Source of the DNA: Nereocystis luetkeana
Lineage: Eukaryota; Sar; Phaeophyceae; Laminariales; Laminariaceae
Length of the DNA: 64,000 nucleotides
Reading direction: 5' to 3'
NCBI GenBank assembly: GCA_031213475.1
Contig: JARUPZ010000025.1
Span: forward strand, 5,777,676 to 5,841,675
The notes under the pieces are model-generated. The model had not been told where the DNA came from. It ran no database searches and saw only the letters and a list, made by a program, of their open reading frames with translations. Position numbers and translations under genes: made by a program. Below are positions 1 through 64,000 of this stretch, in pieces (positions within the stretch are counted from its first letter, which is position 1; every line of letters begins with the position of its first letter).

Positions 1-299
1 AGACATAGAGTAGTCGAACATTTTGTTTTTTTTCGGAATCCATCTATCAGACATTCCGAAAAACCCTTTTTCAGCATCGACAACCTTCATTCCTTCCTTC
101 CTATTTCGGGATAAAACGAACGCTCAAACACGATCGGTTCCCCGTGCGAACTCAGCGCTCTACGTGGGGCCACGTTGATGACGCCCGCAACCCACCACAA
201 GAAGAGACGATCCCGTAATGGCAGTGGTGTCTGTGTATAGAAGTAAATGTATGTATAAATATATATTCATATAAAAATAGATATACATACGGTCGCCCC

Positions 300-385
300 G
301 CGCGCCCGGTGGTTCAAGTGGTTTACCTCGAATTCTACTTACTTGTTTGAGTCCTGGGTTCGAGCCCCAGGTGGGTCCGACGTTG
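300..385 (+). ncRNA. tRNA-like pol III promoter; probable SINE head or decayed tRNA
   Basis: An A-box-like TGGTTCAAGTGG (310-321) is followed about 48 nt later by a near-perfect B box GGTTCGAGCCC (359-369). The B box sits in a plausible T-arm: CTGGG and CCCAG close a 7-nt loop. The flanks expected to form the acceptor stem do not pair, and no clean anticodon arm can be drawn, so a functional tRNA is unlikely. A/T-rich sequence follows (385-412). This combination is typical of tRNA-derived SINEs. No second copy was noticed in the window, so the body and ends of the element are undefined. Confidence 0.45.
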
Positions 386-656
386 ACTTTATTTGCAAAA
401 ATAAAAAAGGATTCACTTGTTGAGAGCGCCTTGCAGCGTGGGTAGGCACAATTCGATGCGAGTCGACGAGGGAAGAAAAAGCTGAAATCTTCTCGCGATA
501 AAAATGAAGGCACGTACCGTAGCGAGAAGGGGGGAGAATGGCCTGCTATGTGACCCCGGATCTGAGTTACGAGAGCGAAGGAGAGAGAGAAGAAGATGTG
601 CGAAAATAATAAATGGGATAAGGGGAAAAAAAAATATATATATACATATATATATA

Positions 657-690
657 ATACCTGGTATATATTATACCTGGTACCTGGTAT
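657..690. repeat. Short direct repeats of TACCTGGTAT
   Basis: TACCTGGTAT occurs at 658-667 and again, partly overlapping itself, at 674-690. Single copies recur at 1424-1433, 1642-1651 and 54382-54391, and on the minus strand at 23341-23350. Function unknown; it may be a fragment of a dispersed repeat end. Confidence 0.4.
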
Positions 691-2511
691 AAATTTAGCA
701 GTCCTGAATTAATTACAGCGTTCCTCGGACGTTGCGAAACACGCCTACCTTTTCGCCTTTCGGACGGAAGACTGCCTTCAAATACCGGATGCGGTCGCCG
801 TATGTATAGGTGTAAGCCATCAAAGCGTGGAAGCTGACTCCGTGAGATTTAGCTTCTTTCTTTTTTTTTTTTTTTTTTTATCCTCCGGCGGATTGGTAAA
901 AATAAATCTTAAGCTCACCACACTTACTTCCACGTTCCCAGTTTCGTGTCGTGTGTCAATTTAGCCCAGTAGTTGTTGGGCACGTTGACCCGACCTGACC
1001 CCCGAGAGGAGCATTGCTGCAGGTGCGGTGGAGATAGACACCCGAGAGAGTCATCTCTCCCGGGTAGTGTGGGACTTACTTGCGTTTGCTCACCCACCAA
1101 CAAAAACCAAGGCTATGAGGCCTTCACGCCGGACTCGGACCTGTTACGGTCCACCCTACCCGTTGGGGCTTCTGGATGCGGCTGTCCAAGTGTAATCCAA
1201 ACACACTTTTTCGTCGGAACTGTAATATTATACCGACGTGCTCTTGCCAAGGTGAAAAAATAGAGCAGAGGAGCTTATTATGACAACGAACGGACGCAGA
1301 CCTTTTTTTTGGCTTCCACCGCCGTACAGGGCGATACCCCGTAGCTTGGCGCAGACCACCTAAACCATGAAGGGTCGTGTCCATACGGGTGCTTCAATTT
1401 TTACGAGAAAATAATAAATAGGCTACCTGGTATCGGTCAATTTCGCGAAGACATGCGTACCGTTGTATCATGCTTTACTTCTTTTTTTTATCTTTAACAA
1501 ACAGCACAAGGTGTCCCCGCCGAGATTCGACGACGCGCAGAACAGTAGACGTATTGGTTCGCAAAATTGTATGATGGGCACGTTTTGATGGAACTATTTG
1601 ACCACGACAGATTGAATGGACGATATATCGTTGCAATATAATACCTGGTATGTCTTTTTCCTTCCTGATACTATTTTTGGTATTATTGTTAATAGTGCAA
1701 ATGTGTTCCTATATCACTTTTGTATTCGTTGCGATTAGTACTATTGGTGTTATTACGAATATTAACAATGTTTTTTTTTCTGTTTGCCATCTATCTGTCT
1801 GACCATTCGCGGCGTCTATCTCAATCATACCATCTTCGTCTAAAACAGCGACTACCGTTGTACCAGACAAATTTAATTACTTCAAACAAACTTGAAACGT
1901 GCCATCCATCACAGACGTTCTGATGTATTTGTAAAAATTCACCAATACGAACACTCGTCAAGGTGCCACAACGCACGGTAGATATACGTGGAACGTAGAA
2001 GTACAGCAGCACGTTTGTCAATTCGGCGTTGCTGGTCGTTATGGAATTTAGTTTTCCCCTCAAAAAGAACTACAATAGAGGGGTTTTGGTTGGGGAATAG
2101 TATCGAACTTCTCGCGCGAACACAGACCCGTTTGGAGGTTGGGATCCAGCCTACACATTTCCAACATCAAGAAAAATTGAGCAAGCGTACGCGCCCGGTG
2201 TCTGTCGGGAAAACGTAAATAGCGATATCGCCTTCTCCCGCTTCTTCAGGACATAGAGAGGTTTGCCTAGCGCCTCATAGATCGTATTGCCACAAATCAG
2301 ACGCGCTACACGATAGTAGTAGTGGTCGCATGCTTGAGCCCGAATCAAACAAATGACTGCTGTGCAGTGACTCCGAACATCGTCGGGACACCCTTCTTAC
2401 GTCACATGCATGTCTGTCTGTCGATACGTCGGTTCCTGGGTGGCACGTTCATGTAGTATACAAGCATTATAGGTGATTTTCTCCGTCAAGTGTGTAGAGT
2501 TGCTCACTCGA

Positions 2512-2600
2512 CCTTTTTAGGACCGCAGTCCCGTTTTGGGGACTACACGCTTGGGAATGGAGTAGCTTGTGCCCAAAACAGGACCGCAACACTCAAATCC
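2512..2600. mobile_element. Family A miniature inverted-repeat element, decayed
   Basis: The left arm (TTTTTAGGACCGCAGTCCCG and following GTTTTGGGGAC) matches the family consensus. The right arm (GCCCAAAACAGGACCGCAA) is its degraded inverse complement. No intact TTAA ends remain. Assigned by comparison with the intact copy at 5461-5557. Confidence 0.6.
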
Positions 2601-3107
2601 CCAAGGCAAAAATCAGTCAGAGACCCCTGTCGTAGCTAGACTAGTGTCTGGGCTCCTCATTAGTGGCGTGCCCAAAATAAAATGCAGGTACGCATGCGTA
2701 CGGAATGGCACGCGTCCGCACCACCAGTAGTAGTAGACGACATTTCAGGCTTTCTTTACCTTACTCTACGGGTCAACACGTGCTTGGCAGAATGCATTTC
2801 TGCCTGACTGTGAGGGGTCCACGAAATATCCCTTGTACGACTTTCCCCTTAGTTTGATGCATCACTCAATGTTATTCGTGATGTAGTTTGTCCTTTGCAA
2901 TCGTTCGTCGGGATAGTCACATTACTTGTCGCAACGTTTCCTCGAAATCGGTTAGGGGGTGAGGTGTCGCAGATCTCCTTCGCGTGAGTAGCCTCAGAGA
3001 AATGGTTGGCGAATCAACTAACTACAATGCAATGGTTGATGCAGGCGTCCTGCATTCATTTCGAGGCGCCACGCTTGAAGTGGTATTGTTTGGCGCTGAG
3101 AGGAGAA

Positions 3108-3200
3108 CCGTTCTCGCCTACGTATAACTTGCGGTATTACCGTTCTCGCCTACGTATAACTTGCGGTATTACCGTTCTCGCCTACGTATAACTTGCGGTA
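3108..3200. repeat. Three-copy 32-bp tandem repeat
   Basis: CCGTTCTCGCCTACGTATAA begins each copy, at 3108, 3140 and 3172. The copies are identical over the full 32-bp period except where the last runs into unique sequence (GTAAGTC). Near-identity suggests recent slippage or duplication. Confidence 0.9.
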
Positions 3201-4681
3201 AGTCTTTCGCGAACAACAGTACATACCAAGAAACAAGAATGTGTTTTAACGATATTATAGAGTACAGGGTAGATATCTGCATGAATGAGAAGTATCACGA
3301 CGGCGGCATTTCTTTAGACCCGGAACGTTTTTATTTTGCCCTATATCGGCCAAACAGCTGTAGTACGAGAAATAAATGTGGGATTGCCACACATACACCG
3401 GATGTGTCGGTGCTCACGGACTGGTCCTACTGGCGCAATCAATTACATTTGCAACAGCTGGACGAAGGCAAAGCGGTGAAAGGAGGGCACTAACGGGGGA
3501 CTTCAGGCTGTACGACCCGCACCGTGCTGCGTGCAGCGGTCCCAAATTCGGCAAGAACAAGAGCATTAAGTTGCACGGGAGGTGATATTCCCAGAACGGG
3601 AAACGTGGCAACACGGGACCCACGAACATTCCCAAAATGTTTTTGTTTCGACTCTGAATACCGTTACCGTTGTCGAGTAAACAAGCGAAAAACACCATAA
3701 GCATATATAACCGCTGTGCTAGCTCAAAGCTCTTTATACCGGCCGCCGGAGATTTTTTCGTGCCGCCTATGATATACTAGAAACCGGTTTTTGTAGAGCC
3801 GTGAGCGCGGGCTTTGATAGTGGTAGCATGTTTTTGCACTGAAAACATTTCATGACAGACGTAGAACCTTTTAGTTCAGCACCTAGGTCCTGGGGTAGTA
3901 CCCAAGCTAGTCGGAACACCGTTGCTTCTCAGGTTAGACGTCGTATACGTGGCCGACCAGGTTTCGCGTTCATGTGCTCTCACGAGTCGGTTTCTGGGTC
4001 CAGTACCAAGCTGTTCGAGCGAGGAGCCACAAAAAGAAAATGGCGTACGCCTAAAAGCTGGCGTTATCTTTCCGTACGTAGCACGTTTCCTGCAGGAGGT
4101 TTGATCGGGGTGTGGTTAGGTTAATCTTCCTCGGCTTATTTTGTTGACCACCGGTGTGCATCGTTGGGTGTTGGTGCAGATGTCGCCTTCCGGCGAAGCA
4201 AATTGAGCGCTCCGCCACAAGCGAGGAGGCTCACAAAACAATCGGGCTACCTCCCGTCTACAGTAGGCCATGCGCTGCGTGGCCTATTTGTCCCCTGGTG
4301 AAGTCTCAACGGTGAACTCCAGTATAGTCCCCTACCCTTCCTACAGACAACCCTTCGTAGCTTAAGCTTGTCTATACAACGCAAAATATGCGACGTATCA
4401 TTTATTCATGCGGCGCGCAAGGGTGTTTCGTGCCACTCACGCCCCCTGGTGTGCCTTGTCATTCAGGGAAACTCTTACTTTGACGACTCAACACGGGCCT
4501 TTTCTTGCCAACTACCCCCCCCCTTCCCCCCGATATGCTACGTAAAATATTCGACAATACTTTTTCAAGCGCCCATCTTTGTACATATTTCTCCCCCTGC
4601 TGTTCCTCGTTAGGAAAGAGACCAACGCCATATTTCAAGCGTCGAGACGTGACCTCTCTCGGTTTAACGCCTACCCCCGAC

Positions 4682-4774
4682 ATGAAGAGTGGTTTCAGAT
4701 GTTTTGGGGTGGCTTGCGTCGCGGCCTCTGCGGCTGCCGATACTGGTCCGGCGACCTATCGGCCATCCCTAGAG
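4682..4774 (+). CDS. Exon 1: start codon and signal peptide
   Basis: ATG opens MKSGFRCFGVACVAASAAA, a textbook signal peptide: Lys/Arg n-region, short hydrophobic core, small residues before the likely cleavage at AAA-DT. The donor is GAG|GTAGGT, phase 0. An in-frame upstream extension exists but lacks signal character, so this ATG is preferred. Confidence 0.7.
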
Positions 4775-7700
4775 GTAGGTGGTAGTGCAACGGTTGAGCT
4801 AAGCCCCAGAATAGAAGTCTCGTCTACCGGAGCGTCGCTTGGCAGGCTACTGTAGGCGTGCTTTTATAAAAGTTCCAATTCGTTCAACATGATGTGAGCG
4901 TGTTGTGCATTCGATAGTCCGGATATCAGCACCGTTGAGATCCCTCACCCTAACCCTAAGATAGCGACCCACGGGAACAACTGGTGAAATATGTGGTTCA
5001 TAGTTTTGCTACTAAACCTTTCAGGGACACATGCCACAGTAGGGGTGCACCCACTCCTATCGGTTTTGTCTCGTCTCCAACGGGGGTCTACAACCCCGAG
5101 GCGTGCTGCAATAGAGGTAGCATACTTATGCCCTAACGATTCACGTGGTATCGGCGCCGTATCGTAAGAGCACCGTTTGCGATTCACGTGTTTTATCGTC
5201 GTGTACGTACGTGTGCCAGCGTTTTTTTTTCTGGTTTTCCTCAGGTCAGGAACGAACCTCAGAAACCATTATTAGGTGCACCATTTTCGTAGCAAGAGTC
5301 TTCATCTAAACTGCCGAACGTGACAAAACTAAATAGTGCAAAACCCCAGGGTCTGCCTAGGTATACGCAACGCCAGCATGTAAAATACATCTTGCAGTAT
5401 TCCAGTCGTATCGGGAGTACTTCATCGTTTGAGGAAAGTCTCCCCTCGAGGCACTCAGTCTTAACCCCTTTAGAACCGCGGTCCCGTTTTGGGACAAAAC
5501 TACTTGAAATTTGACTGGTTTGTCCCCAGAACGGCACTGCGGTTTTAAAGGGGTTAACTGGTTTATGCAAACCTTGCTACCTCTACCATATCACGCATAT
5601 TGTGTGAGAGGTATAGGTGGGGGAGGGGGGGGGGGGGGGGGCGGGGGGGGGGCGTTTTGCAAATTTTGTTCATGTATGTCTCAACCACCTGCCCCCTTTT
5701 GTAGAAAGTCTGCGCCGACATTGCACGTTCTTCGTCGCTCAAGGTCACCTTGATCCCGTCTCGAGAAGGTGTGCAAACGTTTCGATATTAGATATTCGTG
5801 GATTGAGTGTGGACAGGTTTGGTGTGCAGTCCAGTCCAGTGAGAGGCTTACGGACGCAGGGTCTATAGACGGAAAAGTGTCGGGTGGTGGGCGGGGGGGG
5901 TGTACCTGATATCGTGCATGACCGTACGTAGTCGTATGGCGATATGGATACCATTTCGGTTTGAACTCCAAACACGTTTACCTCTTTTGGGTGAATCCGC
6001 GTCACTATAATGAGAACTTCTGCGCCCTGACAGGTTGTGTTTTTTGCTGACGTCGTCTCTTGAAACAAAAAATCGTGTGTTCCTTTCCACAGGTCGCAGG
6101 AGCACACATCGCATCGGCCGTGCGACTCGCCACAAGCAGAACGCGCAAGGCTGGCGTCATTCCGCCCCGCCGTCTGCAGGGCGTGTGCTCAAGCGACGCA
6201 GTCACTATTTCCTTTCCGGCAAGTTCCAGCCCCTCTGAAGTGTCGTCTGCTTCAAACAGCAACAGGTACTGCTGGAGGATTATAGATACATAGGGTGCGT
6301 GCTGCGATAGGGTTGGCACATTTTGCGCCTTTTTTTTTCATGACCGTCGTCCAGAAAACCCATTATTACCCCAGTGGTTTGTGTTTTTCTTTACGACCTT
6401 GTTACAAGAATGTGGTGCCGTTTTCGTGTATTTTCGTCGTGCACCCCTGGTCTGATCTATACACCCTCCAAGCTCCGGGTATCACCCTGAAGGGGATTCT
6501 CGACAGCGGAAATACCGAATATCGTCGTCAACTCTCAAGATACTTTTCGTATCGTACCTCGGGCCTGATGGTTCGCCCCGTAGGATATGTACCCTTCGGT
6601 TTCGAAGCCGTGTGTTTGAGGCGGTGGGGGGGGTGCAGTTGAGTGGAGTGGCAAGTCATCTTGTGACAGCGAGGTACTCACGTGACACGCCTCCAAAAAA
6701 CAGGCACAAATTCACAATATAGACCATGAACATTGATGCAGAAACTTTAAGCACTAGGCGATTAAAATGGTGTTGCAAAGCTATTCCGTGTTTAAACCGT
6801 GAGATCCAGCGTTCACACCTCAGGAAAACAGACTCGAGAAGTTAAACATATATAAACATATAAGAAGAAATCAGCAGTGATGCACAAGTTAGTTGTCAGA
6901 GGGCCCAAGTAGCCCTCTTTACGGTCGGTCGTGTCACTCTCTTGTCGAGATCCCTTCTGGGCCGTACATTATACGGTATAAACGTCGACGATCAGACGAG
7001 TTATACCTAAATTCAGAACGAGTGTTGTACTGTTCATACGTATTTTCCATTTCGGCCATTTTTCTTCAATTTTATTGCTGGTGCCGCTTGCGATCGAACG
7101 TTGGGGTTTTCAGTGTTAGTTAGCCAACATATTAACCGACCCCTCAGACAGAAACATGAACCGCGACAAAAAAACTACCCGTGTTGTGCAGTTTGGCCAC
7201 TTTCGCTGGGTGCTACCAGGATACCGGGCTCATTTATTCTGGGCTGCCGTTCTACACCCCGTCTGGCCTGGACCTACCCCACACGTTCCTCGGCGCCTTT
7301 GACATCGACGCCAGCGATGACACCTCCGCTTCGGTGAGAAACAAACAAAAACGGTCAGGGTTGGGATATATCCTGCTGGAGGAGAAGTGCTACGATGGGA
7401 GAAACGCTTTTTTTGGGAGATTCATAGTATGACTGTCCTAGTTTTCTAGGGTATCAAAAATACATATTTTCCAATATCGTTGGGATACCAGTGTAAACAG
7501 CAGTACTGTACGTTAACTAACTGAATCTGTGATATACCTATAAATAATGAGCTTCATGATTGCTCATTAGACGACTCTCTTTTTGTCTTCTGTCATCGAC
7601 TAGAGCAGCAGTTTTTGTGTGCGGGACGGAGCTTTATTTTGAAGTGAGCAGGATCGGAAACGTCAGGAGGACACCCCTTTATATCCGAAACACGCACCGT

Positions 7701-10700
7701 AGACGCCTTTCAGGGTACCGGTAGTACCATATGTTTTGTCCATTCGCCTTCTTTCTGACTAGGAAGAGGGTGCGAACCAACTACTTCCAGGAAACCGTTA
7801 AGTCGTTTTTTTTGCGGAACGCAGAAAATCACAGGTGCATCCCTGAATGAAGCCGAAGCGTGCCGCGGTTGTAGCGATTTTGGTTCTATTTGTGAGGAGT
7901 ACATTGGTGATGGCGAACCTTAAGGACGAGGGCCCGAGAACTTGTGTTTGTTGTGATCATGTGCCTCGCACGAATAATAGCGTGCAATTGTTGAAAAATA
8001 TACGAAGCTTCAACACCATGCGCGGTGCCAATCGCTTGTGTCCCATTCTGCACTGCGGAAACCAACAGTACGGCAGACTCTCTAGGGTGTGAGCTTGTGC
8101 CTTTCGTTTTACGGCCCTTTAAGTATACCATGGAATGGGCACCATCCAAGACGTGGTTTACCTGATGTGCCAGCAGACGCTTTGGTCGACGTCGAACTTG
8201 ACTGCGCCATGAACACACCCCCCGCCATATTCAATCCATTGGTCGCGTGCGAGGTGCGGATTTGCACTGGATCGATTGTCGCTTTAACATGTGCTTGCCA
8301 TATACCAGCTGATTTTGCTTGCTAACCAATACGTTCCCGACGAAATGATCCTAAACAAATAGGCTGTTCTCTTTAAAACGAACAACTTTAACTCACAGCC
8401 TAAAATAAAGTTTAACCGAGGAACGCTTATCATCTGTGACACCCTTCGACGAAAAGGTATCCTTTGTCCGGAACTGCGCAAGACCGGACAGCAGAAATGG
8501 GGTATGCCGTCCCTGGTGTACTTGGCTTCATCCATATTTAGACCTGCGTACTCGACATACTAGATGTTCGAATTGACATTGGGTTCCTGCCTTCTAACCC
8601 TGGGCGTATTTCTCGTGGCTTACTATCAAGATTGGGTCTTCCATTGAGGGGATGTATCTTTGCTGGGACCAATTGTATCGGTTCACCGGTTGTTGAGGAC
8701 TCGGTCGGTCCTCACGGCTCCTTCGATTGCCATGTTGTGGTACCGTCGCACCCTACCTGTATGCCTTAAACAACCTACCCCCCACTGCCGTCAATCTGAC
8801 AACTCCTGCTTTGATGTTGGGATCATGTGCCGAAGACATTTGCGCGGTGGCTCCTGGGGGACTTTGAGAGTGGGGTACTGTTATGTGCCTCGAATGAGCC
8901 AGCCGAGAGCATCCACCCTGCGGAATCCACTTGGTCTTGTAAGTTTATATACCGTATTTCGGGGGGCCATAGTGATTCAAATATGCGAGGTAGAAAGGTT
9001 TTGGTTTTTACCGTAGGACCTATTTCATATGACCCCTCGTAATAGTGCACTACAGGGTCGATTGCAGAAGAGGATAAACGCGAGGGTCCCTCTGTTGCCA
9101 TCTCGTTCGGCCTTGACTATATCTAGTGTTCGGAAGAGTTCCTTTCGTTAGTTTGATCAAAGCATTTCCCGGGTGAGATTTCTTGGCTTCATCTTACGTG
9201 CGTAACATGCCGTTCGTCGAGTACAAGACAGACGGCTTTGTGGTAGTCTGTTCGACGCGAATCTTGAACGATGACTGTCAACTAGTCGACTCATACTGCG
9301 CGCTATGAAAAAGGGACGAAGGCACCCCAGTTCAAACCCAACAGTTGTATACTTGTCCCTAAGCGAGGACACAGCAACATTCCCCACTCAGTAGGATCGT
9401 GCTCCAATGTCGATTATACTTTGCGTCTTCGATGACGCCCCCTCCCCTCCGCCTGCAGTGTTCTCCGGAAGCCACTCTGTCTTCACCGCCGCATCGCCAC
9501 AGAGGCGTTCTACTATAGATATTCACTCTCACTTTTCTGAGGCTCCTCACTTGAGGAGTTCAACACCTCACCCGAACTGACTTCAGCAGAAATTAAATTC
9601 CATCCCGATGAAGAATCCCACGAACCGAGTATACAATGACGTCGTTTCTCGAAGCATGCTTGGCATTCCGACGATTTTGGGATCAGGATCTTCGTCTTTC
9701 AGAAAAACGAAACGCGGAAATGTTCTGCTTTTATCGTAGAACGCGTCCGCATGCTGCTCTTGCTTGTAGTGCCGCATGATTTGTGCTGTGTTTATCCCTG
9801 CTGGTCCATGCACCACGGATGGGATGCCTTTGCTAAGATTGAGGGCTAGACTCGGGGTGAAGTATGGTGAGTTCTAGCACTTTCACTTAAGTGTGATTTG
9901 TGCTGAACTCAAGTAGTGTACGGATTCACTATGAATCCCAACTGCATCATACGCCTATGTGCATGACCTATAGGAGTAAAAACAGGCGGAATCCGCACTC
10001 ACTCACTTCGTAACTTGCAGACTGTGTGTGCCTCGTCACCGTGATGTCCATGCCCGTCAATTGTATAACCGGGACAACGAAATTCCCCCGAGTTCTCCAA
10101 CTCACCGTAGGGTGTCCAACGCTCTACACCCCGGTACGTTTGGATTCCACTCTGCTACGGTGCGTGTTGCACAACCAGGCGGCACCGATACCAGTGGCAA
10201 CGAAGCGGTCGCCGTGTCTTCCGAATGCGGGGGGAGCTGTGAGGACAGCGACCCGGGCGAGGTGGGTAATCTGCTCGATTGCCACGTTGTCGGGAGAGCG
10301 GCTGCAGCCTGTTCTCGATGAAGCACGAATATTGCATACACACCGGCTCTTGACGAAATGAAACGTTCAAGCCCTTCGTGTGCGCGGATTGGTGTGAACT
10401 ATGGACCACTCTGTGACTTGTTTCAGAAAGTATATTCCGCTCTCGCGGAGACGCCGTGTTCAAACTAAAGGACGACCTGGGCCTAGCATGATTCCCTTCA
10501 ATTGAGTTGCTTCGGATCCCGCCATTCGGCGCTTCCCGCTATACGGTGTTCCTATTGGATTGATATATAAATCTGCGTCGATGTTCTCCGCTGTGCGCAA
10601 CTTAAGGTCAAAACAAGTGCGTACACGGGTGTTGACATAACGTAACGTACGTGTACTTATCATAAGACGTTATTTTGAACTGTACCAAAAAAACTGTGAA

Positions 10701-13700
10701 GCCTATTTTATCTCGTATCCCAACAAATCCCACCAGGAGCATATACGCTTCGTTTTGTGTCTGGGATCTCAGCCTCTTCCAATAATTATGTTCCTTCTCC
10801 CGGTCTCGCTTAACGTCTTTACCGCTAACCCCCTGCTATTCGGGAGTGGAGCAGACAACTTGTTCGAGTGATACGATCGTGGTAAGCTCATCGGCCTTCC
10901 CATCTATGGAGGGATGTTACCAGCCCACAGGAGACGAGGGTGTCGGGCAACCGATCTACTCCAGGACGGGCCAGGTTAGCGCCAATTGTAGTCGGGGGCA
11001 ATGATGTGGCAGGGGGGCAGCATATTATCGGACTATAACGCACGGCAGATGGGGGCACAGAGAGCTTCGACCGTTCTACCGACATGCCTCCTCTCTCCTC
11101 TGAAACAAGTTCTAGAATGGAAATACCATGCTAATAAATTTAGAACACACGTGGCACGTTAGACAAGGAGCAAAGCAAGCTTGTTGAAGGTGGCGAAAAT
11201 AGTTCCCAGGGCTGCCTGTGGTTTACTAACTGATCTCCAAGCCGAACATGTAAAAAACTCGATGATGAGGTGTTCAGTGCGTTTAGACTAATGTGCAATC
11301 CATACTTCAATGGCGTCGCTTGATTGCGCAGTCCTTTTCTGACTGTGGAAGTCGTCGGCTTGGCATGAACGCTTTCGCGTTCGATTACCTGTTACTCTAT
11401 CAAACATCATGCATGTACTGGGTGAATATTTTCTGGGAGGCCTGGCTGATTGGAGTCCTCCTTCTTATAGTAGGGGTGGCAGTCCCAATCGCCTAATACT
11501 TCACCGCCACTATGTAAATAGTTTCATAGATATAGAGAGAGCTTAGCTGGGGGGGGGGTTTATCTCCGCGAAATGCAGATGTCGAACCAGGCCTTACGTG
11601 AAATACGTCGTTCTACTGCATACATTAGAGTGTCCTAAGACTGCTGCCGACACGTACGTAGTGACCGCAAATCACACGCGGACTCGACTCTGTGTGACTA
11701 GGTTCGAAACGGGTAAAATATCCAATAGGATCAAATAGCCTGTGCCGTCAAGCAGCTACGGTGTAAATGGACACGGTAGGCGGCGCCTTGGGTTTCTTAG
11801 AAAAACAACGTGAACGAAATTTTGAGTTGATGACGCGAAAATGATGCACATAAAATCAAACGAACGATACACAGGACACAGGACCGATCGTAGCATTTCT
11901 GGAAATCGGCTTGAGACAATGTTTTACTTCGCTAACACGCCTTTTCGGCCGGACTTTATACTTGTGTCTGCGTCACACTTGCTCTACAGATGGTGGAGGG
12001 AGAACCGGTGATGTTCATGAGTGAACGCCCAGATCCTACCGGAATCCAGGTACTCATGGCGTGGTGAAATATGGCGAAACCTGTCGAACAAACGCTGTAT
12101 GTACTCGTATGTGATTCGTTCGCTGTTGAATAAGGTACCCGGCTCAATGCAATTCGCTCTAGAAATGGTCAGGGAGGCAATTATTCCACGCGTAGGTGTA
12201 ACGTGCTTGGCAACCCCCCTGAAGTTTGGTGTCAATACACGTCTTCTATACGCATTTGTATTCGAGCTGGCTGTGGTAGCGACACGATTAGAGGCCAACG
12301 ATCTCGTCTGTCTAGCCCACGACTTTGTTTCTCGGGGCGTGCTATAGTAGAGGTAGCGGCTTTTGGGCATACCATTATTCGACTGGACGGGCTCCTTAAC
12401 CTGATATCGTAAGACCATCCATAGGCTTACGTACACAACACTATTAACGATGCACTGTATGCTTTGATATTGCTCATCTGGTTTTTATTGTGTTACACGT
12501 TTAACTCGGTTTTTGGAGTAAGACAATCACGTCCTCAAAATGTTGGTACTGCGGTCCCGTTTTACGGACACACTACCCAGTTTCAAAGGAGTTTGTACCC
12601 AAACGGACTCCTGTTCCAAAAGGGTTGAAGGTGGAAGGTGCGACATAACCCTTGCTGTAGGTGCTCCCCTCGCTGTCGCACCTGTATCGCCTGTAGTGCT
12701 TATGTCAAGGCTTTGGCATGCTTGAGAGATGCATGCGCGGTCTGCCGCGCAAAAAAAACTACCGCCCCTCGCAAACCAAACCGCCTTGATCGCAACTGCC
12801 TTTGACAACGAGTGCAGCTGTACTATGGGCACAACCAGGTTGGCGGTTTTTTTCAGAGGACATATTATGTGGCGTAAGGCACATGCTTCGGTGCTCAACG
12901 GGATAAGCACATAACATAATATCCAAGTCAAAAAGTTTCTGAATCGAGCTATGTGGGTTTTCGTATTTGAAAACCTTCATGAACTGCGCACGTGTGCCCT
13001 TCGCCCTGGCATCCCTCTGCCCTGGCATCCATCACTCTAACTACGATTACCTTTGTCAAATCCATCTGTCCTCGCTCCGCAATCACTCGACTCCTCCGGC
13101 AAGACTCTCGCCTGGAATCTGGGTCTGTTAAATGGTACAACAGTTCCTCTCCTGTCCTGCATATCTGGACCCACTACGGACGTTGTGCACCCTGGCGACG
13201 CCTTGTGGTCATGTGCGTATGACGATCTTTCGTCGCCGTGGGTCGAACGTGTGACGAATACAGACTGCGGAACGGGTTGCCATTCAGCCCGTGTAACAGT
13301 CTCGAATGGCGTGACGCCTTTACCGGCATATACCCCAAAAAGGGTTTTTAATGCCTGGACACATTGCTTGAGTTTATAGGTTGCGTTTGTTTGTCTACAC
13401 AGTGAGAGGGTGACGCTTTGTTTCGGTCGGTGTTGTGGTTTTACCAGTGGCCCCGGTCCTACACCACGCTCGGTTTGGCGAGAAAGGACTTGGACATAGA
13501 CTCAGAAATATTTTCCGTATGGTGCACAGCAGAATATGAAGTACGGCTGATCACACGATCAAACCAAATATCCGCATTCGTTGCGCACCTACCCAATAGG
13601 ATTGGTGCTCACGTGAACCCCTTAGGAATGCCGCAGTACCGTTTGTCGACACACTACTCGATTTTGGAACGGTTCGTCCTCAAAAAAGGAACTGAATTCC

Positions 13701-16700
13701 TGTTAAGGGTAAGCTTCTTTTGTCACGGCCGCTCAAAGCCACTTGGTCGAGTGACCATCCCATTTTGCGGCAGCCATGCTTATTGGGATGCTTTGGGTTC
13801 GCGATATATGCACCACCATGAATGGCTTGGACATATACGCGTACTGAAGCAACAGCAGGGGGGAGGGGGGTACGGGTGCGTACCCCCGTTTAAAACCGCT
13901 ACTGCGTTTGGAGAACTTAAGCAGAAGTTAGTTCCGAAACGCATAGTCTTTACGCAGCGCGTGAAGCAATACCACGTCGATACTCGTCGAGTGCAAACCA
14001 CAGCGAGAAGGGGATGCATTCCACTGCACAATAAGTCAATAGTGCCCCTCCGATAACTGGCACGGAGCGGCTGGAGCCAAAATACCTGAACGTGCCCCCC
14101 TGCTACGGGAGCACTAATGCCCCGCTTGTACATCATAGCGTTTGAGCCCAGCTTCGACTACGGTACAGAAGGACTTGCCCTTATACTTGAACCGTGAATA
14201 CAAAAAACGACTGTAGCTACCCTTAAGGCGGCACCAGTCTGGGATTGTGTTTCAATATTGCAGTTGACTACACGGACGTGATATACAGAGCTTCCCAGGT
14301 GAAGGTCTCAATGGACGACGCTATGATATTTCTGCTACTGTATCTCGTGATGTCAAGCGTTTCGCATTTACGGGTGTTCCGCCCGTACAACACAAGTAAT
14401 TGCACCGCTCGCTTCTGGAAGGCATCCCTGTTACGAGATCCCGCGAACAAAAAATAATCACAGTGACATTTTGCGTGTTGTCGATGACGTCGAAAGCGTC
14501 CTCGACAACTGTGTCGCTGGCAACTTGGCTAGGGCCACGTTTGAAAAAATAGACTGTCTACTCCCTACTCCTGCCCAATATTTCATCTACTGCACGACAA
14601 AAATCGTAGCGACACTGCTGTATATATAATACACCAACGCGAACATTCCCATGCTGATGGACGAAACGTGACGTCTCCGCGTTGTTGACTTTGTCATGGG
14701 TAATTCAGAGAAGAAGTTATCGGTGCAAACGTTTACAGAGCTGTTATCTAAACCATCACGAAGTGAGTACGTTACGGACCTGGCGGTCGAAGCGGTGAGC
14801 TCCTAGTCATCACCAGACGCCTGCCACGATCAGGGGATCACGGTATGTTCCTTATGATTCTTGAAACCATAACAAGCCCCGTACTTCATCAAAGACGGCC
14901 TTGGTTTGGAAACAAATAGGCCTTTCCCCAATAAGCTAGTCCGTCTGGACCACCGGAGATTCCAGCGAGAGCAATCGTGACACGCACGCGCCACCTGATA
15001 TTTCTCACAGGGAACAAGAGTTGTACGGTTAAGGAGTTCCGTCTGTGCGTAACTTTCCCGCGGCTAGCGTTTTACTCCTCGTATTTGAAATGGGTTAGGG
15101 TTGGGGAGTGGCCTTGATCGAGATCAGCACGACGAGCTATGTGAGTGTTCGCCAGACGATTACTCATTCGACGTGGCTGCCAGCCCACATTGGCGCCACT
15201 CCTTCTCTAGATCGACAACGCATTTGTTTATACTGTTTGTACGCCGGCCGCCACCTTACAACAGGAGTATATCCAATCCCCTGCGTACGTTCACCGATCC
15301 GTGAAGAAGACGTACTTGTTGTCAAGTGCTTGCATGAGGCGTTCTACGATAGAGGCTCACCCCATTTTTTCTGGGGCTCCTCACGTGAGGAGCTCTATAT
15401 CTCACCCGAAGACGGACTTCGGGCAAAGTCAATTTGCATCCGGAAGAACCCTGCCCTTGACCCAATTATACCCAAACGTGTGTTTCGAACAAATATTCGC
15501 ATTGCGACGACTTTGGGTTAAGGGGCCCCGTCATTGAGAAAACATTTCACTAGAAACGTGATACCTCTATTATTGTAGACCGCGGCGCATAATACCGCCC
15601 AAAATTGTGGCACTTACTGCGGTGCATGCGAAGTCTCTTCACGCTTCGCCCTCTCGGCTAATCGAAGGCGTGCACCACTAGGTGACAGCAGGTCGACAAA
15701 TAGGTTCGGATCCGGTGTGATCACGTGGTGGGAGAGAGCTACCCTCAACACGAGAGCATTTCGTGTCGGCGAAGTAAGCGGGTCTTTTGCCGTAGAGCAC
15801 CAATTTGATTTTTGTTTTTCGTCTGGATTGCACGCTCGCAGCTTAAGGTAATCTCTTTCAGGTGGGTCCGTCCTCGGCAGTTTGTCGGATAAACGTCCCC
15901 AACAGCATTGTATCGGCCTCTACAGTAGCTTTTGAAGCATTCTATTGCGGGTTCTTGGTTTGAAAGCCTGAGCATTATTTATGGAATCAACCTTTGCGTA
16001 TTTAGCATCGCGGCCTTTCAATTGGAAGTACTGAACATTGTTCGTATAGTTCCCATGTGGTACCGAACATTGTTCTTATTGTTCCGATGTGCTCACGGTG
16101 TCGTTTTGCATCAGGTGACATAGATGGAGACTCGATCATCGGGGGCTTTCCCTCCGAAACGGAGGACACCCCGGGGATGTTCGAGGTCAGCTGCGGGGGC
16201 ACCGCCTCCAGCTGTACGGACACGGTATCGACGTCGGCTACGGACGGAACCGACGCCGAATCTTCATCGGCTACGGACGAAACCACGGCCAACCCGCGAG
16301 GGGTCACGTCGAGTGGTTCCGACACCCTCCTCCCTACGGTGAGATCGCCTTACACTGGCGATTATGGGTATGTAACGCTCCTGGTGTTATGTCTTCTTTT
16401 GGAAAACGTAACCTACGTCGGGTCGAACCTAGTTTCGCGCATATTGAACGTCCTTTCCGCAGCTCAAAACGGGGTTGGCAGATACCACGAGTTGCAAGCG
16501 CGTCGTTTAACGTTTTGTCGTTCCCACTGCTCTACTCCGCCTTGTATTTCAGTTTTTGAGGCGATCGACGATCATTGAGAAAACACACGCATTAATAGTA
16601 CGCTGTCGCATTTGAGTACTCTCTGTTATTCGTGTTTAACGCGAAAGTCGAACATGCTACACGCACATGCCGCTACACTCGTATATCCAGGTAAATTGCC

Positions 16701-17237
16701 AGCCTACGGAATCAGGCCCCCTCATCTTTATACGGCCTCTTCACCGTGTTTGTATTTCATCCATTGGTTTCCGTCGTATTCATTAAAACGCAAGAGCATT
16801 CGTAAAGCGCTCCTGTTTAACAGCGTCGAACTGCACCCCAGAACGCTCGTCAGTTCTCGTGAACAGCAAACACAATGTACACACGTAGAGAAAAACGAAA
16901 ACGCCGAACGATAATCGAGTAGCACACCGGTGGGAAACCCAAGCGGAAAATACATTCCTCAAATATCTGATCCTTTTTCTTGGTCACACAAACCCCACTC
17001 CCGCACGTCTAGGATGACAGCGGAGCCGCGACCGTTGACCTCGACATGGACAGTGACAGCGAGGACATGGATTCCTCCGAGGCGGAGAGTGAGAGCCAGG
17101 ACGAAGATTCGACCGACGGAGGAACCGCTTCGTCTACGGGGGGTGGTGTGCGTCTCGCAGCTGCTCCCACGTCGCGTCTAGTCAGTGGATTCATGGGGCT
17201 TATGGTGGCGGGGTTGGGTGCATGTGGTTCACTGTAA
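4682..17237 (+). CDS. Secreted two-module cysteine/Ser-Thr-rich protein (nine-exon gene, uncharacterised)
   Basis: Gene model built by eye: nine exons (4682-4774, 6093-6265, 7192-7333, 8836-8938, 10179-10261, 10912-10974, 13104-13212, 16115-16338, 17013-17237), all GT-AG and all phase-compatible, total 1215 nt, 404 residues. The order is signal peptide (1-19), basic/Ser-rich segment (32-89), module 1 (about 95-171), Cys/acidic linker (172-198), module 2 (199-256), long Ser/Thr/Asp/Glu region (257-380) and a hydrophobic C-terminal tail ending LGACGSL. The modules share GCYQ-x-TG, P-[FI]-Y, W-x-LG, LL-x-C, HP and W-S-C. I do not recognise a named domain; the pattern is reminiscent of small extracellular modules in protist surface proteins. 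The tail suggests a GPI-type anchor or a C-terminal membrane segment. Introns run 650-2900 nt and carry family A and B elements. Function unknown; a cell-wall or surface role is inferred. The main risk is a missed or mis-joined small exon. Confidence 0.65.
5461..5557. mobile_element. Family A inverted-repeat element, intact
   Basis: Reference copy. It starts TTAACCCCTTTAGAACCGCG and ends with the inverse complement (GCGGTTTTAAAGGGGTTAA). Arms of about 40 nt flank a short spacer around ACTACTTGAAATTTGACTGG, with no coding capacity. The TTAA termini suggest a TTAA-targeting (piggyBac-like) transposase acting in trans; that is inference. It lies in intron 1 of the plus-strand gene. Confidence 0.85.
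5617..5653 (+). repeat. G-tract
   Basis: Nearly uninterrupted guanines broken only by single A and C bases, in intron 1 of the plus-strand gene. It could fold as a G-quadruplex; length may also be affected by sequencing error. Confidence 0.8.
6093..6265 (+). CDS. Exon 2: basic then Ser-rich segment
   Basis: The acceptor has a good pyrimidine tract (TTCCTTTCCACAG|GTC) and the donor is AACAG|GTACTG. It encodes 57 residues plus two bases, starting VAGAHIASAVRLATSRT, then GVCSSDAVTISF and a Ser-rich stretch. Entry phase 0 matches exon 1; exit phase 2 matches exon 3. One cysteine. Confidence 0.7.
7192..7333 (+). CDS. Exon 3: first half of module 1
   Basis: The acceptor is GTGTTGTGCAG and the donor TTCG|GTGAGA. 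It carries GCYQDTGLIYSGLPFYTPSG followed by an acidic end (FDIDASDDTSAS). GCYQ-x-TG and P-x-Y recur in exon 6, which is strong internal evidence that both are coding. Exit phase 0. Confidence 0.75.
8836..8938 (+). CDS. Exon 4: second half of module 1
   Basis: The acceptor is CCGAAG|ACA (weak pyrimidine tract) and the donor a consensus CTT|GTAAGT. It encodes TFARWLLGDFESG, VLLCASNEP, then HPAESTWS with one base of a Cys codon. It aligns end to end with exon 7 (TLAWNLGLLNG, LLSC, HPGDALWS), and both exons start in phase 0 and end in phase 1. The minus strand is also open here, but the exon 7 match favours the plus strand. Confidence 0.65.
9502..9748 (-). mobile_element. Family B inverted-repeat element (reverse orientation)
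   Basis: The ends GAGGCGTTCTACTATAGA and TTATCGTAGAACGCGTCC are imperfect inverse complements. The interior has the family's GAGGCTCCTCACTTGAGGAG palindrome and the CTCACCCGAACTGACTTCAG block. Non-coding, in intron 4 of the plus-strand gene. Confidence 0.8.
10179..10261 (+). CDS. Exon 5: Cys/acidic linker after module 1
   Basis: The acceptor is GCACAACCAG|GC and the donor GGCGAG|GTGGGT. It supplies the second and third bases of Cys171, then 27 residues including SSECGGSCEDSDPGE. The frame is open well upstream, so an earlier acceptor (for example at 10020) is possible, but only 10179 matches the phase left by exon 4. The CGG-SC element recurs after module 2 (VSCGGTASSC in exon 8). Confidence 0.55.
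10912..10974 (+). CDS. Exon 6: first half of module 2 (short)
   Basis: The acceptor is TTCCCATCTATGGAG|GGA, pyrimidine-rich, and the donor CCAG|GTTAGC. The 21 codons read GCYQPTGDEGVGQPIYSRTG plus Gln, colinear with GCYQDTG...GLPFYTPSG of exon 3. Phase 0 at both ends fits its neighbours. It is shorter than exon 3 because the 20-odd residues after the P-x-Y motif are absent. The donor is not consensus, so the exact 3' end is less sure. Confidence 0.6.
12543..12628. mobile_element. Family A element, decayed
   Basis: The left arm GGTACTGCGGTCCCGTTTTA and a degraded right arm (CCCAAACGGACTCCTGTTCC, then AAAAGGGTT) identify the family. The TTAA ends are eroded. In intron 6 of the plus-strand gene. 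Confidence 0.6.
13104..13212 (+). CDS. Exon 7: second half of module 2
   Basis: The acceptor follows a long pyrimidine-rich run (CTCCTCCGGCAAG|ACT) and the donor is TCAT|GTGCGT. It encodes TLAWNLGLLNGTTVPLLSC then HPGDALWS plus the first base of a Cys codon, the paralogue of exon 4. The frame stays open and protein-like to 13379, so intron retention or a later donor is possible. The exon 4 parallel fixes the donor chosen here. Confidence 0.6.
15336..15584 (-). mobile_element. Family B element (reverse orientation)
   Basis: Begins GAGGCGTTCTACGATAGAGG and ends in a degraded ACCTCTATTATTGTAGAC. The interior palindrome GGGGCTCCTCACGTGAGGAG is intact. In intron 7 of the plus-strand gene; the short open frames over it are not genes. 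Confidence 0.8.
16115..16338 (+). CDS. Exon 8: Ser/Thr/Asp-rich linker
   Basis: The acceptor is TTTTGCATCAG|GT and the donor CCTACG|GTGAGA. 74 residues: an acidic start (DIDGDSIIGGF), VSCGGTASSC, then near-repeats of SATDGTDAESSSATDET. Composition suggests an extended, probably O-glycosylated stalk. Phase 1 in, phase 0 out, matching exons 7 and 9. Confidence 0.7.
17013..17237 (+). CDS. Exon 9: acidic segment, hydrophobic tail and stop
   Basis: The acceptor is CGCACGTCTAG|GAT. It encodes 74 residues: Asp/Ser/Glu repeats (MDSDSEDMDSSEAESESQDE), a short small-residue spacer (STGGGVRLAAAPTS), then the hydrophobic end LVSGFMGLMVAGLGACGSL and TAA. Tail position and length fit a GPI-attachment signal; a single C-terminal membrane segment is the alternative. 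Confidence 0.7.
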   Translation, partial: DDSGAATVDLDMDSDSEDMDSSEAESESQDEDSTDGGTASSTGGGVRLAAAPTSRLVSGFMGLMVAGLGACGSL

Positions 17238-18943
17238 GGGCTCGTCGATGCGCCGAGTTAGCGACTTGAGAACGGTGATGGCACTACCGTTCACGGTATA
17301 TGTCGCTCATGCTTGTGTAGTTTAGGCGTATATAGATGGAATGCGGTCCGTGCCGGGGAGGTGTGGGACGGGTGTGTGTGCTACTCGCGAGTCGATTGTC
17401 CCAACGGCATAAACGGCACCACAAAGGATCCATGCGACGACTCGCTTGTTGAATCACTTGACAGTTGTACTACTGCGCACAACTTGCCTCGCATCGCACG
17501 CCTTGAAGCTGCTAGTATTAGCTGCAACGAGTAGGCGCGTAAGAGGATTCTTCTTGTTGCCGCCTGGCCATGAGGCATCCGTCTGCATATGTACAACGTT
17601 GGGGGGTGCCGATGTGTGTATCCCTGTTTTGAATGCCCAGTCATTGTTTATCATTTACTTTCCGCCTCTCTGCACACCATGGTCTAAGTGTTTAGTAAAT
17701 TAACCAATCCCGGTTCATCAAATGCAAGCTGTGGAGCCCTTAGCCGCATCGACGTGTATTTTGTGTAGTCGCCAAGCTTGGTGTTGTGACTGCAGTTGAT
17801 GTATAGTAGCAAAGTGGGCGCACCACAGCATCGAAATAAGAAGTGCAATGGACTATTTGTGACACCACTCTGCCTCAGAAATTCAGACGGGGTACGTGGT
17901 TAAAATATTGTTCTACACACGGTTCTCATCGTTTGGAACGGGGTTATGTGATATATGTGTAGGATGTAGCACAGAGGAGACTGTTTGCACGTATATTGCG
18001 CCAGGAATGCATTTGCCGATCGATCGTCACGAAAATCGTATGACGTTACGCAGACCGAGACGGGTTCCTGTTGTATGAGTTTGGCTCCCGCCGAGAAGCT
18101 TCTATCGCTTTTTTGCGCACGCCCGGTTGGATGTCCGTAGTTAATGATGTGGCGATGTCTGCGATCTCTCGTACTGCTCTGTTTATCCTTTGAAGACGGT
18201 CGATGGGGTGGGGGGAGGAATCTCACGTCTTCATTTTTCACCAACGCCATCCCATCCTACGTCAAAGGTTACGCATTTCGCCTCAACTATTTCTGACCGG
18301 CTCAGGTATAAACTTGGGCCACTCTCGGTTGGTATGACAATGTTTCTCTGGTATATTTGCTTCGGAACTAGCTATTGTATGGGTTGATCGAGTTGCGCAC
18401 ACAAGGTTCCTTGAAATCGTGTTCCGGCACACGTATTGAGCTTTTACGTATTGATCTCACGAATGACGCCGCCACATCTACCCTGACAGGGGTAATCGGT
18501 GGTCAGGGTAGTGAACTCAAAGCCTCGTGAGCCTTTTGGGTTATTTAGGCTGTGTGTTGGCCTTTTGGGATAGTGGCATATACTCGTAGCAGGTTGAATT
18601 AGGCTTCAGGTGTGCCATTGAAGGGAACGTAGGTTTGAGCGCTCTCGGTCGCGTGCTTCACGTGTCTATGTCGGGGCGTAGTACGTGAGGTGATGGTGGT
18701 GTTGGAGGAGGAGGGTGAAAACGTTTGTGTGTTTCACGCCTTTACGCTCTGTCGCTCCACTACGACACCTACTATTTACACATGCATGCAGTCCGGGGTA
18801 TAACGGGTGCGAAATCAGTGCCTGTGGATAGCGCTCCAGCGGGACAGTACCGTGCGGTCACTTTTCATACATTTGATGACGCGCACTACTATTCCGGTAG
18901 AATGTTTTGAACCACATCATTTCTGAGTGCCTTGCCTATTGTT

Positions 18944-19030
18944 TTACTCTATTTAGACTGCAGTCCCGGTTTGGTCACAAACCATTCAAACCATTGTAAG
19001 GGTGTCGCCAGAACGAGACTGAAGTCGAAA
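18944..19030. mobile_element. Family A element, decayed
   Basis: The left arm TTTAGACTGCAGTCCCGGTT is recognisable. The right arm (GTCGCCAGAACGAGACTGAA) is strongly eroded. No TTAA duplication is visible. Confidence 0.55.
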
Positions 19031-20048
19031 TCGGGAAAGCCCCAGAACTAACCTTCAACAATCGTTTTTCGTCGGAGCACACCTTTTGGATATTCCTATG
19101 TTACTCGTAGCATACCTGGGCTAATTGGTTGGACGTTCATTAACTTTCAAAGGCACGGTTGGGGTGAAGCACACGTAGGGATCCTGACGCGAGGAAGGAC
19201 GTCAGAAATTTCTAGGTGCATCCATATCGTAGCAGGTTGCTGGTGGCGTCGCTGGTTTTGCTCATCACGTTATCTCATCACCACATCACGTCAGCGCCCG
19301 ATGCAGCTTGAGGTGCCGATCGGGCGCGCGTTGAGGTCAGCACCTCGCTCAATCACGGGAAATTTGAAACGTACGTGCGACGGATTCCCCCCTCCGTCTC
19401 ACTGCAAACCCCCACAGGGGGGGATTAAAAGCGTGCTGACTCGCGATGTGTTGATGAAATGTTTGCGAACGGTGCCATCGACTCATCGGGAATAGAGTGG
19501 AGTGAGGCATGACTAGACCTTTTAGCTACTGTACGGACTGGTACGAGATTGATGGGCATCACGGGTTCTATGATATTATTCATTCCCGTAAGCAAACGCT
19601 TTGTCAGTATTATCTGCAACGAATAGGAATATTTGCCGTCCCCCGGTTTGGACCAAGGGTATTCAAATACGGTATGAATTACTACTTACTCACATTGAGG
19701 TACACATGGATCCATTCTTCAAAGCTTCTACAATGGGTATAATACACGTTAGGGAAACGTCGGGTTAAAAGTGAGCAATAACCAGGAAATCCAGATTACA
19801 GATGGAGTACTCTGATACGGGCTTGGCGACCACCCCGACATATCTCGAACGGAACTCAGCTGGAAAAACAAACGTACTGTATCTGGCACTTTCGCCTGCG
19901 TGTGATGTGTGTATTGGCGATAAATAGATACCTGCCCTCACACAAAGACGTGGTGGGAGAGCTTCTAAGCATTTGGGTGTCAGACCCAGATAGTAAGTTT
20001 GAGTTAGCTTCCTTGGTCCCCATCAATGGTGATGCGTCTCTGTCGAGT

Positions 20049-20145
20049 TTAACCCATTTAGAACCCCAGTCCCGTTCTGGGGGCAAACTACTTGAATTTT
20101 GAGTGGTTCGCCCCCAAACCGGTACTGCGGTTCTAAAAGGGTTAA
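20049..20145. mobile_element. Family A element, intact
   Basis: Runs from TTAACCCATTTAGAACCCCA to TGCGGTTCTAAAAGGGTTAA with long complementary arms and TTAA at both ends. It is close in sequence to the copy at 5461-5557, so both are probably recent insertions. Confidence 0.85.
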
Positions 20146-21979
20146 CGACTCTGGTCTCATTCTGGACTACTCGCAACGATTTCTGTTAACCCTTGAAAAA
20201 TGCCGCGTATGTGGTGGTGCCCCATTTTGTTCGACATTTGCATTGGAGCAGCTCGATGTGTCACCCGAAACATGCCTCCGACGAAGTTAGTGCGCCAGAC
20301 TCGCCACAAGATGCCTGCGCGCCCGTCCTGGATCAAATACCTATTATATTGCAGTATCGCTATCATACTGACTGGTTGTAGGCCCTACGAGGAGTTTCGC
20401 CGATTAAACCTCGTTGACCTCTAAAGTGCAACCCTCATCGTGTGATGAGTCCCTTTCCCCGCATGGTTTCCTCGGCCTCCTATTAGTAGCACAGAGAAGT
20501 CACTTCCTCTCGTGGTTTCCCTGGCGAAGGGATCCTATCGAGAAGCTCGAGGCGCTTATTGCAGCGCTGCCGCGCTAGACGTTTCCGCTGTCTCGTGCAC
20601 CATTACGGTCGGTGTCGTTCGCTCCGCGAGCGAGGCCAACACTCACGCGTATAGCCAGCCAGCACCATCTTCGTCTCTCGCTGGGTCGAGTTTGGCTGAA
20701 CCTCGCGGGCCGCTGGCTTCATTGGCCAACCCCAGAATATATCGTACCATGATAACAGGTGCATCCTATGATGAAACTGAGTAGGAACGCGAAACCACTT
20801 GTTCTACCTTCCGACCAGTACGCCAGGGTCATCTGGCTGCCTTTTGAAAAGCTCCGTAAACGTATCTAAACAACTGTATCTCGGGCCGTGTATGACCACG
20901 CCCTGCTGTGCAGTGCCGGAGTCAAATCCGGCGGTTCTCTTTTCCGATCTTCTTCTACGCTCCTATATCAACAAGGGAATGTCTTAGAGCCGCGGAATAG
21001 AGATTGAAAGCCTTTGCTGACCTCCAAAGTCAGCACATCTCACGGAGTAATCAAACCACGATATCGACTCTAACGGAGACATACCCGCAAACACACCACA
21101 GGCCCCGGCCGGTGACCAACAAATCAAAATAATCATCCCGGAGAGTTTATACCTCACAGCACAAGGGCGAACTCGCAAATCGAGATATGAGAGCGGCCAA
21201 GGGCTGGAATCTTCGCGCGAGGTGGGTCTCCGGGGCATGCGAAAACACGCTGCTGCCTGTGGTTGAAGTGCACCTGCAATCGTCTCAGGCTACACTTCGC
21301 TCCAAGAACTCCAGATTCCACCCAACATCGATATTAGACAGTTAGTTCCGCACAGGATTTACAGGATGAACAATCCCAAATCATAGGCGCTTTCGATAAC
21401 GACTGTGGAACACCTATATATATGGGGTGCAGGGGAGTCGTGCTGTTGATTAACACCCTCAGTCGCTAATCCCGCCTCAGAAAGCCTGAAGAAACGTACA
21501 ACCCTACGGCAGCGTGCATCTACGTCCACTACAAGGCGCGCTCTGTACAGTCGCCAGACATTCCGTACTGATGTTTTCGATACATTCACAAACTCAATAT
21601 TTGGCACACAGCGTGCGACGCTGCAGAATACCTTTGTCACGCCTTCTTAGATAGCGGGGCTCAGACCCGAATCTAACCTCGACAACCCTAGAGTTTCCGT
21701 GGGGTTGGTTTTGGCACCAGCATAAAGAGCCACGAAAAATAATTGCCCGTAAAACATGAGCACAACGTCTACTCCTTGGAGGACGCAGATATTACGAGAT
21801 GGGGCAACCGTGCTGAGCAGGAAGAACTGTGCACTCCATCTAGCAGGCGCAAACATTAGTGTATAAGGTCAATCCTGCAGAAGGTTGGTGTAACAACAAC
21901 GTTTTGAAGGATTGCGTACATTTCGGATTATCTTTGTTTAAGAGCTCCTGCTTGTGGGTGCCCTACATCAGTTGGAAAA

Positions 21980-22365
21980 GCCATGGGCGCCGCCATGGCC
22001 GAGTCCATGGTCGACCATGTTTTGACGATGACGTACACCCCGACCGGTACCGTGACCCCATGGACAGCGCAATAGACGCTTCGAGGGTCTTGGTCGGCCG
22101 TGGTTACGCTTATGGAAGGGTAAAAGGAAGAACCTATAACCGACCGAAACACTACCGATTGCGCTTCTCCTTGCCTCTACCTTGGCGGCAACCCAAGAAC
22201 CCTACAACACCGCCATGGATGCGTTCATGGGCCCGTCCACGGACGAGACATGACCGTCACTAGGTCGACGATGGCCGGCGCCGTCGACGACCTCGGTCGG
22301 CCATGACGGCGATTGGTACCGATCGTGGTCGCCCATGGTGGCGTTCATGGGGCTGGTCGGTCCAA
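21980..22365. repeat. CCATGG/CATGG-rich block
   Basis: CCATGG hexamers and CATGG words recur every few tens of bases (for example GCCGCCATGGCCGAGTCCAT), together with GCGTTCATGGG at 22211 and 22344 and many CGAC/GGTCG words. It resembles a decayed short-period tandem repeat; I could not define a clean period. Open frames through it are probably by-products. Confidence 0.4.
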
Positions 22366-22733
22366 CCAATGTAGACCCTTGTTACGTTCAGAGGCCATTT
22401 TCTTTCTATCGATTTCTTCCCTAAGGATCCGATTTCGATTGACCCCCGTACGACTGCCCTGCCTTGGCGGGACCAGGCGCTATTTACAACAAGCTCAGAT
22501 TTATTACTATTAATATTAACAATATGCTAAAATTAATTAATATGTCAACACGACAGTAGTACTCAAATAGGGGCCACAAACTCGGTCGCATGGAATTGAA
22601 ACTACTGGTTCTAAGAAACGAGATGTGGCACTAACGCTGTCGTAGAGTAGTCCAGACCCGCCTCTGTGGTCGGTATAGTATTTTTTTATGTCTCGTGTAT
22701 TTTGAGGCAGCCGAATTTTCGATTTTTGTTATA

Positions 22734-22825
22734 TTTTTCGGATCTTCCTAGGGCTCCAGCACCTTTGTGTGACCACGGACTCCTTCGTCAGAGAGTTATT
22801 AATGTGACAACAACAACAACAACAA

Positions 22826-22891
<66 letters not shown>
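22734..22891 (+). mobile_element. LINE-like 3' end with (CAA)n tail, copy 1
   Basis: About 65 bp (TTTTTCGGATCTTCCTAGGG through CGTCAGAGAGTTA) is near identical to 24595-24659 and is followed, after a few bases, by about 28 CAA units. Two unrelated 5' flanks meeting one shared 3' segment that ends in a simple repeat is the pattern left by 5'-truncated non-LTR retrotransposition. No reverse-transcriptase coding sequence is present. Confidence 0.6.
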
Positions 22892-22892
<1 letters not shown>

Positions 22893-23397
22893 ATATAGTC
22901 AACCCTAGTAGACGTTGAGTCTCGAAGCCACATCGTGGACGTGTCTTACCCTCTACTCTAGCGGTAACTGTATGTAAATATTCAAATCCGGACCCTTTTG
23001 TTTGTTTCGTGGGCGCGGTGGGCGGCGGAACTGCTCATTACTGTCTGGGGCGTTTATTTACGACGAACTAGAACACGAGCATCCACAACAACATATATCA
23101 TGATTTACGTGCGACTGGAGTGGTGATGGCGGTGAGTGTTGTATCGTCGTATCCGAACATCAACCATGCCACCGTAGGCATGGTTTATTTTGGGGTTTAG
23201 GTTTTCTCACACCTGACGAACGCAACAACGCATCCCCCAGAAGCAGGATTCCGCAGACGTGTGCTCGCGCAAATCAACAATTAGTTGCGCTATATTATCA
23301 AACAAACAATGCTATCCCATCAAACGCATCGCGATAGCAGATACCAGGTACGGTAGTTTTAACTCGAGGAGTTCAAACGGTCACAAACGTTTTTCCT

Positions 23398-23503
23398 TTA
23401 CCCCTTTAGGACTGCAGTCCCGCTTTGGGGACAATTGGGAACAAACTACTTGAAACTTGAGCGCTTTGTCCCGAAAACGGGACTGCGGTTATAAAGGTGT
23501 TAA
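23398..23503. mobile_element. Family A element
   Basis: TTACCCCTTTAGGACTGCAG to the inverse arm ending AAAGGTGTTAA. It carries a roughly 10-bp internal insertion (AATTGGGAAC) relative to the intact copies. Confidence 0.8.
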
Positions 23504-24594
23504 CTCAAGAGGGGAAGCCCTACCGTCGGATGAGCCACATTTCAAAGTACTAAATTGCACCTGACACCTAGACAGGTGTGTGAGGGAGGGGGGGGTCCGC
23601 AATATGTTTCAAAGTATGTTCGAAATCGAAACAATTATTTGTTTTCTGTATTCAGACCGCAATTCCTCCCACCACCATCTTCTTGCCTTGGGGTTTGTCA
23701 AGCTTTTGGTTATGTGTATAGTAGTGTCGTCTCCTTCCTTTGTTGGTCCTGTCGTCGAGTGTACCGCAAACATGTTTTAACTTCCACACGTCGCATCATC
23801 GCAGGCAACATATCGATCGACCCATCTTCGATGGTTGCAAGGCGGACTGAACGCCACTCGCCTGTGCTTATGTGTTCAGGCACCAGCCGGGCGATACAAA
23901 AAATACATTCAGATTTTGAGAAAAAACATACATTGATTCGTGAACAACCGCTACATGCATGGCTGCCAAAAGAGATAACACCACGCCGCGGTTCAATACA
24001 AAATACACAGGAACCGACAACCCGGAAGTGCAAAAAAAGGGAACCGATTAGCCTCGACATATATGGCATTTGTTTATAAATCACTTTTTAGACTCAGACT
24101 AGCCACGCCCAGGCGTAAGAATACAACATCCATGCGGGAACTGCGTCCAAGTCCCTACTCCCCTGCGCCCCATTGTCCAAAAGCGCTGTAAGTAAGCTCG
24201 CAGGGCATCATTGTCGTAAACACGTACCTGGTTCTCCAAGGCGACTCCCTGACGCCGTGCTATATGCATCTAGGTCAAAACTTTGGCGACCGATGCATAC
24301 GCATACTACACGACGGCATCCCCTAACAGACATCGTTCACTTCCGTAAAGATCCGAACCGTCGTAACCTTTACGGTGGCCTGGATACCATGAAAATACTT
24401 GGATACACTTATTTGGGCGTACGAGGGTGACCCAATCGCTCTTGTGGCAGACCATTCCCGGACCCGTAGTTGACCTACCCGTGTTTCAATGCGAGCATGA
24501 GCGTACGTACGCAGTGATCACGAACCACAACCAAATGTCTCGTGGTCTGTGGCCTCGAGAGAACCTTCAAACAAATACCCAGCACGTTATACTG

Positions 24595-24702
24595 TTTTTC
24601 GGATCTTCCTAGGGCTCCAGCACCTTTGTGTGACCACGGACTCCTTCGTCAGAGAGTTAAGAGCAACACAAACAACCGCAACAACAACAACAACAACAAC
24701 AG
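24595..24702 (+). mobile_element. LINE-like 3' end with (CAA)n tail, copy 2
   Basis: Shares the 65-bp segment ending CGTCAGAGAGTTA with copy 1. The tail is shorter and impure (AGCAACACAAACAACCGCAA then CAA units), so it is probably the older insertion. Confidence 0.6.
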
Positions 24703-26025
24703 CCTGAATGAGGTCTACCCATATGTAATGACGGGATATTCGGATTAAAAGATGACTCTGTGTCATATTGTACGAACTAGAAAGGAATCAGCTAGAAATT
24801 ATCCGAGCACCTGTTCATTGGGCTCTCTAAACAGTTCTCACCGGTATTGTACCGGCAAGTATTGAGCAGCTTCGTTACGACCTAACCTCGCCTGATGCTA
24901 TGTGGCCAACGATGTACGTCACGCTACGGCTCTGGTGAATATTCTTGTTCCTTGCCGGTTGGTTCCTCTTGATTCCAACCAACGCTCGACGTCGATATAC
25001 CCCTCTGAGCCCAGCTAACTGAAGCAAACCTCATACCATAGGTAGTATCGTACACAAGGCACTACAAGGAGCCGGTTGAAGAACACCTACCTACAAACAC
25101 TATCGCGACGAGATGCAACCATCTCATCTTATGAAAACTAGTCTTGGAAGCACGGCGGATAAAACTAGCGGGCAGAGCGTACATCATCACCATGGACGCA
25201 AGCTACGATACGTACGCCATATGATGGGGGAAGCACAATGTTACTGCCGGGACTCCTGGACGTCAAACACCACGACCCACCATATTTCCACACCACATAT
25301 TCCCACACCACATATTCCCGTTTCACATGGCCTTCGTCCTAGGCCCAGGGCATTGAGACGCACCCTCATTTGTTCGCACAGCCAGGCGTGGACTGGTTTA
25401 AGCACATTCTCTAATTGACACGACTCTGAAAACTGTAGCAGGCACCCTCATCAATGCATGCACCCTTGCCCGAGAGATTGTCGCCCGAGCAGCTGAATTT
25501 TTAGTACCAGTCGAAACACCTAATTTTTCCTTTCTCGCTCAGCAGCTCGGGGGTTGTTTGGTGCGCCGCTGCGGGTACAGCAGTTACCCCTCTGTAGCAC
25601 CGGTATGCGTCAACCTACCAAACTTGTAAGCACGATGGCGGTAACCGGCACTGCTCAGCGGCACTACCACACTTCTTGGCCCCGGCTGTGACAAGTGACC
25701 GCACAAGCACCGTAGCGGGCAATCGGCGCCGCTCATGCAGCAAACATTGAGGGACAACAACGACAACGAAATCTTGATTTTGATTCGATGGTGTTCCCCC
25801 CTCTTCGCCGCAAGTGACTAAGAGGACAATACTTTTTTCATATACCCTCGGTAACCATGTTCTGCCGAATTTAGTTCGTGATTTTTCCCCCAACACCATG
25901 GAGGTACGGTTTTGAGAGCGAAGTTGAAACTCTACGCACTCTCTCACCACTAAAATATTTTAAACGCGGCTTCAGGCGGGGTTTAGAAAGCATAATTTGA
26001 TGTTTCTGCCATTGTTACGGATGTC

Positions 26026-26169
26026 TTAGCAATGGGCGATCCCTAAGAAGGCTTTCCCGCTGCATTTACGCTCAGCGATGTGGAAAGAGCCGTCGGGCTT
26101 GATCTTGATGGTCTCGCCTGAGAAGAGTCGGAAGTGGTATCCGTTGCGTTCTGGAAAACCCGCCACCTC
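26026..26169 (-). CDS. VHPO exon 14: C-terminus and stop
   Basis: The acceptor is AACGTTCGCAG|GAG, phase 0. EVAGFPERNGYHFRLFSGET then IKIKPDGSF and a short Cys-containing tail ending IAHC before TAA. Family members end with a comparable Phe-rich ...F-DGT-x-I strand; the last 15-18 residues here are an extension. Confidence 0.9.
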   Translation of the reverse strand, partial: EVAGFPERNGYHFRLFSGETIKIKPDGSFHIAERKCSGKAFLGIAHC

Positions 26170-29100
26170 CTGCGAACGTTGTGGGAATCGAACATACAAT
26201 AAGTAAGAATCCAAGAACGCTACTACAAGCCGCCCTCTACAAAGAAAACGCACTATCAATTTGAAACCGCCCGGTACATTCACCCTCTTAGCCCGCCGAG
26301 CAAAACGCCTTCTCACATCTGTAAGTTACCGTGCGCTTCACTATTGCATGTCGCGTGACCTCTCAAATTTTAAAGCGTTCAGAGTAAGTATCAAAATCTC
26401 AACAAATGTTGGGTAGAAATCACTCGATGGATAGTTTTCATAATTTTGAAAATTTGCAGATTGACAGGTCAAATCATCCAACCATACGGTCATATAACCC
26501 AAGGAAAATAGTGAGCACCACCTATTTGGATGCCGTAAGCAACGTACCTGGCAACTCCAAACTAGAAGTACCGCAAACGTGTTGTTTTTCGCGGTAGTGC
26601 GGGGTCGTCGAAAGCGGTAAGGGTGCGAAAGTAAAATGGCTGGATTTTCAGGAAGGGCTTAAGATCAGCCCAATCCGATAACACATATTTTAGGGGTAGA
26701 AAATTGTCCGTTCTGGACAAATCAGGCACTCGAACCCGACCGCACCTCTCTGCGAACGCAGCGTCCTTCACGGTTCGACGGTATATTGGGGATACCCCCT
26801 AGGCCCTCACCCTTCCCTTAGCAAAGGCAACAACACAGTATTCTCCGAAACTTTGCTAACGCAAACCTCACAGAATACCTCCGCCGTAAGGAAAACGCTG
26901 TCCGTTCCAAAGGCATAAGGGGGCGTACGCAAGCCGTCGCGTTTACACGAAGGTACCCGCTAACCCACTTCATCGATGCCGCATCCTCTACTTCTTAGTA
27001 CAACTCTCGCCACGTAGTCCACCTAACCGCTTGCGTTTCGTGCCACGGCTAGCGCGAAGAACGCGTGATCGACCACAAGCGCTCGATCTGCGTTTCAATT
27101 TTGTGAAAAAAAACTCGAGAGTTTTGTTGCATGTGCGAGTATGTACCTGTTGCAGCATTCGCACGCTGATGACCTCCCCCATCATCAGACCTTCTTCGCT
27201 GTCCATCCTGTAGTGAGCTCCGCACATTTGCCTTTAACACGGGGTGCAGAAAATAGGATATGTGATCACGAACGCTACAATTGGCTCAAGTGACTCGCCT
27301 GTCCCAGGTCAGATGTAGCCGCGGTAGCAGTAGAAACAGTAAAAGTGGGAGCGGTACACTGGCTGCAATAGCTGTATAGGTGGATAGTTTGAGGTTAGTG
27401 TGTACGCTTGTTTTCTTCCGTTGTTTAGGTCGATCCTGTTGTTGCTCTCCGCTTTCAATAACGATAGTGTTTTCAGTCCTTGGTGCGATCGTTGCTGACG
27501 TCCATTGCTGGTTTTCTAAAGCACCTCGTCACGAAAGAAACGTATCCATGATCATACCACAGCGTCCGAACCCAGTGGAAGGGAAGAAAACTCCGTTCAC
27601 TACGGGAAAACGCAGGATCGTACGGCGTCACGTACATGTACGTGCAGATATCGATAGGGCTCGCTGGGGCGGTCAAAGCCACGTCCCCGGCGGGTTAGTG
27701 TACCCTACCTGCCGACGGCGACGTTGAACGCCATCTTGTTGATTTCTCCCTCGTACGTCAGGCAGTCTTTGCCGGTGTAGGGCAGGAGGGTCAACCCGTC
27801 ACCGTCAGGGAACACTGGGTCGTTGAAGCACTCTGACCCCCGTTCCAGGCCAACCATGGCCTGTGATCGACGACATCGACGATGGGGTTGCGGCGGTATG
27901 CGGACGAACCAATATTTGGGAAAAGGGGGAATGTCCTAAAGAAGTGATTCCCACGAGGCGTGCGCCGGTCGACGCGTCCCACTCTCTCCCCGCGGTAACG
28001 GTTGCACGTTGTGTTTCCTTCTGAAAAACACATGTCTGACAGATTGGGCTCGAGTGAGCGTCTTTCAGTATACCGGATGCTACAATACATCTACTGAGAT
28101 ATTTGTTTTAGGCCTAGTGGTTGTGGATGTTGATCGTGTAGCGCGAACCAAAGTTCCCTGACGTCATGATGGGGGGGAGATATTGCGCTCCTCATACCAG
28201 GACTCGAGACGATGCACCCCTAACGGCATTGCTCGATAGAGATCAGCACCCATCGAACTGTTTCCGACCTTCCTCAGAGGCGTTCTACGACATAGGTTCG
28301 CTCAATTATTTCGGAGACTCCTCACTTGAGGAGCTCCCCACCTCACCCGAACTGACTTCAGCAAGAATCAAATTGCAACCCGATGAAGAATCCCAGGACC
28401 TCAGTACACCTTGACGTCATTTTTCGAAAATGCTTGGCATTCCTATGTTTTCGGGTTTAGGAGCTTTGTCATTATGAAAACAGTTTAGGGGATATGTGTT
28501 ACCTCTATCGTAGAACGCGTCCTAGATCCATTCCTTGCCCCAAGTGGATTTTGACACAGTACAACGGTTCAGTCCAATAGCCGATGCCAAGCCTCAACAA
28601 TCGCTCAAACACAAGTGGAATATCGGGTAGTTCATCGCCTGAGGAGCGCCGTCAACCCAATAGATAGTTCGCCGAAGCGTGCCCCCTCTATCGTGGTACG
28701 CGTTTGGAGCTGGTTCCTTGTGGTGCGCCGGCCCTCGGTTGCCGTTGCACGAACGACTAAAGCATGTCCTTGCCAGAAACGATGGTGTTTTTTAAGACTA
28801 GTAACCGCGCGGCTCGTCTTCAGGGCATACGTATAAATACATGTGTGTGACATATTAAGCATCAAACGTTCAGGGACAAACAGTTCCGATTGCGTACGGT
28901 GACATTTGCAGAAAACTTACTTCGTCTCCGACTTTTAGCACGTGCGTACACGTTACAACACAAACTATATATCTCCTAAAACCCGGGCGGTTGGGCGTCT
29001 TAGGCGGAACGCCCTTCTGTCACCTTCCAACATCGTCTCTCCACTTCCGGGAGAAACGGCCAATCAATGGCGTTATGTTGAGACCGCGAAGAAGAGCACG

Positions 29101-32100
29101 TTCTTGAAACGTCTCATCGATGTACAGCTTGTTTATTGTAGTGGCTAGCTAACTGAATATTCGGCCCAACGCGTCCGTGCCGACCGACGAGGTTGCTTGC
29201 TCCAATCGAGGTAGCTCATCATTTTTTCTGAGGCTCTTCACACGGGGAGCTCTATATATCACCCACGCAATGGCCGTACCAAACATGTACGGTTATTCTG
29301 ATGAGACGTCTCATCGCCTAGGAGGATTACTGGACATTGTAAAGCAAACGATAGTGAGGAAATAAAGTTTGAATAATTTAGCCTCTTCACTCAAACCGGT
29401 CGCCGTCGAAATGCCGCTCGTACCCGGCGTCTTTTTCACGCGCCGTCATTACGTACTCGCGGTGGCCATACATACGCACAGAGTATCGGTTTCTTCCCGG
29501 CAGATGTACCCGCAGTAACAATCAAGACTACAGACGCGTTCTACGGTAGAGGTATTAATAGCACATTTCCACCAATACGTTTTTTTCTGAATGACGGGGT
29601 TCCTCAACCCAGAATCGTCGGAATGCCAATCTTTTTTCGAAAACGAAGGTTTTGGCGTACTCGGGCCATGGAATTATTCATCGGGAAAACATTGGGTTTT
29701 ACTGAGTTCAGGTTTCCGGTTAGGGCAAGAGCTAACCAAAGGAGGAGCCGCAGGAAGTTCGGGGTGAAACTCTATCGTAGAAAGCCTCTACAGTCAACCA
29801 GGTATGCCGTGACGTACCGTAGCAAATACAGCACGTCACGGTGAGAGAAGAATGTCAGAGCGGATTCGTCAGTGCTTCTCTTTGTGTGCACGTTTGCTAC
29901 ACGATATTGGTTGCTTATGGGATTGCCCCAATCACTGGGACCCGAACGCTTCCCCCCAAAAACAATACGTCTGTTGAGAACGGAACCAAAGAGGTGGTTC
30001 GTCCGGTGAAGAGGTATCCTGAGAAAGCATATGGTGGCTGGTATGATCTATACGCAATGAAAGGATCAATACCTTGAGGACCGTGGCGAAGGCACCGTTC
30101 TGCACGGCGTGCCCCGCTGGGTAGGACGGATGTGTTGGCGACCCCCCCCTAGTAGACTGTCAAGTCGGAACACGAACAAATAACGGTGATGGAGCACGGT
30201 TCGGTCGCAACAACGTTGGGCGGATCAGGCCCACGTCATGTCAAGAAACAAAATCGAGGAGTTACCGCCAGTCTGACCCCGCTGTATGTGATGCCAACAT
30301 TTTGTTTTCGGTTATACAAGCATCTCTAAACTGCGGCATTGCCCTCTTTTTCCGACGGGGGCGTCTCACGTAGCGGTTGGTCTAAGGCATATGCTGCGGT
30401 CGGCGCCAAGTTTGCTTTCTTTCACTATCCCGTCAACGTTTGGCTCGTGATAGGCTACTCCGTACGCAACGAGGTTCGCGCCGCCCCTGCCAGCATACCA
30501 GATCGTCACTGGTACCAGAGTGCGGAAACCACTCGACCAGGCGATATTCGACGATACATTTGTATTAAGGTATGGTAGGATTTGGTGGTCAGCACGACAT
30601 AGGGTTGGCACGATCCCTCACCCGCTCGGGAAAACCACGGACGAGCGTCAGGTACAAACGTCGGTCAACGTTGAGGAAACGGATGCCTTGAGGTGACGAT
30701 ATGATTACGACGGGCTCAACGTGCGGCGTTGGAAAGACGGTCGGCAGTTTAACGTGCACAACGTGTGTATGCATTAGATACCTGCGACAGCAGGTAAGTG
30801 CGCCCGCTTCCATCTTTCCCTTGATTGATATCTTCGTTTCGTGCCGCCACACGTTCCAACAATTCCGAGTTGTTGATAAGGGACTGGTGGAAGGGTTGGT
30901 GGAGGTCGCCGTTGAGAACGTTGTGCAGCGTGCCTGCAACTGCCTGTCGTGATCGGGACAAGAGAAGGCAAGGCGAGGCGAGGCAAGGCAAGGCAAGGCA
31001 GGGCATGGCAAGACAGGGCAAGGCAAGGCAAGGCAAGGCAAGGCAAGGCAAGGCAAGGCATGGCAAGACAAGGCAAGGCAAGGCAAGGCAAGGCAAGGCA
31101 AGGCAAGGCAAGGCAAGGCAAGGCAAGGCAAGGCAAGGCAAGGCAAGGCAAGGCAAGGCAAGGCAAGGCAAGGCAAGGCAAGGCAAGGCAAGGCAAGGCA
31201 AGGCAAGGCAAGGCAAGGCAAGGCAAGGCAAGGCAAGGCAAGGAAAGGTAAGTCAAGGAAAGGTAAGGCAAGGCAAGGCAAGGCAAGGCAGGACAACGAA
31301 GAGCAAAGCAGGGGAGAAAAAGACAAGCGTGCATGGGGATCGTATTGTCGCGGGGTGCGTTTAGTCTACTGTTAGAGTTTAGAAACAAAAGACCACCGCC
31401 TGTACACCGTGTGAACATTGCGCAAGGTTTATGAGACATCGTTTTCGGGATTATTTATAGGGGTTCATTGTGCAGTAGATACCTGACACTAGACTAGGGG
31501 GGGTGCGAATGCCGTATTCATCCCACGACGAAATTGAACGGCGCTCCGACAGCGAGAAAGGGGGAGGGGGAGTGGAAGGGCAAGAGCGCTGACATTGTGC
31601 CCCCAAAAAGGATTGTCAAAGAGGGAAGGCGCTGGACAAGGACGAGCAGGGTAGTTGATACCTGCTAGTTCGAGCGACAGGACAAATATTACATCTCACG
31701 ACTCCAAACCAACTTTGTAACACTGTTGCTCTCCATGGTAAATTGACAGGGCTGAGGTACGCGGGCAACGCCGACTTAAGCGGAGTCAAGGAAATCTCAG
31801 AACCCAACCAAACGCTAGCCTCCTCTTTTTCGCTGCCTTGACGAACATCCTCGCCGTGTTTTGCTTGCGGAATATCGTAAACCTATGATCAAAAACAAAA
31901 ACAAAAACGAACAATTACTGTTTTTACGATGTGTAAGAAGAAGTGAGCAATCTTGGATAAACTTGAGCTCAAACCTAAACCTAAACGGTGCTGACCGTAG
32001 GCCGAATGGTTATACTAACAAACAAGTTTCAGTCTGGATCACATTGAAAGTGAACGAAGGCCAGCACTATGTGTGCTCCTACTGTAGTATCACCATTACC

Positions 32101-35100
32101 CCCCATAGATTTTGTTCTATGAAGGCTTAGGATACCACGATTACGACAAACAAATTTCAGGTCTTCGCTCATTTCTTCCCTCGACCGCTCAAGGACTTAA
32201 GGTGTTCAAGCCAATCCTGGTCTTTCCGTACGTACAACCATGGTTGACAACAATTCTCAACCGATGCGTGGTTTGCCCTGGTGTTTTTTTTATGTAGCGA
32301 CTTCGGTGTAGCGTAAGTCAAACGTTTGCAGTTGTTTTCGAGGACCCGAGTTGTAAAGTGCAGGCTTTTTCCGGGAACCAACTGGTAGCATGACAAGCCC
32401 ATATACGACATAAAAAATGAAAAGGACTGAGATCCGAAACAATCGAGAAAAACCATACGGAATTCGATGTCGTTCATATGCCCTTGCTCTTCTGGCGCGG
32501 CCTTTGTCTCTCCCCCTTTCCCTATCTGCGTCCTGTTGATTGACAGTGAACGGATCAGAGCTAGTCACCTCCGGGCGCGCGAACAAGTGCACGTTCCACT
32601 TCTGGTACCACGAGGACCTCTGGGCCAACTCCGCGCTTCCGAGAATCTTCATGACGTGAGACACACCGAACGAGACGAAACCCTTCTGGCGGTAGCTGTC
32701 GGCGTACGGCCCGTTGAAACCCGCCTTGCTGATGGCTCCCTCCTCCAAGAGCACCAAGGCTCCTCGGAACGCCTCCCTGCGACGCACGACGGTGGGCCCC
32801 GTGGCGACTGAAATTGGGTATCGCTGTGTCAAAACTCAGAATGATATGAGTGTGTATGGCCAGAAGGCGAGTCACCTGATATGTTAATGTGGCATGCGGC
32901 AGTAATTGGTTCGTATCGATAGTTCAATGCGTTGTTCGTTCAGCTTAGGCTTAGTCATCAACGCAAACGAAATATACTCAAGTCGAGGTAGCGGGAATAT
33001 GGTGCGACGGAAGAATTGCGCCCCGATGACAAGACTTACCCCCCCGAAACGCCCCGGGAGCTACACACGATATGGGGGCTCACAAACGTCGATATTTACT
33101 GCTCGGAAACTCCAAAACCGAACACCACTACGAAATATCGTAAGTCTTTCGCGGGCGTAGGAGCGGCACCCATGTAACTAGCAACACATCGGTTGCCGCG
33201 GTCATGTAGTGCTTCACCCTCAATGCCACTATGAGAATGCGTAGAAAGACAAATATCACAATTCAGGGAAGATTCCAAGTAGTAACGAATCCAGTGTTTA
33301 TATATATAATAGGCATTTTTCTATAACGTGAGGGCGAGATATCAAAACGCTAAATGAAGACGGATGAGACGTGGGAATGGTGGATAAGCCCTCTTGCCGA
33401 TACTAATGCGGCCAAGTCCCGGGAAGGAGTTGGATTCTACACCTTTTGATGACCACGGCGGGCCCACAGACGTGGAAACTGAAAATGGTGGTTGATATAT
33501 TTTGACTTACAAAAGGCGTTAACGTCAGGACCCTTACGTGTAGATGGTGTCGCTAGTAACCAGCCTTCCCAGGTCGCGGGCGCTGCGGATGTACCTCTTC
33601 ACAGGATCAACCAACTCCGGTGTGTGATGGTCGCCGCCGTTCTAAAGAAGGGGAGAGGGCAGTTTGTTTATGAAAAAAGAAAGTGAGTCGTATTTTCGCC
33701 ACTTTCGCGTACGCGGCAAGAGCTTACCACGAGGAAATTAAGGCCCTCTCGAGTTGTTTAGGATTATTTTTGCTTGAGATTGTTTCATTGCACAAGCACA
33801 ACTCAAATGTTGTGACTCGTGTTATCCAGACATGGCACGCTCTCAGTATTCGCGAAATGCCCCGGTATCGGAGGTTTCTCTACTTGCTGAGCAAATCACA
33901 TAGGGACTTCACTTACTCACATAGAATATGACTCCAATAAAGTTGTAGGCGACAAACCTAACCGCGATAGAAAAAAAGATAGATAGATAGATAGACAGAT
34001 GGATGGATGGATAGATAGATAGATAGATGGATAGATAGATAGTTAGATAGATAGATAGATAGATAAAAGAATAGATAGATAGATAGATATATAGATAGAT
34101 ATATAGATAGATAGATAGATAGATAGATATATAGATAGATAAATAGATTGATAGGTGTGCGCTACTCGTACTGTCGTCTTGAAACCAAACTTGTACTAGA
34201 GTTCAAGCATCATTTTAGCCTGTATACTTCTAGTAGCCCACATGAGAAACTTAGCCGGTTGTAGACATTTGCCCAGAATCGCGCAACCCTAACTGTCGGA
34301 TGATTGCCCCTGACAAAATCGTTTTGAAACGAATAGAGATAATAGGGAAACAAGTCCAACTCGCGGTGCTAAGGGTCGTCGCTGACCGGCAACGGAAACA
34401 AAAATTCACTTCATTTGGGATGATTCAAGCCACCCCACGGTAGGGGTTACACCTTTTGTCCCTAAGGTGTTTGACCAAGTGAGTTCTTCAAGTAGTGAGG
34501 AACTACCATTTAGGATGAACATTTTTACTCGTATGCTCGATTTAAAACTAGCCCATACAAGTGCCGGTCGGGTGGCACAACCGAACTTCTTCCAAGTATT
34601 GTATCGGGTGAGATATCAAGCTCCTAATGTGAGTTGCTCAGGACGTCTGGAGCACCCCTACTGTACGATGGCTCATTCGTTAAAACGATAAGACTGAATG
34701 ATCCGTGGCGACAACCTTGTTTTGGTACCGACCTACACTATGATATGTCTCGGCTCGTGATATTGCCGAGGATTTGGCTTCATCGCGATTCGTGATAGCT
34801 TCGTTGGCGAAGAAAAAACGGCCCTCAACCTCTTTTGGACTGTGCTCCCGTTTCTAGTTCAATTCACGCCAAGGTGCAATTGTACAATGGTGGACCCTTT
34901 CAGTGAGGCATCCTACGATGGGTATCTACCACGGACAATTCCGAAGGTCCTCGCATGAGGAGCCCCCAACCCTGCCCAAAACCAGATCTCAAGGCACATC
35001 CGGAAAGCTGAACCCCGTGCATTATCCCATCCCTCCGGATTTCACAAAACATATTGCGGACAAAAATGACTTTCCCGGCGATCATAGGTAGTTGCCTTGT

Positions 35101-38100
35101 TCGACTAAGTCCCGGCTGTCAGCGCTGTTTCTCCCCTAAACGACTACCCCTATGGCAGCACGCGTCTTGGGGATGATGACGACAGTAAAACGGGGTAATG
35201 ACTAGGATGAAATCACAAAGGCATGCACATACAAGGCTACGCATGGGCGTGGTGCTCCGGGAAGGAGAGAAAGGATTACAAGGGTCACATTTGGCACAAT
35301 ATTGTCAAATGTACTTGGAGCCGGCCTGGGAGTTTCTAAACGATTTGCCGTTGATTACAAAGTAGGCGGCGGATGGTAACCGTAGTATCGGAATTGAACA
35401 TAGGTGGCATGCCAACGAATATCTCATCGTAAATCCCACACTTCAATGGTACCAGCACCCCCAAAGGTCTGGTGCAGGAGCAAATGTTTCCGAAACTGTT
35501 ACGGCTGCTATCTGGACTCCCCGGTCAGATACTAGTTGGCTGTCGAAACCACCCAAACCAACTAACTAAAGTTGACTGGTCGGTAGGACATACGTTTCTA
35601 GAACTCACCGACCAACAGCAATGTACCAAATAGCTCATCGGCTTTCGGCACGCCAACGGGGCCCCGGCGCTATCTATATCGATATGTTTATATATCGAAT
35701 GAATTTCGGTTTACCTCTCGTCCTTTCCCTCCTCTCAGAGCGAGCACCGCAGGCGTAAAGTCGGGCCCCAGTGGTGCGTTCTGCGATATATGTTCACCCT
35801 AAAAATTGTGAGGCTCCTCACCTAAGGAGCTCCATACCTCACCCCAAAACTTACTTCAGCAAAAAACAAAGTGCATCCTGGCGAATAATCCCATGGCCCG
35901 AGTCTAGAAAACGTTTTGTTTCGAAATCAAGATTGCCATTCCGACGAGTTAGGCTCAAGGAACCCCTCTTGCATAAACAAAATAGCGGAAACGTGCTACC
36001 TCTATATAGTAGAACGGGTCCCGTGGCAACGAATACATTCCGCTTACAAGAAAACCCAAGCAGTGGGACAGCTGTCAGGCGCCGACCCATTCGGTGGGCA
36101 ATCGCTTGACGTTATTGGTTCCAGGGGGCCGTGAAGAAAGCCACAAGGTGTATGTTGACACGCACAGTTGGGAGGTCAGGTACGTGAAGTGGCAACACAA
36201 GCAAACGTGGGTAACAGGGTGTCTATCCTCCCTTGAGTACGTGTGGTGTCGGGTGTTGACAACCAGGGCAGGACGCCCAGCTAGCCTTCGGACCCAAGGA
36301 AGCATATCAATGCTCGGCTAACTTACACCTGCACGATTACTCGTTTCAAGAGTTCGTGGTAACGCCTCCGATGATGTGCTTAAATAACGTTCAATTATAC
36401 AAAATACAGGTAGGTATAGAACGCATGCTGGAGCAAGGGCACAAGCGACCGGGGCGTAGCTCGCTACTTTGCGTGAAACCGACTGCAAAAAAAGCGCGAA
36501 CGGCCGACCCAAGGAGGTTCATGAGTAGTATGCCCCCCACGCCAAAACTTTGGGAAAATTCTCAACCCGCTACTCCATCCCACGGTAGGGGTGTACCAGA
36601 CGTTCCTGAGCCCCTCACAACAGGAGCTCGATATATCACAAGATCCAGTACTTGAAAGAAAGTTGTTCGCGCCCCCCGATCGGCACTTCTATGCGCTGGT
36701 CCTAAAACGAATAGACGAGTAAATTTTTCATCCCAACTGCTGGTTCCTCACTTATGGAACTCAGTCCGTCAGAAACCATCGACCCAAAACGTGCAACCCC
36801 TACCGTGGGGCTAGTAACTCTACTACTATACTCCCCTGGACGGGGTCCGTACCATTCCGAATCAGTTGAAAGGTAAGCAAGGAAAAATAAATACCACATG
36901 GATAGGTCAGGCCCTAGTATCCGGCACCGCTGTGATAGGCTCGAGTTTCGAAGCATACTTAGTTGCGGACTTTTAGTCATACAACCCACATCCCTACAAA
37001 AGATAGGTTTAGTAGCTCTGCCCAAGAAATACATTTCTTTTTTTGCTATTTTCTAAGACTTAAGTAAGGCTGCGCTTGGAACTGCCAACTAACTGTTGTT
37101 ACGTCAATCGTACGCAGAGCAATGACGACAAAAAACAACACTCGACGATTGGAAACGTTTCCGTTGGCGAGTGCACGCTGTCTTGTCTGTCCAAAACGTT
37201 TTGGGGCATGTCGGTGCATTCACGTACAAGCCCTGATACGCAAAAAACGTTTTTGTCACTGCGTACCCCCACTGGTGAAGCTTTACGTCAGAGTACCTTG
37301 GGCCGGCCTGTATTTGGTCTACGTACATATATATATGTAGGGAGATATATTTTCACGTGCGTGGCAATGTGGCGCAATAATTTCATGAAACAAACGGCAC
37401 CAACAATGTTTTCATTTTTTGAGAATGTATCATCCGAGCTCGTCACACAACTGTCATATGCCGGCCCGCTCCTACCGATACACGCAATGTTATATATCCT
37501 CGTTTGTACGTACTTAGTCTTACAAAAAATAACATATTTTCACTTGTAAAAGCGTGCTCCAACTGTGAGTTCATTATTCACCAAATAAATATCAAAATAT
37601 TGTGGTCAAATATTCACATTTTCACCTTTGTATTGCAGAGATTTCTTGTCCAAAATGACAACGTGAACCCTCTCACGCGAACAACATCCTCCTTGTGGGT
37701 CATGGAGTCATGGACCTATTTTGATAAAACGGCCCTATACTTACCCCCTGAGTACTGCAGGTTCGTCCTGGAACCCGTTCTACGATAGAGGTAGCACATT
37801 TCCGCTATTTTGTTTCTGAAAGACGGGGTTCTTTGGTCCCAAATTGTCGGAATGCCAATCTTCATTTCGAAAAGAAAACGTTTAGTAGGTTCGGGCCATG
37901 GGAGGTTTCGCCGCGATGCATTTTGATTTTTGCTGAAGTCAGTTTTCGGGTGAGGTATTGAGCTCCTTAAGCGAGGAGCCGCGGAAAATGTAGGGTGAAT
38001 CTCTATCGTAAAACCCACTCATGACCTACAAAACTTACCTCCAAAACAGGGCGATAATCATAAACGGGATAACGATACGGGAAGGGGTAGTCCCTGTCCC

Positions 38101-39484
38101 ATGGATGTACGACGAATTCGAGACGATAGGGGGTTGGACTAACAGAGCACCCCCGCGGATGAAGTCCTCTTGTACTTGCTCGTGTAAGTCGGGCGGTTGA
38201 TCCGTATATATGTCGGCTTCCGGGGATCGATACATTTCTGGCCGATATCTGCTGATCTCTCACGCATCAAACTCAACACTACATATATATCCCAATGAAC
38301 TATTACGGGGGACCATAGTTAATAGGACCTGTGGTGTACATAAAAAACTATATATTCAACCGTTTTTACAACCAATATTTGGTCCTGTTAACTATGGTCC
38401 CCCGTAATAGTTTCCGTGTTACCCCACGGGTAGGCTACCCTGGGGCGTTTATGCGTGTGATATTTTTCAGCTGTCGAGTGGTACATGTGCCCTGGGAAGC
38501 AGAGTTAACTGTTTCTCCTGGTAACGTACGATCCCGGTTGCTGCAAGTAAAATAGTTGATACCTGGAATGTTTCAGTCCCGGGTACCGCGGGGGCTTTCG
38601 GAGCAGCGAAAGGTCAGCGCATGCGGCGCGCGCGCGGGGCGACATTGTTTTCAGGCCCACACTGACAGAGGTCCGACTTTCTAGTGTAGGTGCGCTAAGG
38701 GCTTTCCTTGGCTGTGACCCTCCAAACGTTAAAACATACACCGGAATTTATGTGTGCATCGTGTTTAGAGAACACCTAAACTGGTTTGCCTGGAACCATC
38801 GACTCCAACAGGAAAATATTGCGTGGTTCAACAATCAGTATCGCCACCCCCCCCCCCCCACTCCCAGCGATTTTCAAGTTATTCCATGTATTAAACGTCC
38901 AGCACTCAACTTGTACAAACAGTGGCAAAAATACACCAACATCCAATGAATCGTTCCACGCGACTCTTGGAAATTAATTATGTTCGACTTTTGTATACGT
39001 TTTTTTCGTTTCCCCAAAAGAAGTGGCCTACACTATTTGCACATTTTCACAACAATGTACGTCCCGAAGGATAAGGGCCACGTACATACTAGTACGTGTT
39101 ACAAGCGTTCCCGAATTTTTGGGTACATGATATATATATGTCTGATCTGTGGGCGGTCAAACCTGTATGAAGAGCCAATCGTCGTAGTCGGCCATGTAGT
39201 CTGCCCCCGGGGCGAAGGTCATCTGCTTAGGTGTGACCGTGATTGAATCAAACGTGACGTCCCTCACGAGGAGCTGGCAGCAGCAGAGAGAAAGTAACAC
39301 CCACGGGCAGCACTTGAAACGTCACCACGAGGTACGGATCGGAGTCAAAACGATATGAACCCGTTCTGTGGTGGGCGTTTACACTTACTTATGAGCCTCA
39401 CGATTACTTCGTGCTTTGCTGAGATATCTCCTGTGCTGGGTCAGCTGTTCCTATAATATTGGTTGAATCCACAGTGTTTCTTCA

Positions 39485-39517
<33 letters not shown>

Positions 39518-42500
39518 CGATACTTAGCCAACCGGATTCGGGTATCCGACTCAGTTTCCATGGAGTCTCATAGTTGGTATTTCGAGGGGAAACACGGCTC
39601 CTTACCCATATCAGGATTGCACCTCTACACATAAACGCAGGAAACTAGAAATATTACGCAAATTTCGAGGAAAAAAAGTCCCCAAACGGAACCGCAGCCG
39701 ACGCATGGTTGCCTTATATGGTTAGCACCTAAATGTCATGAGGTTCCCCCTTTGAAGAGCTATGTCATACCTCATCCACGAAGAAATGAGTTCGAAAAAA
39801 AATGAAATTAAAACTTGACTAACAATCCTGATCCCAACGTTGTAGGCATATTATCACCATGAACATCGAAAACCACTATGATACGAAAGTGATACAATAT
39901 AAAACATTGGGTTAAGGGGCGCAGTCAGTCCCGAAAATGTATTCCCCGAAACATTCCGCCCATACTGACCCAAGGGTTGTCATCGTGAATGGGTTTAGTG
40001 GGGAATCTCGGAGACGCATTGTGCTACCCAACCGTTGCCCAAACGTTGCGACTGCCTTGAGTAGTTTCATAGACTTGAGGTCCGCGATGAAGACCTATGG
40101 TCCCTGGGTCGCACGTTGCGATCACCACTCACTTCCGTCGCTCTACCGCGTACGTGGTATCATCCATTGTCCGATGTTTTGTCAAAGGCCCAACGCTAGC
40201 CAGTACCATAGTTCGAACTTCGACCAGACAACAAAATGATGCATGCAGAGCATGGTCAGTTTTTGACGAGGACAGCGAGTAAAGACGAAAGCACACGTAC
40301 ACAGGCAGGAAATCCCCTGGTTTATTCCAACGCCGGTCGGGCATCAACAACAGCGCACCTGTGACACCATGGGCCCTGTTTCAACACCGACCGCGGTGGA
40401 CCGGAAAAGCTGGGTTTGAGGATCCGCCCTACCGTCGACATCGACGGCCACTCCTCTCATATTTTTGAATCCCGCCATGGAGGCCAGGTTGTCTGTCGGT
40501 CGTCGAACATAGGGGTTGTAGATATCGAAAAGGTATTTGTCGACCGTTGAACATGGAGCGAAGAGCTACGATAGGGTTAAGTCAGGCACCTTCTTAGTAT
40601 ATATTCTCAGTTTGCTCACGTAAGCAGCTGTATATCCCTTAGTAAGTTGTTTTGAAACCGATTTTTGTAGGCATTCCCGTCGGTCAATAGAAGGTGTTCT
40701 TGAAGAGATATCAAGCAAGTGTGGGACTTGACCGTACTGGGTACGTACCGGGTACGAGCAACAGTAGTAGCCTCAGCTCACCAAGCACGTCGGTCGTATA
40801 CATGTAGACGAACACACTGCTCCCTCTGACCGTATCAATCTTCAGAGTGCAGCAAGGTTATCCCGTATTGTGGCGGACGACGTCGGCGATAATCGTGGGG
40901 GAATCCCCCGGTTTGGGCGAGATACCTCGTTCACAGATCACCCCTTACCTGGAGGTTCACATCTCTACCCGAAACACGACGTGAATAGGCGTTTGTTGCC
41001 ATCATCCAACCTAGATAGGTATACGCTCATCCTCACACCGATACTACGGTGTCAAAGACTCCCTACGTTCTCGGCATAGCATACCTCGAGGAGTTCAATC
41101 CGTCAGAAGGCGTTCAACCACAAAAGTGCAATTATTTCTGTGGAATGACTCCTTAGTGTGGAACGGGGTGGGGGGGGGGACGAAGCGTACGGCAGCTAAC
41201 GCGTCAGTCGCTTTCGTCAACAGATTATCGGATGAGAAACTGCTTCGCAACATGATCAGTTGAAATGGCCCACCCACGTCGATGAAATGCGCGACAGGAT
41301 CGCCTTGAGCAATAAGGACGTCCAAACTGATTTTTTTAGCAACCAGACAAGTAAGTTAGGATGACAGGCACATGCTACGATGGAGGCGCACCCATGTTTT
41401 GAGACGGTTCCTCTACTGACAATAATATCTGTACCTCACCCTAAACCAGCTTTAGAGAAAAAAGAGATAGTGCCACTCGGCGGTGGCGTTGGGGATAAAA
41501 CACACGCTACAAACAAAAACACAAATGGTATCCAAAGGATATTGGGAAGGGTTCGATGGTTAAGGAGCTCCTGTAGGCTGGAACGGTTTCGTAACAAGCT
41601 ACCCCTAACTGAACAACAGACAAATCGGAAAAATGGGAACGAAGCCTAAACTGAGAACCAAGCCGTATCTCCAGAACCATGTGGTGTATCAGAGAACCAA
41701 AATGATCCTGCGAAACCCCTTGGCCAGCCCTGTGAGAGGAGCTCGTCAGAACGGTCATGCTCCATCTCGTCGTGCCTTCGGGTGGGCGCAAAAAGCGATA
41801 TACGCTGGCTCTATGTGATTTCTCTAGATGCTGGCTACCGCGGCGATGCCGAGGACTTCCAGCCTGAGCGACAGCTCGTTCGAAGGCTGCTGTACAGCCC
41901 CACAGGACTGTCAACTTTTTTTCTTGGAGTTGTACACAATTGGTTTGCTTTCTAAAAAAAAGCGTCAGTTCTCATTTTTTGTTTCGTTCCCATTTTTCCG
42001 TTTTGTCTACAAGCGACTAATACGGGGGACAATAGGAAATAGGACCCGTCGTGTACATAAAAACCTATATATATATTTCACTTTTTAAATTTTCTACGAA
42101 CAATATTTGGTCCTGTTAGCTATGATCCCACGTAATACATACTTGTCGGTATATAACACGATCCGGAATACAATCGGCCACGTTTTTTGGTAGGTGCATC
42201 CTTTATTGGTTTTGAGGCTTCTTACTTGGGCTGTAACATAACTAACTCCACGGCTGACTTGTGGATGCATCCTAGACTGAGCCCGTGGCGAGATCGATTG
42301 TTGCGCGTAGGGCGGACCTCTCCCCTCACGTCGGTTGCCTCTCGTGTTCCCCCTGTTCTACAAATGGAGACCCCGTTTAGACACGATAACGGCTCTAGTC
42401 GCACAGATAGGGGCCAACACCCGCGAACCACTTAGACGCATGAGGCGTTCTACGATAGAGGTAGCACGTTTTCGCAGATTTGTTTCTTATTGACGGGGCT

Positions 42501-45500
42501 CCTTAACCCAAAGTCGTCGGAACGCCAACCTTGTTTCGAGAAATTGCGTTTTTGTATCCTGGCGCCAAGGAATTATCCATCGGGATGCAATCTGAAATTC
42601 AGCTGAGAGTCAGTTTTTGGGTGAGGTAAGGAGCTCCCTGAGTGAGGAGCCTCTGAAAATTCAAGATGAACCTTCGTAGAATGCCTCCCATTGCCCGCCA
42701 GGGTGACGATAGCTTAGCCCACGCTTCGACCAAGGTGAACTCTGGAGACCGTTCACCTCGTTGGCTGGCCAGGCTGCTCAGGTGAAGACCCACACGCTAG
42801 CGGTGGACCCCACGCAACGAGCAATGTCCCAGAACCAGTGGTAGCTTTAGTTTGGAGCTATAAACTTGGAGGAGCGCGGAGTTTCAACCGAAGCAAGACT
42901 CATAATTAAGCTTTTCGCGCAACGCGAGCACACAATATTGACGCTAGTCTTCAAACGGATCCAATACCCATACAGCAGTAAACAACCAGGATCTCCACCG
43001 GTAGCTCATTCTACGCGGTAGTTGATGACATGAGGAAGCTCCACCGGTCAAACGAGAATGGGCCACGCCACAAAACGGTGCCCATGCCGTAGCATGGCTT
43101 ACGTGGACCACTCCGGCTGGAAACAGGGGAGCTTCCAGTCGTCATCTTGATGTTCAAACGATCCTTGCCGTTGCGCTCATGTCCGTAGGTATTGGATGGC
43201 CTCGTTACGTATAGGAATGCTCCCGTGATTTCGGAAGGGAGCATACTTGTATCCGTATCTTGGACAAAAACCGTTGGTTACGTTTATGATGCACAGAGCT
43301 CCGCAAGCGAGGAGCAACATACACAACAGGGTGTGACGGCCAGCAGTGTAAAATAAATTGGAGACCAATGCGACACGAAACTATTTCTCTCCGATTCTCC
43401 AGGTAGCGCGGGGGGGGGGAGGGGGGGAGGGGGGGTGGGGGGGGGCGGGGGTACTCGATTTATTTGCATGGCCGTGGTCGTATGACCAAACAGGAGACCG
43501 GCTGGGGTAGAAAACCGAACTAAACACAAAGTTGAAAACACACGTACGTCGTGCCATTTTACATTTTCTTGCGGAATTTTTGATAATTCTGGTTTGGTTC
43601 GTAGGCTGACGTAGGGAAGAAGTGCATGTTGGTTCCCTCGGTTTCATGTACTCTAGGATATACCCAACGTACTCCTGTAGCATGCGTGGGCATACCTGCA
43701 GCGGCGATTGTGGTTTCGTCTTGCCCGTACTTGGAGAAATGCACGTCCCGCGTCAAGGCCATCCAGTACAGTTCCGCCATTTGAGCAGCCTTCGAGTCTC
43801 AGCAAGTTGGATTGATTCGGTTCGAAGAGTGCGCGATTCGTATATTGGTGGCGGATTTGGGCATCGTATTATCAAAAAGAGCAATTAATTATGTCATCTA
43901 CGCTAACGATTCTAAGTAGTAGTTCGATAAACGTGGTCACGAGTACATCGGCTGCAATAACGACCGGTTCTTAAGACGGTATGGCCGGGTGAAGCAATAA
44001 ACAATAGTGTGGGTGGTATCATGTGTGAGTCGAAATATACGGTTTTCTGGGAGTGAATGTTGGCATAGGCACTTGAGAAACAATGTATAAACAAAGTCCG
44101 CTGCGACGTTGATATCCTCCCCCAAACCCTTCTTGGCAAATATCACATACCCCAAACAGAAACCGACCGACGTAAACGAAGGTACTTTCTGCACGATAAA
44201 CATCGACATTGCCTGATATTGTGACGCATATACCACGCGTTGGTCGAAATAGGGGATGATCAAGCAAGTGCTGGAGGTACATGCCTATGCTTGTGTAAGT
44301 TTCGGTGTTTCACGCCGAGAGTGCTATGACATCTTTCATACACGTCGGGATGCCTCGGAGTACTTAGCTACACTTGCTGTAGTATATTTTCGGCTGTATG
44401 ACTGTGAGAGCTGGTCTGTGACCAGGGTTGCTGAAAATCGGAGAGTGCTTAGTAGTTTGGACACGGCGGTACTTGGAGTACCGTGAACGTTAGAGCATGT
44501 ATGTGCTGCTCCAGTTCAGTGGCAACATGCCCAATACCTGGCATGCTGCTACAACCCATAGTGCATGCGAACAACCCGCACTTGTGCCGGCCACCCGCCG
44601 TCAACCTGCCAGGGCTACGTACGTCCACAAATAAGACGCTAATAATAATGAAATCGAGCTTTGATGGTTGAAAAGCCACTATATGAACACCTGAGAAAAG
44701 GCAGCCGCACTATATATTATCGGATCAGCGCGTAGCTGGATGCTCCGTTGCGAAGACCTCGCCATACGATGAAATGGTTATGAAGTATAACAGTTTTTAT
44801 GTATGCCTTCGGTACGTAAAGTAAAAACAAGAACGGACATAAATGTCTTTGGTCAACAACCACTGCAAGAACACCGCCGATGAAACTGCTGAAAAACAAC
44901 GTCACGGTCAACGCGATGACGGGCGACGAGTACATCGTCAGGGAGACGTCGGCAGGCCACATGATCATGTGAAGATGCCATTTCGCTTTGAGGGGCTAAA
45001 CCGCCGATAAAACGTATATCGACGAGTAAGTGGGTCGTCAACAAACCCGTCCACAACAATCCGAAACAATGAAAAATAACAAAAACCAAAAAAAACTATC
45101 GAGCCAACGACGTAGTTGGAACAGGAGAGGGACCGCAATCAAACAAGTTCCATGCTGTCACTGGCCTACGACACGACTAGCCCCCGATGAGCGAGGACAC
45201 TTTTAACTCGCGGGACGCCCTATTCCCCCATTACCTGACACAAAATACGGTTTCATACATTCAACCCCAGGCACAGGTGTACCGCGAGAACATTTCGTAA
45301 AACTGAAAGGTACGTCGAGGCCGGTGGGAACGTTATCCGTCGGCTTCGGAGCCTTGTCAGTCAAAGTAGCCTGGGGTAGGTATGCCTCGAATAACATTGT
45401 AAAGGTGTGAATGCCATGTCATCGGTTGCGAGAAGTTTGCCCCTATCAGGTTAGGAGCCCGGTCAGTCCGAAACGAATATTATTAAGCGGGGCAAAAAAA

Positions 45501-48500
45501 GTGCTACCGGCCTCTTTAGCAGGACGCGCCCGATACATGTATGAAAATATATTTGTGTCAGGCAACGAACGGGGGAATAAGTCGTCGATCCACGGCAGAT
45601 CATTATCTCGCATTCGTAATCGACTCACCAGATCCTCAGAGTCCAGTAATGGTGCGGGTGGGACTGTCAAGGCGCAGCTGACGTCGAATCAAAGAAGGAG
45701 CGCAGAGCCATATATGCCGGCGAAAACGTAAACAACACGAAACACGTTAGTCGACCGACAGGGCCGTCATCACGGATGCGATGGCTTGCTGACAAGATGC
45801 ATATTCACCGCCGACCGTGGTAGCTGTGCACGACAGGAGGATTTGCCGACCGCTGGGTATGCGAGGGATGTGTCAAAAGGATTCGTGCTGTGAAAAAAAG
45901 GCAACTTTTATCTGAAACAGTTTTTGGTTGGCGGGGTCATCCTGAACCCAAATGCATCGGGCTTTAAAATAATTTTCTTTCTTTGCAGGAATCCTTCCAC
46001 TTTATGAGCTTAGGCCATGGGATTGAGCGTCGGATATCACCTACGCTTTCCTCCAAAACCAGATTGCAGTTTTGTGTGAGGTACGGGGCTCTTTATGCCA
46101 TGAGTTCTTCGACAAGATCAGGTGTACCTCCAAAGTGGCGTGCGTCAGACGTACAGGTCGCGTGCTGTCAGAGGGGTACCTTATGTGTGAACCACGCTGG
46201 AGGCGTATTTACGACAGGGGTAGCATTTGTTTCACCCAAACATGTCTGGTTGACCGCGTTCGGAATAAACAAGTGTCGAAAATATACCTGGTCTGTTATT
46301 CGTCACAGATCTACGAGTAGGCATCCTGAACCGTGGAACAAGCTACCTGTCTGAGCCTGCACCGTTGGTAGACGGAAGCCTCTACAGCAATCGATTAGTT
46401 GGGTCAGTGTGAACGAAACAGTCTACACCTCTGAAGCACACGGCATGCGTTCTACGATAAAGGTACGAACATTCTCGCCGACATGTTTTTTAATTACGGG
46501 GCCCCTTAAACCTTTTAGAACCGCAGTCCCGGTTTGGGGACAAACCCCTCAAATTCCATGTAATTTGTCCCCAAAACGGTACTGCGGTCCTAAAAGGGAT
46601 AAGCAATATCCGTCGGAACGCCAATATTGTTTCGACAAAGGGCGCTTTGGTACACTTGGTCCATGGGACTATTCATCGGGATGTAATTTGATTTTGGCCG
46701 ACGTCAGTTTTCGGGTGCGATGTGGAGCTCCTGAAGTACGGAGCCTCATGAAAAAAAGTCACGTGAACTTCAACCGTGGAACGCCTCACAACAACCAATA
46801 ATGGGTATTCACCACGAACTCGAGACAATAATTCAGGTTCGCCTAGCTACGGTGAAGAACGTATCGTATATCCTCCTTCCTGACGCGGTATCGACTGTAC
46901 GAACGGTTTCTCTCCCAACGCACTCAATGCCCATGCTCATATATACAAATACACGGACTTGATATTTGTCTGCCGTATTTTGCGACCAGACACGGTCGCG
47001 AGAACTCTACTCAACATAGAGCGAGAACACGAGATCCGCACCAGTTCAGGCAGTGGAAATTTAGATGCTGAGTCGATTGTTTCGCAAATGCATCCGTTTG
47101 GTATGTCGTCCAACACGCTTATCGGGGAGCTCGAATTCTGTGGGTAGGAGGGTTGAGACGCGGTTTGATGGAACGTATCAGGTATGTCGATCGTCCCCTG
47201 TTCAAAACGACTTGTGGGGAAACGTAAAGCCAACGTGCTGGAAACCCCATGCTGTGAGCGGCACCTTCACGACATAAGTGATACGGGAAGGAAAGTCCTG
47301 GCGTTTCCATCTCGAACTGATACCCTTCGAGCCGTGCTAAGATACGGGCTGCTTGTGTTCCAGCCCAAACATGTACCACTCTCGGACTCCTGAAGTCAGG
47401 AGAGCTACCCGACATCGATGTTTCGGATGGAACAATCACCAGGTTCACAATGTTGTTCGTTGGGTACGTAACCCATGGGAATGTATATCTCGGACTCGGC
47501 GAATAATGCCCCCCGCAACCAATATTTGAGTGGGGCATTAAGCCACTGAAGTAAAAACCGCAGGGACGATTTTGCGCTACCCCTGCCATACGTCGCCTGT
47601 CGGGGGTTGGGGACCTTCAGACATAGAAGCGTGGCGCATGATCGCGCGGTGGTATGGTACCTGGCGGGTCCGGCCATGTCGACGGCGATTCCCCCGATGG
47701 GTTGGCTCAGGAAGCCATCCTTGTCGCCGGCGGGCACCTTCTCGCACGTGGCAACGCTGCCTTCAGCGACGCACGCTATGAGGGCCTTAAAGGCCTCTTC
47801 GTCCACCTGAGATTTTTGCGTGGGGGGCGCCGCGTCGATAAACAAGGAGAATGTCACAGTGCACACCCCATCTGGCTACGCCTAGTACTTGCCAAAATTC
47901 GGAGTATCAGCTCACAACCAAAAACGTGAGCTTGTGGGGTACGCGTATCGTCGTCGTGTATATTGGGTAGAACCTATCTATGTTCACCAGTTTTTATTCG
48001 TCTTTTTTCCCCAGTTTCATCTGATGCGCTTGCTTCAGTCATGTTTACTGTTCTTCTTATACGCCACCTCTCCGTAATATGTATGTATTGGCGCACACGT
48101 GCGCTGTTTTCACTTGTATATATGGTGTCTTGTTAGAGGGGTACGATATGCTTCAAGTCTGACGCCTATTGTGCCTGCTCGATATTTTTCCTCCGAGTCA
48201 TTCTCTCATTCCTGTGTTTCTAAGCGTTTCCTGTGGTCCTGACATAGCGTGTTAACCGTCGATTTGTGTAGGGGGCAACAAGGATAGCAGCCCCAATCGC
48301 GATCAGCCGGCGACGCCAACGGCAAAAATGGAAATGCTACTGACTATCAACCATCACATCGTAGATAGATGGACATCACGAAACGCGATACACACTTCTT
48401 CTGTAAATCCGAAGTACAATAGCCACAACCGACGCCTCACGCAACTTGCGGCGGCGAGTTCTACCTACTCAATGCGTAGTACTTACAGCCAGCTGTTAAA

Positions 48501-51500
48501 GAGGTTCGTTTAACATACGTTCTCCGCCGATTGAGTAAGATGAGCATGGGGTGTAGTATCGTGCGCTTGAGTCCCATACCGATGCAGTACGCCGTCCGCA
48601 AGATTCCATCCGACTTTCGTCCGAACATGAGGCATTTACGACCTGACGATACCCCATCTTCTACTGGGGGCTTTGTCCTGCTCACACTTGGTCTGAGAAG
48701 AATCAGTACCAGTGGTCGGTGGCAGGGTGTGTGGATTTCCTTCAACCCGGCCACTACGTTTTTGTGGATCAGTACATGAGTCTTCCTTACCACGTCGCCA
48801 GTTTAATCAGCTACGGTTCCGCGAAGACACTGACAGTGCCTTTATACATAACTCTGCTGGTCTGAGAGGTTTAGGATTCCCACCTGGTTTGAGGAGGGTG
48901 TGTTAAATATAAAAATAAGAACGTTCTTCCATGATTCTCATAGGCCGCATGATGTATGGATTTTTCACGGTACTCACATACCTGGCATCTTACATTTGAC
49001 GCAAAGCTGGTGCGCGGGTTCTCATAATGTTCCGCATTCCACGAGGTATCACCATATCCAAACGCTCGCAATGAATAGTAAGAGGTCAAAAGCGGCAAAA
49101 CCCGTCCAACTATCGAGAGGTACGTTTTTGTTGCTCTTTCAGGAAACATTTTTGACTGACAGGGCTCCCTATATTCTTGAGCTTTGTTGGAGTGCAGCCC
49201 CGTTCTTGGCACAAACTACTCAAATTCTGAGTGTTTTGAACCGAAAAAAGGACTGCAGTCCGACAAGGGTTAGATAAGGTGCTGCCCAAAATCGTGAAAA
49301 TGGCATTATCATGGTTGGACATCGCCATCGGGCTGTGTTCCTAAGACATGCTGCCGGTGGTTTTGTCAAGTCCACCCTGCTACTGATAAGGCGACGGAGA
49401 AGCCCCGCTGCATCCGTCTCACAGCAGTAGTGGCGGTGGCACCTGCTACGAGAATTTCGGTTGGACCCATGTCAGGTTGGTGCAGCTTTTTCGTTTTCAA
49501 ACTGTGCCGAATTTCGAGGTGACCAAGGAAGCACAAAACGACGGTGCGTACGTGCACAAAGGGTTCAAGGGTTGCACCGACAAGCCTACCGTACAGCGAC
49601 GCTGACCCTGGCCTCGTGTGTCGTTGTGCTGCTGCTCCTGCTGCTGCTCCTGCTGCTGCCGCTGCTATGTGCTGCAGGTGGGTACTGCTGAGAACGATTT
49701 CAATATTTTAAAAAAAAACTCTAACGGGACGCATACGCAAATATTTCGTTCGAATTGGTTCCCGTTCCATCCGTGTTATCCCCGCATGATGCATCGCAGA
49801 TTAGGACTGAAGGTACTGACACCCCTCCCCATTATCACCAAACGCTCGCAGACATATGTATTGCATATCGACGCAAAGGTGTTAAAATCTAGCTTTTCTT
49901 GTTTCCAGTTTGTTTGGTGAAACAGAGGGCTCCAGACAAGGAGTTCCCAACACGCGACTGTAGAGGCTAGCCTCATCGTGGCATGCTTCACAAGCGGTTA
50001 TGAGGATGAAGCAGTTCGACAATAGCAAGTAGGCTGCAGACAAACTGGGGCGATCTTACCTGGCCGTACTTGTCGTGCGGCAGCGTCTTGTGGAAGGAAG
50101 CCGCCGAGGAGCGGTCGCCGTTGTTCAAGTGTCGCGTTCCCTTCGAAGCGTCGTACTCGATTTGAGCCCAGTCTAGCCTCTGCTTCAGCACCTTCTTAGC
50201 CCTGCTCAATGGCTGCGCACCACACGCATGGATTTCCGAGGAGATGGGGAAGACGGAAAATGAATTTCGCAGAAAAAAACGAGTTCCTCGATAAACAACC
50301 CCAGCACGCTGGTTCTTGCTTGCGGAGAGCTTATCATGGTCTGAGAAAGAGCAAAGAGTCGGTATCGTGAGGCTAGTTATAGCTGGAATGTGAGGATACT
50401 GGCCGTCGCATACATTAAGTAAGGTTTATCTCGGATCGATAAGCTGATGCACCTAGAGCTTGAATGTTCTTCCCAAATCAGCACAGGCCCAACATTTTCG
50501 CTAAGGCCTAAACACAAAGGGTCCGAGGTGAGTCTAGTCAGATGGAGTGGGAGTCACTGGTCCCAGTCATCTGTCAGGAGCAGTAACTTCCGCCATTGAA
50601 TACCATGAATATAAAAACAACCACATCCCCCTCCCCCACACTTGATCGAACATAGTATATGCGAAACAACGCATTGAGCGCCCACATATTGGAGGTGTTC
50701 GTACTATGATATGAATGGGAGACGTTCTCCGTCGGGGATGTGCGGTCGGGGAACAGAAACGTTCGCCATTGCATGCCATCAACAATGAGCTAGCGCATTC
50801 CTCTTCCCTACTCTTGATTAAATATAAAAAATGGGAAACAAGTATTGAGAGCTCAAATATTGAAGATGTTCGTACCATGAATGGGAGACGTTGTCCTTCG
50901 AGGAAGTGCCGTCGAGTGGAAATGTGTCTCAAGAAAATCAACTAAAGAGCACGTGCTCCTTTCGTTTATTTCTGCCGAGACTGTCCATTTTAATAGCGTG
51001 CGCTCCAGGAGCGAATAACCCCCACTGTCCCTTCTCAAGTATCGATTCCCCCATTTCGGAGTGTAGCCCCACGAGAAGGAGTTCACAGGACAAAACGGCA
51101 AGTAGCCTTTGCCCTGCTCCGGCGGGATACTCCCCGACCCCCCGCCGTGCCCGCTGCCCAAAGCCCGCACTCGGGAAGGGCCGGCGAAGAGGGGGGGGTT
51201 CGACACTTATTATATGCTTCAATGGGGGTAGCATACGATATCAAACATTTCTTGAAGCGACGGGGGCTCTTCGAGTGAGCATGATATTGTGGAATGCAGA
51301 GTTTGCGATGCCGAGGGAAACAATACCCATCGACAACTCTCCTCAACTAGGATGCCAAACAAGTGCCCCCCCCCCTCCTGATCGCAAAACATAGGCGTAA
51401 GCATCTTCTTGTAGAGCCGTAGAACAGTGCACACCATTCGCGTGTGTAAATAGAGCGGTTGTCGGCACCTTACGAGGTGGGTCACATTGTTCAATGTCTC

Positions 51501-52560
51501 CACAATATTGTTGACGGTAACATTTTTTAAAGGAGTGGTCCTCGCCACCTGTGTACCCAATCATCAACCACTTCTCAACTGGACGAGTTGCTTCACAACA
51601 TGACTGTAAACACTCACGCGATGGATGTCTAGACCATCGGATTGTTCATCAAGGTGAGTTTAGTTGTATTTTTGTCATACATTGTTGTTGGGTGGAGTAC
51701 AGAGGTCCTTAAGGTAGATAACGTGGAGACCAACACACATTGAGCGCTGCCCCTACCGAGGCCCTTCTCTTAAGAAAGCTCGCAAGAGTTTCCGAGTACG
51801 AACTATTTGTGCCACACAGCGTGACCAATGGTGGGTTGCGCACTTACAGTAGGCCATTGGACACTTTGTAGTGTCCGATGGTATTGTTTCTGATACAGAA
51901 ATAGTGAGGGTGCCCAAATATTACGTAAACCCCGACTGCGTCGTTCGCCCGAGTACGACCTAACGCTGGTGCTTGGGTGTGGTAATGTTGCTCCTGGGGC
52001 GACGCGTTCTACGATAGAGCTCTGAGGTAGCACATTCCCGTTATTTGATTTCTGGATGACGGGGCTTCTTAACCCAAAATCGTCGCAATGTCAATCTTGT
52101 TTCGAAAAAGACGTGGTTGCATATTTGAGACTATTGATTATCCGCCATCGCGATGCAATTTGATTTTTGCCGAAGTCGGTTTTCGGGTGAGGTATGGAGC
52201 TCTTCAAGTGAGGAGCCTCAGAAAAATTGAGGTGACCCTCTATCGTAGAATGCCTCGGGCGAACAGGTTATCCAAATTAATTTACACTACTGAGGTAGAT
52301 CCCCTACACTGGTAAAGGTAACTCACGCCGCCATTGACGTCAATAGCATCGTCGGTGATAGCAGCCTGATGGTCGCCTGTGCGCAGACCTCGCGATGAAG
52401 AAGCGTCTACGGTATCTCCAACCGGTGACCCTGGCTCATCTAGGCCGGAACTCTGGTCGCTTCCCGTCGTCCCCAGTCGCATTGCCCGCCCATTTGCTCC
52501 AGGTTGGAGTCCGAGGGCGATCATGGCAGCAACACGAACGTAGTTGGCAGGTCCTTTCAT
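26026..52560 (-). CDS. Vanadium-dependent haloperoxidase (VHPO), giant multi-exon gene
   Basis: Family enzymes use vanadate to oxidise halide with H2O2, giving hypohalous-acid chemistry. Thirteen exons on the minus strand (listed separately) give about 560 residues. One further segment between exons 9 and 11 is only tentatively placed and would bring it to about 615, close to algal bromoperoxidases. The order matches the family: N-terminal ASFHKTLPHDKYG; AELYWMALTRDV; LFRSTAVGVETGPMVSQ; DYMADYDDWLFIQ then NGGD; KRYIRSARDLG; WYQKWNVHLFARPE; SPTHPSYPAGHA; EINKMAFNVAVGR; MCGAHYRMDSEEG. The vanadate ligands are present: Lys and Arg eight apart in exon 9, His in PAGHA, Arg and the covalent His six apart (R-QMCGA-H). 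A signal peptide predicts secretion. Introns range from 115 nt to 5.5 kb and hold most repeats of the window. Halide preference (Br, I or Cl) cannot be read from sequence. The gene looks intact, with no in-frame stop or frameshift in any exon. Confidence 0.92.
27147..27231 (-). CDS. VHPO exon 13: vanadate-coordinating histidine
   Basis: The acceptor is CGTGTTAAAG|G and the donor CAACAG|GTACAT. QMCGAHYRMDSEEGLMMGE then VISVRMLQQ. The His follows the split Arg by six residues, as for the covalently bonding His of the family (R-x-x-x-G-x-H-Y-x-SD). Confidence 0.95.
27709..27860 (-). CDS. VHPO exon 12
   Basis: The acceptor is CGATCACAG|GCC and the donor GGCAG|GTAGGG. It contains ECFNDPVFPDGDGLTLLPY then EGEINKMAFNVAVG plus two bases of Arg. 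The GE-[IL]-NK-x-A-x-N-x-A-x-GR signature precedes the catalytic His. The split Arg is the third conserved vanadate-binding side chain. Confidence 0.95.
28277..28521 (-). mobile_element. Family B element (reverse orientation)
   Basis: Ends GAGGCGTTCTACGACATAGG and CCTCTATCGTAGAACGCGTC. The internal palindrome CTCCTCACTTGAGGAGCTCC is complete. In the VHPO intron between exons 11 and 12. Confidence 0.85.
29533..29788 (+). mobile_element. Family B element (forward)
   Basis: Ends GACGCGTTCTACGGTAGAGG and CTCTATCGTAGAAAGCCTC. Same VHPO intron as the copy at 28277-28521, in the opposite orientation. A shorter relic lies at about 29200-29290. Confidence 0.8.
30073..30156 (-). CDS. VHPO exon 11: GHA histidine
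   Basis: The acceptor is GTTCCGACTTGACAG|TCT and the donor CTCAAG|GTATTG. It encodes GGSPTHPSYPAGHAVQNG and AFATVLK. The His of PAGHA is the conserved active-site acid-base/ligand-shell histidine. The residue two before it is Ala, where several algal and fungal enzymes have Ser. The 5' boundary is uncertain because of the preceding run of eight Gs. Confidence 0.92.
30622..30781 (-). CDS. VHPO exon 10: candidate linking segment
   Basis: Between ARPE and SPTHPSYPAGHA homologues have about 40-55 residues ending in a LLPMAF-[PA]-EG-like motif. This frame encodes VHVKLPTVFPTP and ends RRLYLTLVRGFPER at a GTGAGG donor in phase 0, as exon 11 requires. The acceptor used (CTGTCGCAG|G) needs two bases from an upstream exon, while exon 9 ends in phase 0. 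A further tiny exon carrying the usual A-x-GG would therefore be required. Tentative. Confidence 0.4.
30961..31292. repeat. (AGGCA)n pentanucleotide satellite
   Basis: About 330 bp of AGGCA units (TGCCT on the other strand) with a few CATGGCA, GGCGA and GGTAA variants near its ends. It lies in the VHPO intron region between exon 9 and candidate exon 10. Because 5 and 3 share no factor, all frames stay open, giving spurious ARQGK and LPCLA repeat frames on both strands. Confidence 0.97.
32569..32776 (-). CDS. VHPO exon 9: Lys/Arg vanadate ligands
   Basis: The acceptor is GCGTCGCAG|G and the donor CCGGAG|GTGACT. It contains EAFRGALVLLEEGA, KGFVSFGVSHVMKIL and SSWYQKWNVHLFARPE. The Lys of YQKW and the Arg of ARPE are eight residues apart, as are the Lys and Arg vanadate ligands of red-algal bromoperoxidases. 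An acceptor 31 nt upstream is tempting but gives the wrong phase with exon 8. Confidence 0.95.
33538..33641 (-). CDS. VHPO exon 8
   Basis: The acceptor is CCTTCTTTAG|AAC and the donor TACAC|GTAAGG. NGGDHHTPELVDPVKRYIRS then ARDLGRLVTSDTIY. NG directly after WLFIQ and the R-Y-I-R-S-x-RDL block are both family features. Separated from exon 7 by the largest intron (5521 nt). Confidence 0.93.
33978..34154. repeat. (GATA)n microsatellite
   Basis: About 175 bp of GATA units interrupted by GGAT, ATAT and single-base variants, in the large VHPO intron between exons 7 and 8. Confidence 0.97.
35774..36021 (-). mobile_element. Family B element (reverse orientation)
   Basis: Eroded ends TGCGTTCTGCGATATATG and CCTCTATATAGTAGAACGGG. 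Internal GAGGCTCCTCACCTAAGGAG and CTTACTTCAGCAAAAAAC are kept. In the VHPO intron between exons 7 and 8. Confidence 0.75.
37771..38020 (+). mobile_element. Family B element (forward)
   Basis: From CCCGTTCTACGATAGAGGTA to ATCTCTATCGTAAAACCCAC, with internal TCAGTTTTCGGGTGAGGTAT and GAGGAGCC. In the VHPO intron between exons 7 and 8. Confidence 0.85.
38300..38410. mobile_element. Family C inverted-repeat element, intact
   Basis: Starts CTATTACGGGGGACCATAGT and ends with the exact inverse complement (ACTATGGTCCCCCGTAATAG). The arms extend to about 30 bp with only two mismatches around the TTAATAGGACC/GGTCCTGTTAA junction. The 50-bp interior is A/T-rich. Too small to code; presumably mobilised in trans. 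Confidence 0.85.
39163..39273 (-). CDS. VHPO exon 7
   Basis: The acceptor is CTGCTGCTGCCAG|CTC and the donor ATACAG|GTTTGA. It encodes LLVRDVTFDSITV and APGADYMADYDDWLFIQ, equivalent to the GxDfMtD...WL..Q block of the family. Phase 0 at both ends. Confidence 0.93.
39485..39512. repeat. (TA)n microsatellite
   Basis: Fourteen uninterrupted TA/AT dinucleotides in the stretch between VHPO exons 6 and 7. Confidence 0.95.
40359..40492 (-). CDS. VHPO exon 6
   Basis: The acceptor is CGACCGACAG|AC and the donor TCACAG|GTGCGC. It encodes NLASMAGFKNMRG and TQLFRSTAVGVETGPMVSQ. Homologues read LFRG-x-x-x-G-x-x-x-GP-[YF]-[VI]-SQ here. Phases fit exons 5 and 7 exactly. Confidence 0.93.
42016..42137. mobile_element. 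Family C inverted-repeat element, diverged
   Basis: CTAATACGGGGGACAATAGG to GGTCCTGTTAGCTATGATCC and CACGTAATA. It shares GTGTACATAAAAA and CAATATTTGGTCCTGTTA with the copy at 38300-38410, but the arms carry several mismatches. Confidence 0.8.
42442..42688 (+). mobile_element. Family B element (forward)
   Basis: GAGGCGTTCTACGATAGAGG to CTTCGTAGAATGCCTCC. Internal GACGGGGCTCCTTAACCCAA and GAGGAGCCTCTGAAAATTCA match the family. In the VHPO intron between exons 5 and 6. Confidence 0.85.
43408..43451 (+). repeat. G-rich tract
   Basis: Runs of 5-9 guanines separated by single A, T or C bases, about 44 nt, in the VHPO intron between exons 5 and 6. On the gene's transcript it is C-rich, so any quadruplex would form on the non-template DNA strand for plus-strand reading, not in the pre-mRNA. 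Confidence 0.85.
43696..43797 (-). CDS. VHPO exon 5
   Basis: The acceptor is AACTTGCTGAG|AC and the donor GCTGCAG|GTATGC. It contains SKAAQMAELYWMALTRDVHF, a diagnostic family block (AE-x-Y-x-MAL-x-R-[DE]), then SKYGQDETTIAAA. The 5' boundary depends on the micro-exon; an alternative acceptor lies 8 nt downstream. Confidence 0.92.
45893..46130 (+). mobile_element. Family B relic
   Basis: No clean ends remain. The order GGCGGGGTCATCCTGAACCC, AATGCATCGG, GGCCATGGGATTGAG and TTGTGTGAGGTACGGGGCTC follows the family interior. In the VHPO intron between exons 4 and 5. Confidence 0.5.
46444..46788 (+). mobile_element. Family B element interrupted by a family A element
   Basis: Left end TGCGTTCTACGATAAAGGTA, right end CGTGGAACGCCTC. 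The left half stops at TAATTACGGGGCCCCTTAAA and the right half resumes at ATCCGTCGGAACGCCAATAT, a break exactly filled by a family A copy. Without that insert the element is the usual 250 bp. Confidence 0.8.
46506..46602. mobile_element. Family A element nested in family B
   Basis: TTAAACCTTTTAGAACCGCA to TGCGGTCCTAAAAGGGATAA. The host family B consensus has CCTTAA at this spot, so insertion was into a TTAA, the target the family's own ends predict. Confidence 0.85.
47520..47545 (-). CDS. VHPO exon 4: candidate 26-nt micro-exon
   Basis: The acceptor TTTTTACTTCAG|T is strong; the donor ATTG|GTTGCG is non-consensus. It adds S-GLMPHSNI-D between GPA and SKAAQMAEL, where homologues have a short Met-Pro-Pro-rich segment. 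Its phases (2 in, 1 out) are exactly those required to join exons 3 and 5. The upstream intron is only 115 nt. Supported by phase and position, not by strong motif identity. Confidence 0.5.
47661..47806 (-). CDS. VHPO exon 3
   Basis: The acceptor is AAATCTCAG|GTG and the donor CCAG|GTACCA. It reads VDEEAFKALIACVAEGS, directly continuing LPHDKYGQ as in homologues, and ends at IGGIAVDMAGPA, equivalent to the family's ...FDLEG.. turn. Exit phase 2. Two cysteines. Confidence 0.9.
49122..49314 (+). mobile_element. Family B relic interrupted by a family A element
   Basis: GAGAGGTACGTTTTTGTTGC, GACAGGGCTCCCTATATTCT and, beyond the insert, GCCCAAAATCGTGAAAATGG correspond to consecutive parts of family B. 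In the VHPO intron between exons 2 and 3. Confidence 0.55.
49182..49274. mobile_element. Family A element, second nested copy
   Basis: GAGTGCAGCCCCGTTCTTGG and the inverse arm AAAGGACTGCAGTCC with GGGTTAGATAA. Moderately diverged. It breaks the family B relic at the position used by the copy at 46506. Confidence 0.65.
49627..49670 (+). repeat. (CTG)n-like triplet repeat
   Basis: GCTGCTGCTCCTGCTGCTGC and onward, an imperfect CTG/CTC/CCG run in the VHPO intron between exons 2 and 3. The open frame across it reads poly-Leu/Cys and is not regarded as a gene. Confidence 0.85.
50060..50212 (-). CDS. VHPO exon 2
   Basis: The acceptor is GTGCGCAG|CCA (phase 0, matching exon 1) and the donor GGCCAG|GTAAGA. 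It contains LSRAKKVLKQRLDWAQIEYD and NNGDRSSAASFHKTLPHDKYG. The NGD...ASF-x-K-x-LPHD block is an N-terminal hallmark of algal and bacterial vanadium haloperoxidases. Confidence 0.92.
52001..52256 (+). mobile_element. Family B element (forward)
   Basis: GACGCGTTCTACGATAGAGC to CCTCTATCGTAGAATGCCTC, with the complete interior including GGTGAGGTATGGAGCTCTTC and AAGTGAGGAGCCTCAGAAAA. In VHPO intron 1. Confidence 0.9.
52327..52560 (-). CDS. VHPO exon 1: start codon and signal peptide
   Basis: ATG begins MKGPANYVRVAAMIALGL, with basic residues then a hydrophobic core and a likely cleavage near GANG-RA. A Ser/Gly/Asp-rich propeptide-like segment follows. The donor is GGC|GTGAGT, phase 0. The frame is open slightly further upstream but has no further ATG before 52584, so this start is preferred. 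Confidence 0.75.
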
Positions 52561-55500
52561 GTTCCTGACCAATATGTGACTCACACGGGCCTACTTCGGC
52601 TGATTCTTTTCACCTGCCTCTCTACACAAACCTGAGCACGAAAACGCGAGGATCATGAAGCGGTGGTGGTGGGGGTCGGCAGGTCTCGCGTCTAGGTAAC
52701 CAAGGAGGAACGCAAACCTCCTTGCCCTTAGTGTCTGCTATTAACCGCGTTGCACCGCTGATGATAGGGGGGGAGGAATGCTATTTTATGGCGGGTTCAG
52801 TGTTGACACGACGGTACCAGTGCAAACACCAGACTTCTACAAGCGCTCCTGTGTCCGTACCATGGTAGAGTGTGAACCATGCTTGTAGCACTATGCACCG
52901 ACATACGGCGACCCTTTAAATGTAACTCTGAACACCCCACGGCACTTACAGTCACACACGAGCGGTATGCATGGTACAGGTCCCATGGCGTCCCCCCTGA
53001 GCACGCTCTGACCACTACCGCTCCAGGTGAGACACCAGCCAGGTGGCACTCAAGATTGGATACATGGCGCCCATCCATTTCTTATACGGTCAAGCTAAGC
53101 AACGGTCAAGCCAAGCACCTCCCGTATCACGCGTTGAACTGTATGCATCGAAGACGGTGCAGCACCTCCCGTATCACGCGTTGAACTGTATGCATCGAAG
53201 ACGGTGCACCTGTATGTGTTGGGTCTGCTGAAGTGTGGAGGCCTACCCCTCACCCATAACCCAGCATTAAAGACTACCGTGAGCAAACACCTGTATAAAA
53301 ATATCAAGATCAAATTCATAAGCACAGGGAAGAATCAAGTACTCATAGTGAATCACAAAAGGGTTTTGCAGTTGAGGAACCGCATCAGCAAGAACGCTGT
53401 GTGCGTCCCAAAAAGTATTCGCGAGAGCGAAATGGTCCAGCACAGCCCACGAATGAATCCCTGTGCAGATGCATGCCCACGTGGGGGTCAAGGCTTGCAC
53501 CCCATACACAAAGAGTATTGACGCACAGCGAGAGCCTGAGCCGTCTGTCAGTGCGAGGCACAACTGATCGAATTCGTGCAACAGGTCAAGGAATGAGTTG
53601 CGGACCATCGGAAAGGTTTTGCACGCAATAACCTGGAACGACTACATGGGTACGGACCATCGTGACCACGATTTTGCTGTCCCATGGTATATTTGACACC
53701 TCAATACATGTCCATGCCAGTGACGGGTCATAGGCAGCCAAAATAACATACAACCTTGCACGGGGGTATTCCTTACGGTTGTGGTGGAACAGTGCCAGGT
53801 CATTGCGTAAGAGACTAACGTAGGACGAGTGGATTGATCTATGATGTTTGTATCGTGGAAAAAATATCAGCAATGACAGATCATCCGTGAGATCGAAATT
53901 TCTTTCGTGACACCTTTTTTGCAAGCTGCGCGTGATACCATGATCACGTCTGCCACGTGCGGGCCGTGGAGACTTTACAGATACATAAAAAAGGCTGATC
54001 CTGCCTGTCCGCAACGAATTCACCTGAAGCGGTGCCTAGGCCACAATATACATCCCACTATACGTACGAATTCGGATCGTATATTATCAGGATAGGAACC
54101 GAAGAACAAGAATCCTTGAGAATTTTTCAGAAGAAAAAACAACTCATCGAAGCACGATTTTGCACGTTTAGTGAGACGTACTGGTTGTGTAGGTGGTTGA
54201 TATTAGTGTGCTAATCTGTCAGGCTTTGTACGCAACGGATCCTCCACGCCTGTATTACGAGCGGCTACTGCTGCAGGCATACGTTTCATTCTCCACTGGC
54301 ACTACAGTAGGTCAGCAAAGATCCAGCCTAGGCCTTACGCTCGGGTCGGCGCTGGCCAAATCTTACCGTTAGAGTGTACGGTACCTGGTATGGCATTCTA
54401 CCAGGGTTATCTGCTCTTGCATTTGAGAAGAAATTCGCATTTTGCTTGAAACCCGCCCGCGTTCAAACATTCATCAACATGTTCTGAACAATGATTTTTC
54501 AATTATGACATCTTTTTTTCTCGAAGCCTGCGGTGGTTCTCTAGTAGCAATCCTGTCTACTACGAAGATACTGTAAGCCCAACATCGTGGCATTGAACCC
54601 ACATAAAGGACGACTGGCTGTCTTCTTGTGCATAGCTTGACTGCACAATATGCCTTTGAAAACGATTGTATGCACAAATCGACGGGCGTCGACCAGCGAA
54701 AAAGGTCCTCAAACGTTTCGGCCATGGACATGGAGGCATGCCCCGTAGTGTGCATGGGTGATGAGAGCTTGGTATGTGATCCCAGACCCCGGTTGAAGAG
54801 ATGGAGGGAGCTCGATATGCGAGACACTTTATATCGGATGGAATGCGAACTCAGCACGTTGTGATCCCCACCATTAGGCCCCCGCGCGAGTAGTTGAGCG
54901 AGGCATCTTGTTGGGGCTGCTGTGTATTGCATCGATCAATCAAACCCACCGTCAGTCGTGGGGACGGGGGTTTTCCTAAATATTTAAGTGTTGGTCATTG
55001 TAGTTTTACGACAGAAACCCCAAGGAATTCTCGTTTTGGGACCTCTGGACACCCCAGTGGAACGGTCACGGCAGTTACTGTACCTGTTGACTAGTCCCAT
55101 GGCAGTGCCACGTCAGCCCCATGGGCGTTTTAGGAAGGTGCAATCGCAGTGCCGCGCGCTGCCATAGACGTGACATGCGAGCATCATGATACATGGCAGT
55201 CCCAATGGAGTCTACCGTATTCCACGGACCCCCATGTCAGCCAACGTGACTGGCTTCGACTCGTCACTGAAACGCCGAGGAAACCGGTACTCTGGATGGA
55301 GCAATACGGAGATCGCGCCTGTGTCATTGAATCGTGATGTTGGCCTTGTTTTCCGCTCTCCGCCAATATTACCCTCCGAGCCGACGACGCAAGGGATGCG
55401 AAGCCACTAACGCGGTTCATCAATGCATATACAGATCGCTGTGTATCGCTAGTATGTAGAGTGGAGTCGCTTCACGCGCTGACGAGTTTGAAGTATCTTC

Positions 55501-58500
55501 CGTGTGACGTTGTGGTTCCCAGCTCGCTTTTTGCGTAGGGTTTCGAGCGCACGTGCGTCCGCTTTTTCCGTAGTGCTTTGCCGGCATACATGCTTAGACG
55601 GCGTATGTTCTAAGTCCTGGTGTGGATTCGTGGAAGGTATACACAATCGCCGACAGTCTAGATACGCCGGCACGGCCAGACGTATCCGATCTGCAGGCGT
55701 TTCACCGAAATGGGCGGCATTTAATCTCGGCCGGTGTTGGTTAGGTAGGAGGGCGCTTTAGTTGGCAATATGGCTTATAAAGCAATTGTGGTAGGGCGAA
55801 AAGACGAGCGGAAAATGTTGGGAAAAGAGTAAATCTATTGTCGGAGTGCTGAACCGAATGTATGTGTGAAAATTTTAAAGGGAATCTATTGTAGTCTGGG
55901 GAAGAAACTGCTGATCATCGTGACCCTTTGTTACCAAGGAAGCTCCGTAAGGATGACGAAGGTAGGCGCCAGGGCTAGGTGAGCTTTAGCCAGATGAACG
56001 AAGGGACATCGTTCCCGAAGAAGGTCCAGCCGGAAACACCCCCGGAGGGCCTCGGTGAAGCGACCGCACCTATATACGTTCTTCGTCGTCAGTAGAGCAA
56101 AAACATACGTCGAGTTTGGGCCGCACCTCAAAAGCGATGTGTAGGTCAGGGGTCGTAGATTGATTGAAAACCCATCAGAGATGCGCACATACCCGATGGT
56201 TATACAGTCGTTTAATGAACGCTGCGGTGCTCCTCCCTCTCTTCTCGTGCGCGCGTTTCGGCCAGTTTTCGCCGTAGTACTTCGTACATGTTCGAGGCGT
56301 GATTGTTCGGCATGCTTAGTTTGCCAGTAACCTGGAGCCTTCCGCACCTCCCCCATTCAACAGCGATGTGCCACACAGATCAAAATGCTGCCGGTAGATA
56401 TAGGCGAAGTGCGGAGTCCTAGTGACAACAATGACATCGTTTCATTTCTAGTTAGCGCGGAACCGAAACGGCAACCTCTGAAGAATGGCACGGTAGAGCC
56501 CTCACGTTTGGGCTCAGTTTTATATACCCGTGCAACCAGTTGATCTCGTTGCTTCAGCAACTCCAGTATACAACGTATATGTTTGCGCAATAGGGGGCTA
56601 GCGAAAGCAATCCTGTTAAGATTTCGTGAGCAAACAACTTCGAAGTAATGTTCCGTTTCCTCGCGTGCGAAGCGCACAGCCAAGTAGACGCCACCCCTCC
56701 AGGGTGGCATTGCAGCAACACTAGCAAATCTAGTACTTTCCCACCATGCGTGAGATGGGCACCGAAAGAAAACCCAGGCGTCAACCAATGCAAACTGACT
56801 TCGATATGGCGTTTCGTGCTCAAGCGCAGAGGCTTGATGTGTGAGCCTGAGGAAATCTCGTCGAAACACGATTCTCAAGCTGATGAGGATCGGCAACTCT
56901 CGCAACACCGTCGTTCAATTTTGTCTGCAACAACACCTAAAACAGCATACACCCCTCGGATATAGTTCCAGCCGTACCATACCGCCAACGGGCAGAGTGG
57001 AAACGGATAGGGCGATTAGTCCGTTGGAATACCTCGTTGAGGCCTCCTCGAAGCTACTGATTGAATTCGTGTCTGCCCCCCGTTATCTGTGGGGAAGCGA
57101 GGGGCTCGGACATTACCTCCCGGGGGTTGTGACTGATACCTTGCGTGTGTTACCTTCACAATTTACCGCTATTTATTGCAGTATTGCACGAAATGAAGAC
57201 GGACGACACACGCTCTCGGTACCGCCACTGGACGCTACGAGGAACCGAGCGTCTGTCCAAAGTTTGCTACCAGACTCACCGTTCGGCCAGAGATGCGCGA
57301 CACTACATATGATTTTTTGCAAACCCCAGACGACTGTGTATCCCGCCAAAGCCACCAGATTCTACAATACGCCCGAATTCTGAAGACTATGCATCGAACG
57401 TAGCAGACGAGACTCGAGACTCGCAAGCCCGCTACGAGATGACACGCCGAACCCAGCGAACCCTCCGGCACCTCGAACTCACGTTTCGCACTACCAGTAC
57501 AGCTGTGAGACACTACACTTACGCACGTACGGTTTGTGATTTAAATAACAATGATCCCGGGACAAAAAAATACTCAGCAGAAAAAAATGTTATTCATAGA
57601 ACGTCCGAACAAATGCGCAACGTGGTTGACGAAAAACGTTGGCGCACCGGATGAACCACCGCAACCGGACTGAAAGAATGTTCGGCCATGGCTGCTGTCT
57701 ACCTCCCCCGATTGGAAACTACTTCATGTATAATCCAACGAAGATGTGTGAATGCTATTCGTTCGAGCAAAGCCCCTGAAACTGCACGGTTCGTAGGTGC
57801 GCCTGCAAGGTGTTACCAGGCGGGTGCGTCGGAAAGTCGGGTTAGGCGGATTTGTACATTGACCACACAGGGATATTGATTCATCACGTAACGCGTTGAG
57901 CACCTCCTGCACAAACACCACGTGTACGGATGAAAGTACCAGGCAAGCGACGCTGCTCCGAACTTGAATTGTATACGTGAGTTAACACAGGTGCGTGCGC
58001 CCTTTACTTCACTTGTGAATCATAACATGACTAATTCCAGAAACTCGTATCACATGTGTACGGTGTTTCTGAAATGTTTTGTCTGACGTCCCTGGGGACG
58101 ACACTGCTGTCCAACGACGTTCTGGCTTTCCCACATTTTGTTTGTCTTGAAAATGAAAAAAAAGCCAACTGGACTAACCGCTTCACCTCCTTCTTAAGGT
58201 TTAGATCAACCTTGACATGGGCTGCACCACGGGTGGGCGAAACCAACAACAGCCGGGACCCCACTGTACGAAGTTTGAGACCCAGAAAAGAATGCTCGGG
58301 GGAAAGGTTTGGGGGGCAGGGCGGCGGGGGGGTGTACAAATATGTTGTTCCCCTCAGTGGTTTAATGACTGACCACGGTTCTTTTTCGAGACGGGGAGAT
58401 AGAGCGAGGCAGGCCAGGGGGGGGGGTGGGTATTGGATATTTTTCATGCCCCTGGTCGTACAACGTACCGATCTGTTGCTTGCCTTATCCGTTTGACACA

Positions 58501-61500
58501 AGGCCATACATGACTCTAGGGATTGAGCGTCACAGACAGGGAGGCTCACTGTGACCAAGCAAATAATTGGCTACAAGTGCTCGTGTTTTCTAAAATCATC
58601 AAAATACCCCCCCCCCCCCCCCCTCTACTAGTTGGCTTTATAAAACGACCTTTTTTCAGGGTTTTGTGTCGTTTTGTCGGTGCTGACGTTCGCCCCCGAC
58701 CGCACACTTACTGGTTATTGACTGCAGGTGTATCTTAGGTGAACGTCTTGAGTACAGGGAGCGAAAACGAAGAGTACCTTTCGTGAAGTAATCCCAAGCG
58801 TGATTTCACGGCGCCATAACAAAAGTAGCAAGGATCTTCGCCAAACGGTTGGGGGGCGTCCACAACCATGAGTTTCAAGGGGTGATCGTAGTTGATGGGA
58901 GCCCGGAGAAAATTATAAACAGTTCCTTCAGAAACAAATATCTCTCTTTGTGGTGTTTCCGCCCATCGTAGGAAATTGGTCTTCAACGCCCCAACCTTGA
59001 GGGCTCGTCTAAACGACCACCAGCAGTACCCCATAGACTGTCACGAGTGGCGTAAACTGCGCGAACAACAGTTAGTTGCCATCGAAAGCCTAAACCAACG
59101 ACGACCGAGGCCAATGATCGAGCATGTCAGGTGAGGTGGGCTGTTTTATTCGATTGCGGTCTTCACCTCACCTCTGGGCAGGTATGTGCCCTGCTGTACA
59201 CTGACTGGAAGATGCCGTACGCTCGCCGACCTGAGTTCGAAGGACAGGCTGACACTGAGAGACCTTGCAGTGCTCTCGTGTTGTATTGCCGTAGAGGGGT
59301 ACTTGTACGATTGATAGCAGAAGACGATGTGTTGTCTGTGGGCGTCTAGGTTGGAGTCGAATTCGGAGTGAGGGGCGGGTGCGGGCAGTGCAAGGAGCTA
59401 AAGACACACGTACGTGGAATCCAAAGAAAACAAGTGCGAGTTTCTTGTTCACATATCTATAAGGAGGTTCCAGCGGGGGCCACTCGCACGAGGCACACTA
59501 TCAATCAAATTAAGGTGTATTTGATTATCAATAGGTGTTCCTACTGTTTGTACTAATTCCTACTGTCGCTGGTGTGGAGCCGCACACCAGACTCGTCTAC
59601 ATAAACCTTTCTCAATTCACCGGATTCACCAATGCCTGATCCATCGCGCAGAAAGAGAGAACACAGCGAGTACAACCAATATACGAAGGCACTAGCGAAA
59701 CAAACACCTCCGGAACGTTCCGTGTAGTCTTTACGGTAGGGTCAAATACGAGGAATCTATCGTCTCGTAGGTGAAGGGCATGAATCGCGCCTGACTGGAC
59801 GGCATATACATACAAAGGTTAAAAAATGAACAATCTAAACCTTAATGAAATGCACGCTAGTAAGAGCTACCATACAAATTTGCGTTCCATGAAATGAGGA
59901 AGAATGACTTCTTGTGCAATAAAACTTCGAATATAGCAAAACTATCAATGAACACGTATGTATGAGAAAACAATGAGATATGAGACAGGACGTGCCCGAG
60001 CCAGAGCGCGTTCGATCTCGTCTAACCTTTCTGCCGGCATCGACAAGGGACTATCCCTCTTGGACTGCGTTGAGTGGGCTGACGCAAGCCGAAAGCCCTA
60101 CGCTGCAAGCGGGGACGGCCCATGCATCGATCGAAGTTCGAGGGAAGTCGCGATGACATAATGTGAATGTTGATCGCGTGTCGCGAGAGGCGAAAGCCCT
60201 AGCGAAAGGTGGGTGGTCATTAACTTGAAGCCTGCATGTTGTGTGGCCGCAACAGACAGTCTAGACTTTGATATGGGTCTTTGAAGGTCGCGCGGCGACT
60301 ACTCCGGCGGTCTTTCCTCTGGCGACGGCGACTTGCCGCTTGTAACGCAGCCGGAAACGTCGTGCTTATTGCGTCCCCGTCTCAGTTTTCGAGAGGGGTG
60401 CAACGTCCGCGCGACCAAACTAAAATATAGTTTGAGCATTGAGATGGAGGACGATATGTCGAAAAAGCTCGCGATTAAGTCATTCAAATGTGCTGTCGAA
60501 TTCGCCGCGCAGATGCCTGCTTGTTCATTCACGTCTCGATCGATCAGATTCGTCGCCAACATCAAACCAAATACGTGCATATCTATACAGTAGTTCAGGA
60601 ATAGTTTCACGAACAATTGCGTGCCTGCCGGAAACCCCCACCAGCCGCCGGAAACCCTCACCTTCTTGCTCTTTCGGATGCCCGCTGCGGTGGGGGCTAA
60701 AGGTTTGAGACTAGGTTATCCCCTCAATGAGGTCTGGCGTTCGGTAGTGGGCGAGCTTCCCCGACCTACCCCTACCTCCTGCGGCCCGGCCCCTCCTTCG
60801 ACGGCGGTATTAGCCTACAACGATCCACCTTAGGCTGCCACCTATATGCTCAAGTCTAGATTGGCTGTCCATGCCAAACACGAAGTACCGAAGGACGTAG
60901 AGTGTTGCCGAGGTCGACGTTTCGAGCTCGGGGTGCGTCGAAGGTGACGAGGTCAGAGCAAGCTCTTGGTGCACCGGCTACTACTATTTGCTGTTGAACT
61001 CTAGTGAGCAAAGAGGTATCGGCAACAACCGGGCACGTGACCGGGGCAGAAAGACAGACCAGAGCAAACGAGTTTCAGTTACAACAGTTCTGAATAGACT
61101 ATCCCTTGACCAGAACGTAGAAAGGAATATTTGTGGCACAACGATCGTGGCATTTCTAACGGCATAGAATAGGGTGGTTCCTCGGTGTCCTTATGAAGCT
61201 GTCGGTCTGAAGTGTTTCATTCCCAAAACGAGTACCTCTAGCACACGAATAGCACGGTACCCCAACGACAATGCCATTGTGCACCATAAGGAAACGTCGA
61301 CGCTGGGCGTTCAACCCGCTTAAGGCCACGCAAGAACGCGGACGAATATATATGCTGCCAGGTACACGCGAATGTTCTGTTGAACCAACATGCACAAACG
61401 ATTTCGAAATTTGAGTTCAGAGATTTTCAAGAAAAATCTCAGCAAGTTCGGTTTATAAACACCGATGCGAATCTGGAAACACACAGAGTTTGGTTTACTG

Positions 61501-64000
61501 TTTTCACTCTTGTTCCGGCCTAATACTTCCTCGTCTCACACGGGAACCAAATTTTGTTGGTCCCAAGGTTATCGCGGTGGCCATGTTCCTCCTGGGTAAT
61601 ATCCGCGAATAAGACAGCTAACGTTTTGGAGAAGCAGTTTCATCGCACTAGTCTTACGGAAATAATCAATATCGTCGAATTTGCAATTTTGTCTTCATCT
61701 CTGAGTGGTGCTGGCTGGCAACTTTGCTTTCGCAAACACACCTCGCGGGTCATTTCTGGTTACCTACGATTGCGGCCCGGGGCGCCTGACGCACGCACAT
61801 GCCGCACAATAAGCGTGACTCGATATCGAGGCGTGCGGGGGCTTGTGAGGAAATGTAAACGTGAAATTGGGTTTTGTTTTGTCATTCTGTGTCTTCTGAG
61901 TTTCATCATATTTCAATCACAACACAAAATTAAGGTGTGACCTCCCATCGATAAAGCGAGGGTGGGACATCTAGAGAGAATAAGAAGTTGTTGCAGATGA
62001 GGCCATCATACACTACACCCACTGTCTGCTCATACATAAAACAGCGGAACGTACAAAACGCAGCGTTATCAAACAGCGGCGGGATTAACGATACTTACTG
62101 CAAACAATAATAGATTAGAGTTAGTCAGATTTTTATCCGCCCCCTATCCACGAGTTTCCGGGAACCTCAACGTTGCAAATGTGCTTCTCCGGCTTATAAA
62201 TGCCGTCGATAGTTCGAGAAAATTAAATTAGGGTCTTCGGCTCGTTCGTGGCTTGACAGAGAGCACAGCAGTAGGAGGCAAAACCTGCTTGATCGACGGC
62301 TGTTTTGCGGTTCTATCCAGATTCTAGAATCTGCTGTGTCAGCTTCTCGGCGGAGGTCTATGCGTGGAGTGTGGGGTGCTGGCATATTGAGACAGAACAA
62401 ACAACCAGCACCGAGATTTAAGCATTTCGCTTGTCACATACATGGAGACAGTAACAGCTCCCCACAAGTAATCACAGCCCGCAGAGTTGACCCACGCTCT
62501 TGATGGGGTGTGTCAGAGTGTTTGGTTACGCCTGACTTCATTCTCGCTTAGTCGACGTTGTGATTTATTTCGCATCGCCAAAAACCTCGCAAAAATCCCC
62601 CAACTTCTCACTGCAAGTACAGGGATTTTGTACAATGCCTACATCATTGACAAAAAAACGGCTTTCACCATTCGTCTGTCGGTCTCATCGCGGGGTCGTT
62701 GAAGTTGCCCGTCCTCGGAGTTGCGTAGTCAGAGAAGATGCTCGAGATCAGTTTGTGATTAAAAATAAGCTGTGGCCAGGTTCAAGCTAAAATACCGGAA
62801 CTGTCGGTAGCAGTATATTCTCGAATGGAACATGTTTCGTGTCGTACTGAAGGCCACGAACAGCGGAAGAGAGATGTGGCCGCTTGGTATTGTTGGGGCC
62901 CTCAACGGGAACAAAGGCGAAAAGGAGTCCTGGACAAGCACGGACCATGAAGAAGACGGCCAGTAGCGGGCAGCAGGAAGACTTGTTTGTGTTTCTTGCT
63001 TCTGCTGAACGGTCCAGTTTCAGGCTCTCCAAGGCACGCCTGTTCTGTTTTTCGCGCTAACGCTCATCTGACCTACGTTTGTCTACTTGTGCGGGAAAGA
63101 CTTGCCGAAACTATAAACTCGAAAGGCCGTGTATTAAGTTTGCGCCTTTTCCAAACAAAGTCCTAATGTTCACGTTGTATTTGAGAGATAGACTCTGAAA
63201 CTTTCCACAAGGTTTTTTTATGTCGTTCCCAAGTTCCCACCTGCGCGTGTTTTCTTCAAGCTTCTCAAACAGTGTCGTCTAAAGGGGTTCGAATTTTCCC
63301 AACAATACCGAAAATCGAAACAGCAGGCGAAAAATAGGCCAAAACCAAAGCCATGCCACCAGATGCTTGTGAAACCTCAGACAAGGCGTGTGCGGAAACT
63401 CACGGTCTGACTCGCAAAAGCGGCGTGAACATTGGCCCGGGACTACAATTCCGGGGTAAAAACTGGGTTTGTCGGTATAAAGAAGAGAAGAAAGGTCTAA
63501 CCCAAGCCGAGGTATTACGCGAATTCGGCGAACCGTTGTTGAACTTTGAATCACGGATCTTGCCAGCAAAATATTGCTCTACTTCTAAGTCGTTTCGTTC
63601 TATCCAAAGGAAATTCCTATCCGCGCCTTCCAAGACAAGGCTAATCCTGAGATATCTTCCTTTGGGACCCCGAGAGAGCAACAAAAGTAAGGGTTGATAC
63701 ATTTTGATCGTATCAGCCGTCTACGAGCCACGTGAGCAACTACGTGCATGCAACCAGTGAAACTTGGACACCGATGGGTACCATCCCCAGTCACGTATCA
63801 AAGCGTATCACGCCGAACCACACAGCTGTGGATTTTGCCGCAAAACGTCGCACAGTTACCGTCAAGCTGTCCCTTACAAAGGTCCTACAGGGTTACGAGA
63901 GTTCCCGTCAACACAGCTGTCCCCAAACGCTCGTAATAGCTACGATTGTGTGGAATACGATGAGTGTGCCGTTGAGTGTCAGACCAACATTAAACAGAGT
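52561..64000. other. Region upstream of VHPO without a recognised gene
   Basis: Its first part should hold the VHPO promoter; no TATA box is evident. Weak exon candidates: minus 58778-58925 (acceptor TTTCTGAAG, donor GAAAG|GTACTC, reads TVYNFLRAPINYDHPLKLMV); plus 60287-60593 (reads LSIEMEDDMSKKLAIKSFKC before TAG); minus 62787-62937 (ends NILLPTVPVF before TAG); overlapping frames on both strands at 63353-63702. Longer chance-level frames lie at 56357-56908 (-) and 56841-57383 (+). Plus 53068-53163 reads PSISYTVKLSNGQ, loosely like the end of a Ty3/gypsy polyprotein. A C-run sits at 58607-58623. None is firm enough to call. Confidence 0.4.
53114..53208. repeat. Two-copy 47-bp tandem duplication
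   Basis: AGCACCTCCCGTATCACGCG starts both copies, at 53114 and 53161. They are identical over the 47-bp period, implying a recent duplication. Confidence 0.9.

Follow-up and report, generated by a model that had tools for sequence, protein, structure and literature searches.

The question raised by this locus is whether a complete vanadium-dependent haloperoxidase (VHPO) gene lies hidden among repeat-bearing introns, as an earlier note had proposed, and whether such a gene is intact. The window, by which we mean the whole 64,000-nucleotide stretch analyzed here, corresponds to C25:5777676–5841675 of the 465-Mb Nereocystis luetkeana genome. Family blocks were found in the expected order in the minus-strand reading frames, and joining 14 coding exons from an ATG at 52560 to a stop codon ending at 26026 gave a protein of 619 amino acids with no internal stop. 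The span proposed earlier, which lies at C25:5803701–5830235, and the strand were exact, while the exon number had to be raised from 13 to 14. All 13 introns were of the GT–AG type and every junction was in phase, so that the previous wording of "nearly all" junctions as phase-compatible was too cautious. The coding sequence comprised 1860 nt including the stop codon, and introns of 477 to 5521 nt occupied 24,675 nt of the 26,535-nt span; the bulk of the locus is indeed intronic, although the exact fraction is 93.0% and not about 94%.

The first model, with junctions set by AG/GT, phase, and the expected family order, comprised 13 exons and 537 amino acids without an internal stop; the final 14-exon model was obtained after comparison with paralogues. 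Exon 1 (52327–52560; this and all following exons are on the minus strand) encodes 78 amino acids with the start codon and a signal-like hydrophobic N terminus and is followed by the donor GTGAGT. It was settled because six of the seven paralogues that we fetched (5591, 4850, 4537, 4621, 4344, and 5693) have a comparable exon upstream of exon 2, also signal-like and with DDALDxN at its end. Exon 2 (50060–50212) is bounded by AG/CCA and CAG/GTAAGA, and its acceptor position is common to all seven fetched paralogues. Exon 4, a 49-nt microexon (45629–45677) with AG/GT edges in all seven, was located using an 18-residue hint (score of 40, versus 20 for the next separate candidate); GTGAGT was chosen from three tied donors by phase and consensus. 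The splice model further placed exon 3 (47661–47806), exon 5 (43696–43789), exon 6 (40359–40492), exon 7 (39163–39273), and exon 14 with the stop codon (26026–26169), and exon 8 (33538–33641) was located with motifs as hints. Exon 9 (32569–32776) contains Lys401 and Arg409 of the vanadate site, and exon 10 (30782–30943) starts about 20 bases past a CCTTG array. Exon 11 (30073–30156) encodes HPSYPAGHA, with His474, Ala479, Gly480, and His481; its start is atypical: it reads STRGG next to eight consecutive G, and the seven relatives that were fetched show AVxEG or AVASG at this point. Exon 12 (27709–27860) ends inside the Arg544 codon, and exon 13 (27147–27231) contains His550.

We then compared the 537-residue model with known haloperoxidases. 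A phmmer search aligned residues 11–537 with residues 29–555 of Ascophyllum nodosum vanadium bromoperoxidase I (AnI; chain 1QI9) at an E value of 1.7e-193, with 291 of 523 aligned residues (56%) identical, and the similarity to VHPOs expected of the spliced protein thus extended over nearly its full length. A. nodosum bromoperoxidase II (5AA6) was also homologous along the length when the model was used as one query, but was more distant (E 3.5e-116), and further haloperoxidase chains (1QHB, 1UP8, 5LPC, and relatives) gave E values of 3e-60 to 7e-46. The exon 9 open frame alone matched 1QI9 with an E value of 9.8e-26; NCBIfam returned no family for this frame. The Pfam PAP2 family (PF01569) aligned with residues 384–489 of the 537-residue model below its gathering cut-off (21.2 versus 27.2 bits, E 0.00025). 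Judged from its sequence, the window gene is an AnI-type algal vanadium-dependent haloperoxidase and a new member of an already known gene family.

The alignment with 1QI9, whose chain positions supplied the AnI numbering, placed Lys401, Arg409, His474, Gly480, His481, Arg544, and His550 at AnI Lys341, Arg349, His411, Gly417, His418, Arg480, and His486, respectively. We take these AnI residues, together with Ser416, to form the vanadate site, in which His486 presumably bonds the vanadium and Ser416 contacts the vanadate. The two proteins are alike in the Lys, Arg, Gly, His, Arg, His, and catalytic-His positions and in a Trp three residues ahead of the Lys; they differ at Ser416, where the window gene has Ala479. 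The earlier note had listed a Lys and an Arg eight residues apart in exon 9, an Arg and a His six apart across exons 12 and 13, and the His in PAGHA, and all of these were found: Lys401 and Arg409, Arg544 (its codon split at the junction) and His550, and His481 in exon 11. Its statement that all vanadate ligands are present holds for six of the seven contact positions, to which the His411 equivalent can be added, but not for the Ser416 contact. We did not count that contact as family-defining because it is one of seven and because Ala occurs in 12 other exact-motif places of the genome; if it were counted, the window gene would have to be called haloperoxidase-like.

A genome search with the exon 9 frame found at least 93 places, a lower bound that may include duplicate assembly on some small contigs. 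At least 51 of them, at 92.9 bits or more, were AnI-like: 46 on C25 between 4.20 and 5.81 Mb (window gene included), four on C4, and one on C17. The others comprised two weak matches on C25 and 40 matches of 35–56 bits on C22, C11, and small contigs, and, on visual inspection, one frame each from C22 and C11 resembled the AnII type (5AA6). Of the 46 C25 places, the window gene lies at the highest coordinate and is the outermost member of a family that, from the layout of these places, was most likely built by tandem duplication. In the core array at C25:4761000–5480000, exon 9 copies lie mostly 16–25 kb apart on both strands, with several identical exon 9 scores, which looks like recent tandem amplification. 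A divergent relative at C4:4165100–4166300 has a 317-residue open stretch in the fetched piece, in which sequences resembling exons 9 and 10 are joined, next to low-complexity repeats.

The seven fetched relatives were picked mostly as the best exon 9 matches, so they were not drawn at random from the 51 AnI-like places. Six of them, representing five distinct genes, were complete: every one of the 14 exon parts was present, the phases were those of the window gene, and no internal stop occurred; C25_4621 and 4537 are near-identical copies (99.8% at the protein level). The six complete spans were 14.9, 8.8, 16.9, 16.9, 21.4, and 10.4 kb, with intron fractions of 0.79–0.91. C25_5591 lacks intron 12, which brings the Arg/His vanadate motif into one exon and points to an intron loss (or a gain elsewhere) within the family, and three paralogues (4537, 4621, and 4344) have a GC rather than a GT donor after exon 13. 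For C4_4207, 10 of 14 exons were found, and the distance from exon 2 to exon 12 is longer than in the window gene; neither exon 1 nor, in the interval from exon 2 to exon 4, exon 3 was found, and exons 13 and 14 did not fall within the 30 kb fetched. C4_4207 may be a larger relative or, since exon 3 was not found, a damaged one. The description of the window gene as unusually intron-inflated was rejected, as all six relatives from this genome with complete models, with spans of 8.8–21.4 kb, share its exon–intron plan, one intron loss apart.

We counted the two residue types at the Ser416 position in the family using exact exon 11 motifs; variant motifs fall outside these counts. The Ala type was found at 13 places (two on C4, one on C17, and 10 on C25), including the intact window gene, and the Ser type at 34 (one on C4 and 33 on C25); a backward control of the motif gave no match for either type. 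On C25, the Ala places lie at 4.20–4.62 and 5.59–5.81 Mb, while 32 of the 33 Ser places lie at 4.76–5.48 Mb and one at 4.31 Mb; among exact-motif places, the core array at C25:4761000–5480000 holds the Ser type only. When a protein tree was rooted on 1QI9, the seven Ala genes retrieved (window gene and partial C4_4207 included) separated from the single Ser gene retrieved, with a support of 85. With a single Ser gene and an outgroup branch as long as 0.91, the tree has little power to test whether the switch occurred once. Inner-node support among distinct genes in this tree was 30 to 91, and the unrooted DNA tree of the branch model described below had a different inner order. We tentatively suggest, as a possibility that we favor less than its opposite, that the AnI-type family is split between a Ser-type set largely in the tight C25 core and an Ala-type group on the array flanks, C4, and C17, which may have lost one vanadate hydrogen bond, perhaps once, and may since have been maintained by selection with a different halide preference or rate.

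Another reading is that haloperoxidase activity has been lost or changed in the Ala-type group, including the window gene, in favor of another vanadate or phosphate job. The presence of Ala instead of the vanadate-contacting Ser at 13 of the 47 exact-motif places and the separation of the fetched Ala genes from the Ser gene (support of 85) agree with such a change, but the remaining six contact positions are conserved, as is the His411 equivalent, and we regard this reading as unlikely. The determinants of halide specificity are described as largely unknown in the available part of PMC13198595. The literature searched yielded no Ser-to-Ala change at a Ser416-type position, although one may exist in print; the word alanine is absent from the main text of PMC13198595, and the available parts of PMC11871015, PMC10427571, and PMC11433219 contain nothing on such a change.

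Selection on the window gene was examined using NG86 and our own codon model; C25_4621 and the partial C4_4207 were left out of these tests and of the count of unique departures. Pairwise NG86 omega was 0.22–0.28 between the window gene and five paralogues, and 0.16–0.29 among those five (ten pairs). In the branch model, which covered six genes and the 534 codons kept after removal of exon 1 and gapped columns, omega was 0.181 on the window branch and 0.147 in the background. The two values did not depart significantly from one common omega (2dlnL 0.80); neutrality of the window branch (omega = 1) was rejected (2dlnL 34.5). Among the other single branches, 5591 (2dlnL 4.8) and 4850 (5.0) were higher than the rest and 4344 (7.9) was lower. 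Residue departures unique to the window gene were found at 17 of 605 aligned columns, compared with 10–31 for the other five genes. These results indicate, at the level of codon comparison, that the window-gene lineage is under purifying selection; a strongly relaxed constraint on this copy was rejected.

The same tests bear on whether the window gene is a recently silenced pseudogene whose frame is still unbroken and whose intron growth marks lost expression. Its atypical exon 11 start and its length, the greatest of the complete genes modelled (26.5 kb versus 8.8–21.4 kb), would fit such a history. Against this, all 26 splice-site dinucleotides and all 619 codons are intact, and the terminal-branch omega of 0.18 was measured over about 0.5 substitutions per codon with neutrality rejected, which leaves room for a very recent loss alone and makes the pseudogene explanation highly improbable. 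The further idea that the exons are chance matches or come from several genes, the joined protein being an artefact of homology-guided picking, draws on the initial picking of exons by eye and on the sequence and motif hints used for exons 4 and 8, but paralogues show the same exon order, strand, phase, and boundaries and one single alignment spans 1QI9 29–555, so that we give it practically no weight.

Together, the 619-residue frame, the 1QI9 homology, and the purifying selection bear out the earlier proposal of a complete VHPO within repeat-bearing introns. The window gene is very probably an intact, constrained nuclear brown-algal gene of 14 exons for a putatively secreted vanadium-dependent haloperoxidase resembling A. 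nodosum VBPO I in type. Its primary transcript would be spliced from these exons into the mRNA of an enzyme that is predicted to be secreted and to act probably outside the cell. There, His550 would bind vanadate together with a pocket formed by Lys401, Arg409, Gly480, His481, and Arg544, and hydrogen peroxide would be used to oxidise iodide and/or bromide.

The intronic repeats noted earlier are real. A (CCTTG)n tandem array lies in intron 9 (30965–31290) and a (GATA)n array in intron 7 (33966–34154), and repeat finding combined with a genome search identified an intronic copy of a genome-wide dispersed repeat (251 bp, 37768–38018), for which all 40 scored places matched (40 scored of 2969 first-look candidates). 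Further copies or parts of this element were detected by repeat finding near 28270–28525, 29605–29782, 35774–36005, 42446–42673, 46600–46778, and 52012–52253. The introns may have grown by insertion of such dispersed repeats and simple arrays. Perfect short tandem duplications were also observed at 53114–53208 (47 bp × 2) and 3107–3200 (32 bp × 2.9) of the window.

In the rest of the window, eight of the other listed open reading frames of 150 amino acids or more had no Pfam match, and the Rfam and tRNA scans were empty. An open frame with a Ser/Thr/Asp-rich stretch on the plus strand (16057–16578), also without a Pfam match, is possibly an exon of an unrelated protein.

Published work on kelps, as far as the available parts of the papers show, contains close parallels. 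For Saccharina japonica, 88 V-HPO genes are reported, most of them clustered on LG3, LG4, and LG21 close to transposable elements (PMC11765636). Large clusters in this species are the subject of both PMC11765636 and PMC4421812, with LG3 described as tandemly duplicated 58 times. Such large tandem arrays with many transposable elements nearby resemble the family of the window gene. In Saccharina latissima, AnI-related vHPO transcripts were found, and eight proteins were identified by MS in an active protein band (PMC13198595); by their description, these are AnI-related kelp enzymes like that of the window gene. Since kelp V-HPO clusters, transcripts, and proteins have been published (PMC11765636 and PMC13198595), the window gene belongs to a known kind. 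The words intron and exon are absent from the main text of PMC11765636, and neither a V-HPO exon structure nor a Ser/Ala split was found in the available parts of PMC11765636 and PMC4421812.

The biology of the window gene looks ordinary for this lineage; what makes it interesting is the exact gene model and the Ser/Ala split. ORF scans would break this gene into pieces; the analysis gives its exact structure in 14 exons and assigns it to a very large haloperoxidase family, of a type that the available part of PMC4421812 links to iodine accumulation in kelps. The conserved Ala group is worth following, and the Ser/Ala division points to one defined residue whose role in halide specificity could be tested.
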